DNA of 64,000 bases from positions 47,545,043 through 47,609,042 of the forward strand of contig NC_057926.1 of the NCBI RefSeq assembly GCF_018873765.1. Direction: 5' to 3'. Both the position numbers and the translations under genes were made by a program. Below, piece by piece: positions 1 through 64,000 of the stretch; position 1 is the first letter of the stretch, and each line of letters opens with the position of its first letter. Under the pieces are notes generated by a model that saw only the letters and a program-made list of their open reading frames with translations, was not told where the DNA came from and did not search any database. Source of the stretch: Telopea speciosissima (lineage: Eukaryota > Streptophyta > Magnoliopsida > Proteales > Proteaceae).

Positions 1-671
1 AAAATGGTCAATAACCGAAAATGGTCAAAGACTGATGGATTGACAGTGACCGATTAACGGTCAGTGACCGGTAAACAGTCACCAGGGTGGTTATAGACAA
101 TTTCAAATAAGTGAGAATTGTAAAAATTACCTAATAACTATAGAAACCACCAAAACAGTCTAGGATGCCTATAAATAGAGAAATTTAAAACAAAGGAGAA
201 TCCAACAAATCAATCAAACAAGTCTTTATTTTTATCTTTTATTTTTCTTTTTTAGGAGTAGTGTAATGTAGATTTTCATCCATCTATATATTTTTTGGCT
301 TGCTTCAAAAGACATCCATTATCATCAATTTGCAAGCTTCAACAGTTCTGGCTGGGAGAGTTGTGAAGACTTCAACAAATTCGTTTATATGTTGTTAACA
401 ATTTGGTCATAGAGTGGTGGTAGTGTAAATACTAAGTTGTAAGCCTCATCAATTTCGGATTTGGCAAGTTGTAATGATTTCAACAAATGCGTTCTGTAAA
501 GTAAGTAATTTGAATTCTTCTTCTTCTTCTTGGCATTGCAATCTTCGTATTTTTAAAAGTCCTTAGATTACCAAGGCACTAGTAGAATTCATCATCACAT
601 GGAACACGATCTTTATTAGTTTCCTCTGTCTGTAACGGTCTCTAGGCCAAAAGGAATTTTGGAGGAAACAG
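1..671. other. No gene seen; AT-rich left edge
   Basis: I see no supported coding sequence here. The first 150 bases repeat short words around a gtcagtgaccg core, and the rest is AT-rich intergenic DNA. It could be the end of a repeat that begins outside the window. Confidence 0.5.
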
Positions 672-1558
672 AACACATTTATGTTAATTATAGTTATTGC
701 ACAAGGCAATTACCAATCAAATGTATTTGGCCTTTATATAATTGGACGTCGACCCAATAACCACTTTCTAGTTGGATCTTACAATTAGAACATAAAATGG
801 ACTCAACCATGTATAAGTTTAGGTTTGTAACTAACAAAATGACAGGAGATCAGTACTTGGTCGCATGGCCTCTACACCAATGTCTGGGCCAATGGGGGAG
901 CACTTCTATGTATCTACCTAGAGGCAGGAGCATCATTTTATGGTGCCCTGTGAGAGGGCATAGAGGGTGCCACCAAGTAGGGATTCTTTTCCGGTAATAA
1001 AAATTTGGTCTGAAGGGCCAATCCATACTTATTCCATTATTGCTTTCAAGGCATGAGCAGGACATGAATAAGAAGCCCTTTGCCAAACCTGTCATTGGGC
1101 CATTCAAGTGCATGGGCCACTATGTATCAAGTTTTCTCGCATGATTTTCATATTTTATATCATTTAGGACAAAATTTACTTTTTTGAACTAACTGCCAAA
1201 CCACTATACCAATAGGAAGAGAAGTCAAATCAATCCAAAATTTTTTTGGTGAGAAAATCAATCCATAATTGTTATATTTAGATGCTATGGATAACCTTTC
1301 TTTTTTTCATTTTATTTATTTAGTAAAATTTTGTCTTGTAATTAAAAAAAATTCCTGGCATGGCCAGTGTGAAAAACCATACCACACGAAAAGTGTCTTT
1401 CTCTCTTATTTTGGCCCATGCAAATTTTATTTCTTCAAACTAACTTATAAAGCCTATGTTGACATGTGTACCGTAGCTGATGATTGAATTAATTTTTTAA
1501 ATTTAACTCAAGTTTATATGCAGACATGGACAATTCGTCCACAAAAATTGGGATCCGA
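672..1558. repeat. Segmental duplicate, paired with 55805-56770
   Basis: This stretch aligns by eye almost end to end with 55805-56770, with scattered substitutions. Shared words include ggacgttgacccaataacc (gtcg in this copy) and accaatcaaatgt. It stops directly before the start codon of GH3 copy 1, where the TATA-containing promoter of the other copies would be expected. The downstream partner has an extra 142-bp insertion. Short open frames here are not supported as genes. Confidence 0.75.
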
Positions 1559-3020
1559 AAATATGAAGAACACAGAAATCCATAGAAGCAAAACCTCCCA
1601 TAGCCATGGCGATCGCCATTGCTCCTCTCTCCACCTCCGTTCCTTCCTCTTTCTCTTTGCCTTCATCTTCATCTCCCTTCTGCTTCAGCGGAAACAGCTC
1701 AAGCTCGTTACAAGGATCCAAGACTCCCGAAGGAATACCGAATCTCAGATCTCCTTTCTTTGATGTCAACTCATGAAAAGATCGGCAAAATGGCCCAAAT
1801 CGATCCCCCGCGTTTCTTATATAGTTTTTTAAGTTTTCCTTCTTGTTTGAAGCTTAATTGTCTTGATTTCTTTGAAGCTCTAAAGATGAAACAGTGACGA
1901 TGAGGGTTGTTCTGGTTATTAATTTCAGGGAGTGTAGTGAACGGAGCAGTGCCGAACGTTCCTTCTGTTATAGCGCCAAATGCAACCCCTGCTATGTGGG
2001 CGGGCTTGATCGATGGGTTCCAGAAGTCTGCATTATCGGCAAAGCTTGGGATTCCCATAATATATGCCACTGACGCAGTCCATGGCCATAATAACGCCCT
2101 CGGCGCCACTATTTTTCCTCATAACGTCGGCCTTGGAGCTGCAAGGTTTCTCTGTCTTCTTCTTTCTCTGTTTGCTTGTGTGAATATTTTGGACTGTGAG
2201 AGAGACAGAAGCTTGAGATCATTAAAATATAAATTGCCACCAGATTTTTGGTTAATATTTCTTGTTTTGTTCTGATGAAGGGATGAGGATTTAATGGTGA
2301 GGATCGGAAGTGCCACTGCTTTGGAGGTTCAAGGCACCGGAATGCAGTACACTTTCGCCCCCTTTGTTGCTGTAAGCTCTCTCTCTCTCTCTCTCTCTTT
2401 CTCTTTGGAAAATATAAAATCCGAAGAGGGTATATTTATGAACCGAAAAGGAGTGAAATTATTCCATTTCTTTGGCTGCACGCACGGGTACGAGGAGCAC
2501 TCCTGCAACCAGGGTAGCAACAAATTTTTTTATCTGTTTGGATTAATTTAATTAAGGGTTACAACTTCTAGAAACCTTCTACCTCCTTTAATTGTCTTTG
2601 TAATAAAAAAGAACTGACCAAAGGACTCTTGCACGATTGTGTCGAGAGCGTATAAAAAAATATATGATGTTATATGAATTATTTAATGAAGTATTTATAT
2701 AAAATGATATTTCATAGGATTTATATTCATTGAAAAAAAATACATGTTATCCTAAAGGAAATTTAAAATAAAGGTTTCAAATTCTTAATTCAATATTTTT
2801 GTCAAAATAAGAATTTTCTTTTAATTAATTCTCATTTCAAACGATTTTTAATTATTCAAATTAAAAAATTATATGGTCTCAATTCTTTTCTCTATACTTT
2901 TTTTTATAACAGCTTGTATAAAAAAATTCTTAGTTCCAAGCTAAGTTACCAGTGGAAAGGCCACTTCAAAGTCCTAACTAATTGCGTTAGAAACCGCAGG
3001 AGCAGCTTTTCAATCCCTAG

Positions 3021-3548
3021 CATGGTTGGTAAACCCAGTTTTTTAACTCGACTCGTCTTTCAAGAAAACCTGGTGATTCGACCTTGTCAAACTCAGTCAA
3101 GGCGAGTCCCGTTTTTAAATTTTTAATACAATAAATATGTATAAATTAGTAAAAAATCAGAAAAATACCGAAAAAAGGGTAAACCACAAAAAAAAAAAAA
3201 AAAAAAAAATCAAAGAATCCCATATCAATGTATTTTGAGTTTATACCATTGAACAAGATAAGAGAATTGAGGAGTTGAGGGTGGGTTTCTTGCTATTTTA
3301 GAATACGGATTTACTATTTTATTCAACTCAGATTCTAAGTGAATCGGCTTTATTTATTTTTTAAAAATGACTAAACTCGCCAAGTTTGCCGTGACTAGGG
3401 AAAAAATACTAAGTCTTATTTGACACCAACAATTTATGAACCAGTCTCCCCATCTTTTACCTTGATCTAGTCTACACGACACTTGACCAGGTTTTCCAAA
3501 AATTTGACGGGCGACTCGCCCCAGTCAAAACCCGATTTTCAAACTATG
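3021..3548. mobile_element. hAT-like MITE in intron 3 of copy 1
   Basis: This is a non-coding element with inverted ends of the form CATAGTTTGAAAA (left end catggttgg, right end tttcaaactatg). It is flanked by an 8-bp duplication, ATCCCTAG, slightly decayed here to atcccaag on the right. The 8-bp duplication is the hAT signature. It is present in copies 1, 4, 6 and 7, partly in copy 2, and absent from copy 8. Confidence 0.7.
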
Positions 3549-3968
3549 ATCCCAAGTAGTATAGTATCCGCTATTCCTATATAATTTCAAAGAAGGAGTA
3601 GGTCTCCTATCCCCCAAAAGTAGCAGCTACTATTGGAATAATCAACATCTCTTACCACGGCTGTCGTCTCATTCATCTTTTAACAAATTATTCTCCTTGA
3701 AAATGGTTGGGGTTTTTGGTGTGTGGAACTGTAGGTGTGTAGGGATCCACGGTGGGGTCGGTGCTATGAGAGCTACAGCGAGGATACGCAGATTGTGAAG
3801 AGCATGGCCAAGAGCATACTAGGCTTACAGGGCTACCCTCCTCACAATCACACACTCGGTTACCCCTTCGTCGCTTCTGGGTACTTCCTTTTTCTGTTTA
3901 AAGTTTATTTCCTTTTTCATCCCTATTGAGATCGTATCCTCTGCACATACGTCCACCTGAAGATCTTG

Positions 3969-4094
3969 GCTGTGTTTGGTATGCATTTTAGGTGAATTTT
4001 GCATTTTCAGACGATAAAATAACTATTTTTAGTATTCGAGAATGCAAAATCGACCTAGAATGAATTCCAAGAATGCATACCAAACGCATCCCTA
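3969..4094. mobile_element. Short foldback MITE in intron 4 of copy 1
   Basis: Inverted ends read ctgtgtttggtatgca on the left and gcataccaaacgcatcc on the right, with inner arms around attttgcattttc and gaatgcaaaatcg. The whole element is about 125 bp. It recurs in intron 4 of copies 2, 4, 6 and 7, and a relative sits in the 3' flanks of the genes. Confidence 0.7.
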
Positions 4095-5939
4095 ATGAGT
4101 CAATGAGAGGTTTTGTATGTGATGTTTTTGCTTTCAAAGATGCAGTATCATAGATTTACTGTTTTACATTCTATTTGTATCGTATCATAGATCTGTATGA
4201 CATGACATGACCAATCCCATATAGATTCCAAAAACCGAGGTCTCTAGTCATTTATTGAATGGCGGACTTTCTAAATTATGATGATTGTTAATGAATGGGT
4301 CCATTATAGGGGAAGGAAAGTTCTGGTTTGTGCAAAACACTACGCCTCCGATGGTGGGACACAAGGAGGGGTCGACGAGCAATACACGGTGACCACATAT
4401 GACGACCTGTATCGCATCCACATGACCCCTTATATTGATGCAATCGCCATGGGGGTGTCGACTATCATGGCTTCTTACTCTAGCTGGAATGGGATCAAGA
4501 TGCCTGCCAACCCTTTCCTCCTCACTCACATTCTCAAACAAGAGATGTCCTTCTAGGTAGCATAAAATTATTATACAACATCTCTAAATTTACATTTCTA
4601 CCCTTATCCGGGTCCTGGTACCCTAGTGGTCATCACTTTGTATGGGCTGCTACATGGGACAGGGTATGGTCATATCAGACTGGGAAGCAATTGACCGGAT
4701 GACCAACCCACCCGCTTCACACTACAAAGAAAGCCTGAAGGCATCAATCAACGCTGGAATCGACATGGTCATGATCCCTTACAAATACCACCAATACTTT
4801 ACATACATGACGGAGCTTGTGTCGTCCGGCGACATTCCGATCAGCTGGATTGACGATGTTGTGAGGCGAATCCTTAGGGTGAAGTTCATTCTTGGGCTTT
4901 TCGAATGGCCCATGGCTGACCGGTCTCTCCATCCCATGGTTGGACACAAGGTTAGTCCAACACCCAACTGAATTAACCGATTTCATTGATATGGGTATTT
5001 TCGTCATTAAAATTGGTATAACTTCTTAACCTTTTGGACCCACAGAAACCCAGGGATTTGGCAGGAGAAGCCATGAGGAAGAGTTTGGTGTTGTTGAAGA
5101 ACGGAAAGGGAGAGAAGAAGATGCTTCCTTTGAGCAATAATGCCCCGAATATTCTTGTGGTTGGGTCTCATGCACACAACATCGGCTACCAATGTGGAGG
5201 GTGGACTGTTTCAAGGAAGGGCAACTCAGGCAACATCACCGAAGGAACAACAATCTTAGAAGGCATCAAGAGGGCTGTTAGCAAGCAGACCCGGGTCGTG
5301 TTCCAAGAAAAACCTGACAAGCAATTCGTTAACAAGAACCGGGATTCCTCCTATGCAATTGTGGTTGTCGGCGAACTCCCATATGCGAAAACAGACGATG
5401 ATAGCAAAGAGCTCAGGCTTGCACAAGATGGGGAGGAGACAATCAAGACTATGTGCAAGGAGGTGAAATGTCTGGTTATCGTTGTGTCGGGTCGACCCGT
5501 TGTGATAGAGCCTTATGTTGACATGATGGAGGCATTGGTGGCTGCTTGGCTTCCATGGAGTGAAGCTGGAAAAGGGATTGCTGATGTTATAATTGGGGAT
5601 TATGATTTCCAGGGTAAGCTTCCGAGGACATTGTTTCGGCGGGTCGACCAGCTGCCGATGAAATTTGGGGATTTGTATTATGACCCGCTGTACCCGTTTG
5701 GGTATGGGCTCCAGATGGGTATCCAATCATACAAAAGAGGTCATGGTGTTTCATCCTCCTCTTTATCATCTTTTTCATCTATTTGATTGGTTATGGTATA
5801 GCTTATAACAAAAAATTTGTAGAAAAAGGGATATATGAGGATCAAGGATATGTTTGTTGTAGCATTTGTATAATTGTTGTTTTGATTAATGAGAATTTAT
5901 GAAATAGCAAGGCTATGTTTGGTATGCGTTCTTGGAATG

Positions 5940-6076
5940 TGTTACGGTGAAATCCGAGTAGATTTCTACTTGGTTGAGCTGTCCTGCACAAGCAAATAAC
6001 ACAAGAGAAAAGAGTGTCAGCCTGAACCTGTTAATACACTCCGATACCTTAGTTAGATCTGCAACAGATAAAGACT
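5940..6076. mobile_element. Solo-LTR family, incomplete copy
   Basis: This is the left end of the TG...CA solo LTR described at 16793-17425, directly after GAATG. Only the first part of the LTR is present; the sequence then continues into the common spacer. It is a fossil fragment. Confidence 0.7.
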
Positions 6077-7749
6077 GCTTTTTTTTCAGTTTTTTCTTTG
6101 CTTAACTAGTACCATTAGGAAAAGAAAGCCTCAGTAAAAAGAGACAAATAATTGTGCAAGCTAAATCTATAAAATAAAATGGACATAGGAACCAGCATTG
6201 TTCATCAACTAGAGGAGTAGTTGCAGAGTATAGGGGAGTCCATAATCAAATCAAATCTATGTCAAAAAGAAGTTCCACATATACCTTAGAATTAATACAA
6301 AATTCATGAGCAATCTACTATCCCTAATTGTTGTGAGCTTCTGCTTCAACTTCATGGTCTGTCACAATAAAACTATACCGATCAAAACAAAATTGCCATG
6401 GAACAGAGCCTCATATGCCTAACCTGCTTTGTTCTTATCACAATCAATTACTTTGGAATATGAGAAAAAATGATCAACACTCGGGAATGGGGCTTACCAC
6501 CCCACCAAAGCTTACAGGGCCCTCTCCCTCGAAACAATTTTTAATATCAAGTGTATATGGGATATTGGGAGTGTTTCCCCATTTAATGTTGTGGACCTAA
6601 ATGTACTTGAGCATTTTACCAAAAAAAAAAAGAATTGTACAAAAGCACAAGATCACCTAAGTAGTACTATGTTTGGAATAATTCAATGAAAAAAAAATGT
6701 ATGGAGTCATTTCCTTTTTTGGGTACGATGGACTCTCGGAATGTAAGAAAAGAAGAAAAGGACCGAGTTTTTCGGTACCCAAAGTTGATATTTCCATGGT
6801 TCGTGATCCTCTGCTGTCGTCTGCCCATGCGGCCGGCTTGTAGCCTCACACAAGCAGGAGAAAAATGATCGCCCTACCCTTCCGGAGTAGGTGCTCAGGC
6901 AATGGATAGGGCAGTCATTTTGACCCTGCCCGTGCAAGGCTTGACGTCGGCGGCACAGGTAAGCAGTAGCAGAGGATCCAAATTGTTTTTCCCTTTGTTT
7001 TTTATTATGTTTTTTTTTAACCTTTTTGGAATAAGTTTTCCTGCACCCATAGAGGGTTGTTCCCCCACCATCCTTGGGTTCACAAACCCCTCCTAGGGTT
7101 TTGGTATGTTTCAAAATACACTTCTGATGCCCCATCCTGCCCTCTCCCACCCTGTGGTATCCCGTTCAACATGGGTAACAGGAAACTCGATCCTACCTTT
7201 TATATATCTATAGCTTGTTTGCCAAACACAACGACTGAAATGAACATACATGTGAAAGGTAACCACCTGTCCTTTTTTTTTTTTTTTTGGGAATTGGGAG
7301 CTTATATATATATTTTATACCTCCTGGTGAGCATGGGCCTGAAGTGCACCACAGCTCACCAACTGTGCTAGGCAGCTGTTGTTACTATCTGTCCTTTTTG
7401 TTTTCATTAATAAGGAATAATTTCTTAGATCCACTAGATAAGAACTAAAATTACAAGACAGGTAGGTTTCAAATTTGTTTTAAGCCCGCTAGTTTCTATT
7501 AAAAATTGATTTACTTAATCCCCATAGTTAGTTATTAGTCATGCCACCTAAGAAGAAAATAGAAGTGTACTTCCAAAAACACCCCTATCTCATTTCTTCT
7601 TTTTTTTTTTTTTTTTCAAAACCTCAATTCTCGTTTATGACCGTTTCATTCTAAAAAGATAACGGATTTAATTCATAATGGGAAGAATAAGAGGGAAGAC
7701 CGTGCCGTCAAGAGATAAAAATTGAAATGGGAAAAATAAGGAGCTGGGC

Positions 7750-7869
7750 TCACATTCACGTACGTGAAGAGAACGCCTCATAGCCGTTTAGATGGAATCC
7801 CCTCCATGTGGGTCCCACGAAGTGGATTCCATCTGAACAGCTAGGAGCCTTTCACGTATGTGAATATGA
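7750..7869. mobile_element. Palindromic MITE in spacer
   Basis: A 120-bp near-perfect inverted repeat with arms of about 48 bases (left tcacattcacgtacgtgaa, right tttcacgtatgtgaatatga) around a short centre near ccatgtgggtcccac. The same element lies at 19390-19509, 29230-29349 and 43984-44103. Confidence 0.75.
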
Positions 7870-8621
7870 TCCTTGCTCGAATAAAAGGAGGAAAACTAAA
7901 CTTTTGTGTTTTTTAAAGAAAACATGACCGATCCATACCGGCGATACGGCCGATCTGGATTGGAATTTGCAAAGAACGATGTCGCTTACTAAAGCCCTGG
8001 TTTAAACTCTGCTGCTAGACCTTTTTTTTTTGGGGGGGTAATAATAGGAGCTTCGATTAGTAATCGAACAAATGAAAGAAGCAAATTAACATTAGATGGT
8101 GAGAATGGATGAGTGACAAATGCCTTGAAGCAAATTAGGATTAGAAGGTGGGTTTGGAATTTTTTTTTCTTTTCTTTTTTATCCGTTTCTTTTGTATTCA
8201 ATCCCTACTATTAAGCTGCCCTTCTCTTTGGCTCCCATAGTTTAGTTTTTTTTTTTTTTGGAGTTTTTTTTTTTTTAAGATAATAGGAGGTTTGATTTGT
8301 ACCCCAACAATTAAGGAGCACTTATCATTGTCTTCGCATCCCACTACATCTCAATCTAAGAGATTGTCCAGATCAGTAGTCTATAGTGATAAATGATGGT
8401 TGAGGCAATTTTTGAAGTTCACTTTTATTTTCTTCTTAGGTGGCATGACTAATAACTAGCTATGGGGATTAAGTAAATCTTTTTAAAACAGAAACTAGTG
8501 GATGGAAGTTCAGTTTTATTCTCTCGTGAGTCGTGATCATATGAGCATGCAACTTGCTCAGCATTCTGTTCTTACAAGAGAATGTACAAAGAAGGCACAG
8601 TTTGATAACCTTCCCAAATTC

Positions 8622-8629
8622 TATAAATA
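8622..8629 (+). promoter_or_regulatory. TATA box of orphan GH3 promoter
   Basis: TATAAATA lies 77 bases before an ATG, with the same surrounding sequence as the promoters of copies 4, 6 and 7. The gene body it should serve is missing. Confidence 0.65.
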
Positions 8630-8698
8630 GAGGAGATTTCAAAATCTGAATTCCACATACAGTCATTACTCGTCATTCCTATAGAAGGCTAAGAAAAT

Positions 8699-8731
8699 AT
8701 GAAGAAGACAGAAATCCAAAGAAGGAAAAGA
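8699..8731 (+). pseudogene. GH3 exon-1 stub (11 codons) after orphan promoter
   Basis: The start codon and about ten further codons match the beginning of exon 1 of copy 4 (MKKTEIQRR). The sequence then jumps into the end of the solo LTR that normally lies downstream of a gene. Everything between, the whole rest of a gene copy, has been deleted. It is the 5' remnant of a lost array member. Confidence 0.75.
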
Positions 8732-8734
8732 TGA

Positions 8735-8845
8735 TTCTGGTCTGGGTGCCGAGAATGGCATAACTTGGTTCACCCAGGACTCGCGTGGTTCAGTCCAGGG
8801 CGGTTGGTCGGTTCGGCCGTAATCCTGATTTGCAATGTGTCACTT
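8735..8845. mobile_element. Solo-LTR family, right-hand fragment
   Basis: It matches the last part of the LTR seen complete at 16793-17425 (words ctgggtgccgag and ggttcggccgtaatcc). It is incomplete at both ends. Confidence 0.65.
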
Positions 8846-10518
8846 GATAGGTTGATTTTGCATTCTCTGATAATAAAAACAACTATTTTTATCATATGTG
8901 AAATCGACTTAGAATGCAAGCATAATAGGAGTTTTTTTACTACATTCATGGAACCAGAGGCAATCCAAGATGGATGGATTATAGAGGTTTATGTAGAAAT
9001 TGCAACCCAGGAATATCGATTGGGGAAACAACTACCATTAATCCAAAGGGAATGTCAATGTGTAACAATCTTATTTAGTTTATGAAGGGGAGCGGATGGC
9101 ATACACTCTTTTTGAGCTTTTTTTTCAGTTTTTTCTTTGCTTAACTAGTACCATTCGGGAAAGAAAGCCTCAGTAAAAAGAGACAAATAATTGTGCAAGC
9201 TAAATCTATAAAATAAAAGATATAGGAACCAGCGTTGTTCATCAAATAGAGGAGTAGTTGCCGAGTACATTGATAGGGGAGTCCATAATCAAATCAAATC
9301 TATGTCAAAAAGAAGTTCCACATATATCTTAGAATTAATACAAAATTCAGCAATCTACTATCCCTATTTGCTATGAGCCTCTGCTTCAACTTCATGGTCT
9401 GTCACAATAAAACTGTACCGATCAAAACAAAATTGCCATGGAACAGAACCTCATATGCCTAACCTGCTTTGTGCTTGTCACAATCAATTACTTTGGAATA
9501 TGAGAAAAAATGATCAACACTCGGGAATGGGGCTTACCACCCCACCAGAGCTTACGAGGCCCTCTCCCTTGAAACATTTTTTAATATCAAGTGTATAGGG
9601 GTTAATGGGATTGTTTCCCCATTTAATGTTGTGGACCTAAATGCACTTGAGCATTTTACCCCCAAAAAAAAAAAAAATTGTACTAAAGCACAAGATCACC
9701 TAAGTTGTACTATGTTTGGAATAATTCAATGAAAAAAAATGCATGAAGTCATTTCCTTTTTTGGGTACCTCGGATTCTCGGAATGTAAGAAAAGAAAAGA
9801 AAAGGACCGAGTTTTCCATTACCCAAAGTTGATATTTCCATGGTTCGTGATCCTCTACTGTCGTCTGCCCATGCGGCCGGCTTGTAGCCTCACACAAGCA
9901 GGAGAAAAATGATCGCCCTACCCTTCCGGAGTAGGTGCTCAGGCAATGGATAGGGCAGTCATTTCGACCCTGCCTATGGAAGGCTTGACGCCGGCGGCAC
10001 GGGCAAGCAGCAGTAGAGGACCAAATTGTTTTTCCCTTTGTTTTTTATTATGTTTTTTTTTTTTTTAACTTTTTTGGAATAAGTTTTCCTCCACCCATAG
10101 AGGGTTGTTGCCCCACCATCCTTGGGTTCACAAACCTCTCCTAGGGTTTTGGTATGTTTCAAAATACACTTCTGATGCCACATCCCGCCCTTTCCCACCC
10201 TGTGGTATCCCCTTCAACATGGGTAACGGGAAACTCGATCCTACCTTTTATATATCTATAGCTTGTTTGCCAAACACAACGACTGAAATGAACATACATG
10301 TGAAAGGTAACCACCTGTCCTTTTTTTTTTTTTTTTTGGGAATTGGGAGCTTATATATATATTTTATACCTCCTGGTGAGCATGGGCCTGAAGTGCACCA
10401 CAGCTCACCAACTGTGCTAGGCAGCTGTTGTTACTATCTGCCCTTTTTGTTTTCATTAATAAGGAATAATTTCTTAGATCCACTAGATAAGAACTGAAAT
10501 TACAAGACAGGTAGGTTT
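8846..10518. repeat. Array spacer copy
   Basis: Colinear with 5930-7480 and 17440-19090: MITE remnant, cttaactagtacc block, T-rich tracts and the block ending ggtaggtttc. At 10518/10519 it is joined abruptly to the tail of a GH3 exon 7. There is no supported gene. Confidence 0.7.
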
Positions 10519-10582
10519 CCAGTCATACAAAAGAGGCCATAATGTTTCATCCACCTCCGCATCATCTTTTTCATCTATTTGA
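10519..10582 (+). pseudogene. GH3 exon-7 tail (last 20 codons)
   Basis: The final codons and stop match copies 3 and 5 ([19 protein letters not shown]), including the HNV variant that marks them. The rest of that copy is gone. The 3' flank that follows is also of the copy 3/5 type, so this is the relic of another Lys-lineage copy. Confidence 0.75.
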
Positions 10583-10728
10583 TTCATTATGGTATAGCTT
10601 ATAATAAAAAATTTGTAGAAAAAGGGATATATGAGGATCAAGGATATGTTTGTTGTAGCATTTGTATAATTGTTGTTTTGATCAATGAAAATTTATGAAG
10701 GCTGTGTTTAGTATACGTTCTTGGAATG

Positions 10729-11364
10729 TGTTGTGACGAAATCCGAGTTGATTTCTACTTGGCTGAGCTGTCCTGCACAAGCAAATAACACAAGAGAAAA
10801 GAGTGCCGGCTTGAACCTGTTAATACACTCCGATACCTAAGTTAGATCTGCAACAGATAAAGACTCAAATCCAAAGAGTAACAAGTGAGAGTGTACCTTT
10901 TACCTGAGGTAGGCATCGCTATTTATAGGATTGAGTTAGTAGATCGGTGTATAATTTTCTTGGTCGGAGATGGCAGGTAGTGTCTCACATAACTATAGGT
11001 GTCATTTCTAGGGTGTGACACCTATCGGGTTGGGAGCCACAAGCAAAGTGTGACCTTAACTGGATCGAACTATGGTCAGGTTAACTAACCAAATAGGTTT
11101 AAGTGCTTTTTGCCCAAGCTTTAGGGTTTTATCTGTGTGAACTAGGCCGATTCTTGACCTTAGTCTCCTAGTCAACTCGGTAGCTGTTCTTACGAATGAT
11201 CTGTTTGGGTTTATGTCTGACATCTGGTCTGGGTGCCGAGTATGGCGTAACTTGGTTCGCCTAGGACTCGCGTGGTTCAGTCCAAGGGGGGTGGTTGGTT
11301 CGACCGTAATCCTGATTTGCAATGTGTCACTTGATGACTAGCCAATCATAATTGTGGTTCATCA
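10729..11364. mobile_element. Solo LTR (636 bp) flanked by GAATG
   Basis: Begins TGTTGTGACG and ends GGTTCATCA, with GAATG on both sides (10724-10728 and 11365-11369). It is a single LTR without internal region, a fossil. Its ends and 5-bp target duplication are typical of LTR retrotransposons; the family is not determined. A cctataaatagcg word on the complement suggests the LTR reads on the minus strand. Confidence 0.75.
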
Positions 11365-12068
11365 GAATGCATTATAGGTTGATTTTGCATTCTCTGGTAA
11401 TAAAAACAACTTTTTTTTATCATATGTGAAATCTACTTAGAATGCAAGCATAATAGGAGTTTTTCTACTACATTGATGGAACCGGAGGCAATCCAAGATG
11501 GATGCATTATAGAGGTTTATGTAGACATCGCAACCTAGGAATATCGATTGGGGAAACAACTACCATTAATCCAAAGGGAATGTCAATTTGTGTAACAATC
11601 TTATTTAGTTTATGAAGGGGAGCGGATGGCATACACTCTTTTTGAGCTTTTTTTTTAGTTTTTTCTTTGCTTAACTAGTACCATTAGGTAAAGAAAGCCT
11701 CAGTAAAAAGAGACAAATAATTGTGCAAGCTAAATCTATAAAATAAAATAGATATAGGGACCAGCGTTGTTCATCAAATAGAGTAGTAATTGCCATGTAC
11801 ATTGATAGGGGAGTCCATAATCAAATCAAATCTATGTCAAAAAGAAGTTCCACATATACCTTAGAATTAATACAAAATTCAACAATCTACTATCCATATT
11901 TGCTTTGAGCCTCTACTTCAACTTCATGGTCTGTCACAATAAAACTGTACCGATCAAAACAAAATTGCCATGGAACAGAACCTCATATGCCTAACCTGCT
12001 TTGTTCTTATCACAATCAATTACTTTGGAATATGAGAAAAAATCATTAACACTCAAGAATGGGGCTTC
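11365..12068. repeat. Array spacer, cut off at 12068
   Basis: Colinear with 17426-18127. At about 12068 (ggggcttccc|ctggtgattcgg) it switches to the inside of the intron-3 MITE of copy 2. That junction removes the rest of the spacer, the promoter and exons 1-3. Confidence 0.75.
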
Positions 12069-14763
12069 CCCTGGTGATTCGGCCTTGTCAAACTCGGTCA
12101 AGGCGAGTCCCGTTTTTTAATTTTTTAATACAATAAATATGTATAAATTAGTAAAAACTAAGAAAAATACAGAAAAAAGGGAAAACCAGAAAAAAAAATC
12201 AAAGAATTCTGTATCAATGCATTTTGAGTTTATACCATTGAACAAGGTAAAAGAATTGAGGAGTTGAGGGTGGGTTTCTTGCTATTTTAGAATACGGATT
12301 TACTATTTTAGTCAACTCAGATTCTAAGTGAATCGGCTTTATTTATTTTTTTATAACGACTAAACACGCCAAGTCTGTCATGACTGGGGAAAAAAATACT
12401 GAGCCTTATTTGACAGCGACGATTTATGACCCAGTCTCCCCATCTTTTACCTTGACATAGTCTACACGACTCTTGGCCAGGTTTTCCAAAAATTTGACCG
12501 GCGACTCACCCAAGTCAAAACCTGATTTTCAAACTATGATCCCTAGTAGTATAGTATCCGCTATTCCTATACCATTTCGAAGATGGAGTAGGTCTCCTAT
12601 CCCCCAAAAGTAGCACCTACTATTGGAATAATCAACATCTCTTACCACGGATGTCGTCTCGTTCATCTTTTAACTAATTATTCTCTTTGAAAATGGTTGG
12701 GGTTTTGGATGTGTGGAACGCAGTGTGTAGGGATCCGCGGTGGGGTCGGTGCTACGAGAGCTACGGCGAGGATACACAGATTGTGAAGAGCATGGCCAAG
12801 ATCATACTAGGCTTACAGGGCTACCCTCCTCACAATCACACACTCGGTTACCCTTCGTCGCACGGGTACTTCCTTTTTCGTTTGAAGTTTATTTCCTTTT
12901 CAACCCTATTGAGGTCGGATCCTCTGCACATACATGCACTGAAGATCTTGGTTGTGTTTGGTATGCATTCTAGGTCAATTTTGCATTTTCAAACGATAAA
13001 AACAACTATTTTTAGTATTCGAGAATGCAAAATCGACCTAGAATGAATTCCAAGAATGCATGCCAAACGCAGCCCTAATGAGTCAATGAGAGGTTTTGTA
13101 TGTGATGTTTTTGCTTTCAAAGATGCCAATGCAGTATCATAGATTTACTATTTTACCTTCTATTTGTATCGTATCATAGATCCGTATGACATGACATGAC
13201 CAATCCCATATAGATTCCTAAAACCGTGGTCTCTAGTCATTTATTGAATGGTGGAGATTCTAAATTATGATGGTTGTTATTGAATGAGTCCATTACAGGG
13301 GAATGAAAGTTCTGGCTTGTGCAAAACACTACGCCGCCGATGGTGGGACACAAGGAGGGGTCGACGAGCACAACACGGTGACTACATATGACGACATGTA
13401 TCGCATCCACATGACCCCTTATATTGATGCAATCGCCATGGGGGTGTCGACTATCATGGCTTCTTACTCTAGCCGAACGGGATCAAGATGCATGCCAACC
13501 CTTTCCTCCTCACTCGCATTCTCAAACAAGAGATGTCCTTCCAGGTAGCATAAAATTATTATACAACATCTCTGAATTTACATTTCTACCCTTAACCTGT
13601 TCCTGACACTCTAGTGGTCATCACTATGTATGGGCTGCTACATGGGACAGGGTATGGTCATATCAGACTGGGAAGCAATTGACCGGATGACCAACCCACC
13701 CGGTTCACACTACAAAGAAAGCCTGAAGGCAGCAATCAACGCTGGAATCGACATGGTCATGATCCCTTACAAATACCAGCAATACATCACATATATGACG
13801 GAGCTTGTGTCTTCCGCGACATTCCGATCAGCAGGATTGATGATGCTTGTGAGGCGAATCCTTAGGGTGAAGTTCATTCTTGGGCTTTTCGAACAGCCCA
13901 TGGCTGACCGGTCTCTCCATCCCATGGTTGGACACAAGGTTAGTCCAACACCCAACTGAATCAACCGATTTCATTGATATGGGTATTTTCATCATTAAAA
14001 TTGGTATAACTCTTAACCTTTTGGACCCACGAAACATAGGGAATTAGCAAGAGAAGCCGTGAGGAAGAGTTTGGTGTTGTTGAAGAATAGAAATGGAGAG
14101 AAGAAGATGCTTCCTTTGAGCAAGAATGCCCCAAAGATTCTTGTGGTTGGGTCTCATGCACACAACATCGGCTACCAATGTGGAGGGTGGACTGTTTCAT
14201 GGAAGGGCGGCTCAGGCAACATCACGAAGGAACAACAATCTTAGAAGGCATCAAGAGGGCTGTTAGCAAGCGGCACCGGGTCATGTTCCAAGCAAAACCC
14301 GACAAGCAATTCGTTAACAATAACCGGGATTCTTCCTATGCAATCGTGGTTGTCGGTGAGCTCCCATATGCGGAAACAGACGGCGATAGTAAAGAGCTCG
14401 GCTTGCACAGGACGGGGAGGAGACAATCAAGGCGTGTGCGAGGAGGTGAAATGTCTCGGTTATCATTGTGTCGGGTCGACCCGTTGTGATAGAGCCTTAT
14501 GTTGACATGATGGAGGCATTGGTGGCTGCTTGGCTTCCAGGAGTGAAGTGGAAAAGGGATTGCGATGTTATATTTGGGGATTATGATTTCGGGGTAAGCT
14601 TCGAGGACATGGTTCCGTGGTCGACCACTACCGATGAATTTTGGGGATCCGTATTATGACCCGCTGTACCCGTTTGGGTATGGGCTCCAAATGGGTATGC
14701 AATCATACAAAAGAGGCCATGGTGTTTCATCCTCCTCTCGCATCATCTTTTTCATCTATTTGA
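12069..14763 (+). pseudogene. GH3 copy 2, exons 4-7 only (Glu lineage)
   Basis: It holds the end of intron 3 and exons at about 12724-12865, 13299-13544, 13651-13938 and 14032-14763, matching copy 4 closely. The promoter and exons 1-3 are missing, so it cannot make a normal GH3 enzyme. The nucleophile motif ISDWEAID and the acid/base Glu (PYAETDGD, about 14374) are retained. Many small indels break the frames of exons 4-7. Nearly all lie at CTG, CAG or CCG, for example cacag to cacg at the exon-7 acceptor and gctgga to gtgga. I suspect most of these are sequencing errors, so only the 5' loss is firm. Confidence 0.8.
12970..13075. mobile_element. Short foldback MITE in intron 4 of copy 2
   Basis: Same element as at 3969-4094. 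Its core arms, ttttgcattttcaaac and gaatgcaaaatcgacc, are clear here. The outer ends extend a few bases further on the left, into ggttgtgtttggtatg. Confidence 0.65.
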
Positions 14764-14915
14764 TTCGTTATGGTATAGCTTAAAACAAAAAATTTGCGTA
14801 AAAGGGATATATGAGGATCAAGGATATGTTTGTTGTAGCATTTGTATAATTGTTGTTTTGATCAATGAAAATTTATGAAGTACCAAGGATGTCTTTAGTA
14901 TGCGTTCTTGGAATG

Positions 14916-15492
14916 TGTTGCGGTGAAATCTGAGTGATTTCTACTTGGTTGAGCTATCCTACACAATCAAATAACACAAGAGAAAAGTGTGCGGCTTGAA
15001 CTGTTAATACACCGGAAACCTAAGTTAAATCTGCAGAGATAAAGACTCAAATCCAACCAAGAAGAAGTGATAAAGTCCCTTTTACCTCGAGGTAGGCATC
15101 GCTATTTATAGGATTGAGTTAGTAGATCGGTGTATGATTTTCCTGGTCGGAGATGGTAGGTAGTGTCTCACATAACTATAGATGTCATCTCTAGGGTGTG
15201 ACACTGTCGGGTTGGGAGCCACAAGGAAAGTGTGACCTTAATCGCATCGGACTATGGTCGGTTAACTAACCAAATAGGTTTAAGTGCTCGGTGCCCAAGC
15301 TTTAGGGTTTTATCACGAGTGAACTAGGCCAATTCTTGATCTTAGTCTTGAATTCGACTCGGTATGTTCTTTTGAATGATCTGTTTGGGTTTATGTTCGA
15401 CATCCTGGTTTGGGTGTCTAGTATGGCATAACTTGGTTCACCCAGGACTAGCAGGGTTCAGTCCAGGGCGGGTGGTCGGTTCGACCGTAATC
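14916..15492. mobile_element. Solo-LTR family, left part, at array junction
   Basis: It starts after GAATG like the complete solo LTRs, but the array junction at 15492/15493 (cgaccgtaatc|actttg) replaces its right end with the region just before exon 6 of copy 3. The identical junction is at 25330/25331. Confidence 0.75.
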
Positions 15493-16646
15493 ACTTTGTA
15501 TGGGCTGCTACAAGGGACAGGGTATGGTCATATCAGACTAGGAAGCAATTCACCGGATGACCAACCCACTCGGTTCACACTACAAAGAAAGCCTGAAGGC
15601 AGCAATCAACGCTGGAATCGACATGGTCATGATCCCTTACAAATACTAGCAATACTTCACATACATGACGGAGCTTGTGTCGTCCGGTGACATTTCGATC
15701 GGCAGGATTGGACGATCTTTGTGAGGCGAATCCTTAGGGTGAAGTTCATTCTTTGGCTTTTCGAACGGCCAATGGGTGACCAGTCTTTCCATCCCATGGT
15801 TGAACACAAGGTTAGTCCAACACCCAACTGAATTAACCGATTTCATTGATATGGGTATTTTTGTCATTAAAATTGGTATAACTTCTTAACCTTTTGGACC
15901 CACAGAAACACAGGGAATTGGCAAGAGAAGCCGTGAGGAAGAGTTTGGTGTTGTTGAAGAACGGAAAAAGAGGGAAGAAGATGCTTCATTTGAGCAAGAA
16001 TGCCCTGAAGATTCTTATGGTTGGGTCTCATGCACACAACATCGGCTACCAATGTGGAGGGTGGACTGTTTCATGGAAGGGCGGCTCAGGCAACATCACC
16101 GAAGGAACAACAATCTTAGAAGGCATCAAGAGGACAGTTAGCAAGCAGACCTGGGTCGTGTTCCAAGAAAAACCTGACAAGCAATTCGTTAACAAGAACC
16201 GGGATTCTTCCTATGCAATCATTGTTGTCGGCGAGCTCCCATATGCGAAAACAAACAGTGATAGCAAATAGCTCAGGCAAGCACAGGATGGGGAGGAGAC
16301 AATCAAGACTGTGTGCAAGGAGGTGAAATGTTCGGTTATCGTTGTGTCAGGTTGACCCGTTGTGATAGAGCCTTATGTTGACATGATGGAGGCATTGGTG
16401 GCTACTTGGCTTCCAGGGAGTGAAGCTGGAAAAGGGATTGCTGATGTTATATTTGGGGATTATGATTTCCAGGGTAAGCTTCTGAGGACTTGGTTCCGGC
16501 AGGTCGACCAGCTGTCGATGAATTTTGGGGATCCATATTATGACCTGCTGTACCCATTTGGGTATGGGCTCCAGATGGGTATCCAGTCATACAAAAGAGG
16601 CCATAATGTTTCATCCACCTCCGCATCATCTTTTTCATCTATTTGA
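15493..16646 (+). pseudogene. GH3 copy 3, exons 6-7 only (Lys lineage)
   Basis: Exon 6 is 15521-15810 and exon 7 is 15906-16646. Exons 1-5 were lost at the LTR junction. The codon right after the nucleophile Asp is TAG (15539-15541), a further TAG follows in exon 6 (AAATAC-TAG), and exon 7 has TAG at about 16267 and TGA at about 16353. The acid/base Glu is Lys (16248-16250). It is closely matched by copy 5 and shares the first stop and the Lys with copy 7. It is a non-functional relic. Confidence 0.85.
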
Positions 16647-16792
16647 TTCATTATGGTATAGCTTATAATAAAAAATTTGTAGAAAAAGGGATATATGAGG
16701 ATCAAGGATATGTTTGTTGTAGCATTTGTATAATTGTTGTTTTGATCAATGAAAATTTATGAAGGCTGTGTTTAGTATACGTTCTTGGAATG

Positions 16793-17425
16793 TGTTGTGA
16801 CGAAATCCGAGTTGATTTCTACTTGGCTGAGCTGTCCTGCACAAGCAAATAACACAAGAGAAAAGAGTGCCGGCTTGAACCTGTTAATACACTCCGATAC
16901 CTAAGTTAGATGCAACAGATAAAGACTCAAATCCAAAGAGTAACAAGTGAGAGTGTACCTTTTACCGAGGTAGGCATCGCTATTTATAGGATTGAGTTAG
17001 TAGATCGGTGTATAATTTTCTTGGTCGGAGATGGCAGGTAGTGTCTCACATAACTATAGGTGTCATCTCTAGGGTGTGACACCTATCGGGTTGGGAGCCA
17101 CAAGCAAAGTGTGACCTTAACTGGATCGAACTATGGTCAGGTTAACTAACCAAATAGGTTTAAGTGCTTTTTGCCCAAGCTTTAGGGTTTTATCTGTGTG
17201 AACTAGGCCGATTCTTGACCTTAGTCTCCTAGTCAACTCGGTAGCTGTTCTTACGAATGATATGTTTGGGTTTATGTCTGACATCTGGTCTGGGTGCCGA
17301 GTATGGCGTAACTTGGTTCGCCTAGGACTCGCGTGGTTCAGTCCAAGGGGGGTGGTTGGTTCGACCGTAATCCTGATTTGCAATGTGTCACTTGATGACT
17401 AGCCAATCATAATTGTGGTTCATCA
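16793..17425. mobile_element. Solo LTR (633 bp) flanked by GAATG
   Basis: Starts TGTTGTGACG, ends GGTTCATCA, with GAATG at 16788-16792 and 17426-17430. The corresponding place after copy 7 (49316-49325) reads ttggaatgcattatagg without the element, which is an empty site and confirms the boundaries. It is a fossil with no internal region. Confidence 0.85.
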
Positions 17426-20259
17426 GAATGCATTATAGGTTGATTTTGCATTCTCTCGGTAATAAAAACAACTTTTTTATCATATGTGAAATCTACTTAG
17501 AATGCAAGCATAATAGGAGTTTTTCTACTACATTGATGGAACCGGAGGCAATCCAAGATGGATGCATTATAGAGGTTTATGTAGACATCGCAACCTAGGA
17601 ATATCGATTGGGGAAACAACTACCATTAATCCAAAGGGAATGTCAATTTGTGTAACAATCTTATTTAGTTTATGAAGGGGAGCGGATGGCATACACTCTT
17701 TTTGAGCTTTTTTTTTAGTTTTTTCTTTGCTTAACTAGTACCATTAGGTAAAGAAAGCCTCAGTAAAAAGAGACAAATAATTGTGCAAGCTAAATCTATA
17801 AAATAAAATAGATATAGGGACCAGCGTTGTTCATCAAATAGAGTAGTAATTGCCATGTACATTGATAGGGGAGTCCATAATCAAATCAAATCTATGTCAA
17901 AAAGAAGTTCCACATATACCTTAGAATTAATACAAAATTCAACAATCTACTATCCATATTTGCTTTGAGCCTCTACTTCAACTTCATGGTCTGTCACAAT
18001 AAAACTGTACCGATCAAAACAAAATTGCCATGGAACAGAACCTCATATGCCTAACCTGCTTTGTTCTTATCACAATCAATTACTTTGGAATATGAGAAAA
18101 AATGATCAACACTCAAGAATGGGGCTTCCCACCCCATCAGAGCTTACTGGGCCCTCTCCCTTGAAACATTTTTTAATATCAAGTGTCTATAGGATAATGG
18201 GAGTGTTTCCCCATTTAATGTTGTGGACCAAAATGCACTTGAGCATTTTACCAAAAAAAAAAAAATTGTACTAAAGCACAAGATCACCTAAGTAGTACTA
18301 TGTTTGGAATAATTCAATGAAAAAAAATGCATGAAGTCATTTCCTTTTTTGGGTACCTCAGATTCTCGGAATGTCAGAAAAGAAAAGAAAAGGATCGAGT
18401 TTTCCGTTACCCAAAGTAGATATTTCCGTGGTTCGTGATCCTCTGTTGCCTTCGCCGTGCGGCGGCGTGTAGCCTCACACAAGCAGGAGAAAAATGATCA
18501 CCCAAACCTTCCGGGGTAGGTGCTCAGGCAATGGATAGGGCAGTCATTTCGACCCTACCTGTGCAAGACTTGACATCGGCCGCACGGGCAAGCAGCAGCA
18601 GAGGATCCAAATTGCTTTTCCCTTAGTTTTTATTATGTTTTTTTTTAACCTTTTTGGAATAAGTTTCCCTCCACCCATAGAGGGTTGTTCCCCCACCATC
18701 CTTGGGTTCACAAATCCCTCCTAGGGTTTTGGTATGTTTCAAAATACACTTCGGATGCCCCATCCCGCCTTCTTCCACCCTGTGGTATCCCCTTCAACAT
18801 GGGTAACGGGAAACTCGATCCTACCGTTTATATATCTATAGCCTATCTGCCAAACATAACGACTGAAATGAACATACATGTGAAAGGTAACCACCTATCC
18901 TTTTTTTTTTTTTTTTTTTTGGGGAATTGGGAGCTTATATATATATTTTATACCTCCTGGTGAGCATGGGTCTGAAGTGCACCACAGCTCACCAACTGTG
19001 CTAGGCAGCTGTTGTTACTATCTGTCCTTTTTGTTTTCATTAAGGAATAATTTCTAAGATCCACCAGATAAGAACTGAAATTACAAGACAGGTAGATTTC
19101 AAATTTGTTTTAAGCCCGCTAGTTTCTATTAAAAAATGATTTACTTAATCCCCATAGTTAGTTATTAGTCATGCCACCTAAGAAGAAAATAGAAGTGTAC
19201 TTCCAAAAACACCCCTATCTCATTTCTTCTTTTTTTTTTGTTTTTTTTTTGTTTTTCAAAAGCTCAATTCTCATTTATGACCGTTTCATTCTAAAAATAT
19301 AACAGATTTAATTCGTAATGGGAAGAATAAGAGGGAAGACCGTGCCGTCAAGAGATAAAAATTGAAATGGGAAAAATAAGGAGTTGGGCTCACGTTCACG
19401 TATGTGAAGAGAACGTCTCACAGCCGTTCAAATGGAATGCCCTCCATGTGGGTCCCACGGAGTAGATTCCATCTGAACAGCTAGGAGCCTTTCACGTATG
19501 CGAATATGATCCTTGGTCGAATATAAGGAGGAAAACTAAACTTTACTGTTTTTTTAAGAAAACATGACCGATCCATACCGGCGATACGGCCGATTTGGAT
19601 TGGAATTTGCAGAGAACGATGTCGCTTACTAAAACCCTGCTTTAAACTATGCCGTTAGACCTTTTTTTTTATTGGGGTAATAATAGGAGCTTCGATTTGT
19701 AATCGAACAAAGGAAAGAAGCAAATTAAGATTAGATGGTGAGAATGGATGAGTGACAAATGCCTTGAAGCAAATTAGGATTAGAAGGTGGGTTTGGAATT
19801 TTTTTTCTTTCCTTTTTTATCCGTTTCCTTTATATTCAATCCCTACTATTAAGATGCCCTTCTCTTTGATGCCCATAGATTAGTTTTTTTTTTTGAAGTT
19901 TTTTTTTTTCTTTTAAGATAATAGGAGGTTTGATTTGTACCCCAACAATTAAGGAGCACTTATCGTTGTCTTCACATCCCACTACATCTCAATCTAAGAG
20001 ATTGTCCAGATCGGCAGTCTATAGTGATAAATGATGGTTGAGGAAATTTTTGAAGTTCAAGTTTATTTTCTTCTTCGGTGGCATGACTAATAACTAGTTA
20101 TCGGGATTAAGTAAATCTTTTTAAAATAGAAACTAGTGGATGGAAGGTCACTTTTATTCTCTCGTGAGTCGTGATCATATGAGCATGCAGCTTGCTCAGC
20201 ATGCTGTTCTTACAAGAGAATGTACAAAGAAGACACAGTTTGATAACCTTCCCAAATTC
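17426..20259. repeat. Array spacer and upstream region of copy 4
   Basis: Contains the right half of the flanking MITE, the cttaactagtacc block, poly-T tracts (18901, 19231) and the palindromic MITE (19390-19509), then the promoter-proximal region of copy 4. I see no gene. Confidence 0.75.
19390..19509. mobile_element. Palindromic MITE in spacer
   Basis: Same 120-bp inverted repeat as at 7750-7869. Confidence 0.75.
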
Positions 20260-20267
20260 TATAAATA
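20260..20267 (+). promoter_or_regulatory. TATA box of GH3 copy 4
   Basis: TATAAATA 77 bases upstream of the start codon, in sequence conserved at copies 6 and 7. Confidence 0.7.
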
Positions 20268-20336
20268 GCAGAGATTTCAAAATCTGAATTCCACATACAG
20301 TCGTTACTCGTCATTCCTACAGAAGGCTAAGAAAAT

Positions 20337-23300
20337 ATGAAGAAGACAGAAATCCAAAGAAGCAAAACCTCCCATAGCCATGGCGATCGCCATTGCTCCT
20401 CTCTCCACCTCCGTTCCTTTCTCTTTCTCTTTCCCTTCATCTTCATCTTCCCTTCTGCTTCAGCAGAAACAGCTCAAGCTCGTTACAAGGATCCAGGACT
20501 CCCGATCGAATACCGAATCTCAGATCTCCTTTCTCGGATGACAACTCATGAAAAGATCGGCCAAATGGCCCAAATCGATCGTTCCGTCGCCTCTCCTGAC
20601 GTTCTTATAAATCATTCCATCGGTTCGTCCCCTGCTTCTTATGTAGTTTTCTAAGTTTTCCTTCTTGTTTGAAGCTTAATTTTCTTGATTTCTTTGAAGA
20701 TCTAAAGATGAAACAATGACGATGAGGGTTGTTCTGGTTATTAATTTCAGGGAGTGTAGTGAACGGAGTAGTGCCGAACGTTCCTTCTGTTATAGCGCCA
20801 AATGCAACCCCTGCTATGTGGGCGGACTTGATCGATGGATTCCAGAAGTCTGCGTTATCGGCAAGGCTTGGGATTCCCATAATATATGGCACTGACGCAG
20901 TCCATGGCCATAATAACGCCCTCGGTGCCACTATTTTTCCTCATAACGTCGGCCTTGGAGCTGCAAGGTTTCTCTGACTTCTTGTTTCTCTGCTTGCTTG
21001 TGTGAATATTTTGGACTGTGAGAGAGACAGAAGCTTTAGATCAATAAATTATAAATTGCCACCAGATTTTTGGTTAATATTTTCTTGTTTTGTTCTGATG
21101 AAGGGATGAGGATTTAATGGTGAGGATCGGAAGTGCCACTGCTTTGGAGGTTCAAGGCACCGGAATGCAGTACACTTTCGCTCCCTGTGTTGCTGTAAGC
21201 TCTCTCTCTTTCTCTTTGGAAACTATAAAATCCTAGGAGGGTATATTTATGAACCGAAAGGAGTGAAATTATTCCATTCCTTTGGCTGCAAGCACGGGTA
21301 AGAGGAGCACTACTGCAACCAGGGTAGCAACAAATTTTTTTTATCTGTTTGGATTAATTTAATTAAGGGTTACAACTTCTAGAAACCTTCTACCTCCTTT
21401 AATTGTCTTTGTAATAAAAAAGCATTGACCAAAGGACTCTTGCACGATTGTGTCAAGACCGTAAAAAAAAATATATGATATTATATGAATTATTTAATGA
21501 AGTATGTATATAAAATGATATTTCATAGGATTTATATTCATTGAAAAAAAATATATGTTATCCTAAAAGAAATTTAAAATAAAGGTTTCAAATTCTTAGT
21601 TCAATATTTTTGTCAAGATAAGAATTTTCTTTTAATTAATTCTTATTTCAAATGGTTTTTAATTATTCAGATTAAAAAATCATATGCTCTCAATTCTTTT
21701 CTCTATACCTTTGTTTTATAAAAACTTGTATAAAAAAAATCTTAGTTCCAAGCGAAGTTACCAGTGGAAAGGCCACTTCAAAGTCCTAACTCACTAATTG
21801 GGTTAGAAACCGCAGGGGCAGCTTTTAAATCCCTAGCATAGTTGGAAAACCCAGTTTTCTAACTCAACTCGTCTTTCACAAAAACCTGGTGATTCGGCCT
21901 TGTCAAACTCGGTCAAGGCGAGTCCCGTTTTTTAATTTTTTAATACAATAAATATGTATAAATTAGTAAAAACTAAGAAAAATACAGAAAAAAGGGAAAA
22001 CCAGAAAAAAAAATCAAAGAATTCTGTATCAATGCATTTTGAGTTTATACCATTGAACAAGGTAAAAGAATTGAGGAGTTGAGGGTGGGTTTCTTGCTAT
22101 TTTAGAATACGGATTTACTATTTTAGTCAACTCAGATTCTAAGTGAATCGGCTTTATTTATTTTTTTATAACGACTAAACACGCCAAGTCTGTCATGACT
22201 GGGGAAAAAAATACTGAGCCTTATTTGACAGCGACGATTTATGACCCAGTCTCCCCATCTTTTACCTTGACATAGTCTACACGACTCTTGGCCAGGTTTT
22301 CCAAAAATTTGACCGGCGACTCACCCAAGTCAAAACCTGATTTTCAAACTATGATCCCTAGTAGTATAGTATCCGCTATTCCTATACCATTTCGAAGATG
22401 GAGTAGGTCTCCTATCCCCCAAAAGTAGCACCTACTATTGGAATAATCAACATCTCTTACCACGGATGTCGTCTCGTTCATCTTTTAACTAATTATTCTC
22501 TTTGAAAATGGTTGGGGTTTTGGATGTGTGGAACTGCAGGTGTGTAGGGATCCGCGGTGGGGTCGGTGCTACGAGAGCTACAGCGAGGATACACAGATTG
22601 TGAAGAGCATGGCCAAGATCATACTAGGCTTACAGGGCTACCCTCCTCACAATCACACACTCGGTTACCCCTTCGTCGCTTCTGGGTACTTCCTTTTTCT
22701 GTTTGAAGTTTATTTCCTTTTTCAACCCTATTGAGGTCGGATCCTCTGCACATACATGCACCTGAAGATCTTGGTTGTGTTTGGTATGCATTCTAGGTCA
22801 ATTTTGCATTTTCAAACGATAAAAACAACTATTTTTAGTATTCGAGAATGCAAAATCGACCTAGAATGAATTCCAAGAATGCATGCCAAACGCAGCCCTA
22901 ATGAGTCAATGAGAGGTTTTGTATGTGATGTTTTTGCTTTCAAAGATGCCAATGCAGTATCATAGATTTACTATTTTACCTTCTATTTGTATCGTATCAT
23001 AGATCCGTATGACATGACATGACCAATCCCATATAGATTCCTAAAACCGTGGTCTCTAGTCATTTATTGAATGGTGGAGATTCTAAATTATGATGGTTGT
23101 TATTGAATGAGTCCATTACAGGGGAATGAAAGTTCTGGCTTGTGCAAAACACTACGCCGCCGATGGTGGGACACAAGGAGGGGTCGACGAGCACAACACG
23201 GTGACTACATATGACGACATGTATCGCATCCACATGACCCCTTATATTGATGCAATCGCCATGGGGGTGTCGACTATCATGGCTTCTTACTCTAGCTGGA

Positions 23301-24598
23301 ACGGGATCAAGATGCATGCCAACCCTTTCCTCCTCACTCGCATTCTCAAACAAGAGATGTCCTTCCAGGTAGCATAAAATTATTATACAACATCTCTGAA
23401 TTTACATTTCTACCCTTAACCTGTTCCTGACACTCTAGTGGTCATCACTATGTATGGGCTGCTACATGGGACAGGGTATGGTCATATCAGACTGGGAAGC
23501 AATTGACCGGATGACCAACCCACCCGGTTCACACTACAAAGAAAGCCTGAAGGCAGCAATCAACGCTGGAATCGACATGGTCATGATCCCTTACAAATAC
23601 CAGCAATACATCACATATATGACGGAGCTTGTGTCTTCCGGCGACATTCCGATCAGCAGGATTGATGATGCTGTGAGGCGAATCCTTAGGGTGAAGTTCA
23701 TTCTTGGGCTTTTCGAACAGCCCATGGCTGACCGGTCTCTCCATCCCATGGTTGGACACAAGGTTAGTCCAACACCCAACTGAATCAACCGATTTCATTG
23801 ATATGGGTATTTTCATCATTAAAATTGGTATAACTTCTTAACCTTTTGGACCCACAGAAACATAGGGAATTAGCAAGAGAAGCCGTGAGGAAGAGTTTGG
23901 TGTTGTTGAAGAATAGAAATGGAGAGAAGAAGATGCTTCCTTTGAGCAAGAATGCCCCAAAGATTCTTGTGGTTGGGTCTCATGCACACAACATCGGCTA
24001 CCAATGTGGAGGGTGGACTGTTTCATGGAAGGGCGGCTCAGGCAACATCACCGAAGGAACAACAATCTTAGAAGGCATCAAGAGGGCTGTTAGCAAGCAG
24101 ACCCGGGTCATGTTCCAAGCAAAACCTGACAAGCAATTCGTTAACAATAACCGGGATTCTTCCTATGCAATCGTGGTTGTCGGTGAGCTCCCATATGCGG
24201 AAACAGACGGCGATAGTAAAGAGCTCAGGCTTGCACAGGACGGGGAGGAGACAATCAAGACTGTGTGCGAGGAGGTGAAATGTCTGGTTATCATTGTGTC
24301 GGGTCGACCCGTTGTGATAGAGCCTTATGTTGACATGATGGAGGCATTGGTGGCTGCTTGGCTTCCAGGGAGTGAAGCTGGAAAAGGGATTGCTGATGTT
24401 ATATTTGGGGATTATGATTTCCAGGGTAAGCTTCCGAGGACATGGTTCCGGCGGGTCGACCAGCTACCGATGAATTTTGGGGATCCGTATTATGACCCGC
24501 TGTACCCGTTTGGGTATGGGCTCCAAATGGGTATGCAATCATACAAAAGAGGCCATGGTGTTTCATCCTCCTCTGCATCATCTTTTTCATCTATTTGA
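20337..24598 (+). CDS. GH3 beta-glucosidase / beta-glucan exohydrolase, copy 4, intact
   Basis: Seven exons with GT-AG borders: 20337-20622, 20751-20967, 21104-21194, 22540-22685, 23122-23368, 23475-23762 and 23858-24598, giving 671 residues without a break. Residues about 26-43 form a hydrophobic signal peptide ([15 protein letters not shown]) after an unusually long basic stretch, so the enzyme should be secreted. The mature part begins near RYKDP. By alignment from memory to barley ExoI, the active-site residues are Asp144, Asp169, Arg175, Arg207, Lys256-His257 (CAKHY), nucleophile Asp335 (VISDWEAID), Trp478, Trp482 and acid/base Glu540 (PYAET). All are present. The N-terminal barrel spans to about residue 400 and the second alpha/beta domain fills exon 7. 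The family removes glucose from beta-glucans or glucosides; the exact substrate is unknown. It is almost identical to copy 6. Confidence 0.88.
21837..22353. mobile_element. hAT-like MITE in intron 3 of copy 4
   Basis: 517 bp, ends CATAGTTGGAAAA and TTTTCAAACTATG, flanked by a perfect 8-bp duplication ATCCCTAG (21829-21836 and 22354-22361). No coding capacity. Confidence 0.8.
22768..22898. mobile_element. Short foldback MITE in intron 4 of copy 4
   Basis: Inverted ends ggttgtgtttggtatgca and gcatgccaaacgcagccc; the same element is at 3969-4094. Confidence 0.7.
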
Positions 24599-24751
24599 TT
24601 CGTTATGGTATAGCTTAAAACAAAAAATTTGCAGAAAAAGGGATATATGAGGATCAAGGATATGTTTGTTGTAGCATTTGTATAATTGTTGTTTTGATCA
24701 ATGAAAATTTATGAAGTACCAAGGATGTCTTTAGTATGCGTTCTTGGAATG

Positions 24752-25330
24752 TGTTGCGGTGAAATCGAGTGATTTCTACTTGGTTGAGCTATCCTACACA
24801 ATCAAATAACACAAGAGAAAAGTGTGCCGGCTGAACTCGTTAATACACCGGAAACCTAAGTTAAATCGCAATGAGATAAAGACTCAAATCCAACCAAGAA
24901 GAAGTGATAAAGTCCCTTTTACCCGAGGTAGGCATCGCTATTTATAGGATTGAGTTAGTAGATCGGTGTATGATTTTCCTGGTCGGAGATGGTAGGTAGT
25001 GTCTCACATAACTATAGATGTCATCTCTAGGGTGTGACACCTGTCGGGTTGGGAGCCACAAGGAAAGTGTGACCTTAACTGCATCGGACTATGGTCAGGT
25101 TAACTAACCAAATAGGTTTAAGTGCTCGGTGCCCAAGCTTTAGGGTTTTATCTGAGTGAACTAGGCCAATTCTTGATCTTAGTCTTCGGGTCGACTCGGT
25201 AGCTGTTCTTTTGAATGATCTGTTTGGGTTTATGTTCGACATCTGGTTTGGGTGTCTAGTATGGCATAACTTGGTTCACCCAGGACTAGCAGGGTTCAGT
25301 CCAGGGCGGGTGGTCGGTTCGACCGTAATC
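24752..25330. mobile_element. Solo-LTR family, left part, at array junction
   Basis: Identical situation to 14916-15492: the LTR begins after GAATG and is joined at cgaccgtaatc|actttg to the region before exon 6 of copy 5. Confidence 0.75.
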
Positions 25331-26481
25331 ACTTTGTATGGGCTGCTACAAGGGACAGGGTATGGTCATATCAGACTAGGAAGCAATTCACCGGATGACC
25401 AACCCACTCGGTTCACACTACAAAGAAAGCCTGAAGGCAGCAATCAACGCTGGAATCGACATGGTCATGATCCCTTACAAATACTAGCAATACTTCACAT
25501 ACATGACGGAGCTTGTGTCGTCCGGTGACATTTCGATCAGCAGGATTGACGATGCTGTGAGGCGAATCCTTAGGGTGAAGTTCATTCTTTGGCTTTTCGA
25601 ACGGCCAATGGGTGACCAGTCTTTCCATCCCATGGTTGAACACAAGGTTAGTCCAACACCCAACTGAATTAACCGATTTCATTGATATGGGTATTTTTGT
25701 CATTAAAATTGGTATAACTTCTTAACCTTTTGGACCCACAGAAACACAGGGAATTGGCAAGAGAAGCCGTGAGGAAGAGTTTGGTGTTGTTGAAGAACGG
25801 AAAAAGAGGGAAGAAGATGCTTCATTTGAGCAAGAATGCCCTGAAGATTCTTATGGTTGGGTCTCATGCACACAACATCGGCTACCAATGTGGAGGGTGG
25901 ACTGTTTCATGGAAGGGCGGCTCAGGCAACATCACCGAAGGAACAACAATCTTAGAAGGCATCAAGAGGACAGTTAGCAAGCAGACCTGGGTCGTGTTCC
26001 AAGAAAAACCTGACAAGCAATTCGTTAACAAGAACCGGGATTCTTCCTATGCAATCATTGTTGTCGGCGAGCTCCCATATGCGAAAACAAACAGTGATAG
26101 CAAATAGCTCAGGCAAGCACAGGATGGGGAGGAGACAATCAAGACTGTGTGCAAGGAGGTGAAATGTTCGGTTATCGTTGTGTCAGGTTGACCCGTTGTG
26201 ATAGAGCCTTATGTTGACATGATGGAGGCATTGGTGGCTACTTGGCTTCCAGGGAGTGAAGCTGGAAAAGGGATTGCTGATGTTATATTTGGGGATTATG
26301 ATTTCCAGGGTAAGCTTCTAAGGACTTGGTTCCGGCGGTCGACCAATTGTCGATGAATTTTGGGGATCCATATTATGACCTGCTGTACCCATTTGGGTAT
26401 GGGCTCCAGATGGGTATCCAATCATACAAAAGAGGCCATAATGTTTCATCCACCTCCGCATCATCTTTTTCATCTATTTGA
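25331..26481 (+). pseudogene. GH3 copy 5, exons 6-7 only (Lys lineage)
   Basis: Exon 6 is 25359-25646 and exon 7 is 25742-26481. It carries the same lesions as copy 3: TAG after the nucleophile Asp (25377-25379), further stops in exons 6 and 7, and Lys for the acid/base Glu (26084-26086). The 5' exons are lost at the same junction as in copy 3, so both descend from one already broken copy. Confidence 0.85.
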
Positions 26482-26627
26482 TTCATTATGGTATAGCTTA
26501 TAATAAAAAATTTGTAGAAAAAGGGATATATGAGGATCAAGGATATGTTTGTTGTAGCATTTGTATAATTGTTGTTTTGATCAATGAAAATTTATGAAGG
26601 CTGTGTTTAGTATACGTTCTTGGAATG

Positions 26628-27263
26628 TGTTGTGACGAAATCCGAGTTGATTTCTACTTGGCTGAGCTGTCCTGCACAAGCAAATAACACAAGAGAAAAG
26701 AGTGCCGGCTTGAACCTGTTAATACACTCCGATACCTAAGTTAGATCTGCAACAGATAAAGACTCAAATCCAAAGAGTAACAAGTGAGAGTGTACCTTTT
26801 ACCTGAGGTAGGCATCGCTATTTATAGGATTGAGTTAGTAGATCGGTGTATAATTTTCTTGGTCGGAGATGGCAGGTAGTGTCTCACATAACTATAGGTG
26901 TCATCTCTAGGGTGTGACACCTATCGGGTTGGGAGCCACAAGCAAAGTGTGACCTTAACTGGATCGAACTATGGTCAGGTTAACTAACCAAATAGGTTTA
27001 AGTGCTTTTTGCCCAAGCTTTAGGGTTTTATCTGTGTGAACTAGGCCGATTCTTGACCTTAGTCTCCTAGTCAACTCGGTAGCTGTTCTTACGAATGATA
27101 TGTTTGGGTTTATGTCTGACATCTGGTCTGGGTGCCGAGTATGGCGTAACTTGGTTCGCCTAGGACTCGCGTGGTTCAGTCCAAGGGGGGTGGTTGGTTC
27201 GACCGTAATCCTGATTTGCAATGTGTCACTTGATGACTAGCCAATCATAATTGTGGTTCATCA
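26628..27263. mobile_element. Solo LTR (636 bp) flanked by GAATG
   Basis: Same element and target duplication as at 16793-17425 (GAATG at 26623-26627 and 27264-27268). It was copied along with the tandem unit, not inserted anew. Confidence 0.8.
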
Positions 27264-30100
27264 GAATGCATTATAGGTTGATTTTGCATTCTCTGGTGAT
27301 AAAAACAACTATTTTTATCATATGTGAAATCTACTTAGAATGCAAGCATAATAGGAGTTTTTCTACTACATTGATGGAACCGGAGGCAATCCAAGATGGC
27401 TGCATTATAGAGGTTTATGTAGACATCGCAACCTAGGAATATCGATTGGGGAAACAACTACCATTAATCCAAAGGGAATGTCAATTTGTGTAACAATCTT
27501 ATTTAGTTTATGAAGGGGAGCGGATGGCATACACTCTTTTTGAGCTTTTTTTTTAGTTTTTTCTTTGCTTAACTAGTACCATTAGGTAAAGAAAGCCTCA
27601 GTAAAAAGAGACAAATAATTGTGCAAGCTAAATCTATAAAATAAAATAGATATAGGGACCAGCGTTGTTCATCAAATAGAGTAGTAATTGCCATGTACAT
27701 TGATAGGGGAGTCCATAATCAAATCAAATCTATGTCAAAAAGAAGTTCCACATATACCTTAGAATTAATACAAAATTCAACAATCTACTATCCATATTTG
27801 CTTTGAGCCTCTACTTCAACTTCATGGTCTGTCACAATAAAACTGTACCGATCAAAACAAAATTGCCATGGAACAGAACCTCATATGCCTAACCTGCTTT
27901 GTTCTTATCACAATCAATTACTTTGGAATATGAGAAAAAATGATCAACACTCAAGAATGGGGCTTCCCACCCCATCAGAGCTTACTGGGCCCTCTCCCTT
28001 GAAACATTTTTTAATATCAAGTGTCTATAGGATAATGGGAGTGTTTCCCCATTTAATGTTGTGGACCAAAATGCACTTGAGCATTTTACCAAAAAAAAAA
28101 AAATTGTACTAAAGCACAAGATCACCTAAGTAGTACTATGTTTGGAATAATTCAATGAAAAAAAATGCATGAAGTCATTTCCTTTTTTGGGTACCTCAGA
28201 TTCTCGGAATGTCAGAAAAGAAAAGAAAAGGATCGAGTTTTCCGTTACCCAAAGTAGATATTTCCGTGGTTCGTGATCCTCTGTTGCCTTCTGCCCGTGC
28301 GGCCGGCGTGTAGCCTCACACAAGCAGGAGAAAAATGATCACCCAAACCTTCCGGGGTAGGTGCTCAGGCAATGGATAGGGCAGTCATTTCGACCCTACC
28401 TGTGCAAGACTTGACATCGGCCGCACGGGCAAGCAGCAGCAGAGGATCCAAATTGCTTTTCCCTTAGTTTTTATTATGTTTTTTTTTAACCTTTTTGGAA
28501 TAAGTTTCCCTCCACCCATAGAGGGTTGTTCCCCCACCATCCTTGGGTTCACAAATCCCTCCTAGGGTTTTGGTATGTTTCAAAATACACTTCGGATGCC
28601 CCATCCCGCCTTCTTCCACCCTGTGGTATCCCCTTCAACATGGGTAACGGGAAACTCGATCCTACCGTTTATATATCTATAGCCTATCTGCCAAACATAA
28701 CGACTGAAATGAACATACATGTGAAAGGTAACCACCTATCCTTTTTTTTTTTTTTTTTTTGGGGAATTGGGAGCTTATATATATATTTTATACCTCCTGG
28801 TGAGCATGGGTCAAGTGCACCACTGACTCACCAAGCTGTGCTAGGCAGCTTGTTGTTACTATCTGTCCTTTTTGTTTTCATTAAGGAATAATTTCTAAGA
28901 TCCACCAGATAAGAACTGAAATTACAAGACAGGTAGATTTCAAATTTGTTTTAAGCCCGCTAGTTTCTATTAAAAAATGATTTACTTAATCCCCATAGTT
29001 AGTTATTAGTCATGCCACCTAAGAAGAAAATAGAAGTGTACTTCCAAAAACACCCCTATCTCATTTCTTCTTTTTTTTTTTTTTTTTTTTGTTTTTCAAA
29101 AGCTCAATTCTCATTTATGACCGTTTCATTCTAAAAATATAACAGATTTAATTCGTAATGGGAAGAATAAGAGGGAAGACCGTGCCGTCAAGAGATAAAA
29201 ATTGAAATGGGAAAAATAAGGAGTTGGGCTCACGTTCACGTATGTGAAGAGAACGTCTCACAGCCGTTCAAATGGAATGCCCTCCATGTGGGTCCCACGG
29301 AGTAGATTCCATCTGAACAGCTAGGAGCCTTTCACGTATGCGAATATGATCCTTGGTCGAATATAAGGAGGAAAACTAAACTTTACTGTTTTTTTAAGAA
29401 AACATGACCGATCCATACCGGCGATACGGCCGATTTGGATTGGAATTTGCAGAGAACGATGTCGCTTACTAAAACCCTGCTTTAAACTATGCCGTTAGAC
29501 CTTTTTTTTTATTGGGGTAATAATAGGAGCTTCGATTTGTAATCGAACAAAGGAAAGAAGCAAATTAAGATTAGATGGTGAGAATGGATGAGTGACAAAT
29601 GCCTTGAAGCAAATTAGGATTAGAAGGTGGGTTTGGAATTTTTTTTCTTTCCTTTTTTATCCGTTTCCTTTATATTCAATCCCTACTATTAAGATGCCCT
29701 TCTCTTTGATGCCCATAGATTAGTTTTTTTTTTTGAAGTTTTTTTTTTTTCTTTTAAGATAATAGGAGGTTTGATTTGTACCCCAACAATTAAGGAGCAC
29801 TTATCGTTGTCTTCACATCCCACTACATCTCAATCTAAGAGATTGTCCAGATCGGCAGTCTATAGTGATAAATGATGGTTGAGGAAATTTTTGAAGTTCA
29901 AGTTTATTTTCTTCTTCGGTGGCATGACTAATAACTAGTTATCGGGATTAAGTAAATCTTTTTAAAATAGAAACTAGTGGATGGAAGGTCACTTTTATTC
30001 TCTCGTGAGTCGTGATCATATGAGCATGCAGCTTGCTCAGCATGCTGTTCTTACAAGAGAATGTACAAAGAAGACACAGTTTGATAACCTTCCCAAATTC
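27264..30100. repeat. Array spacer and upstream region of copy 6
   Basis: Colinear with 17426-20259, including poly-T tracts and the palindromic MITE at 29230-29349. No gene seen. Confidence 0.75.
29230..29349. mobile_element. Palindromic MITE in spacer
   Basis: Same 120-bp inverted repeat as at 7750-7869. Confidence 0.75.
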
Positions 30101-30108
30101 TATAAATA
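30101..30108 (+). promoter_or_regulatory. TATA box of GH3 copy 6
   Basis: TATAAATA 77 bases before the start codon, in the same context as copy 4. Confidence 0.7.
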
Positions 30109-30177
30109 GCAGAGATTTCAAAATCTGAATTCCACATACAGTCGTTACTCGTCATTCCTACAGAAGGCTAAGAAAAT

Positions 30178-33100
30178 ATGAAGAAGACAGAAATCCAAAG
30201 AAGCAAAACCTCCCATAGCCATGGCGATCGCCATTGCTCCTCTCTCCACCTCCGTTCCTTTCTCTTTCTCTTTCCCTTCATCTTCATCTTCCCTTCTGCT
30301 TCAGCAGAAACAGCTCAAGCTCGTTACAAGGATCCAGGACTCCCGATCGAATACCGAATCTCAGATCTCCTTTCTCGGATGACAACTCATGAAAAGATCG
30401 GCCAAATGGCCCAAATCGATCGTTCCGTCGCCTCTCCTGACGTTCTTATAAATCATTCCATCGGTTCGTCCCCTGCTTCTTATGTAGTTTTCTAAGTTTT
30501 CCTTCTTGTTTGAAGCTTAATTTTCTTGATTTCTTTGAAGATCTAAAGATGAAACAATGACGATGAGGGTTGTTCTGGTTATTAATTTCAGGGAGTGTAG
30601 TGAACGGAGTAGTGCCGAACGTTCCTTCTGTTATAGCGCCAAATGCAACCCCTGCTATGTGGGCGGACTTGATCGATGGATTCCAGAAGTCTGCGTTATC
30701 GGCAAGGCTTGGGATTCCCATAATATATGGCACTGACGCAGTCCATGGCCATAATAACGCCCTCGGTGCCACTATTTTTCCTCATAACGTCGGCCTTGGA
30801 GCTGCAAGGTTTCTCTGACTTCTTGTTTCTCTGCTTGCTTGTGTGAATATTTTGGACTGTGAGAGAGACAGAAGCTTTAGATCAATAAATTATAAATTGC
30901 CACCAGATTTTTGGTTAATATTTTCTTGTTTTGTTCTGATGAAGGGATGAGGATTTAATGGTGAGGATCGGAAGTGCCACTGCTTTGGAGGTTCAAGGCA
31001 CCGGAATGCAGTACACTTTCGCTCCCTGTGTTGCTGTAAGCTCTCTCTCTTTCTCTTTGGAAACTATAAAATCCTAGGAGGGTATATTTATGAACCGAAA
31101 GGAGTGAAATTATTCCATTCCTTTGGCTGCAAGCACGGGTAAGAGGAGCACTACTGCAACCAGGGTAGCAACAAATTTTTTTATCTGTTTGGATTAATTT
31201 AATTAAGGGTTACAACTTCTAGAAACCTTCTACCTCCTTTAATTGTCTTTGTAATAAAAAAGCATTGACCAAAGGACTCTTGCACGATTGTGTCAAGACC
31301 GTAAAAAAAATATATGATATTATATGAATTATTTAATGAAGTATGTATATAAAATGATATTTCATAGGATTTATATTCATTGAAAAAAAAATATATGTTA
31401 TCCTAAAAGAAATTTAAAATAAAGGTTTCAAATTCTTAGTTCAATATTTTTGTCAAGATAAGAATTTTCTTTTAATTAATTCTTATTTCAAATGGTTTTT
31501 AATTATTCAGATTAAAAAATCATATGCTCTCAATTCTTTTCTCTATACCTTTGTTTTATAAAAACTTGTATAAAAAAAATCTTAGTTCCAAGCGAAGTTA
31601 CCAGTGGAAAGGCCACTTCAAAGTCCTAACTCACTAATTGGGTTAGAAACCGCAGGGGCAGCTTTTAAATCCCTAGCATAGTTGGAAAACCCAGTTTTCT
31701 AACTCAACTCGTCTTTCACAAAAACCTGGTGATTCGGCCTTGTCAAACTCGGTCAAGGCGAGTCCCGTTTTTTAATTTTTTAATACAATAAATATGTATA
31801 AATTAGTAAAAACTAAGAAAAATACAGAAAAAAGGGAAAACCAGAAAAAAAAATCAAAGAATTCTGTATCAATGCATTTTGAGTTTATACCATTGAACAA
31901 GGTAAAAGAATTGAGGAGTTGAGGGTGGGTTTCTTGCTATTTTAGAATACGGATTTACTATTTTAGTCAACTCAGATTCTAAGTGAATCGGCTTTATTTA
32001 TTTTTTTATAACGACTAAACACGCCAAGTCTGTCATGACTGGGAAAAAATACTGAGCCTTATTTGACAATGACGATTTATGACCCAGTCTCCCCATCTTT
32101 TACCTTGACATAGTCTACACGACTCTTGGCCAGGTTTTCCAAAAATTTGACCGGCGACTCACCCAAGTCAAAACTGATTTTCAAACTATGATCCCTAGTA
32201 GTATAGTATCCGCTATTCCTATACCATTTCGAAGATGGAGTAGGTCTCCTATCCCCCAAAAGTAGCACCTACTATTGGAATAATCAACATCTCTTACCAC
32301 GGATGTCGTCTCGTTCATCTTTTAACTAATTATTCTCTTTGAAAATGGTTGGGGTTTTGGATGTGTGGAACTGCAGGTGTGTAGGGATCCGCGGTGGGGT
32401 CGGTGCTACGAGAGCTACAGCGAGGATACACAGATTGTGAAGAGCATGGCCAAGATCATACTAGGCTTACAGGGCTACCCTCCTCACAATCACACACTCG
32501 GTTACCCCTTCGCGCACGGGTACTTCCTTTTTCTGTTTGAAGTTTATTTCCTTTTTCAACCCTATTGAGGTCGGATCCTCTGCACATACATGCACCTGAA
32601 GATCTTGGTTGTGTTTGGTATGCATTCTAGGTCAATTTTGCATTTTCAAACGATAAAAACAACTATTTTTAGTATTCGAGAATGCAAAATCGACCTAGAA
32701 TGAATTCCAAGAATGCATGCCAAACGCAGCCCTAATGAGTCAATGAGAGGTTTTGTATGTGATGTTTTTGCTTTCAAAGATGCCAATGCAGTATCATAGA
32801 TTTACTATTTTACCTTCTATTTGTATCGTATCATAGATCCGTATGACATGACATGACCAATCCCATATAGATTCCTAAAACCGTGGTCTCTAGTCATTTA
32901 TTGAATGGTGGAGATTCTAAATTATGATGGTTGTTATTGAATGAGTCCATTACAGGGGAATGAAAGTTCTGGCTTGTGCAAAACACTACGCCGCCGATGG
33001 TGGGACACAAGGAGGGGTCGACGAGCACAACACGGTGACTACATATGACGACATGTATCGCATCCACATGACCCCTTATATTGATGCAATCGCCATGGGG

Positions 33101-34432
33101 GTGTCGACTATCATGGCTTCTTACTCTAGCTGGAACGGGATCAAGATGCATGCCAACCCTTTCCTCCTCACTCGCATTCTCAAACAAGAGATGTCCTTCC
33201 AGGTAGCATAAAATTATTATACAACATCTCTGAATTTACATTTCTACCCTTAACCTGTTCCTGACACCCTAGTGGTCATCACTATGTATGGGCTGCTACA
33301 TGGGACAGGGTATGGTCATATCAGACTGGGAAGCAATTGACCGGATGACCAACCCACCCGGTTCACACTACAAAGAAAGCCTGAAGGCAGCAATCAACGC
33401 TGGAATCGACATGGTCATGATCCCTTACAAATACCAGCAATACATCACATATATGACGGAGCTTGTGTCTTCCGGCGACATTCCGATCAGCAGGATTGAT
33501 GATGCTGTGAGGCGAATCCTTAGGGTGAAGTTCATTCTTGGGCTTTTCGAACAGCCCATGGCTGACCGGTCTCTCCATCCCATGGTTGGACACAAGGTTA
33601 GTCCAACACCCAACTGAATCAACCGATTTCATTGATATGGGTATTTTCATCATTAAAATTGGTATAACTTCTTAACCTTTTGGACCCACAGAAACATAGG
33701 GAATTAGCAAGAGAAGCCGTGAGGAAGAGTTTGGTGTTGTTGAAGAATAGAAATGGAGAGAAGAAGATGCTTCCTTTGAGCAAGAATGCCCCAAAGATTC
33801 TTGTGGTTGGGTCTCATGCACACAACATCGGCTACCAATGTGGAGGGTGGACTGTTTCATGGAAGGGCGGCTCAGGCAACATCACCGAAGGAACAACAAT
33901 CTTAGAAGGCATCAAGAGGGCTGTTAGCAAGCAGACCCGGGTCATGTTCCAAGCAAAACCTGACAAGCAATTCGTTAACAATAACCGGGATTCTTCCTAT
34001 GCAATCGTGGTTGTCGGTGAGCTCCCATATGCGGAAACAGACGGCGATAGTAAAGAGCTCAGGCTTGCACAGGACGGGGAGGAGACAATCAAGACTGTGT
34101 GCGAGGAGGTGAAATGTCTGGTTATCATTGTGTCGGGTCGACCCGTTGTGATAGAGCCTTATGTTGACATGATGGAGGCATTGGTGGCTGCTTGGCTTCC
34201 AGGGAGTGAAGCTGGAAAAGGGATTGCTGATGTTATATTTGGGGATTATGATTTCCAGGGTAAGCTTCCGAGGACATGGTTCCGGCGGGTCGACCAGCTA
34301 CCGATGAATTTTGGGGATCCGTATTATGACCCGCTGTACCCGTTTGGGTATGGGCTCCAAATGGGTATGCAATCATACAAAAGAGGCCATGGTGTTTCAT
34401 CCTCCTCTGCATCATCTTTTTCATCTATTTGA
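30178..34432 (+). CDS. GH3 beta-glucosidase / beta-glucan exohydrolase, copy 6, intact
   Basis: Exons 30178-30463, 30592-30808, 30945-31035, 32377-32519, 32956-33202, 33309-33596 and 33692-34432 join to an open frame of 670 residues. The protein matches copy 4 except at the end of exon 4, where three bases fewer change VAS to AH; exon 7 encodes the same protein in both. The signal peptide, nucleophile Asp (VISDWEAID), acid/base Glu (34034-34036), CAKHY and both stacking Trp residues are present. The exon-4 difference lies at a CTG site of the kind that varies everywhere between these units, so it may be a sequencing error. The substrate is unknown. Because copies 4 and 6 are nearly identical, either a recent duplication or a false assembly duplication is possible. 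Confidence 0.86.
31677..32190. mobile_element. hAT-like MITE in intron 3 of copy 6
   Basis: Same element and ATCCCTAG duplication as at 21837-22353. Confidence 0.78.
32602..32732. mobile_element. Short foldback MITE in intron 4 of copy 6
   Basis: Same element as at 22768-22898. Confidence 0.68.
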
Positions 34433-34585
34433 TTCGTTATGGTATAGCTTAAAACAAAAAATTTGCAGAAAAAGGGATATATGAGGATTAAGGATATGTT
34501 TGTTGTAGCATTTGTATAATTGTTGTTTTGATCAATGAAAATTTATGAAGTACCAAGGATGTCTTTAGTATGCGTTCTTGGAATG

Positions 34586-35219
34586 TGTTGCGGTGAAATC
34601 TGAGTGATTTCTACTTGGTTGAGCTATCCTACACAATCAAATAACACAAGAGAAAAGTGTGCCGGCCTGAACCTGTTAATACACCCGGAAACCTAAGTTA
34701 AATCTGCAACAGATAAAGACTCAAATCCAACCAGTAAGAAGTGATAAAGTCCCTTTTACCTGAGGTAGGCATCGCTATTTATAGGATTGAGTTAGTAGAT
34801 CGGTGTATGATTTTCCTGGTCGGAGATGGTAGGTAGTGTCTCACATAACTATAGATGTCATCTCTAGGTTGTGACACCTGTCGGGTTGGGAGCCACATGG
34901 AAAGTGTGACCTTAACTGCATCGGACTATGGTCAGGTTAACTAACCAAATAGGTTTAAGTGCTCGGTGCCCAAGCTTTAGGGTTTTATCTGAGTGAACTA
35001 GGCCAATTCTTGATCTTAGTCTTCGGGTCGACTCGGTAGCTGTTCTTTTGAATGATCTGTTTGGGTTTATGTTCGACATCTGGTCTGGGTGCCGAGTATG
35101 GCAAAACTTGATTCACCCAGGACTAGCAGGGTTCAGTCCAGGGCGGGTGGTCGGTTCGACCGTAATCCTGATTTTCAATGTGTCACTTCATGACTAGTCA
35201 GTCATATTGTGGTTCATCA
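34586..35219. mobile_element. Solo LTR (634 bp) after copy 6
   Basis: Begins TGTTGCGGTG after GAATG (34581-34585), ends GGTTCATCA before TAATG (35220-35224), so the target duplication differs by one base. This copy is complete, unlike its partners after copies 2 and 4, and shows what the array looked like before the LTR/exon-6 junction formed. Confidence 0.75.
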
Positions 35220-35483
35220 TAATGCATTATAGGTTGATTTTGCATTCTCTGGTAATAAAAACAACTATTTTTGTCATATGTGTAATCGACTTAGAATGCA
35301 AGCCTAATAGGAGTTTTTCTACTACATTCATGGAACCGGAGGCAATTCAAGATGGGTGGATTATAGAGGTTTATGTAGAAATCGCAATCCAGGAATATCA
35401 ATTGGGGAAACAACTACCATTAATCCAAAGGGAATGTCAATTTGTGTAACAATCTTATTTAGTTTATGAAGGGGAGTGGATGG

Positions 35484-37355
35484 TGATGAGCACATTTATG
35501 TGTGAAATCTTAGGGCATACATTTTACCACATTGGACAGAGTTACTCGGTGCTTTCTTGTGTTTTTCAGGTTTTAGGTAAATTCTTGTGAAAATAGAGGA
35601 GATGATGTTAAGGAAATGTTTTTAAGATGTTTAAAGGTGTTAATGGGTTGGATACGTAGCCTATCAAGTCAGCTTCCCAACGGTTCAAACGGCACATGAT
35701 TCCAAGTTGAAACGAATAAGTTACGGCCGTTTCGTAATGAAGCACGAAAATGGTCTGTAGGAGTTTATTTGTAATTATTGACAGTCGGCCGGAGACAAAG
35801 TGAAGCGAAAGTTCGGATTCTAGGGGCCTTAATACAATAATCAGAAGTTATATTTCTTGTACCGAAAGATTCCATTTGGAGGGCTCTGAACAGTCCAACT
35901 TCAACTTGAGATATCTTGGGCTCCCGAACTCCAAATTGGACAAAACTTGGGTCTATTTTGGGTGATTTTTCGCAAGGAACACAATGGTGAGGCCTATATA
36001 AGCACCCCATGCTCCATGTTTTCTGAAGGACAGAATGGGTATTTTATTTATTCTTGAAGGAATCCTAGTCATCACCCTTACTCTCTCTCTCCTCCAACTT
36101 CTCAAGGGCACGTCTGAAATTCTACTTGGGATAGATTTATTTTGAAAGATATTCTCTCACCTATGGAAAGTTGAAAAATCAAAGATGCTTTGATTTTATT
36201 GCTTGGAGAAGATATCTACAAAGAAAAGGAAGCACTTGTTAGAATTGGAAGTTTACTTTTCTAGAAATAGAAGGTCTATGTAAACAATCTTCTCTTCTTC
36301 TTCTTTCTATTTTTTTTTTTTTTTTTTCTTAGGATTCAAGGCATTGTAAAAGAGGAAGGAGAAGAGAATATTCTCTTTTCTTAGGGAATATTTCTCCTAC
36401 ACTTCCCTCTTTTCTCTTCTCCTCTCTTCCCCCTATAAATACCCCTTGCCCTCTGGGTTGTAAGAAGTTAGTTTTTAATTCAGTTTTTAGTTAGTTTCTA
36501 GTTCAATTTTAATTCAGTTTTTAGTGTAGTTTTTAGTTCAATTAATTAATGACACTTCCCTCTTCTCTCTTCTCCTCTCTTCCCCCTATAAATACCCCTT
36601 GCCCTCTGGGTTGTAAGAAGTTAGTTTTTAATTCAGTTTTTAGTTAGTTTCTAGTTCAATTTTAATTCAGTTTTTAGTGTAGTTTTTAGTTCAATTAATT
36701 AATGAAATTTTTTCTTCTCTTCTTCTAGTTTTTGGCTTTCTAAGTTCTAGTTTGATTTCATGCTTTCAATTTCATGGTTGTGATGCTTTTGATTCATGCT
36801 TTAATTTTATGTCTTCAATATGGTTGTAATAATTCTAGTTTAGTTTCAAGCTTTCTAGTCTAAGTTTCTAAGTTGATGACAAGACTTGGAGATTTAGAAG
36901 AGAAAGTAATTTCAGTCCGGTTCAAGCACATCCAGGTTTTCATTCTCTAAACCCTTAATCTCATTCTCCCTCTCCTCTATCTCTCTCTATCTTCTTCTTC
37001 TTCTCCCTCTATTTCTTTTATTTTTTTTTTATATATGATTGTGACTTGTGGATGCACTTTTATTCCCTTATTCCTTTTTATGTGGTTATTATGTGTGGCT
37101 GCATTTTTATTCCTTTCAATTTGCGTTAGTTTGATAGGTTAGATGCTCATGTGTTAGGACGCCAATTTAATCCCTTAATTTTGTTAGATTCTTATGAGTA
37201 GGTTGCATTAATTTTCATTAGTTTAATTTAACACTTTAATTTGGTTCACTTTGCATTACTTTTAAGTTAGTTAAATAAAGTGGCGTATATCTCCTCGTGT
37301 TCGACCCGTAGCTACGATTGACCCGTATGCTTGCGGTATTATTTTAACTCAAACA
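35484..37355 (+). repeat. 5' LTR of the 35484-42273 element
   Basis: 1872 bp. It contains a tandem duplication with a 153-bp period (about 36401-36553 repeated from 36554), including a ctataaatacccc TATA-like word, which explains why it is longer than the 3' LTR. Confidence 0.85.
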
Positions 37356-37932
37356 AGTTTTTGGCGCCGTTGCCGGGGAGATTATTGACCATTTTATTTT
37401 TCTGATTTTTAAGTAATTCGAAGTGCTTTAGTTTCTTCTCTTTCTCCTCTTTCTTTTTAAAAAAAAAAAAAAATTTTTGAAAACCTCTACTCGTTTCTCT
37501 TCTGTTTCAAATAGTGTGCGCCCAATCTAAAGTCCTTCATATGCCCAAACCCAGCCAATCTTGGTGCCACTTGATTCGTTGGGTGGTTTGGATTGGCATG
37601 TGACTTATCTTTGGAGGTGACCACTCTTGATAACAGGAAAGCAACATAGTCAGAGCGTTGGAAATATAAACATACAGTAGTCCTCCATCCTACATCAGAA
37701 TCCATTTGGAGTCGCCTGTAGGTGGCTCGTGAAGACTATATGGGTTCCCTTGCTGTCAACCTATGTGGCAACCTTACAGCTTTGGAACCATTGTTTCGAT
37801 TTCTGAGGGATAGATGCACTATCTACCTTGGGCTCCCTCTTGTTTTTAGTATTTTTTTTCTTGTCTTTTATTTTTCTTTAAACTTTTTTTTATGGGAGAC
37901 CTCAATTTGGGATAGGTGGTTAATTTAGAATA

Positions 37933-39393
37933 ATGGGAGATACACTTCCATATAAGACTTTGGGAGAAAGATGGACCTATGCTAAGGCAACCATGATTTT
38001 GGAGAAAATGTTTAAACAGGTTAGGGAAGCCAAAAGTAGTGAGATAGAGAACAATTTTGCACCACCCCAGTACAATTTTTCTCCCCAACCCAACTATGGA
38101 CTTTCGGGAAATTTTGATTGGTCACTTCCCCAAACAATCCATGTTATGGAAGGATGCCCTAATCTTTATGGGGGTAGCTATGGTGATGAGAATATGAGTC
38201 CTCAATTTCAATACAATTCTTTTGGCACTTACAATCAAGGGTGGAGTGATCATCCCGATTTCTTGTGGGATCAATGGAATAACCAAGCTGGACCACCCAA
38301 TTTCCAATATCATGGTCAGTTTGGTCCTCCAATGCCCAACCCTCCATTAAATCTCAATGGGCCACCTCTCCTTGAACCATATCACCAACCCCTTGAGTTT
38401 CAAAACATGGGTGAGGAGGCCAGACTGAATGAGCTTGAGAAATACATAGACCTTCTCACAACAAGCCAAAATACCATGGAGAAGCAACTCTCTCAACTGA
38501 TAACCATGGTGCAAGAGGAGGAAACGGGTACATTACCTAGTCAGCCTGAACCGCCCCATCCCCAGTTTAATGTTATTGAAAGTCCACCACCCCAGTTTGA
38601 GGTTAATGAGAGTCATTCCCAACAAGCTGCTTTTCATGATGATTTATTTGTTGAGATTGAGTCTCCTCAAGATATTAGTGAAGCGAGGTTTGATGAGCTA
38701 CCTGGGGAAGTCCACCTTTTGCCTGAAATTTCTGATTTTAGTGTGTCTAGTGAATTTATTGATTTAGAATCAGATTTTCATGATAACATAGAAAGCCAGG
38801 AAATTCGATCTCCCCCCCTCTCTTTGGAAAACTTAGATAATTGTCATTTTGAGGATTTCATTGTCTCACATGTTGCTTTGTCCAAACCTCCTAGGTTTGA
38901 CGATTTTATTGAGGAGGACAATGTTAGTCATAATGCCTTTCAAGCATATTTCCATGATCCTTATTTGGCAAACCAAGTTATGCAAAGAGCGGATAGTTGT
39001 ATTGCTAGGATTGATTTGAGTAAACCTTCAATTTTTTATGATTATTTATATGAGGTTATTCATAATCCTTTTTATGCTTATTGTGATCCGTTTTTGATTG
39101 GTTTTTCAAAGAATGATAGGTGTTCTACATTGCAAACGGGAAAGGAGGGACAGATTTATGGCCTGAGTTTTAATGCCTTCATTTTTCACTGTCCCATGAG
39201 GATAGATATTTCTATTGGATATTTCTCAGTTGTGCTTAACTTCCATATTATTTCTCGCTTTACTAAAATTCATGGTCGAGTGTTTTCTGGGTCTGAAGCT
39301 ATTTCTCCATTTACTGGCCATGGATTGAGATTTTTGTTGCTGCTCCTAGCACTTTTTGTAGAGCTCATGACTCTTCATGATCCTCTTTGTTGA
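37933..39393 (+). CDS. Uncharacterised 486-aa frame inside the LTR element
   Basis: A single long open frame starting ATGGGAGATACACTTCC. The N-terminal third is rich in Pro, Asn, Gln and aromatic residues. Residues about 160-190 look like a coiled coil (NELEKYIDLLTT followed by QNTMEKQLSQL). The middle is acidic, and the C-terminal end is hydrophobic. I do not recognise a zinc knuckle, protease or polymerase. Its place after the primer site is where gag lies, so a gag-derived protein is possible but unproven. Treat it as part of a fossil element. Confidence 0.45.
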   Translation: MGDTLPYKTLGERWTYAKATMILEKMFKQVREAKSSEIENNFAPPQYNFSPQPNYGLSGNFDWSLPQTIHVMEGCPNLYGGSYGDENMSPQFQYNSFGTYNQGWSDHPDFLWDQWNNQAGPPNFQYHGQFGPPMPNPPLNLNGPPLLEPYHQPLEFQNMGEEARLNELEKYIDLLTTSQNTMEKQLSQLITMVQEEETGTLPSQPEPPHPQFNVIESPPPQFEVNESHSQQAAFHDDLFVEIESPQDISEARFDELPGEVHLLPEISDFSVSSEFIDLESDFHDNIESQEIRSPPLSLENLDNCHFEDFIVSHVALSKPPRFDDFIEEDNVSHNAFQAYFHDPYLANQVMQRADSCIARIDLSKPSIFYDYLYEVIHNPFYAYCDPFLIGFSKNDRCSTLQTGKEGQIYGLSFNAFIFHCPMRIDISIGYFSVVLNFHIISRFTKIHGRVFSGSEAISPFTGHGLRFLLLLLALFVELMTLHDPLC

Positions 39394-40541
39394 TTATATC
39401 TGGTAAGCCCCTTCATCTCCTCCCTTGTCCTTATTTTTTTTCTTTTATGCATGCATTGAGGACACTGCATGAATTAAGTGTGGGGGGGTTGTTGGGCTTA
39501 ATTGGTGAATTTTGATTGTGGCAATAGTTTGGTTTTGTGCATATGTCTCTTTGATTGCAAAACGAGAGAGAGAGAGGGAATTAGGTGTCCTAGCATGCGA
39601 AATAATAAAAAATTCCTTTTCAAGGATAGTGGTTGGTTTGTATCCGGTGAGAGTGATTGAATTGGAAAAAATGAGCATTATTTCATTTGATGGTTAGATT
39701 TCTCTATGTATTTTATGGACCCTTTGATCTTTTGGCTAGTAGTTGAGACTAATTTGTTTGTGGCAAGGCAAGGCATGAAAGTAAATGAAAGAAAAAAAAA
39801 AAAAAAAGAAAGGAAGGTGGAATTCCTTGGGACTAGATAGGGTAATGTGCCTCATGAAGCAGGGTGACTTGATCGAAATTCCTTGGAAGGAAACTCAAAA
39901 AACTCTTGCATCAATGTCTCAAAGTCTCTATGGATATATGCAAAAAGCGAAGCTACCAAGTATTTGGGTGTCTGGTGTATGCTCCACAATGTCATTCAGA
40001 GAACAGTAATGGAGTAGAAATAGAGTTTGTGGTTGAGAAAAAAAAAAACCTTTGCCTTAATGCGGGAAAAAAAAAAGAAAGTATTGTCAACAATACTCAA
40101 TGCCTAAGTCTTTGGTTCCATCGATGCTATGGGGGGGTTTACTTGAAGGTGAGTAGTGTTCAGAAAATATGAGGAGATCCCTTGAACTTGATGCATGCTT
40201 GTTACTTAAATTGATGTGGGGTGATAAAATTCAAGTGTGGGGGAACCTTTGGCTCCTTGATCTTTAGTTGAACACTTTTTGGGATTATATGCACTGTCTT
40301 ACTTATGCCATGATTAAAATTTACAGCATTCATTTACAATTGAATTTTGCGTGTATATTCACTGCAAACACCCATGAGACACAACTCGTCCACTAGGGGT
40401 AACCTAGGGGTTTAAAGGCTTGTTGCACATGCTAAGTGCAACCGTGATTCCTACGAAAGTGAGTTAGGATTTTCTGCATTCTAGATTAGTTTTTGTTTTT
40501 GCTTTACTTGAGGGCAAGTAACGTTCAAGTGTGGGGGAATC

Positions 40542-42273
40542 TGATGAGCACATTTATGCGTGAAATCTTAGGGCATAAAGCATACATTTTACCACATTGG
40601 AGAGAGTTACTCGGTGCTTTCTTGTGCTTTTCAGCTTTTAGGTGAATTCTTGTGAAAATGGAGGAGATGATTCTAAGGAAATATTTTTAAACTGTTTAGA
40701 GATGTTAATGGCTTGGATACGTAGCCCATCGAGTCAACTTCGCAACGGTTCAAACGGCACATGATTCCGAGTTGAAACAAAGAAGTTACAGCCGTTTCCG
40801 TAACGAAGCACGAAAATAGTCTATAGGGGTTTATTTGTAATTATTGACAGTCGGCCAGAGACAAAGTGAAGCGAAAGTTCGGATTCCAGGGTCCTTAACA
40901 CAATAACCAGAAGTTATATTTCTTGTACCCGAAAGATTCCATTTGGAGGGCTCTGAACAGTCCAACTTCAACTTGAGATATCTTAGGCTCCCGAACTCCA
41001 AATTGGACAAAACTTGGGTCTATTTTGGGTGATTTTTTGCAAGGAACACAATAGTGAGGCCTATATAAGCACCCCATGATCCATGTTTTCTGAAGGACAG
41101 AATGGATATTTTATTTATTCTTGAAGGAATCCTAGTCATCACCCTTACTCTCTCTCTCCTCCAACTTCTCAAGGGCACTTCTGGAATTCTACTTGGGATA
41201 GATTTATTTTGAAAGATATTCTCTCACCCATGAAAAGTTGAAAAATCAAAGATGCTTTGATTTTATTGCTTGGAGAAGATATCTACAAAGAAAAGGAAGC
41301 ACTTGTTAGAATTGGAAGTTTACTTTTCTAGAAATAGAAGGTCTATGTAAACAATCTTCTCTTCTTCTTCTTTCTATTTTTTTTTCTTTTTTTTTATCTT
41401 AGGATTCAAGGCATTGTAAAAGAGGAAGGAGAAGAGAATATTCTCTTTTCTTAGGGAATATTTCTCCTACCCTTCCCTCTTCTCTCTTCTCCTCTCTTCC
41501 CCCTGTAAATACCCCTTGCCCTCTGGGTCGTAAGAAGTTAGTTTTTAATTCAGTTTTTAGTTAGTTTCTAGTTCAATTTTAATTCAGTTTTTAGTGTAGT
41601 TTTTAGTTCAATTAATTAGTGAAATTTTTTCTTTTCTTCTTCTAGTTTTTGGCTTTCTAAGTTCTAGTTTGATTTCATGCTTTCAATTTCATGATTGTGA
41701 TGCTTTTGATTCATGCTTTAATTTTATGTCTTCAATATGGTTGTAATAATTCTAGTTTAGTTTCAAGCTTTCTAGTCTAAGTTTCTAAGTTGATGACAAG
41801 ACTTGGAGATTTAGAAGAGAAAGCAATTTCAGTCCGATTCAAGCACATCCAGGTTTTCATTCTCTAAACCCTTAATCTCATTCTCCCTCTCCTCTATCTC
41901 TCTCTATCTTCTTCTTCTTCTCCCTCTATTTCTTTTATTTTTTTTTTTATATATGGCTGTGACTTGTGGATGCACTTTTATTCCCTTATTCCTTTTTATG
42001 TGGTTATTATATGTGGCTGCATTTTTATTCCTTTTAATTTGCGTTAGTTTCATAGGTTAAATGCTCATGTGTTAAGACGCCAATTTAATCCCTTAAGTTT
42101 GTTAGATGCTTATGAGTAGGTTGCATTAATTTTCATTAGTTTAATTTAACACTTTAATTTGGTTCACTTTGCATTACTTTTAAGTTAGTTAAATAAAGTG
42201 GCGTATATCTCCTCGTGTTCGACCCGTAGCTACGATTGACCCGTACGCTTGCGGTATTAATTTAACTTAAACA
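40542..42273 (+). repeat. 3' LTR of the 35484-42273 element
   Basis: 1732 bp, colinear with the 5' LTR but with one copy of the 153-bp block. By eye the first roughly 395 bp differ from the 5' LTR far more than the remainder does. Confidence 0.85.
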
Positions 42274-44854
42274 GATGGCATACACTCTTTTTGAGTTTTT
42301 TTTTTTCAATTTTTTCTTTGCTTAACTAGTACCATTAGGGAAAGAAAGCCTCAGTAAAAAGAGACAAATAATTGTGCAAACTAAATCTATAAAATAAAAT
42401 AGATATAGGAACCAGCGTTGTTCATCAAATAGAGGAGCAGTTGCCATGTACATTGATAGGGGAGTCCATAATCAAATCAAATCTATGTCAAAAAGAAGTT
42501 CCACATATACCTTAGAATTAATACAAAATTCAGCAATCTACTATCCATATTTGCTATGAGCCTCTACTTCAACTTCATGGTCTGTCACAATAAAACTGTA
42601 CCGATCAAAACAAAATTGCCATGGAACAGAACCTCATATGCCTAACCTGCTTTGTTCTTATCACAATCAATTACTTTGGAATATGAGAAAAAATGATCAA
42701 CACTCGAGAATGGGGCTTCTCACCCCATCAGAGCTTACGGGGCCCTCTCCCTTGAAACATTTATTAATATCAAGTGTATATGGGATAATGGGAGTGTTTC
42801 CCCATTTAATGTTGTGGACCTAAATGCCCTTGAGCATTTTACCAAAAAAAAAAAAAATTGTACTAAAGCACAAGATCACCTCAGTAGTACTATGTTTGGA
42901 ATAATTCAATGAAAAAAAATGCATGAAGTCATTTCCTTTTTTGGGTACCTCGGATTACCGAATGTCAGAAAAGAAAAGAAAAGGACCGAGTTTTGCGTTA
43001 CCCAAAGTTGATATTTCCGTGGTTCGTGATCCTCTGCTGCCTTATGCCCATGCGACCGGCGTGTAGCCTCACACAAGCAGGAGAAAAATGAACGCCCAAC
43101 CCTTCTGGGGTAGGTGCTCAGGCAATGGATAGGGTAGTCATTTCGACCCTGCCTGTGCAAGACTTGACGTCGGCCACACGGGCAAGCAGCAGCAGAGGAT
43201 CCAAATTGTTTTTCCCTTTGTTTTTTATTATGTTTTTTTTTAACCTTTTCGGAATAAGTTTCCCTCCACCCATAGAGGGTTGTTCCCCCACCATCCTTGG
43301 GTTCACAAATCCCTCCTAGGGTTTTGGTATGTTTCAAAATACACTTCGGATGCCCCATCCCGCCTTCTTCCACCCTGTGGTATCCCCTTCAACATGGGTA
43401 ACGGGAAACTCGATCCTACCGTTTATATATCTATAGCTTGTCTACCAAACACAACAACTGAAATGAACATACATGTGAAAGGTAACCACCTGTCCTTTTT
43501 TTTTTTTTTTTGGGAATTGGGAGCTTATATATATATTTTATACCTCCTAGTGAGCATGGGTCTGAAGTGCACCACAGCTCACCAACTGTGCTAGGCAGCT
43601 GTTGTTACTATCTGTCCTTTTTGTTTTCATTAAGGAATAATTTCTTAGATCCACCAGATAAGAACTGAAATTACAAGAAAGGTAGGTTTCAAATTTGTTT
43701 TAAACCCGCTAGTTTCTATTAAAAAAAGATTTACTTAATCCCCATAGTTAGTTATTAGTCATGCCACCTAAGAAGAAAATAGAAGTGTACTTCCAAAAAC
43801 ACCCCAATCTCATTTCTCCTTTTTTTTGTTTTTTTTTTTTTTTTGTTTTTCAAAACATGTGTTCTCGTTTATGACCGTTTCATTGTAAAAATATAACAGA
43901 TTTATTTCATAATGGGAAGAATAAGCGGGAAGATCGTGCCGCCAAGAGATAAAAATTGAAATGGGAAAAATAAGGAGCTGGGCTCACGTTCACGTACGTG
44001 AAGAGAACGCCTCACAGCCGTTCAGATGGAATCCCCTCCATGTGGGTCCCACGAAGTGGATTCCATCTGAACAGCTAGGAGCCTTTCACGTATGCGAATA
44101 TGATCCTTGCTTGAATATAAGAAGGAAAACTAAATTTTTTTGTTTTTTTAAGAAAACATGACCGATCCATACCGGCGATATGGCCTATCTGGATTGAAAT
44201 TTGTAGAGAATGATGTCGCTTGCTAAAACCTTGGTTTAAACTCTGCCGCTAGACCTTTTTTTTTTTTTTTTGGGTAATAATACGAGCTTCGATTTGTAAT
44301 CGAACAAATGAAAGAAGCAAATTAAGATTAGATGGTGAGAACGGATGAGTGACAAATACCTTGAAGCAAATTAAGATTAGAAGCTGGGTTTGGAATTTTT
44401 TCTTTTTTCTTTTTTATCCGTTTCCTTTGTATTCAATCCCTACTATTAAGATGCCCTTCTCTTTGGCACCCATAGTTTAGTTTTTTTTTTTCGGAGTTTT
44501 TTTTTTTTTTTTTTTGAGATAATAGGAGGTTTGATTTGTAATCCAACAATTAAGGAGCACTTATCGTTGTCTTCGCATCCCACTACATCTCAATCTAGGA
44601 GATTGTCCAGATCGGCAGTCTATAGTGATAAATGATGGTTGAGGAAATTTTTGAAGTTCAAGTTTATTTTCTTCGGCATGACTAATAACTAGTTATCGGG
44701 ATTAAGTAAATCTTTTTAAAATAGAAACTAGTGGATGGAAGGTCACTTTTATTCTCTCGTGAGTCGTGATCATATGAGCATGCAGCTTGCTCAGCATGCT
44801 GTTCTTACAAGAGAATGTACAAAGAAGACACAGTTTGATAACCTTCCCTAATTC
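42274..44854. repeat. Array spacer and upstream region of copy 7
   Basis: Continuation of the spacer interrupted by the LTR element, colinear with 17690-20259. It includes poly-T tracts and the palindromic MITE. No gene seen. Confidence 0.75.
43984..44103. mobile_element. Palindromic MITE in spacer
   Basis: Same 120-bp inverted repeat as at 7750-7869. Confidence 0.75.
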
Positions 44855-44862
44855 TATAAATA
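44855..44862 (+). promoter_or_regulatory. TATA box of GH3 copy 7
   Basis: TATAAATA 77 bases before the start codon, conserved with copies 4 and 6. Confidence 0.65.
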
Positions 44863-46430
44863 GAAGAGATTTCAAAATCTGAATTCCACATACAGTCGTT
44901 ACTCGTCATTCCTACAGAAGGCTAAGAAAATATGAAGAAGACAGAAATCCAAAGAAGCAAAACCTCCCATAGCCATGGCGATCGCCATTGCTCCTCTCTC
45001 CACCTCCGTTCCTTTCTCTTTCTCTTTCCCTTCATCTTCATCTTCCCTTCTGCTTCAGCAGAAACAGCTCAAGCTCGTTACAAGGATCCAGGACTCCCGA
45101 TCGAATACCGAATCTCAGATCTCCTTTCTCGGATGACAACTCATGAAAAGATCGGCCAAATGGCCCAAATCGATCGTTCCGTCGCCTCTCCTGACGTTCT
45201 TATAAATCATTCCATCGGTTCGTCCCCTGCTTCTTATGTAGTTTTCTAAGTTTTCCTTCTTGTTTGAAGCTTAATTTTCTTGATTTCTTTGAAGCACTCA
45301 AGATGAAACAATGACGATGAGGGTTGTTCGGGTTATTAATTTCAGGGAGTGTAGTGAACGGAGTAGTGCCGAACGTTCCATCTGTTATAGCGCCAAATGC
45401 AACCCCTGCTATGTGGGCGGACTTGATCGATGGGTTCCAGAAGTCTGCGTTATCAGCAAGGCTTGGGATTCCCATAATATATGGCACTGACGCAGTCCAT
45501 GGCCATAATAACGCCCTCGGTGCCACTATTTTTCCTCATAACGTCGGCCTTGGAGCTGCAAGGTTTCTCTGTCTTCTTCTTTCTCTGTTTGCTTGTGTGA
45601 ATATTTTGGACTTTGAGAGAGACAGAAGCTTGAGATCGTTAAAATATAAATTGCCACCAGATTTTGGATAATATTTTCGTGTTTTGTTCGGATGAAGGGA
45701 TGAGGATTTAATGGTGAGGATCGGAAGTGCCACTGCTTTGGAGGTTCAAGGCACCGGAATGCAGTACACTTTCGCTCCCTGTGTTGCTGTAAGCTCTCTC
45801 TCTTTCTCTTTGGAAAATATAAAATCCTAGGAGGGTATATTTATGAACCGAAAGGAGTGAAATTATTTCATTTCTTTTGCAACAAGCACGGGTAGGAGGA
45901 GCACTCCTGCAACCAGGGTAGCAACAAATTTTTTTATCTGTTTGGATTAATTTAATTATGGGTTACAACTTCTAGAAACCTTCTACCTCCTTTCATTGTC
46001 TTTTTAAGAAAAAAGAATTGACCAAAGGACTCTTGCACGATTGTGTCAAGAACGTATAAAAAAATATATGATATTATATGAATTATTTAATGAAATATTT
46101 ATATAAAATGATATTTCATAGGATTTATATTCATTGAAAAAAAATACATGTTATCCTAAAAGAAATTTAAAGTAAAGCTTTCAAATTCTTAATTCAATAT
46201 TTTTGTCAAGATAAGAATTTTCTTTTAATTAATTCTCATTTCAAACGATTTTTAATTATTCAAATTAAAAAATCATATGGTCTCAATTCTTTTCTCTATA
46301 CCTTTTTTTTATAAGAGCTTGTATAAAAAAAAATCTTAGTTCCAAGCTAAGTTACCAGAGGAAAGGCCACTTCAAAGTCCTAACTCACTAATTGGGTTAG
46401 AAACCGCAAGAGCAGCTTTTCAATCCCTAG

Positions 46431-46947
46431 CATAGTTGGAAAACCCAGTTTTCTTACTCGATTCGTCTTTCAGAAAAACCTGGTGATTCGGCCTTGTTAA
46501 ACTCGGTCAAGGCTAGTCCCGTTTTTAAATTTTTTAATACAATAAATATGTATAAATTAGTAAAAAATCAGAAAAATACAGAAAAAAGGGAAAACCAGAA
46601 AAAAAAAAATCAAGGAATTCTATATCAATGCAATTTGAGTTTATACCATTAAACAAGATAAGAGAATTGAGGAGTTGAGGGTGGGTTTCTTGCTATTTTA
46701 GAATACGGATTTACTAGTTTATTCAACTCAGATTCTAAGTGAATCGGCTTTATTTATTTTTGAAAACGACTAAACTCCCCAAGTTTGTCATGACTGGGGA
46801 AAAAATACTGAGTCTTATTTGACACCGATGATTTATGACCCAGTCTCCCCATCTTTTACATTGACCCAGTCTACACGACTCTTGGCCAGGTTTTCCAAAA
46901 ATTTGACGAGCGACTCACCCCAGTCAAAACCCGATTTTCAAACTATG
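46431..46947. mobile_element. hAT-like MITE in intron 3 of copy 7
   Basis: Same element as at 21837-22353, with ATCCCTAG on both sides. Confidence 0.78.
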
Positions 46948-47367
46948 ATCCCTAGTAGTATAGTATCCGCTATTCCTATATCATTTCGAAGAAGGAGTAG
47001 GTCCCCTATCCCCCAAAAGTAGCACCTACTATTGGAATAATCAACATCTCTTACCACGGCTGTCATCTCGTTCATCTTTTAACTAATTATTCTCTTTGAA
47101 AATGGTTGGGGTTATGGGTGTGTGGAACTGCAGGTGTGTAGGGATCCGCAGTGGGGTCAGTGCTACGAGAGCTACAGCGAGGTTACGCAGATTGTGAAGA
47201 GCATTGCCAAGATCATACTAGGCTTACAGGGCTACCCTCCTCACAATCACACACTCGGTTACCCCTTCGTTGCTTCTAGGTACTTCCTTTTTCTGTTTAA
47301 AGTTTATATCCTTTTTCACCCCTATTGAGATCGGATCCTCTGCACATACGTGCACCTGAAGATCTTG

Positions 47368-47494
47368 GCTGTTTTTGGTATGCATTCGAGGTCAATTTTG
47401 CATTTTCAGATGATAAAAACAACTATTTTTAGTATTCGAGAATGCAAAATCGACCTAGAATGAATTCCAAGCATGCTTACCAAACGCAGCCCTA
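47368..47494. mobile_element. Short foldback MITE in intron 4 of copy 7
   Basis: Inverted ends ctgtttttggtatgca and cttaccaaacgcagcc; same family as 3969-4094. Confidence 0.65.
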
Positions 47495-49171
47495 ATGAGT
47501 CGATGAGAGGTTTTGTATGTGATGTTTTTGCTTTCAAAGATGCCAATGTAGTATCATAGATTTACTATTTTACCTTCTATTTGTATCGTATCATAGATCC
47601 GTATGACATGACTTGACCAATCCCATATAGATTCCTAAAACCGTGGTCTCTAATCATTTATTGAACGGTGGATGATGATTGTTATTGAATGGGTCCATTA
47701 CAAGGGAAGGAAAGTGCTGGCTTGTGCAAAACACTACGCCGCCAATGGTGGGACACGAGGGGTTGACGAGCACAACATGGTGGCCACATATGACGACCTG
47801 TATCACATCCACATGACCCCTTATATTTATGCATGCAATCGCCATGGGGGTGTCGACTATCATGGCTTCTTACTCTAGCTGGAACGGGATCAAGATGCAT
47901 GCCAACCCTTTCCTCCTCACTCGCATTATCAAACAAGAGATGTCCTTCCGGGTAGCATAAAATTATCTCTGAATTTACATTTCTACCCTTAACCTGGTCC
48001 TGACACCCTAGTGGTCATCACTTTGTATGGGCTGCTACATGGGACAGGGTATGGTCATATCAGACTAGGAAGCAATTGATCGGATGACCAACCCACCCGG
48101 TTCACACTACAAAGAAAACCTGAAGGCAGCCATTAACGCTGGAATCGACATGGTCATGATCCCTTTCAAATATCAGCAATACCTCACATACATGACGGAG
48201 CTTGTGTCGTCCAACGACATTCCGATCAGCAGGATTGACGATGCTATGAGGCGAATTCTTAGGGTGAAGTTCATTCTTGGGCTTTTCAAACGGCCCAGGG
48301 CTGACTGGTCTCTTCATCCCATGGTTGGACACAAGGTTAGTCCAACACCCAACCGAATTAACCGATTTCATTGATATGGGTATTTTCATCATTAAAATTG
48401 GTATAACTTCGTAACCTTTTGGACCCACAGAAATATAGGGAATTGGCAAGAGAAGCTGTGAGGAAGAGTTTGGTTTTGTTGAAGAACGGAAAAGGAGAGA
48501 AGAAGATGCTTCCTTTGAACAAGAATGCCCCCAAGATCTTTGTGGTTGGGTCTCATGCACACAACATCGGCTACCAATGTGGAGGGTGGACTGTTTCATG
48601 GATGGGCAGCTCAGGCAACATCACCGAAGGAACAACAATCTTAGAAGGTATCAAGAGGGCTGTTAGCAATCAGACCCAGGTCGTGTTCCAAGAAAAATCC
48701 GACAAGCAATTCGTTAACAAGAACCAGGATTCCCCTTATGCAATCGTGGTTGTGGGCGAGCTCCCATATGCGAAAACAGACGGTGAATGCAAAGAGCTCA
48801 GGCTAGCACTAAACGGGGAGGAGACAATCCAGACTGTGTGCAAGGAGGTGAAATGTCTGGTTATCGTTGTGTCAGGTCGACCTGTTGTGATAGAGCCTCA
48901 TGTTGACATGATGGAGGCATTGGTGGCTGCTTGGCTTCCATGGAGTGAAGCTGGAAAAGGGATTGTTGATGTTATATTTGGGGATTATGATTTTCAGGGT
49001 AAGCTTCTGAGGACATGGTTCCGGCGGGTCAACCAGCTGCCAATGAATTTTGGGGATCCGTATTATGACCCGTTGTACCCGTTTGGGTATGGGCTCCCGA
49101 TGGGTATCCAATCATACAAAAGAGGCCATAGTGTTTCATCCTCCTCTACATCATCTTTTTCTTCTATTTGA

Positions 49172-49805
49172 TTCGTTATGGTATAGCTTATAACAGAAAA
49201 TTTTGTAGAAAAAGGGATTTATGAGAATCAAGGGTATGTTTGTTGTAGCATTTGTATAATTGTTGTTTTGATCAATGAAAATTTATGAAATACCAAGACT
49301 GTGGTTGTATGCGTTCTTGGAATGCATTATAGGTTGATTTTGCATTCTTGGGTAATAAAAATAATTATTTTGATCATATGTGAAATCAACTTAGAATGCA
49401 AACATAATAAGAGTTTTGATGCTACATTCATGGAAGCAGAGGCATTCCAAGATGGATTGTAGAGGTTGATGTAGAAATCGCAACCATTGAATATCGATTG
49501 GGGAAACAACTACCATTAATCCAAAGGATATGTCAATTAGTGTAACAATCTTATTTAGTTGATGACAGGGAGCAGATGGCATACACCTTTTTTGAGCATT
49601 TTTTCAGTTTTTTCTTGGTTTTGTCTAGTAAGATTAGGGAAAGAAAGCCATAGTAATAGGAGAGAAATAATTATGCAATTTAAACCTACAAAATAAAATA
49701 GAATATGCGGCGTTGTTTATCAACTGGAGGAGTAGTTGCCGAGTTGATAAGGGAGTCTATAATCAAGTCAAATCAAATCTATGTCAAAGAAAATATTCCA
49801 CACAT
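49172..49805. repeat. 3' flank of copy 7 with empty LTR site
   Basis: Contains the 3' UTR region and an uninterrupted flanking MITE. At 49316-49325 the word ggaatgcattatag shows the target where other copies carry the solo LTR. It then follows the common spacer in diverged form until about 49805. No gene. Confidence 0.7.
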
Positions 49806-49960
49806 TGTTGGAGAAGGAGGATTGAAACACACTATATTTTGGTCCCCTCTTCTCCCTTCTCTTCTTTTCTTTTATTAGTAACTGTAATACAATAAGAAGA
49901 ACAAAAAATGTGAAAATTTTAAGCTTTGTTTTTTTTATCGATTTTTTGTTTTCTCCAACA

Positions 49961-50221
49961 ATCTATGTCCGTTCCGCAGATTTATACAGGTCGTAAACGA
50001 AGAAGAGGATGATAAATTGGAATTCGAGAGGTTCGATTTTCGATACATTCCGCTGATACCGTTCGGCGCTCCGAAACGGTGGTTATCGGAGTCCCTAATT
50101 TATCCTGTCGGGAAAAGTCGGATTCTGATCAGTGAATTCATCGGTAGAGCAGCATTTGTGGAGGCGATAAAAACGCCGATATATATTCGGCGGAAGAGAG
50201 AGAGAGAGAGAAAGAAGTGTG
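49961..50221 (+). other. Upstream region of the PB1 gene, possible extra exon
   Basis: After an acceptor-like tatacag at about 49988, an open frame runs through 50017-50292 and encodes FDFRYIPLIPFGAPKRW. I do not recognise it. It overlaps the PB1 start in another frame, so it may be 5' UTR, an upstream open frame or a gene fragment. A (ga)n tract lies at 50195-50212. Confidence 0.35.
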
Positions 50222-51185
50222 ATGGCATCGGTTCGTGGTGGAGAGGAAGCGGCGACGGTGTCGCCGAAGAGTCGTGTGAAGTTCTTGTGTAGCCATGGTG
50301 GGAAGATATTGCCAAGGCCAAGCGATGGCCAGCTCAAGTACGTTGGCGGCGAGACACGTGTCCTCGCCTTTCCTTGCAACATTGGTTTCTCAGAGCTAAT
50401 GAAGAAGCTTGCTGCTATAGCTGAAACTGAACTAGTACTCAAGTACAAATTGATACCAGAAGACTTGGACGTCTTAGTTTCTGTAACATCCGACGAGGAC
50501 CTCAACCACATGCTCCACGAATATGATCGCCATGAGACACAATTATCCGAAGGTGGTAGTACCCCAAGGCTTCGAACCTTCTTGTTCTGCTCTCACCCGC
50601 CTACACCAATCGAAAACCCAATGAACGATGGCCGAATGAACAATATGGCTAGCAATTCACTCGAGCAACGTTACATTGATGCAATCAACCTAGTACGTAG
50701 CCCTAATTTTAACATAAGAAGTAGCTCTGCCGGTATTAACTGTCCGACGATCTCGTCGGCCGGAACATCCCCAAGATCAAGTATCCCTGAGGGATTTAGT
50801 GGCGGAATGAATGATATGCATAGGGTCAATAGCTCTCCTAATCTTAGTAGCCTTCCACAGCAAAAACCACCATGGTCACCAAATGCAACAGCAACATGCA
50901 CATTCTTATTATCCTCCATCAAGGCTACATTTCTCGTATTCAAATGGGTGTGGACATGGAAGGTTTGGGACAAACCCTGTCTCATTGGGCCGGAGTGATT
51001 TTGGAAGGAAACAAATGAGTCATGTTCCGACTCCTCGATATTTCTCACCAACTAGACGACTTTCAGGAAGTTGGGGAAGGAGTTATGGACCTGTTGATGA
51101 AGGTGGCAGCATTCACAAGAGTGGAGAGTTTGAGAAGGGGGAGACTCACCTTCAACACTCTTCTATGAAACAAATATGGGAGTAA
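50222..51185 (+). CDS. PB1-domain protein, single exon, one apparent frameshift
   Basis: From the ATG at 50222 the product contains a PB1 (Phox/Bem1) domain at residues about 18-106. The conserved basic start is VKFLCSHGGKILPRP, and the acidic OPCA-like part is PEDLDVLVSVTSDEDL. The domain is a protein-protein interaction module common in small plant PB1-only proteins and at the N terminus of some Raf-like kinases; no kinase follows here. A Ser/Asn-rich linker leads to about residue 214. There the frame changes at an A5 run (50862-50866). The other frame continues with HQMQQQHAHSYYPPSR and an Arg/Ser/Gly-rich tail to the stop at 51185, which is the better match to the family's style. Total length across both frames is about 320 residues. 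The shift may be a sequencing error or a real break; function is unknown. Confidence 0.75.
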
Positions 51186-51591
51186 GTTGAGTCTCCCTAT
51201 AGAGGGATATTGAGGGGGAAGGAAAGGTGTTCATAATATCATATAGCAGCTAGCATGTCCAGAAAGGTATAGGTGATTCTTTTACATTCAATGATTCATC
51301 GATCAGTTGCTTTGTTTATAAGAACTTTTCTGTTTGGTTTAATGTGATTGCATTTGTCTGTGACTTTGAAAGATAGTTCAAACTTCAAACATGAATTGTA
51401 CTTAAAAAAAAATGAAAGCACTTGAAAGTTAAAACTGAAAAAAAAAAAAAAACACTATATTTTCATATTTTTAATCACTAGTGTCTTTCTTAAACCATTT
51501 TTCGTCTTCTTTAATATTATATTGAGTTGTTTGTGTTGACATTCTTTCTCTTAATCATTTTTTTAATCTTGCTATGTTTTTGTTTGGAAGA
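51186..51591. other. 3' flank of PB1 gene, no gene seen
   Basis: AT-rich sequence, probably holding the 3' UTR of the PB1 gene. No coding or structural feature supported. Confidence 0.5.
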
Positions 51592-51770
51592 GAGCAGACC
51601 CTCAGCACAATGGTAAGGTTGCTCCATTACGACCTAGTGGTTATGGGTTCGAATCAAGAAATAGCCTCCTCCAAACCCATGCAGTGGCAAGAGCCCGATG
51701 TACTAAGTACACCAATGGTGAAGCTCATGCACGGATAAAAGTGGCTTCTCTCTGTAAATCCTGACATCCT
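51592..51770 (+). mobile_element. Au-like SINE
   Basis: Starts gagagcagaccctcagcaca, has an A-box-like tggtaaggttg and a B-box GGGTTCGAATC 30-odd bases later, then nagcctc and further Au-like words. This matches the plant Au SINE family as I remember it. The 3' end is placed only approximately. Confidence 0.75.
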
Positions 51771-52283
51771 ATTGGATAAGATCTTCTCTTATTTCTTTCA
51801 ATAATATTTTTGTGTTCAATTTGAACCTACATACATCTTGCAATGTGGAGAAATTAATCTTTGAAAATTTGGTGTATTTAAAGAAAATTGAACAACAACA
51901 AATGCAAAAGGTTAAAAAAAAGTTTGCAAACATAGCAAAGCATGTGTTTGAGATGGATAAAAAAACTGGTCCATGGCTGATCCAAACCATAATCGATTTA
52001 TCCATTGTTGCTATGACCAAATTAACAGTCCAACTTAAGGAAAACAATTTACCGATAAAAAGAACTGTCATATAGGCGACTATGGAAAGATAATTTTCCC
52101 AATACAAAGGAAAAAAGTTTTCCTTCACTATACGGTGAAGATTCACCACACCATCCTAGGATCAAAAAACCCTATGAGGTTTTAGTAAGTTCCTCCAAAA
52201 TATCATCCGGTGCACATCTGAATAGACAACCCAAGAAAATAATAGATCAAATTAGGAACCAAGAAAATTTATATAAAAAAAAA
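51771..52283. other. No gene seen
   Basis: AT-rich intergenic DNA with an 87-codon open frame (51812-52075) that has no recognisable domain. Confidence 0.4.
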
Positions 52284-54975
52284 GGAAAAATTACACTGCC
52301 ACCCCCTGAGGTTGGTATTAAATACAAAGCAACCCCCTGTGTTTTTAAATTATACAACCACACCTTTGAGTTCCCACTCCGTTAGTTAAGTGTTACTGTG
52401 TTGGTTAAGTTTACCCTCAAATGATTAATATACTCCCTTCAGGATCTGAGCTTACCATTTTGCCCATAGGGCATCCCTAACTTCACACCCAACTTCTTCT
52501 TCTTCTTCTTCTTCTTCTTCCTCCTCCTCCTCCTCTGCAACCCCACAGGCCCCACCACCTGTTGCAACCTAAACCACCCGCCGCTACCCCCTTCTGCAAC
52601 CCAACCCCACCACGTCCCACCTTCCCGTCTCCCCCCTCCCTCTTTTCTTGCACGAACAACCCAATTCGATAGGAATCCCAGATTCAGCTATTGAAAAAAG
52701 AGGAGCAAACATTCCTCTCTATGCAACACATTGAAGATGGAGAACAAGTTCAGCATCTTGAAGATATATCAAAGTAAAATCAGGGATACCACCCTTGGCT
52801 GAAATCGTGAATTCTAAGAACTAATACTGAAACATTATGTTTTTTAAGTAACAGAGAACCATTCTGAATCATCTTCCATCCAGGATTGCATTCACACTCA
52901 AGCTAAGAAAGAAGTTACTAGAAGATTTGCAAGTTCCTTCCCCACAACTGATCAAATTGCATCCAACATCTATTCACAACTCAGAATCCATCAAGAAAAT
53001 CCACCCAATGATCAGAAAGTATATAAAATACAAAAACCAATTCAGTTATGGGTTTTGGGGGGGAAAGGAATTCAAAAATGGAGCAGATAAATTACTTGAT
53101 CCATGGCCTTCGCTTACACAGCAGGTCAAAGATAAGCCACCAATAAATAAAGCCAGGAACTGATCCCAATTCCAGCCCATCCATTATGACTGATTCACAC
53201 ACTGAAAACCCTATTTTCAGATCTAAGGGTCAATTCTAGAGTTATTGGGATCAATTCCAATCAGAATTAACAGGAATCAATCTAAAGGGTTTGCATCGAC
53301 GGAGTCTCCATTCTTGTGGGAGTTTGAGATCAAAAAACTAATGAGGGTCAGTGATGCAGCCCTGGACCTGGACCAGGAAGAAGCCGCCACCTCACACCCT
53401 AAGGTTCTTCGAAGATCGGTTCAGGTCAAGGAGAGGCATGTCAGGCAAGGCCAGCCCCTGCAGGGATAGTCCATCTATTCCAAATCTTCCCTCTTTATTT
53501 TAAGAAAAGAAGTTGCACCTAAAAGAGGGAAGATTTGGACTGATTTAGGATTATCTCAATTTTTAAATAAATAATGCCTAAATAAATAAATGATCAATCA
53601 GCTAGCTAGTATATTGGGTTGATTGAAGATTTGATTGAAGATTGGATTGAAGAGTGGATTTCTGATTGAGAGTATATTGGGTTGATTGAAGAGAAGATTG
53701 GATTCTGATTGAAGTATTTTGGCTAACTGGAGATTTTGATTGAAATATTTTTGGCTGATTGATCCTTTATTTATTTAGGCTTTATTTATTTAGAAATTGG
53801 GATAATCCCAAATCAGTCCAAATCTTCCCTCTTTTAGGTGCAACTTCTTTCCTTAAAATTATTGGAAAGATAAGGAATGGATGGACTATCCCTGTAGGGC
53901 TGGCCTTGCCTAGCATACCTCTCCTTGACCCGAACCGATCTTCGAAGAACCTTAGGGTGTGAGGTGGCGGCTTCTTCATGGTCCAGGTCCAAGGCTGCAT
54001 CAGTCAGGGACCCGTTTCAAGGTTTTCCATTGGAAGGAATGAAGGGAAAGGTTTAGAGTTTTAGGTAGGGAGAAGTCGTGCACTAGCATAACAGATTAAT
54101 TATCAGTGCAAGGGTGTTCTGGGTTTTCAAAACCCAAAATGGATTTGTTGAATGTGTAAAGAAAATTACAGATACATTTTCAATTAAGATTCATGTGGCA
54201 GACCAAAAACACTCAGAGAGGGAGATAGAGCTAGAGAGTTCCTGGAAGACATTAAAGTTGGAAGCAATGAGAACTGTTTTTGACTGTCGATGGATCTTTT
54301 TAAAAGGCTTTGCCATTTCCAAAACCCAGAACCAGACACTTCATACAAAGGAGCCGCACAGCTCAGGATACAACACCAAAAGGAGAGCATTAAAACCCTC
54401 CAAGGTTGAAGCTTTGGAGGGTTCAATACAAAGGCAGAAGAGGAAAAAGAGGCAGGCGAGGAAAGTAAAAGCAAAAGAGACAGAACTGAAGAAGAGACAA
54501 ACAGAGTAAAATTTGTTTTTCTTGGGTTGGGGAAGGAACAGACGGACGGGGGAGACAGGAGGGAGGGTGGGACGTGGTGGGGTTGGGTTGCAAAAGGGAG
54601 TAGCGGCGGGTGGAGTTGGGTTGCAGCAGGTGGGTGAGGCCAGTGGGGTTGCAGAAGAGGAAGAAGAGGAAGAGGAACAAGAGGAAGAGGAAGAAGGAGG
54701 AGGAGAAGGGACGGTGGTGGGGTGGGTCCCATTCATTTTATTTTATGTGTAAAAGTGGAAAAAAAAATTAGTGTTTCAAACAAATGGGGATACATATGGG
54801 CAAAATGGTAAGCTCACACCCAGGGGTATATTAGTCATTTGAAGGAAAACTTAATCAACACCGTAACACTTAACTAATGGAATGGAAACTCAGGGGATAC
54901 AGCTGTATAATTTAGAAACACAGGGATCGCTTTGTATTTAATACAAACCACAAGGACTGGCAGTGTAAGTTTTCC
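52284..54975. mobile_element. Non-autonomous MULE-like element with long inverted repeats
   Basis: Left end GGAAAAATTACACTGCC and right end (complement) GGAAAACTTACACTGCC open inverted repeats of about 370 bp (52284-52655) and 445 bp (54531-54975). Both arms contain ttaagtgttac, gcttaccattttgccc, a CTT/CTC-rich tract and ccaccacgtcccacc. The flanks are A-rich, and a 9-bp duplication (aaaaaaaaa / aaaaaagaa) is possible but uninformative. Long ends of this sequence type are typical of Mutator-like elements. There is no transposase; the interior holds a nested foldback element and unrecognised DNA. Confidence 0.7.
53345..54013. mobile_element. 669-bp foldback element nested in the MULE-like element
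   Basis: Two arms of about 260 bases (53345-53602 and 53753-54013) are inverted copies of each other. The left has gatgcagccctggacctgg and cctaaggttcttcgaagatc; the right has the complements gaagaaccttaggg and ccaaggctgcatc. The roughly 150-bp loop is built of gattgaag-like repeats. No coding capacity and no clear target duplication. Confidence 0.75.
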
Positions 54976-55804
54976 AAAAAAGAAAAGATCAAAATGTTCA
55001 AAACTCAAATGTGTGAAGATTATTAAACGGAGGAGATCTATTACCTCGTTGGCTCGTTCTATTTTTCTTAATGGATCAGTCTTGATTCATCCATGACACA
55101 AGATAAGATGACTCACTCATGAGTCATGACTATCGAGGTAAGTCCATTCTTATTCCTTATAGCATTAACACTTTGGGATAACGTAATGGTATTCCATAAA
55201 TAAAGTAACAGAACACAAGGCCCATGTGAAAGAATACACACCCATGAATCACAGAATCTGAGTGCCCTACTTCCAATGAAAGTTAGAAATTCCGCCCCCA
55301 TGATGTTTCTGCACGTGTTCTTATTGGCTCCCCGCATGCACGGGGTCACGCTCCCTCATAAAGAACTCTTGCCTAATTTTGAATTAGAGTTTAGGCAACT
55401 TTTCTTGTTTACTTTGGACTAAAATTTGATCATTAAAATGCATGTGTACGTAGTTTTCTATCACATGGACCACCTAGTGACAAATAGTGAAGCATTATAC
55501 TTCACTAGACATAGTGACGCCTAGAAGGACCCCACATATAATTTTCATCTACAATTGTTCTTTAGAAGGAAATTAGAGACAAACATTAAAGCCTATTTTC
55601 AAAATTATCAAAATACCTTTAGCACAATAACAATGTAAATGAGCAAAAATAGCCGAAACATAGAATTCAACAAAAATTCAAATGAGGCAAATCAGAAACG
55701 AAACAAAAGATCCTTTTCTTACTTTCTAATTCTTGGCTTGTTGGAAGGTCAAACAAGGTGAAACATCCATTTATGATTTTGATTACTTAATATGTGGAAC
55801 TCAT
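54976..55804. other. No gene seen
   Basis: Intergenic DNA with no feature I can support. Confidence 0.45.
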
Positions 55805-56770
55805 ATATGTTAACTATAGTTATTGTACAAGGCAATTACCAATCAAATGTGTTTGTGTAATTGTTTGGATTATGTATTTGGCCTTTAAATAATTGGACGT
55901 TGACCCAATAACCACTTTCTATTTGGATCTTACAATTAATTAGAACAAAAAGTGGACTCAACCATGTATTAAGTTTAGGCTTGTAATTAATAAGAGGACA
56001 AGAGATCGATACTTGATCGCATGGTCTCTACACCAACATTTGTAAGAAAGTGTAAGGGACGCCACTAAGTAGGGATCCTCTTCCCTTAATAAAAATTTGG
56101 TCTAAAGGGCCAATCCATACATATTCCATTATTGCTTTTAAGGCATGAGCAAGTCATGAATAGGAAGTCATTTGTCAAACTTGTCCTTGGGTCATTCAAC
56201 TCCATGGTCCACAATGTATAGAGTTTTCTCCCATGATTTCAAGTTTTATATCGTTGGGGACAAAATTTACCTTCTTGACCTAACTTCCAAACCACTATAA
56301 CAATAGATGGAGAAGTCGAATCAACCCATAATTGTTATATGGGCTGATGTTCTCTGTGCCGCAACGCAACCTACGCCCAATCACATGGGCCTGCCATATT
56401 CAGGGGGCAGGGTGATCATTTCGCCCACCCCCATGTATTTGGACGCAGCCTACTCCCCCGACATAGAAAACATTTGGTCTTGTTATATATTGATTCTATG
56501 GATAACATTTCTATTGACTTTGTTTTTTCTTTATTTATTTAATAGAATTTAGTATTTTAATTAAAAAAAATTCCTTACCTGGCCTGTGTGAGAAACCATA
56601 CCACACGAATAGTGTCTTTCTCTCCTATTTTGCCCTATGCAAATTTGATTTCTTCAAACAACTTATAAAGCCTATGTTGACATGTGTAGATGATGATTAA
56701 ATTAATTTTTTTAAATTAATTCAAGATTAAATGCTGACATGGACAATTCGTGGACAAAATTTGGGATCCA
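55805..56770. repeat. Segmental duplicate, paired with 672-1558
   Basis: Colinear with 672-1558, from ttaactatagttattg to acatggacaattcgtgg. It is longer because of a 142-bp insertion at 56341-56482. Confidence 0.75.
56341..56482. mobile_element. 142-bp insertion with TTATAT target duplication
   Basis: The word ttatat occurs once in the partner segment (1272-1277) but flanks this insertion on both sides (56335-56340 and 56483-56488). The insert starts gggctgatgttctctg. The family is not recognised. Confidence 0.65.
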
Positions 56771-57500
56771 AAAAATAATGCCACGTGATTGTTCTTATCA
56801 CAATTTTTTTTTTTTTTAATAAAAGAAACAAAAAAGTATAAAGAGGAAACAATTAGAGAATTTACAGAATGATTAGAAATAGGTATCCCCCTTAATAAAG
56901 CTTCAACACCTAACCCCTTAATCCACTTAACAACATCATGATCAGAAGATACACAAGAAGAACTAGCCCCAACCAAGCAAAAAATCTGCCAAAAAATTAT
57001 AGAATGATTCCCAATTCGAAATAGTAGATTTCGAAACTGGCACCATAGACTACAAAACCTTAAAATTAGTCCAAAATTCAGCAATCTGTAAGCCTCTGTT
57101 TTAACTTCATGGTCTGTCACAATAAAACATGTACCTATCAAAACAAAATGGCCTTGGAACAAAATCTCATAGGCCTAACCTGCTTTGTTCTTATCACAAT
57201 CAATTATTTTGGAATATGAGAAAAAATTATCAACAATGGAGAACCCTCATTGGTGGCTACCTACCCTACCAGAGCTCACAGCGTCCTCTCCCTTGAAATA
57301 TTTTGTAATGTACATCAAGTTTATATGGGATAATGGGAGTGTTTCTCCATTTAATGTGGTGGACCTAAATGCACTTGAGCATTTTACCCAAAAAAAAATG
57401 TACTTGAGCACATGATCACCTAAGCAGTGCTATGTTTCGAATATTTCAATGAAAACAAAAATACATGAAGTCATTTAAGGACCGAGTTTTCCTCTAGCCT
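56771..57500. repeat. Diverged array-spacer copy and unrecognised insert
   Basis: 57075-57480 is a diverged copy of the GH3 spacer (cttcatggtctgtcacaataaaac, cctgctttgttcttatcac), showing that copy 8 belonged to the same array. 56771-57074 has no match that I recognise. Confidence 0.6.
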
Positions 57501-58376
57501 CCATCAAAGGGGACCGAGGCTTTCAGATGGGTGGAACATGGGATCGGTGAACAGTAAAGGGTATTATCGACAAGTCGAGATCAGCTCCTCGTTTGAGGAG
57601 AAAATTTTCTCTCTTCATCCTTCAAAAAATTAGCAACTTCCTCATATGATTTGTCATTGTTACTTTGTAATATTTAAAAAAAAAACAAATGGGATCCACA
57701 TATTCCTTTTAATATATCTATTTTTAATTGTTTTCTTTCAATATATTGTTAGGTACTTGATCGATATGCCAAAAGCTTCAGAGCTGATGGAACGAGTTAA
57801 ATCGAGCCCTTTAACCTATCCCATACTAAGTTGGTCCAATCTAGCGCCCATACATTAGAGTGGACTCCATTAGGCATGTAACACATCTATTTTTTATTAT
57901 TTTTATCCATATACAACCCTACCCTTCTTCTCTTCTGTAAAATGCAACCAATCAGAAAAGAAGACGAAGAAGCTGAGATTGAAAATGACTCCTCCGACTT
58001 GATCCATTCTGCAAGGAACCTCGAACTTAAAGCACTACGACCATCCAAGGAGGTAGGTGTATGGTGGGAGAAGAGAGGAGGGAATGAGGGACAGACAGGA
58101 TTACATGGGATAGGGAAGAGGGAGGGTGAGAGCTGGGAGATCAGAGGTTGGGGCATGGGAAAGAGCAGGGTGGGAGGGACTGGCCCGAGTTGCATACGAG
58201 GGTGTGGGGATGGAGTGGGGGGTTGTAGAGTGCAGGATTAGGAGGAAAGAACAGGGGTGGGGCTGGGATTACAAGGGGTGTAATAGGGGGTGGGGCAGTG
58301 GGTTGGGAGGAGTAACAGGTGGTTGGGGAGAGAGATCAAGGGTGGGGGCACATGAGTTGTAGACGTGGGTGGGGGT
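57501..58376. other. No gene seen; G-rich tract
   Basis: After an AT-rich part, 58040-58370 is strongly G-rich on the + strand (ggtgggggt words). Overlapping open frames there are low-complexity and unsupported. Confidence 0.4.
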
Positions 58377-58650
58377 TAGGATCAGGCTCTTCTAAGTCAC
58401 AGGGGTGTGCCGCACATCCTGTGGTGCGGCACCACAACACGTGGATGAGTTCCTCTTTGGACCGCCTGGATTGAGCTAGAAATCTGGATTTCAAAATTCA
58501 AAAATCCTCTTGTACGCTGCATGTGCACCACGCTCAGCTTTCCAAACTCTATCCAGGCCATTAAAAGGGGTGTTTATCCACGTGGCAAATTGCGGTGTCG
58601 TGCCACAAGATGTGTGGCACACCCTTGTGACATAGAAAAGCCCAATCCTA
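58377..58650. mobile_element. 274-bp MITE with about 70-bp inverted ends
   Basis: Left end TAGGATCAGGCTCTTCTAAG and right end (complement) TAGGATTGGGCTTTTCTATG, followed by matching gtcacaggggtgtgcc / gtcacaagggtgtgcc and ending near ccacgtggat. No coding capacity; superfamily not clear. Confidence 0.75.
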
Positions 58651-58732
58651 GGGGTTATGGGGCAAGGGCAAAGAGAGGCAACAGGGATGGGGTGGGGGTG
58701 GCCGTATAGGGAGAAGTTGTGGTGGTGGAAGG

Positions 58733-58780
58733 AGGTTGAGAGCGAGAGGAGAGGAGGAGAGGAGGAGAGGAGGAGAACAG
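58733..58780. repeat. (GGAGA)n-like microsatellite
   Basis: Purine-only run of gaggagagga repeats. Confidence 0.7.
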
Positions 58781-59018
58781 AGGATTTAGAACATTCACCA
58801 CCTCTGACGCAGCCATCTGGGGTTGTCTCTTACTAATACAGCATCAAAAGAAGTTGACCAAACATTAAAAAAAAAAATTAAACCAAAGAGGAAATCTGTG
58901 GTATAGTGACCAGTGATACCTTTCCCGACTCTTGTACAGGTGAAACAGATAGGACCAATTCGACTCCTCTACTTCCCCCAGATTCAGATCGTCTACTGCA
59001 CCCTGCCTTAGCGGTCTG

Positions 59019-59131
59019 AGCGGCGCACAAATAGGACATCTTGCAATGACCACCTTATCTTCGCTCGGGCAAGGTGCTCGGACAGGGGTAAGGCGGTCAT
59101 TGCAAGGCACCCTGTTTGTGCGTCGCTCTGC
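59019..59131. repeat. Inverted repeat with 40-bp arms
   Basis: Left arm gcgcacaaataggacatc plus ttgcaatgaccacctta and right arm taaggcggtcattgcaa plus ccctgtttgtgcgtcgct pair over about 40 bases around a 35-base centre. Weaker pairing continues outward to about 58975 and 59160. Probably the core of a MITE. Confidence 0.65.
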
Positions 59132-59464
59132 CCGTAGCCCTATAGACAATCTGGATCCACTTCCCCTTGCCCCTACTACCGTGTGCGCCATACACACAAA
59201 CAAGGCGAAATGTATCGCATCACCTCTATCCGAACGTCTTATTGGAATGGGGTAAGGCAATACTTTTTGCCATGCTTATGTGTAAAAGGTGTACGGCGGT
59301 ACCGGGCAGGCAGAAATAGAAGAATCGGATCCAGGACGGACAGATAACTTCCTACGACGATAAACTTGAAGAAATTCTCGAATCTCGAGCATGCAACTTG
59401 CTCCGCATTCTGTTACTTACAAGGGACGTAACTGAAATATCCAAAAATCATGAGTCAGAAAATC

Positions 59465-59472
59465 TATATAAA
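59465..59472 (+). promoter_or_regulatory. TATA box of GH3 copy 8
   Basis: TATATAAA about 89 bases before the first ATG; the following gaatctgaattccac is conserved with copies 4, 6 and 7. Confidence 0.65.
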
Positions 59473-59553
59473 GAGAAGGGGGGAAATCAGAATCTGAATT
59501 CCACTTACAGTTAACCCAATCGTCATCAGTATAGACAATCCAGTATAGAAGGC

Positions 59554-62500
59554 ATGAGAAGAAATATGAAGACGACTGAAACCCAAAGAAGCAAAACCTC
59601 CCATAGCCATGGCGATCGCCATTGCTCCTCTCTTCACCTCTGTTCTTTTCTCTTTCTCTTCTTCTTCTTCTTCTTTATCTTCCCTTCTGCTTCAGCAGAG
59701 ACAGCTCTACATCGTTACAAGGATCCAAGACTGCCGATCGAATACCGAATCTCAGATCTCCTTTCTCGGATGACCATTCATGAAAAGATCGGCCAAATGG
59801 CCCAAATCGATCGCTCCGTTGCCTCTCCTGCCGTTCTTATAAATCATTCTATTGGTTCGTCTAGTTTTTCCTTCTTGTTTTAAGCTTAATTTTCTTGAGT
59901 TCTTTGAATCTCAAGAAGAGGAAGAAATGATAGAATGAGGTTTTTCTTTCTGATTATTTTCAGGTAGTGTGTTGAACGGTGGAGGAAGCGCTCCAGCGGC
60001 AGATGCAACCCCTGTTATGTGGGCGGACATGATCGATGGATTCCAGAAGTCTGCGTTGTCAGCTAGGCTTGGAATTCCTATAATGTATGGCACTGACGCA
60101 GTCCATGGCCATAATAACGTCCACGGCGCCACCGTTTTCCCTCACAACATCGGCCTTGGAGCTGCAAGGTTTCTCATCTTCCTCTTTCTCTGTTTGTGTG
60201 AATCTCTGCTACTGTTAAAGAAACAGAACCTTCACTATTGAGATCATTTAAGATAAATTTCCATCAGATTTTGGTGAATTTTTACTTGTTTTCTCATTTT
60301 CTGGTTTTGTTCTTCTATTGAAGGGATGAGAATTTAATGGTGAAGATCGGAGAAGCCACTGCTTTGGAGGTTCTCGGCACCGGAATTCCGTATACTTTCG
60401 CTCCATGTGTTGCTGTAAGTTCTCTCTCCCTCTCCCTCTCCCTCTCCCTCTCCCTCTCTCTAATCTTTACCCAAAAATAAAATGGAGAAATCCAATTGGG
60501 ATTGTTTAATCGTAGATTAATTAATCTTTCAGTCATTCTTGTCTCGGTGGTATAACTTCCCTTTAATTATTTAATCTTCTGAAAATGCTTGGGGTTTTGT
60601 CTGTGTGGAACTCAGGTGTGTAGGGATCCACGGTGGGGTCGGTGCTACGAGAGCTATAGCGAGGATACGCAGATCGTAAAGAGCATGTCCAAGATCATAT
60701 TGGGCCTACAGGGCTACCCTCCTCACAATCATACCCTCGGTTACCCCTTCGTCGCTTCTGGGTATTTCGCTTCCTACCTTTATCTCAATCAATTTCTGAA
60801 ATCGAATCAGTCAATGAAAGGATCCAACCGTCATTCCTTTCACTTTTGATATGAAAGATTCCAATTTGATGGCTTTGACATTTATGGCGAATCTAGAGCT
60901 TTTTAGATCAAGGGTCCAATTCCATCACATCATTTAAAGTAACAACAAAATAAAACATGGTACTAACCTACTAGGCTATCTATTGTGGCTGGGGATCTAC
61001 TATAATGAATAATTTAGTGGGACCCACAAAGTCTTGTCCTGATATTCTACACTGGAGGCAAATTAACATAAATAATTGGACTAAAAAGTGGGAACCGGTC
61101 CATAATAATTTCCCGGTTTATTGTGTTATTGGTTCACAGTAATTCTGATTATTAAGTGGAGTGGCTTCTACGGTTCTACCTCGCGTCTCTGTCTCCAATT
61201 TTTTTATTGAATGGGTCACTATTAACAGGGGAAGAAATGTGTTGGGTTGTGCAAAACACTATGCGGGCGATGGAGGGACACAAGGAGGGGTAGATGAGTA
61301 CAACACGGTGACCACATATGATGACCTGTACCGCATTCACATCACCCCTTATATTGACGCAATAGCCATGGGAGTTTCAACTGTCATGGTTTCATACTCT
61401 AGCTGGAACGGCGTCAAGATGCATGCCAATCCTTTCCTCCTCACTCGCATTCTCAAACAAGAGATGTCCTTTCAGGTAGCCCAAAAATATCATGCAACAT
61501 CTCTGAATTGACATTTCTACCCTTCACTTTGTCTTGAGTGGTTTGCTACATGGGACAGGGAATGCTCATAACAGATTGGGAAGCAATTGATCGGATCACC
61601 GACCCACCCGGTTCACACTACAAAGAAAGCCTGAAGGCAGCCATCAACGCTGGAATCGACATGGTTATGATCCCTTACAAATACCAGCAATACCTCACAT
61701 GCATGACGGAGCTTGTGTCGTCCGGTGAGATTCCGATCAACAGGATTGACGATGCTGTGAGGCGAATCCTAAGGGTGAAATTCATTGTTGGGCTTTTCGA
61801 GCGGCCCATGGCTGACCGTTCTCTCAATCCCATGGTTGGACACACGGTTAGACCAAAACCCAACTTAATTAATCTATTGCCCTTTGTGTTCTCCATGTTA
61901 TAATTTATTGATATGGGTATTTTGGTCACAAGAATTGGTTTAACTTTTTAATCTTTGGAACCCACAGAAACACAGGGAATTGGCAAGAGAAGCCGTGAGG
62001 AAGAGTTTGGTATTGTTGAAGAACGGGAAAGGAGAAAAGAAGATGCTTCCTTTGAGCAAGAATGCCCCCAAGATTCTTGTGGTTGGGTCTCATGCACACA
62101 ACATCGGCAACCAATGTGGAGGATGGACTATTTCATGGCAAGGCACCTCAGGCAACATCACCGAAGGAACAACAATCTTAGAAGGCATCAAGAAGGCTGT
62201 TAGCAAGCAAACCCGGGTAGTGTTCCAAGAAAAACCCGACCAGCAATTTGTTAACAAGAACCGGGATTCTTCCTACGCAATCGTGGTTGTCGGCGAGCTC
62301 CCATATGCGGAAACATTCGGTGATAGCAAAGAGCTCAGGCTAGCACTGGATGGGGAGGAGACTATCAAGACTGTGTGCAAGGAGGTGAAATGTCTGGTTA
62401 TCGTGGTGTCGGGTCGACCCGTTGTGATAGAGCCTTATGTTGACATGATGGAGGCATTGGTGGCTGCTTGGCTTCCAGGGAGTGAAGCAGGAAAAGGAAT

Positions 62501-62705
62501 TGTTGATGTTATATTTGGGGATTATGATTTCCATGGTAGGCTTCCGAGGACATGGTTCCGTCGGGTCGACCAACTACCAATGAATTTTGGGGATCCACAT
62601 TATGACCCGCTGTATCCGTTGGGGTATGGGCTCCAGATGGGTATCCAATCACGCAAAAGAGGCAGTGTTTCATCTTCCTCTGCATCATCCTTTTCGTCTA
62701 GTTGA
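59554..62705 (+). CDS. GH3 beta-glucosidase / beta-glucan exohydrolase, copy 8, intact and divergent
   Basis: Exons 59554-59854, 59964-60168, 60324-60414, 60616-60761, 61229-61475, 61559-61846 and 61968-62705 give 671 residues. A second ATG at 59566 matches the start used by the other copies and would give 667. A hydrophobic signal peptide ends near PSASA. Barley ExoI equivalents present are Asp145, Lys-His in CAKHY, nucleophile Asp336 (LITDWEAID), both stacking Trp and acid/base Glu541 (62310-62312). The residue equal to barley Arg126 is Lys (MVKIGE). Introns 3 and 4 lack the MITEs of the other copies, making this a compact 3.15-kb gene and a natural outgroup. It should be a secreted beta-glucosidase; substrate unknown. 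Confidence 0.9.
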
Positions 62706-64000
62706 TTGGTTATGATAGATTACAACAGAAAATGTGTACATAAAGGGCTATATGAGGATCAGAACTCAGAAGGGTATGTCTATGATATCAACAATGGTGA
62801 GTTTTGTTATTGTAACACAATATTACCCATCAATTTACAAAGTTCCTGGCCGGTTCTCATCTTTTTCTAGTTGACATTTATCTCTTGCGTATTTTGTTAA
62901 AAGAAGCGGAACACATGAGCAATCTTGACTCCATACCAAAGGGGAGTGTCTCAATGAAACCTCCATGTCCCGGTAGAAAACCTTTATAAGAACAAAAAAA
63001 AGGGGGGGAGGGATGGTGAGTTGTGATAGAGGCATCACCATAGAAGCATTACCTTCTAGGTTTCTCATAAGAATTTGAATATAAAGATAGGTAATGGTAG
63101 AATATTTCTTGTTAGTTGTCCCAACATTTTGGTCGATCATTCTACTTGGTTTGCTCTAATCCAATATCCACCTTTTAAATTAGTCTTTTTTTATTTAATT
63201 ACTACGATAAAATAAAGATTTCATTCTCTAAAATATCAACATGTTATTAATTAAACATGTGATCTGCTAATTAGGGGAAAAATTAAGGCATATATAGTTG
63301 GGGAGAACATATTGGTTACAAAAAAGAAGGGAGAAATTATCAGCAATAAAGCTATTTTCCAAAATCTTTTGACCTAAAAAAAAACCGTATTTTGAGAATC
63401 AGATGAACTATGCAATGTCATCTACATTATGGCCCAATTACTATAGAAAATATTCGATCAAATAAATCTATGTAGTTATGTTGTCTTGTGTACATAACTT
63501 TTTTATTTGAAGGGATAAACATTGTTTTCTTTTTTGATTTTTCTATGGGATCAAAGATTTGTTCATTAGCTTGTATTTGTGGTGCATAATTTCGTGGAAT
63601 GTAGGTAGGGGTGTCTATTCTAAACCCACATGCCGGTATGACCAATCTGTCCCGATCAATGAAAGTTCGAAACAGGCCCAACCCGTTAACTAAATGTGTC
63701 AGACTAAGGCCTGTCACGTTAGTTAAACATGTTGCTTACGGTGCAAGAGGATGGACTGATGAGCGCCCAACTGAGCCCGACACATTTAAGCTCATTTATG
63801 GACCGTTTGTTTTACCACTATTACCCCATAAGTTTCCTATTTTATCTTAAATATATCCTTTCTCAATTTCCTTGATTAATTTATTTTCTTGCATTACGTA
63901 AGCTATAAATAAAGGATTATGGGCCGAGTAAGACCATAGAATTGATAATTATATATTATTGCACTATGAAGTTGATGGGCAAAAAATAAATGTAACACAT
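62706..64000. other. 3' flank of copy 8, no gene seen
   Basis: AT-rich intergenic DNA after the 3' UTR of copy 8. Short open frames have no recognisable domain. Confidence 0.5.

Follow-up and report, generated by a model that had tools for sequence, protein, structure and literature searches.

Four of the eight GH3 gene copies in the window (the whole stretch of DNA analysed here, 64,000 bp, C11:47545043-47609042) carry Lys in place of the catalytic acid/base Glu at codon 491, and all four are broken. We consider it likely that this Lys is a neutral change in four pseudogenes, which founded no expressed lineage and probably arose more than once. In our assessment, the observation is true and its cause ordinary: neutral change, recurrent or shuffled, among the dead genes of a plant GH3 array. 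A change of catalytic residue found in several tandem copies can mimic a lineage-founding event if the array is read only in part; here, wider sampling, an insertion marker and the mapping of lesions indicate decay of the ordinary kind, together with a duplication by which a gene was truncated at the outset. A literature search on plant GH3 tandem pseudogenes and plant glycoside-hydrolase pseudoenzymes found nothing relevant, which is not proof of absence in print.

Codon 491 and the state of the copies

The eight copies are listed below; codon 491 was read directly in each.

1557..5795, + strand: copy 1 (Lys); seven exons recognisable, deletions in exon 1, TAG at 4554 where exon 5 ends; codon 491 AAA at 5388..5390
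12723..14772, + strand: copy 2 (Glu); limited to exons 4-7, with numerous 1-2 bp indels; codon 491 GAA at 14373..14375
15487..16655, + strand: copy 3 (Lys); exon 6-7 fragment, stop at Trp286 and further stops, 5' end formed by a duplication junction; codon 491 AAA at 16248..16250
20337..24598, + strand: copy 4 (Glu); complete, with 7 exons coding for 671 aa and with GT-AG introns; codon 491 GAA at 24200..24202
25325..26490, + strand: copy 5 (Lys); exon 6-7 fragment, junction as in copy 3, stop at Trp286 and further stops; codon 491 AAA at 26084..26086
30178..34432, + strand: copy 6 (Glu); complete, coding for 670 aa, with GT-AG introns; codon 491 GAA at 34034..34036
44926..49180, + strand: copy 7 (Lys); all seven exons present, exon 5 frameshifted (net +1), stop at Trp286 at 48066; codon 491 AAA at 48773..48775
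59566..62705, + strand: copy 8 (Glu); complete, coding for 667 aa, with GT-AG introns, outside copies 1-7 in the tree; codon 491 GAA at 62310..62312

This reading of all eight copies reproduces the AAA codons that a preliminary description of the same DNA had reported for copies 1, 3, 5 and 7 and the GAA codons it had reported for copies 4, 6 and 8, and it supplies the coordinate missing there for copy 2, which indeed keeps Glu.

The residue at codon 491 aligns with E491 of barley ExoI with no gaps nearby, in the phmmer alignment (1ex1 numbering) and in a full-length alignment alike, in agreement with its earlier identification as the acid/base. In barley ExoI, Asp285 is described as the nucleophile, Glu491 as the acid/base and Trp286/Trp434 as the clamp (PMC9508125). 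Copy 4 aligned with barley ExoI over 601 residues (E 1e-237), with the Asp285 and Glu491 pair and the Trp286/Trp434 clamp all present; it also contains both Pfam GH3 domains (PF00933, 234.7 bits; PF01915, 152.2 bits; copy 4 was the only copy scanned). Copy 4 thus resembles the GH3 enzyme ExoI (PDB 1ex1, 3wli) in its nucleophile motif ISDW and its acid/base Glu, whereas the Lys copies differ in having Lys at the acid/base position and in being broken throughout. Having neither Glu491 nor an intact frame, they do not qualify as GH3 enzymes of the ExoI type.

Disabling lesions were present in 4/4 Lys copies, which are accordingly pseudogenes, and no intact frame with Lys-491 was found among the Lys copies examined. 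Four stops each occur in copies 3 and 5. The Trp286 codon in exon 6 has changed from TGG to TAG in copies 3, 5 and 7 (at 15539, 25377 and 48066); as had been noted before, copy 1 lacks this stop and has TGG at 4681. Glu is not a mark of intactness without exception: copy 2 is also broken, and several Glu copies outside the window have frameshifts in exons 6-7. The many 1-2 bp indels of copy 2 (12723-14772) occur in a sequence that is 98-99% identical to copy 4, and are possibly assembly errors.

Within the assembly examined (822,943,500 bp, 1287 contigs), the GH3 array spans at least about 47.26 to 47.61 Mb on C11, beyond the window, and holds both intact and broken members. More GH3 copies lie at C11 48.34-48.38 Mb and on C7, C6, C9 and C1 among the matches listed; the extent of the array and the lists of copies are lower bounds. 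Among 38 loci that reach codon 491, 31/38 read Glu, 6/38 Lys and 1/38 a stop, in line with the earlier view that Glu is ancestral. Besides the window (4 Lys and 4 Glu, n = 8), the census covers C11 outside it (n = 17; 16 Glu and one TAA at C11:47309251), five exon-7 fragments on C11 that form a type of their own (Glu at 47478503, 47415938 and 47368616; Lys at 48345304 and 48363734) and other contigs, all Glu (C7, n = 2; C6, n = 2; C1, n = 4). It leaves out seven distant matches that span the codon (≤39% identity; C2, C9, C1 and C4) and fragments that end short of it, such as 47494421, 47430702 and C9:6773087.

The Lys of the exon-7 fragments at C11:48345304 and C11:48363734 is encoded by AAG, and their three nearest relatives read GAG. 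Judged by its different sequence background, this AAG is an event separate from the AAA of the window. The two AAG carriers are 18.4 kb apart and may represent one event.

Phylogenetic position of the Lys copies

A Lys clade was tested on four alignments, and three trees carry the valid AU tests. The first used 26 of the 33 extracted rows, without seven that were fragmentary or diverged and with codon 491 included; on it Lys requires two changes, and a Lys clade had an AU p of 0.061. With codon 491 dropped, 16 rows of exons 6-7 gave three changes to Lys (AU p 0.083), and the same number of rows with a short 3' flank added again gave three (AU p 0.034). The Lys copies formed one clade in 0% of 200 bootstrap trees in all three runs, although two of the three valid AU tests exceeded 0.05. 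Two further AU runs with a long flank (p 0.018 and 0.016) were set aside, as were site patterns past about 24886, because the alignment of copy 1 is wrong past its 3' deletion. Copy 8 falls outside the copy 1-7 group, which bears out its proposed role as outgroup. Copy 7 is the first branch of the copy 1-7 group (89/83, 84/85 and 81/88; not starred), and the two Glu copies of C7 fall within that group (starred, 100/99).

An insertion in the 3' flank serves as a marker:

34586..35220, + strand: 635-bp insertion as present in copy 6, flanked by AATG direct repeats

It is carried by copy 1 (the first ~137 bp), by copies 2-6 and by both C7 copies. Copy 7 has the empty site, as do six members of the array that lie outside the window; copy 8 is unscored, its homology ending before the site. 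Lys therefore marks no simple lineage, because Glu copies on C7 lie inside the group and the insertion is absent from copy 7. The preliminary description had proposed that a single GAA to AAA change founded the Lys lineage; the bootstrap trees (0/200), the AU tests (p 0.034-0.083) and the insertion pattern disagree. It had also named the failure of the Lys copies to group in a tree as grounds for abandoning that proposal, and such failure is what we observe, with moderate statistical weight. The evidence against a single Lys clade is modest (AU p 0.03-0.08). Its further claim that Lys is older than the Trp286 stop needs a nested tree, which was not recovered; both changes are homoplastic on the best tree.

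Individual sites in exons 6-7 conflict. Codon 491 is the only one derived in copies 1, 3/5 and 7 alone. Besides Lys, copy 7 shares four derived sites with copies 3/5, the Trp286 stop among them, and two with copy 1 (one a transversion), while copies 1 and 3/5 share two; three sites, plus 24660 in the flank, unite all copies except copy 7. Of the 323 sites that vary in exons 6-7, 79 are homoplastic on the tree, and two-state transitions account for 62 of those. Parallel hits in the array are demonstrable: a Gln codon (23601 of copy 4) became TAG separately in copies 3/5 and in C11:47399, and not in the close twin of the latter, 47461. Copies 7 and 3/5 have five C:G to T:A changes in common, against 0.95 expected at even rates (P 0.003) and 2.2-2.8 under gamma rate variation (P 0.07-0.15). 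Because the five exceed the even-rate expectation, parallel mutation suffices only if sites vary in rate.

Origin of the alternation

Copies 3 and 5 start at an identical junction (15487 and 25325), where the insertion in the 3' flank of a Glu gene is joined to a Lys-type intron 5. They were truncated from birth and never had exons 1-5. The interval repeats with a 9.83-kb period, and copies 4 and 6 are 99.4% identical over 8.6 kb. Between copies 1 and 2 lies a related piece:

10508..11300, + strand: remnant of a lost gene of the type seen in copies 3 and 5, consisting of the exon-7 tail and the 3' flank

The remnant matches copies 3 and 5 at 99% identity and the other copies matched at 88-90%. 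Its own codon 491 is gone; by comparison with copies 3 and 5, the lost gene was presumably a Lys gene. At 8693-8736, the first bases of a GH3 exon 1 are joined to 3'-flank sequence, which marks where a gene between copies 1 and 2 was deleted. Strict alternation was not the original order, because the gene that left the remnant stood between these two copies.

In the order of events that we infer, a Lys-type gene (now the remnant) would once have stood ahead of a Glu gene, and the segment from its intron 5 through the 3' flank of the Glu gene would have been duplicated in tandem with the 9.83-kb period. The outcome would be the series Glu, Lys fragment, Glu, Lys fragment, Glu, that is, copies 2 to 6. 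Copies 1, 7 and 8 would be separate, older members, the Lys-Glu order at the ends being incidental. The alternation is largely due to a tandem duplication of 9.83 kb with a breakpoint in intron 5 of a Lys-type gene. The earlier suggestion that Glu/Lys gene pairs had been multiplied holds for a unit of one Glu and one Lys member (copies 2-3, 4-5 and 6) and would not extend to copies 1, 7 and 8.

Selective constraint and competing explanations

Changes unique to the Lys copies in exons 6-7 comprise 60 nonsynonymous and 4 stop changes to 18 synonymous ones, as compared with 57 nonsynonymous to 61 synonymous in nine Glu groups pooled (64:18 vs 57:61; Fisher p 3e-5). By copy, the nonsynonymous to synonymous counts are 21:11 for copy 7, 17:3 for copy 1 and 22 plus 4 stops to 4 for copies 3/5; copies 1 and 3/5 pooled give 43:7, nonsynonymous plus stop against synonymous. 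The counts of copy 7 alone fit neutrality and also fit the Glu copies (p 0.11 vs Glu). In the Lys copies as a set, constraint on the protein is undetectable.

The share of C:G to T:A changes was higher in the Lys copies (43/95) than in the Glu copies (58/202; p 0.006), with no excess in copy 1 (6/23). The frequency of CHG or CG context among these changes was no higher in the Lys set than in the Glu set (p 1.0 and 0.69). Methylation-driven decay (deamination), tested by context, gained no support, the CG/CHG/CHH split being alike in both sets. As a separate observation, window positions 44670-45570, covering the copy 7 promoter and exons 1 and 2, form a candidate gene conversion tract in comparison with copy 6.

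Several points stand against the neutral and probably recurrent origin that we favour: the sites that copy 7 shares with copies 3/5 and with copy 1, the 21:11 ratio of copy 7, the two AU values above 0.05, the CHG and CG contexts that do not set the Lys copies apart, and copy 1 with its ordinary share of C:G to T:A changes. In a rival scenario, which we regard as possible, though unlikely, one GAA-to-AAA event was spread among neighbouring copies by gene conversion, or Lys was gained at the base of copies 1-7 and converted back to Glu in the C7 lineage and in that of copies 2, 4 and 6; the carriers are, or became, pseudogenes regardless. Conversion does look real in this array, since about 0.9 kb around exons 1-2 shows 98-100% identity between copies 7 and 6, as against 92-97% elsewhere; copies 7 and 3/5 have the Trp286 stop and three other sites in common along with Lys; and were the C7 copies and copies 2/4/6 sisters, a gain with a reversal would cost the same as two gains. 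However, the matching runs over codon 491 comprise just 4, 4 and 2 polymorphic sites (pairs 7-1, 7-5 and 1-5), and by permutation no pair has a significant longest run (lowest p 0.056, for a pair without copy 7). The sites that join and those that separate copy 7 are interleaved, leaving no tract, which is a weak argument, as old tracts get overwritten.

The preliminary description held that a single change gave rise to a Lys lineage expressed as a catalytically altered protein before its decay. Exons 6-7 of copy 1 are open and those of copy 7 hold one stop, the 21:11 ratio of copy 7 is compatible with constraint during part of its history, and a Lys clade is rejected by some AU tests, not all. 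Against this, a Lys clade is contradicted by the Glu copies of C7 and by the insertion, copies 1 and 3/5 stand at 43:7, and every Lys copy is disabled; we hold this course of events to be highly improbable. Expression as an altered protein is unsupported, with all four Lys copies broken and copies 3 and 5 lacking exons 1-5 from the start. There is a very slim chance that a full-length Lys-491 GH3 protein, perhaps ancestral to copies 1 and 7, served for a time as a glucan-binding pseudoenzyme, next to a working Glu neighbour, and then decayed. That the Lys codons stem from faulty base calling or from misassembly of a repeat array is scarcely credible: the clustered 1-2 bp indels in copy 2 and in some array copies outside the window are typical of poorly polished repeats, but four copies in the window have the Lys codon by a clean substitution, and across the region aligned the Lys copies are 5-11% apart from each other and from the Glu copies (3 vs 5, 0.9%), so that reads should separate them.

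With neutral change in dead copies as the preferred reading, a GH3 exohydrolase array would grow through unequal recombination and shed dead copies. The array resembles the tandem-array pseudogenes of plant enzyme families in its stops, frameshifts and truncations, its lost constraint and its unit duplication. It departs from them in nothing unusual, the loss of the acid/base codon being one hit among many.
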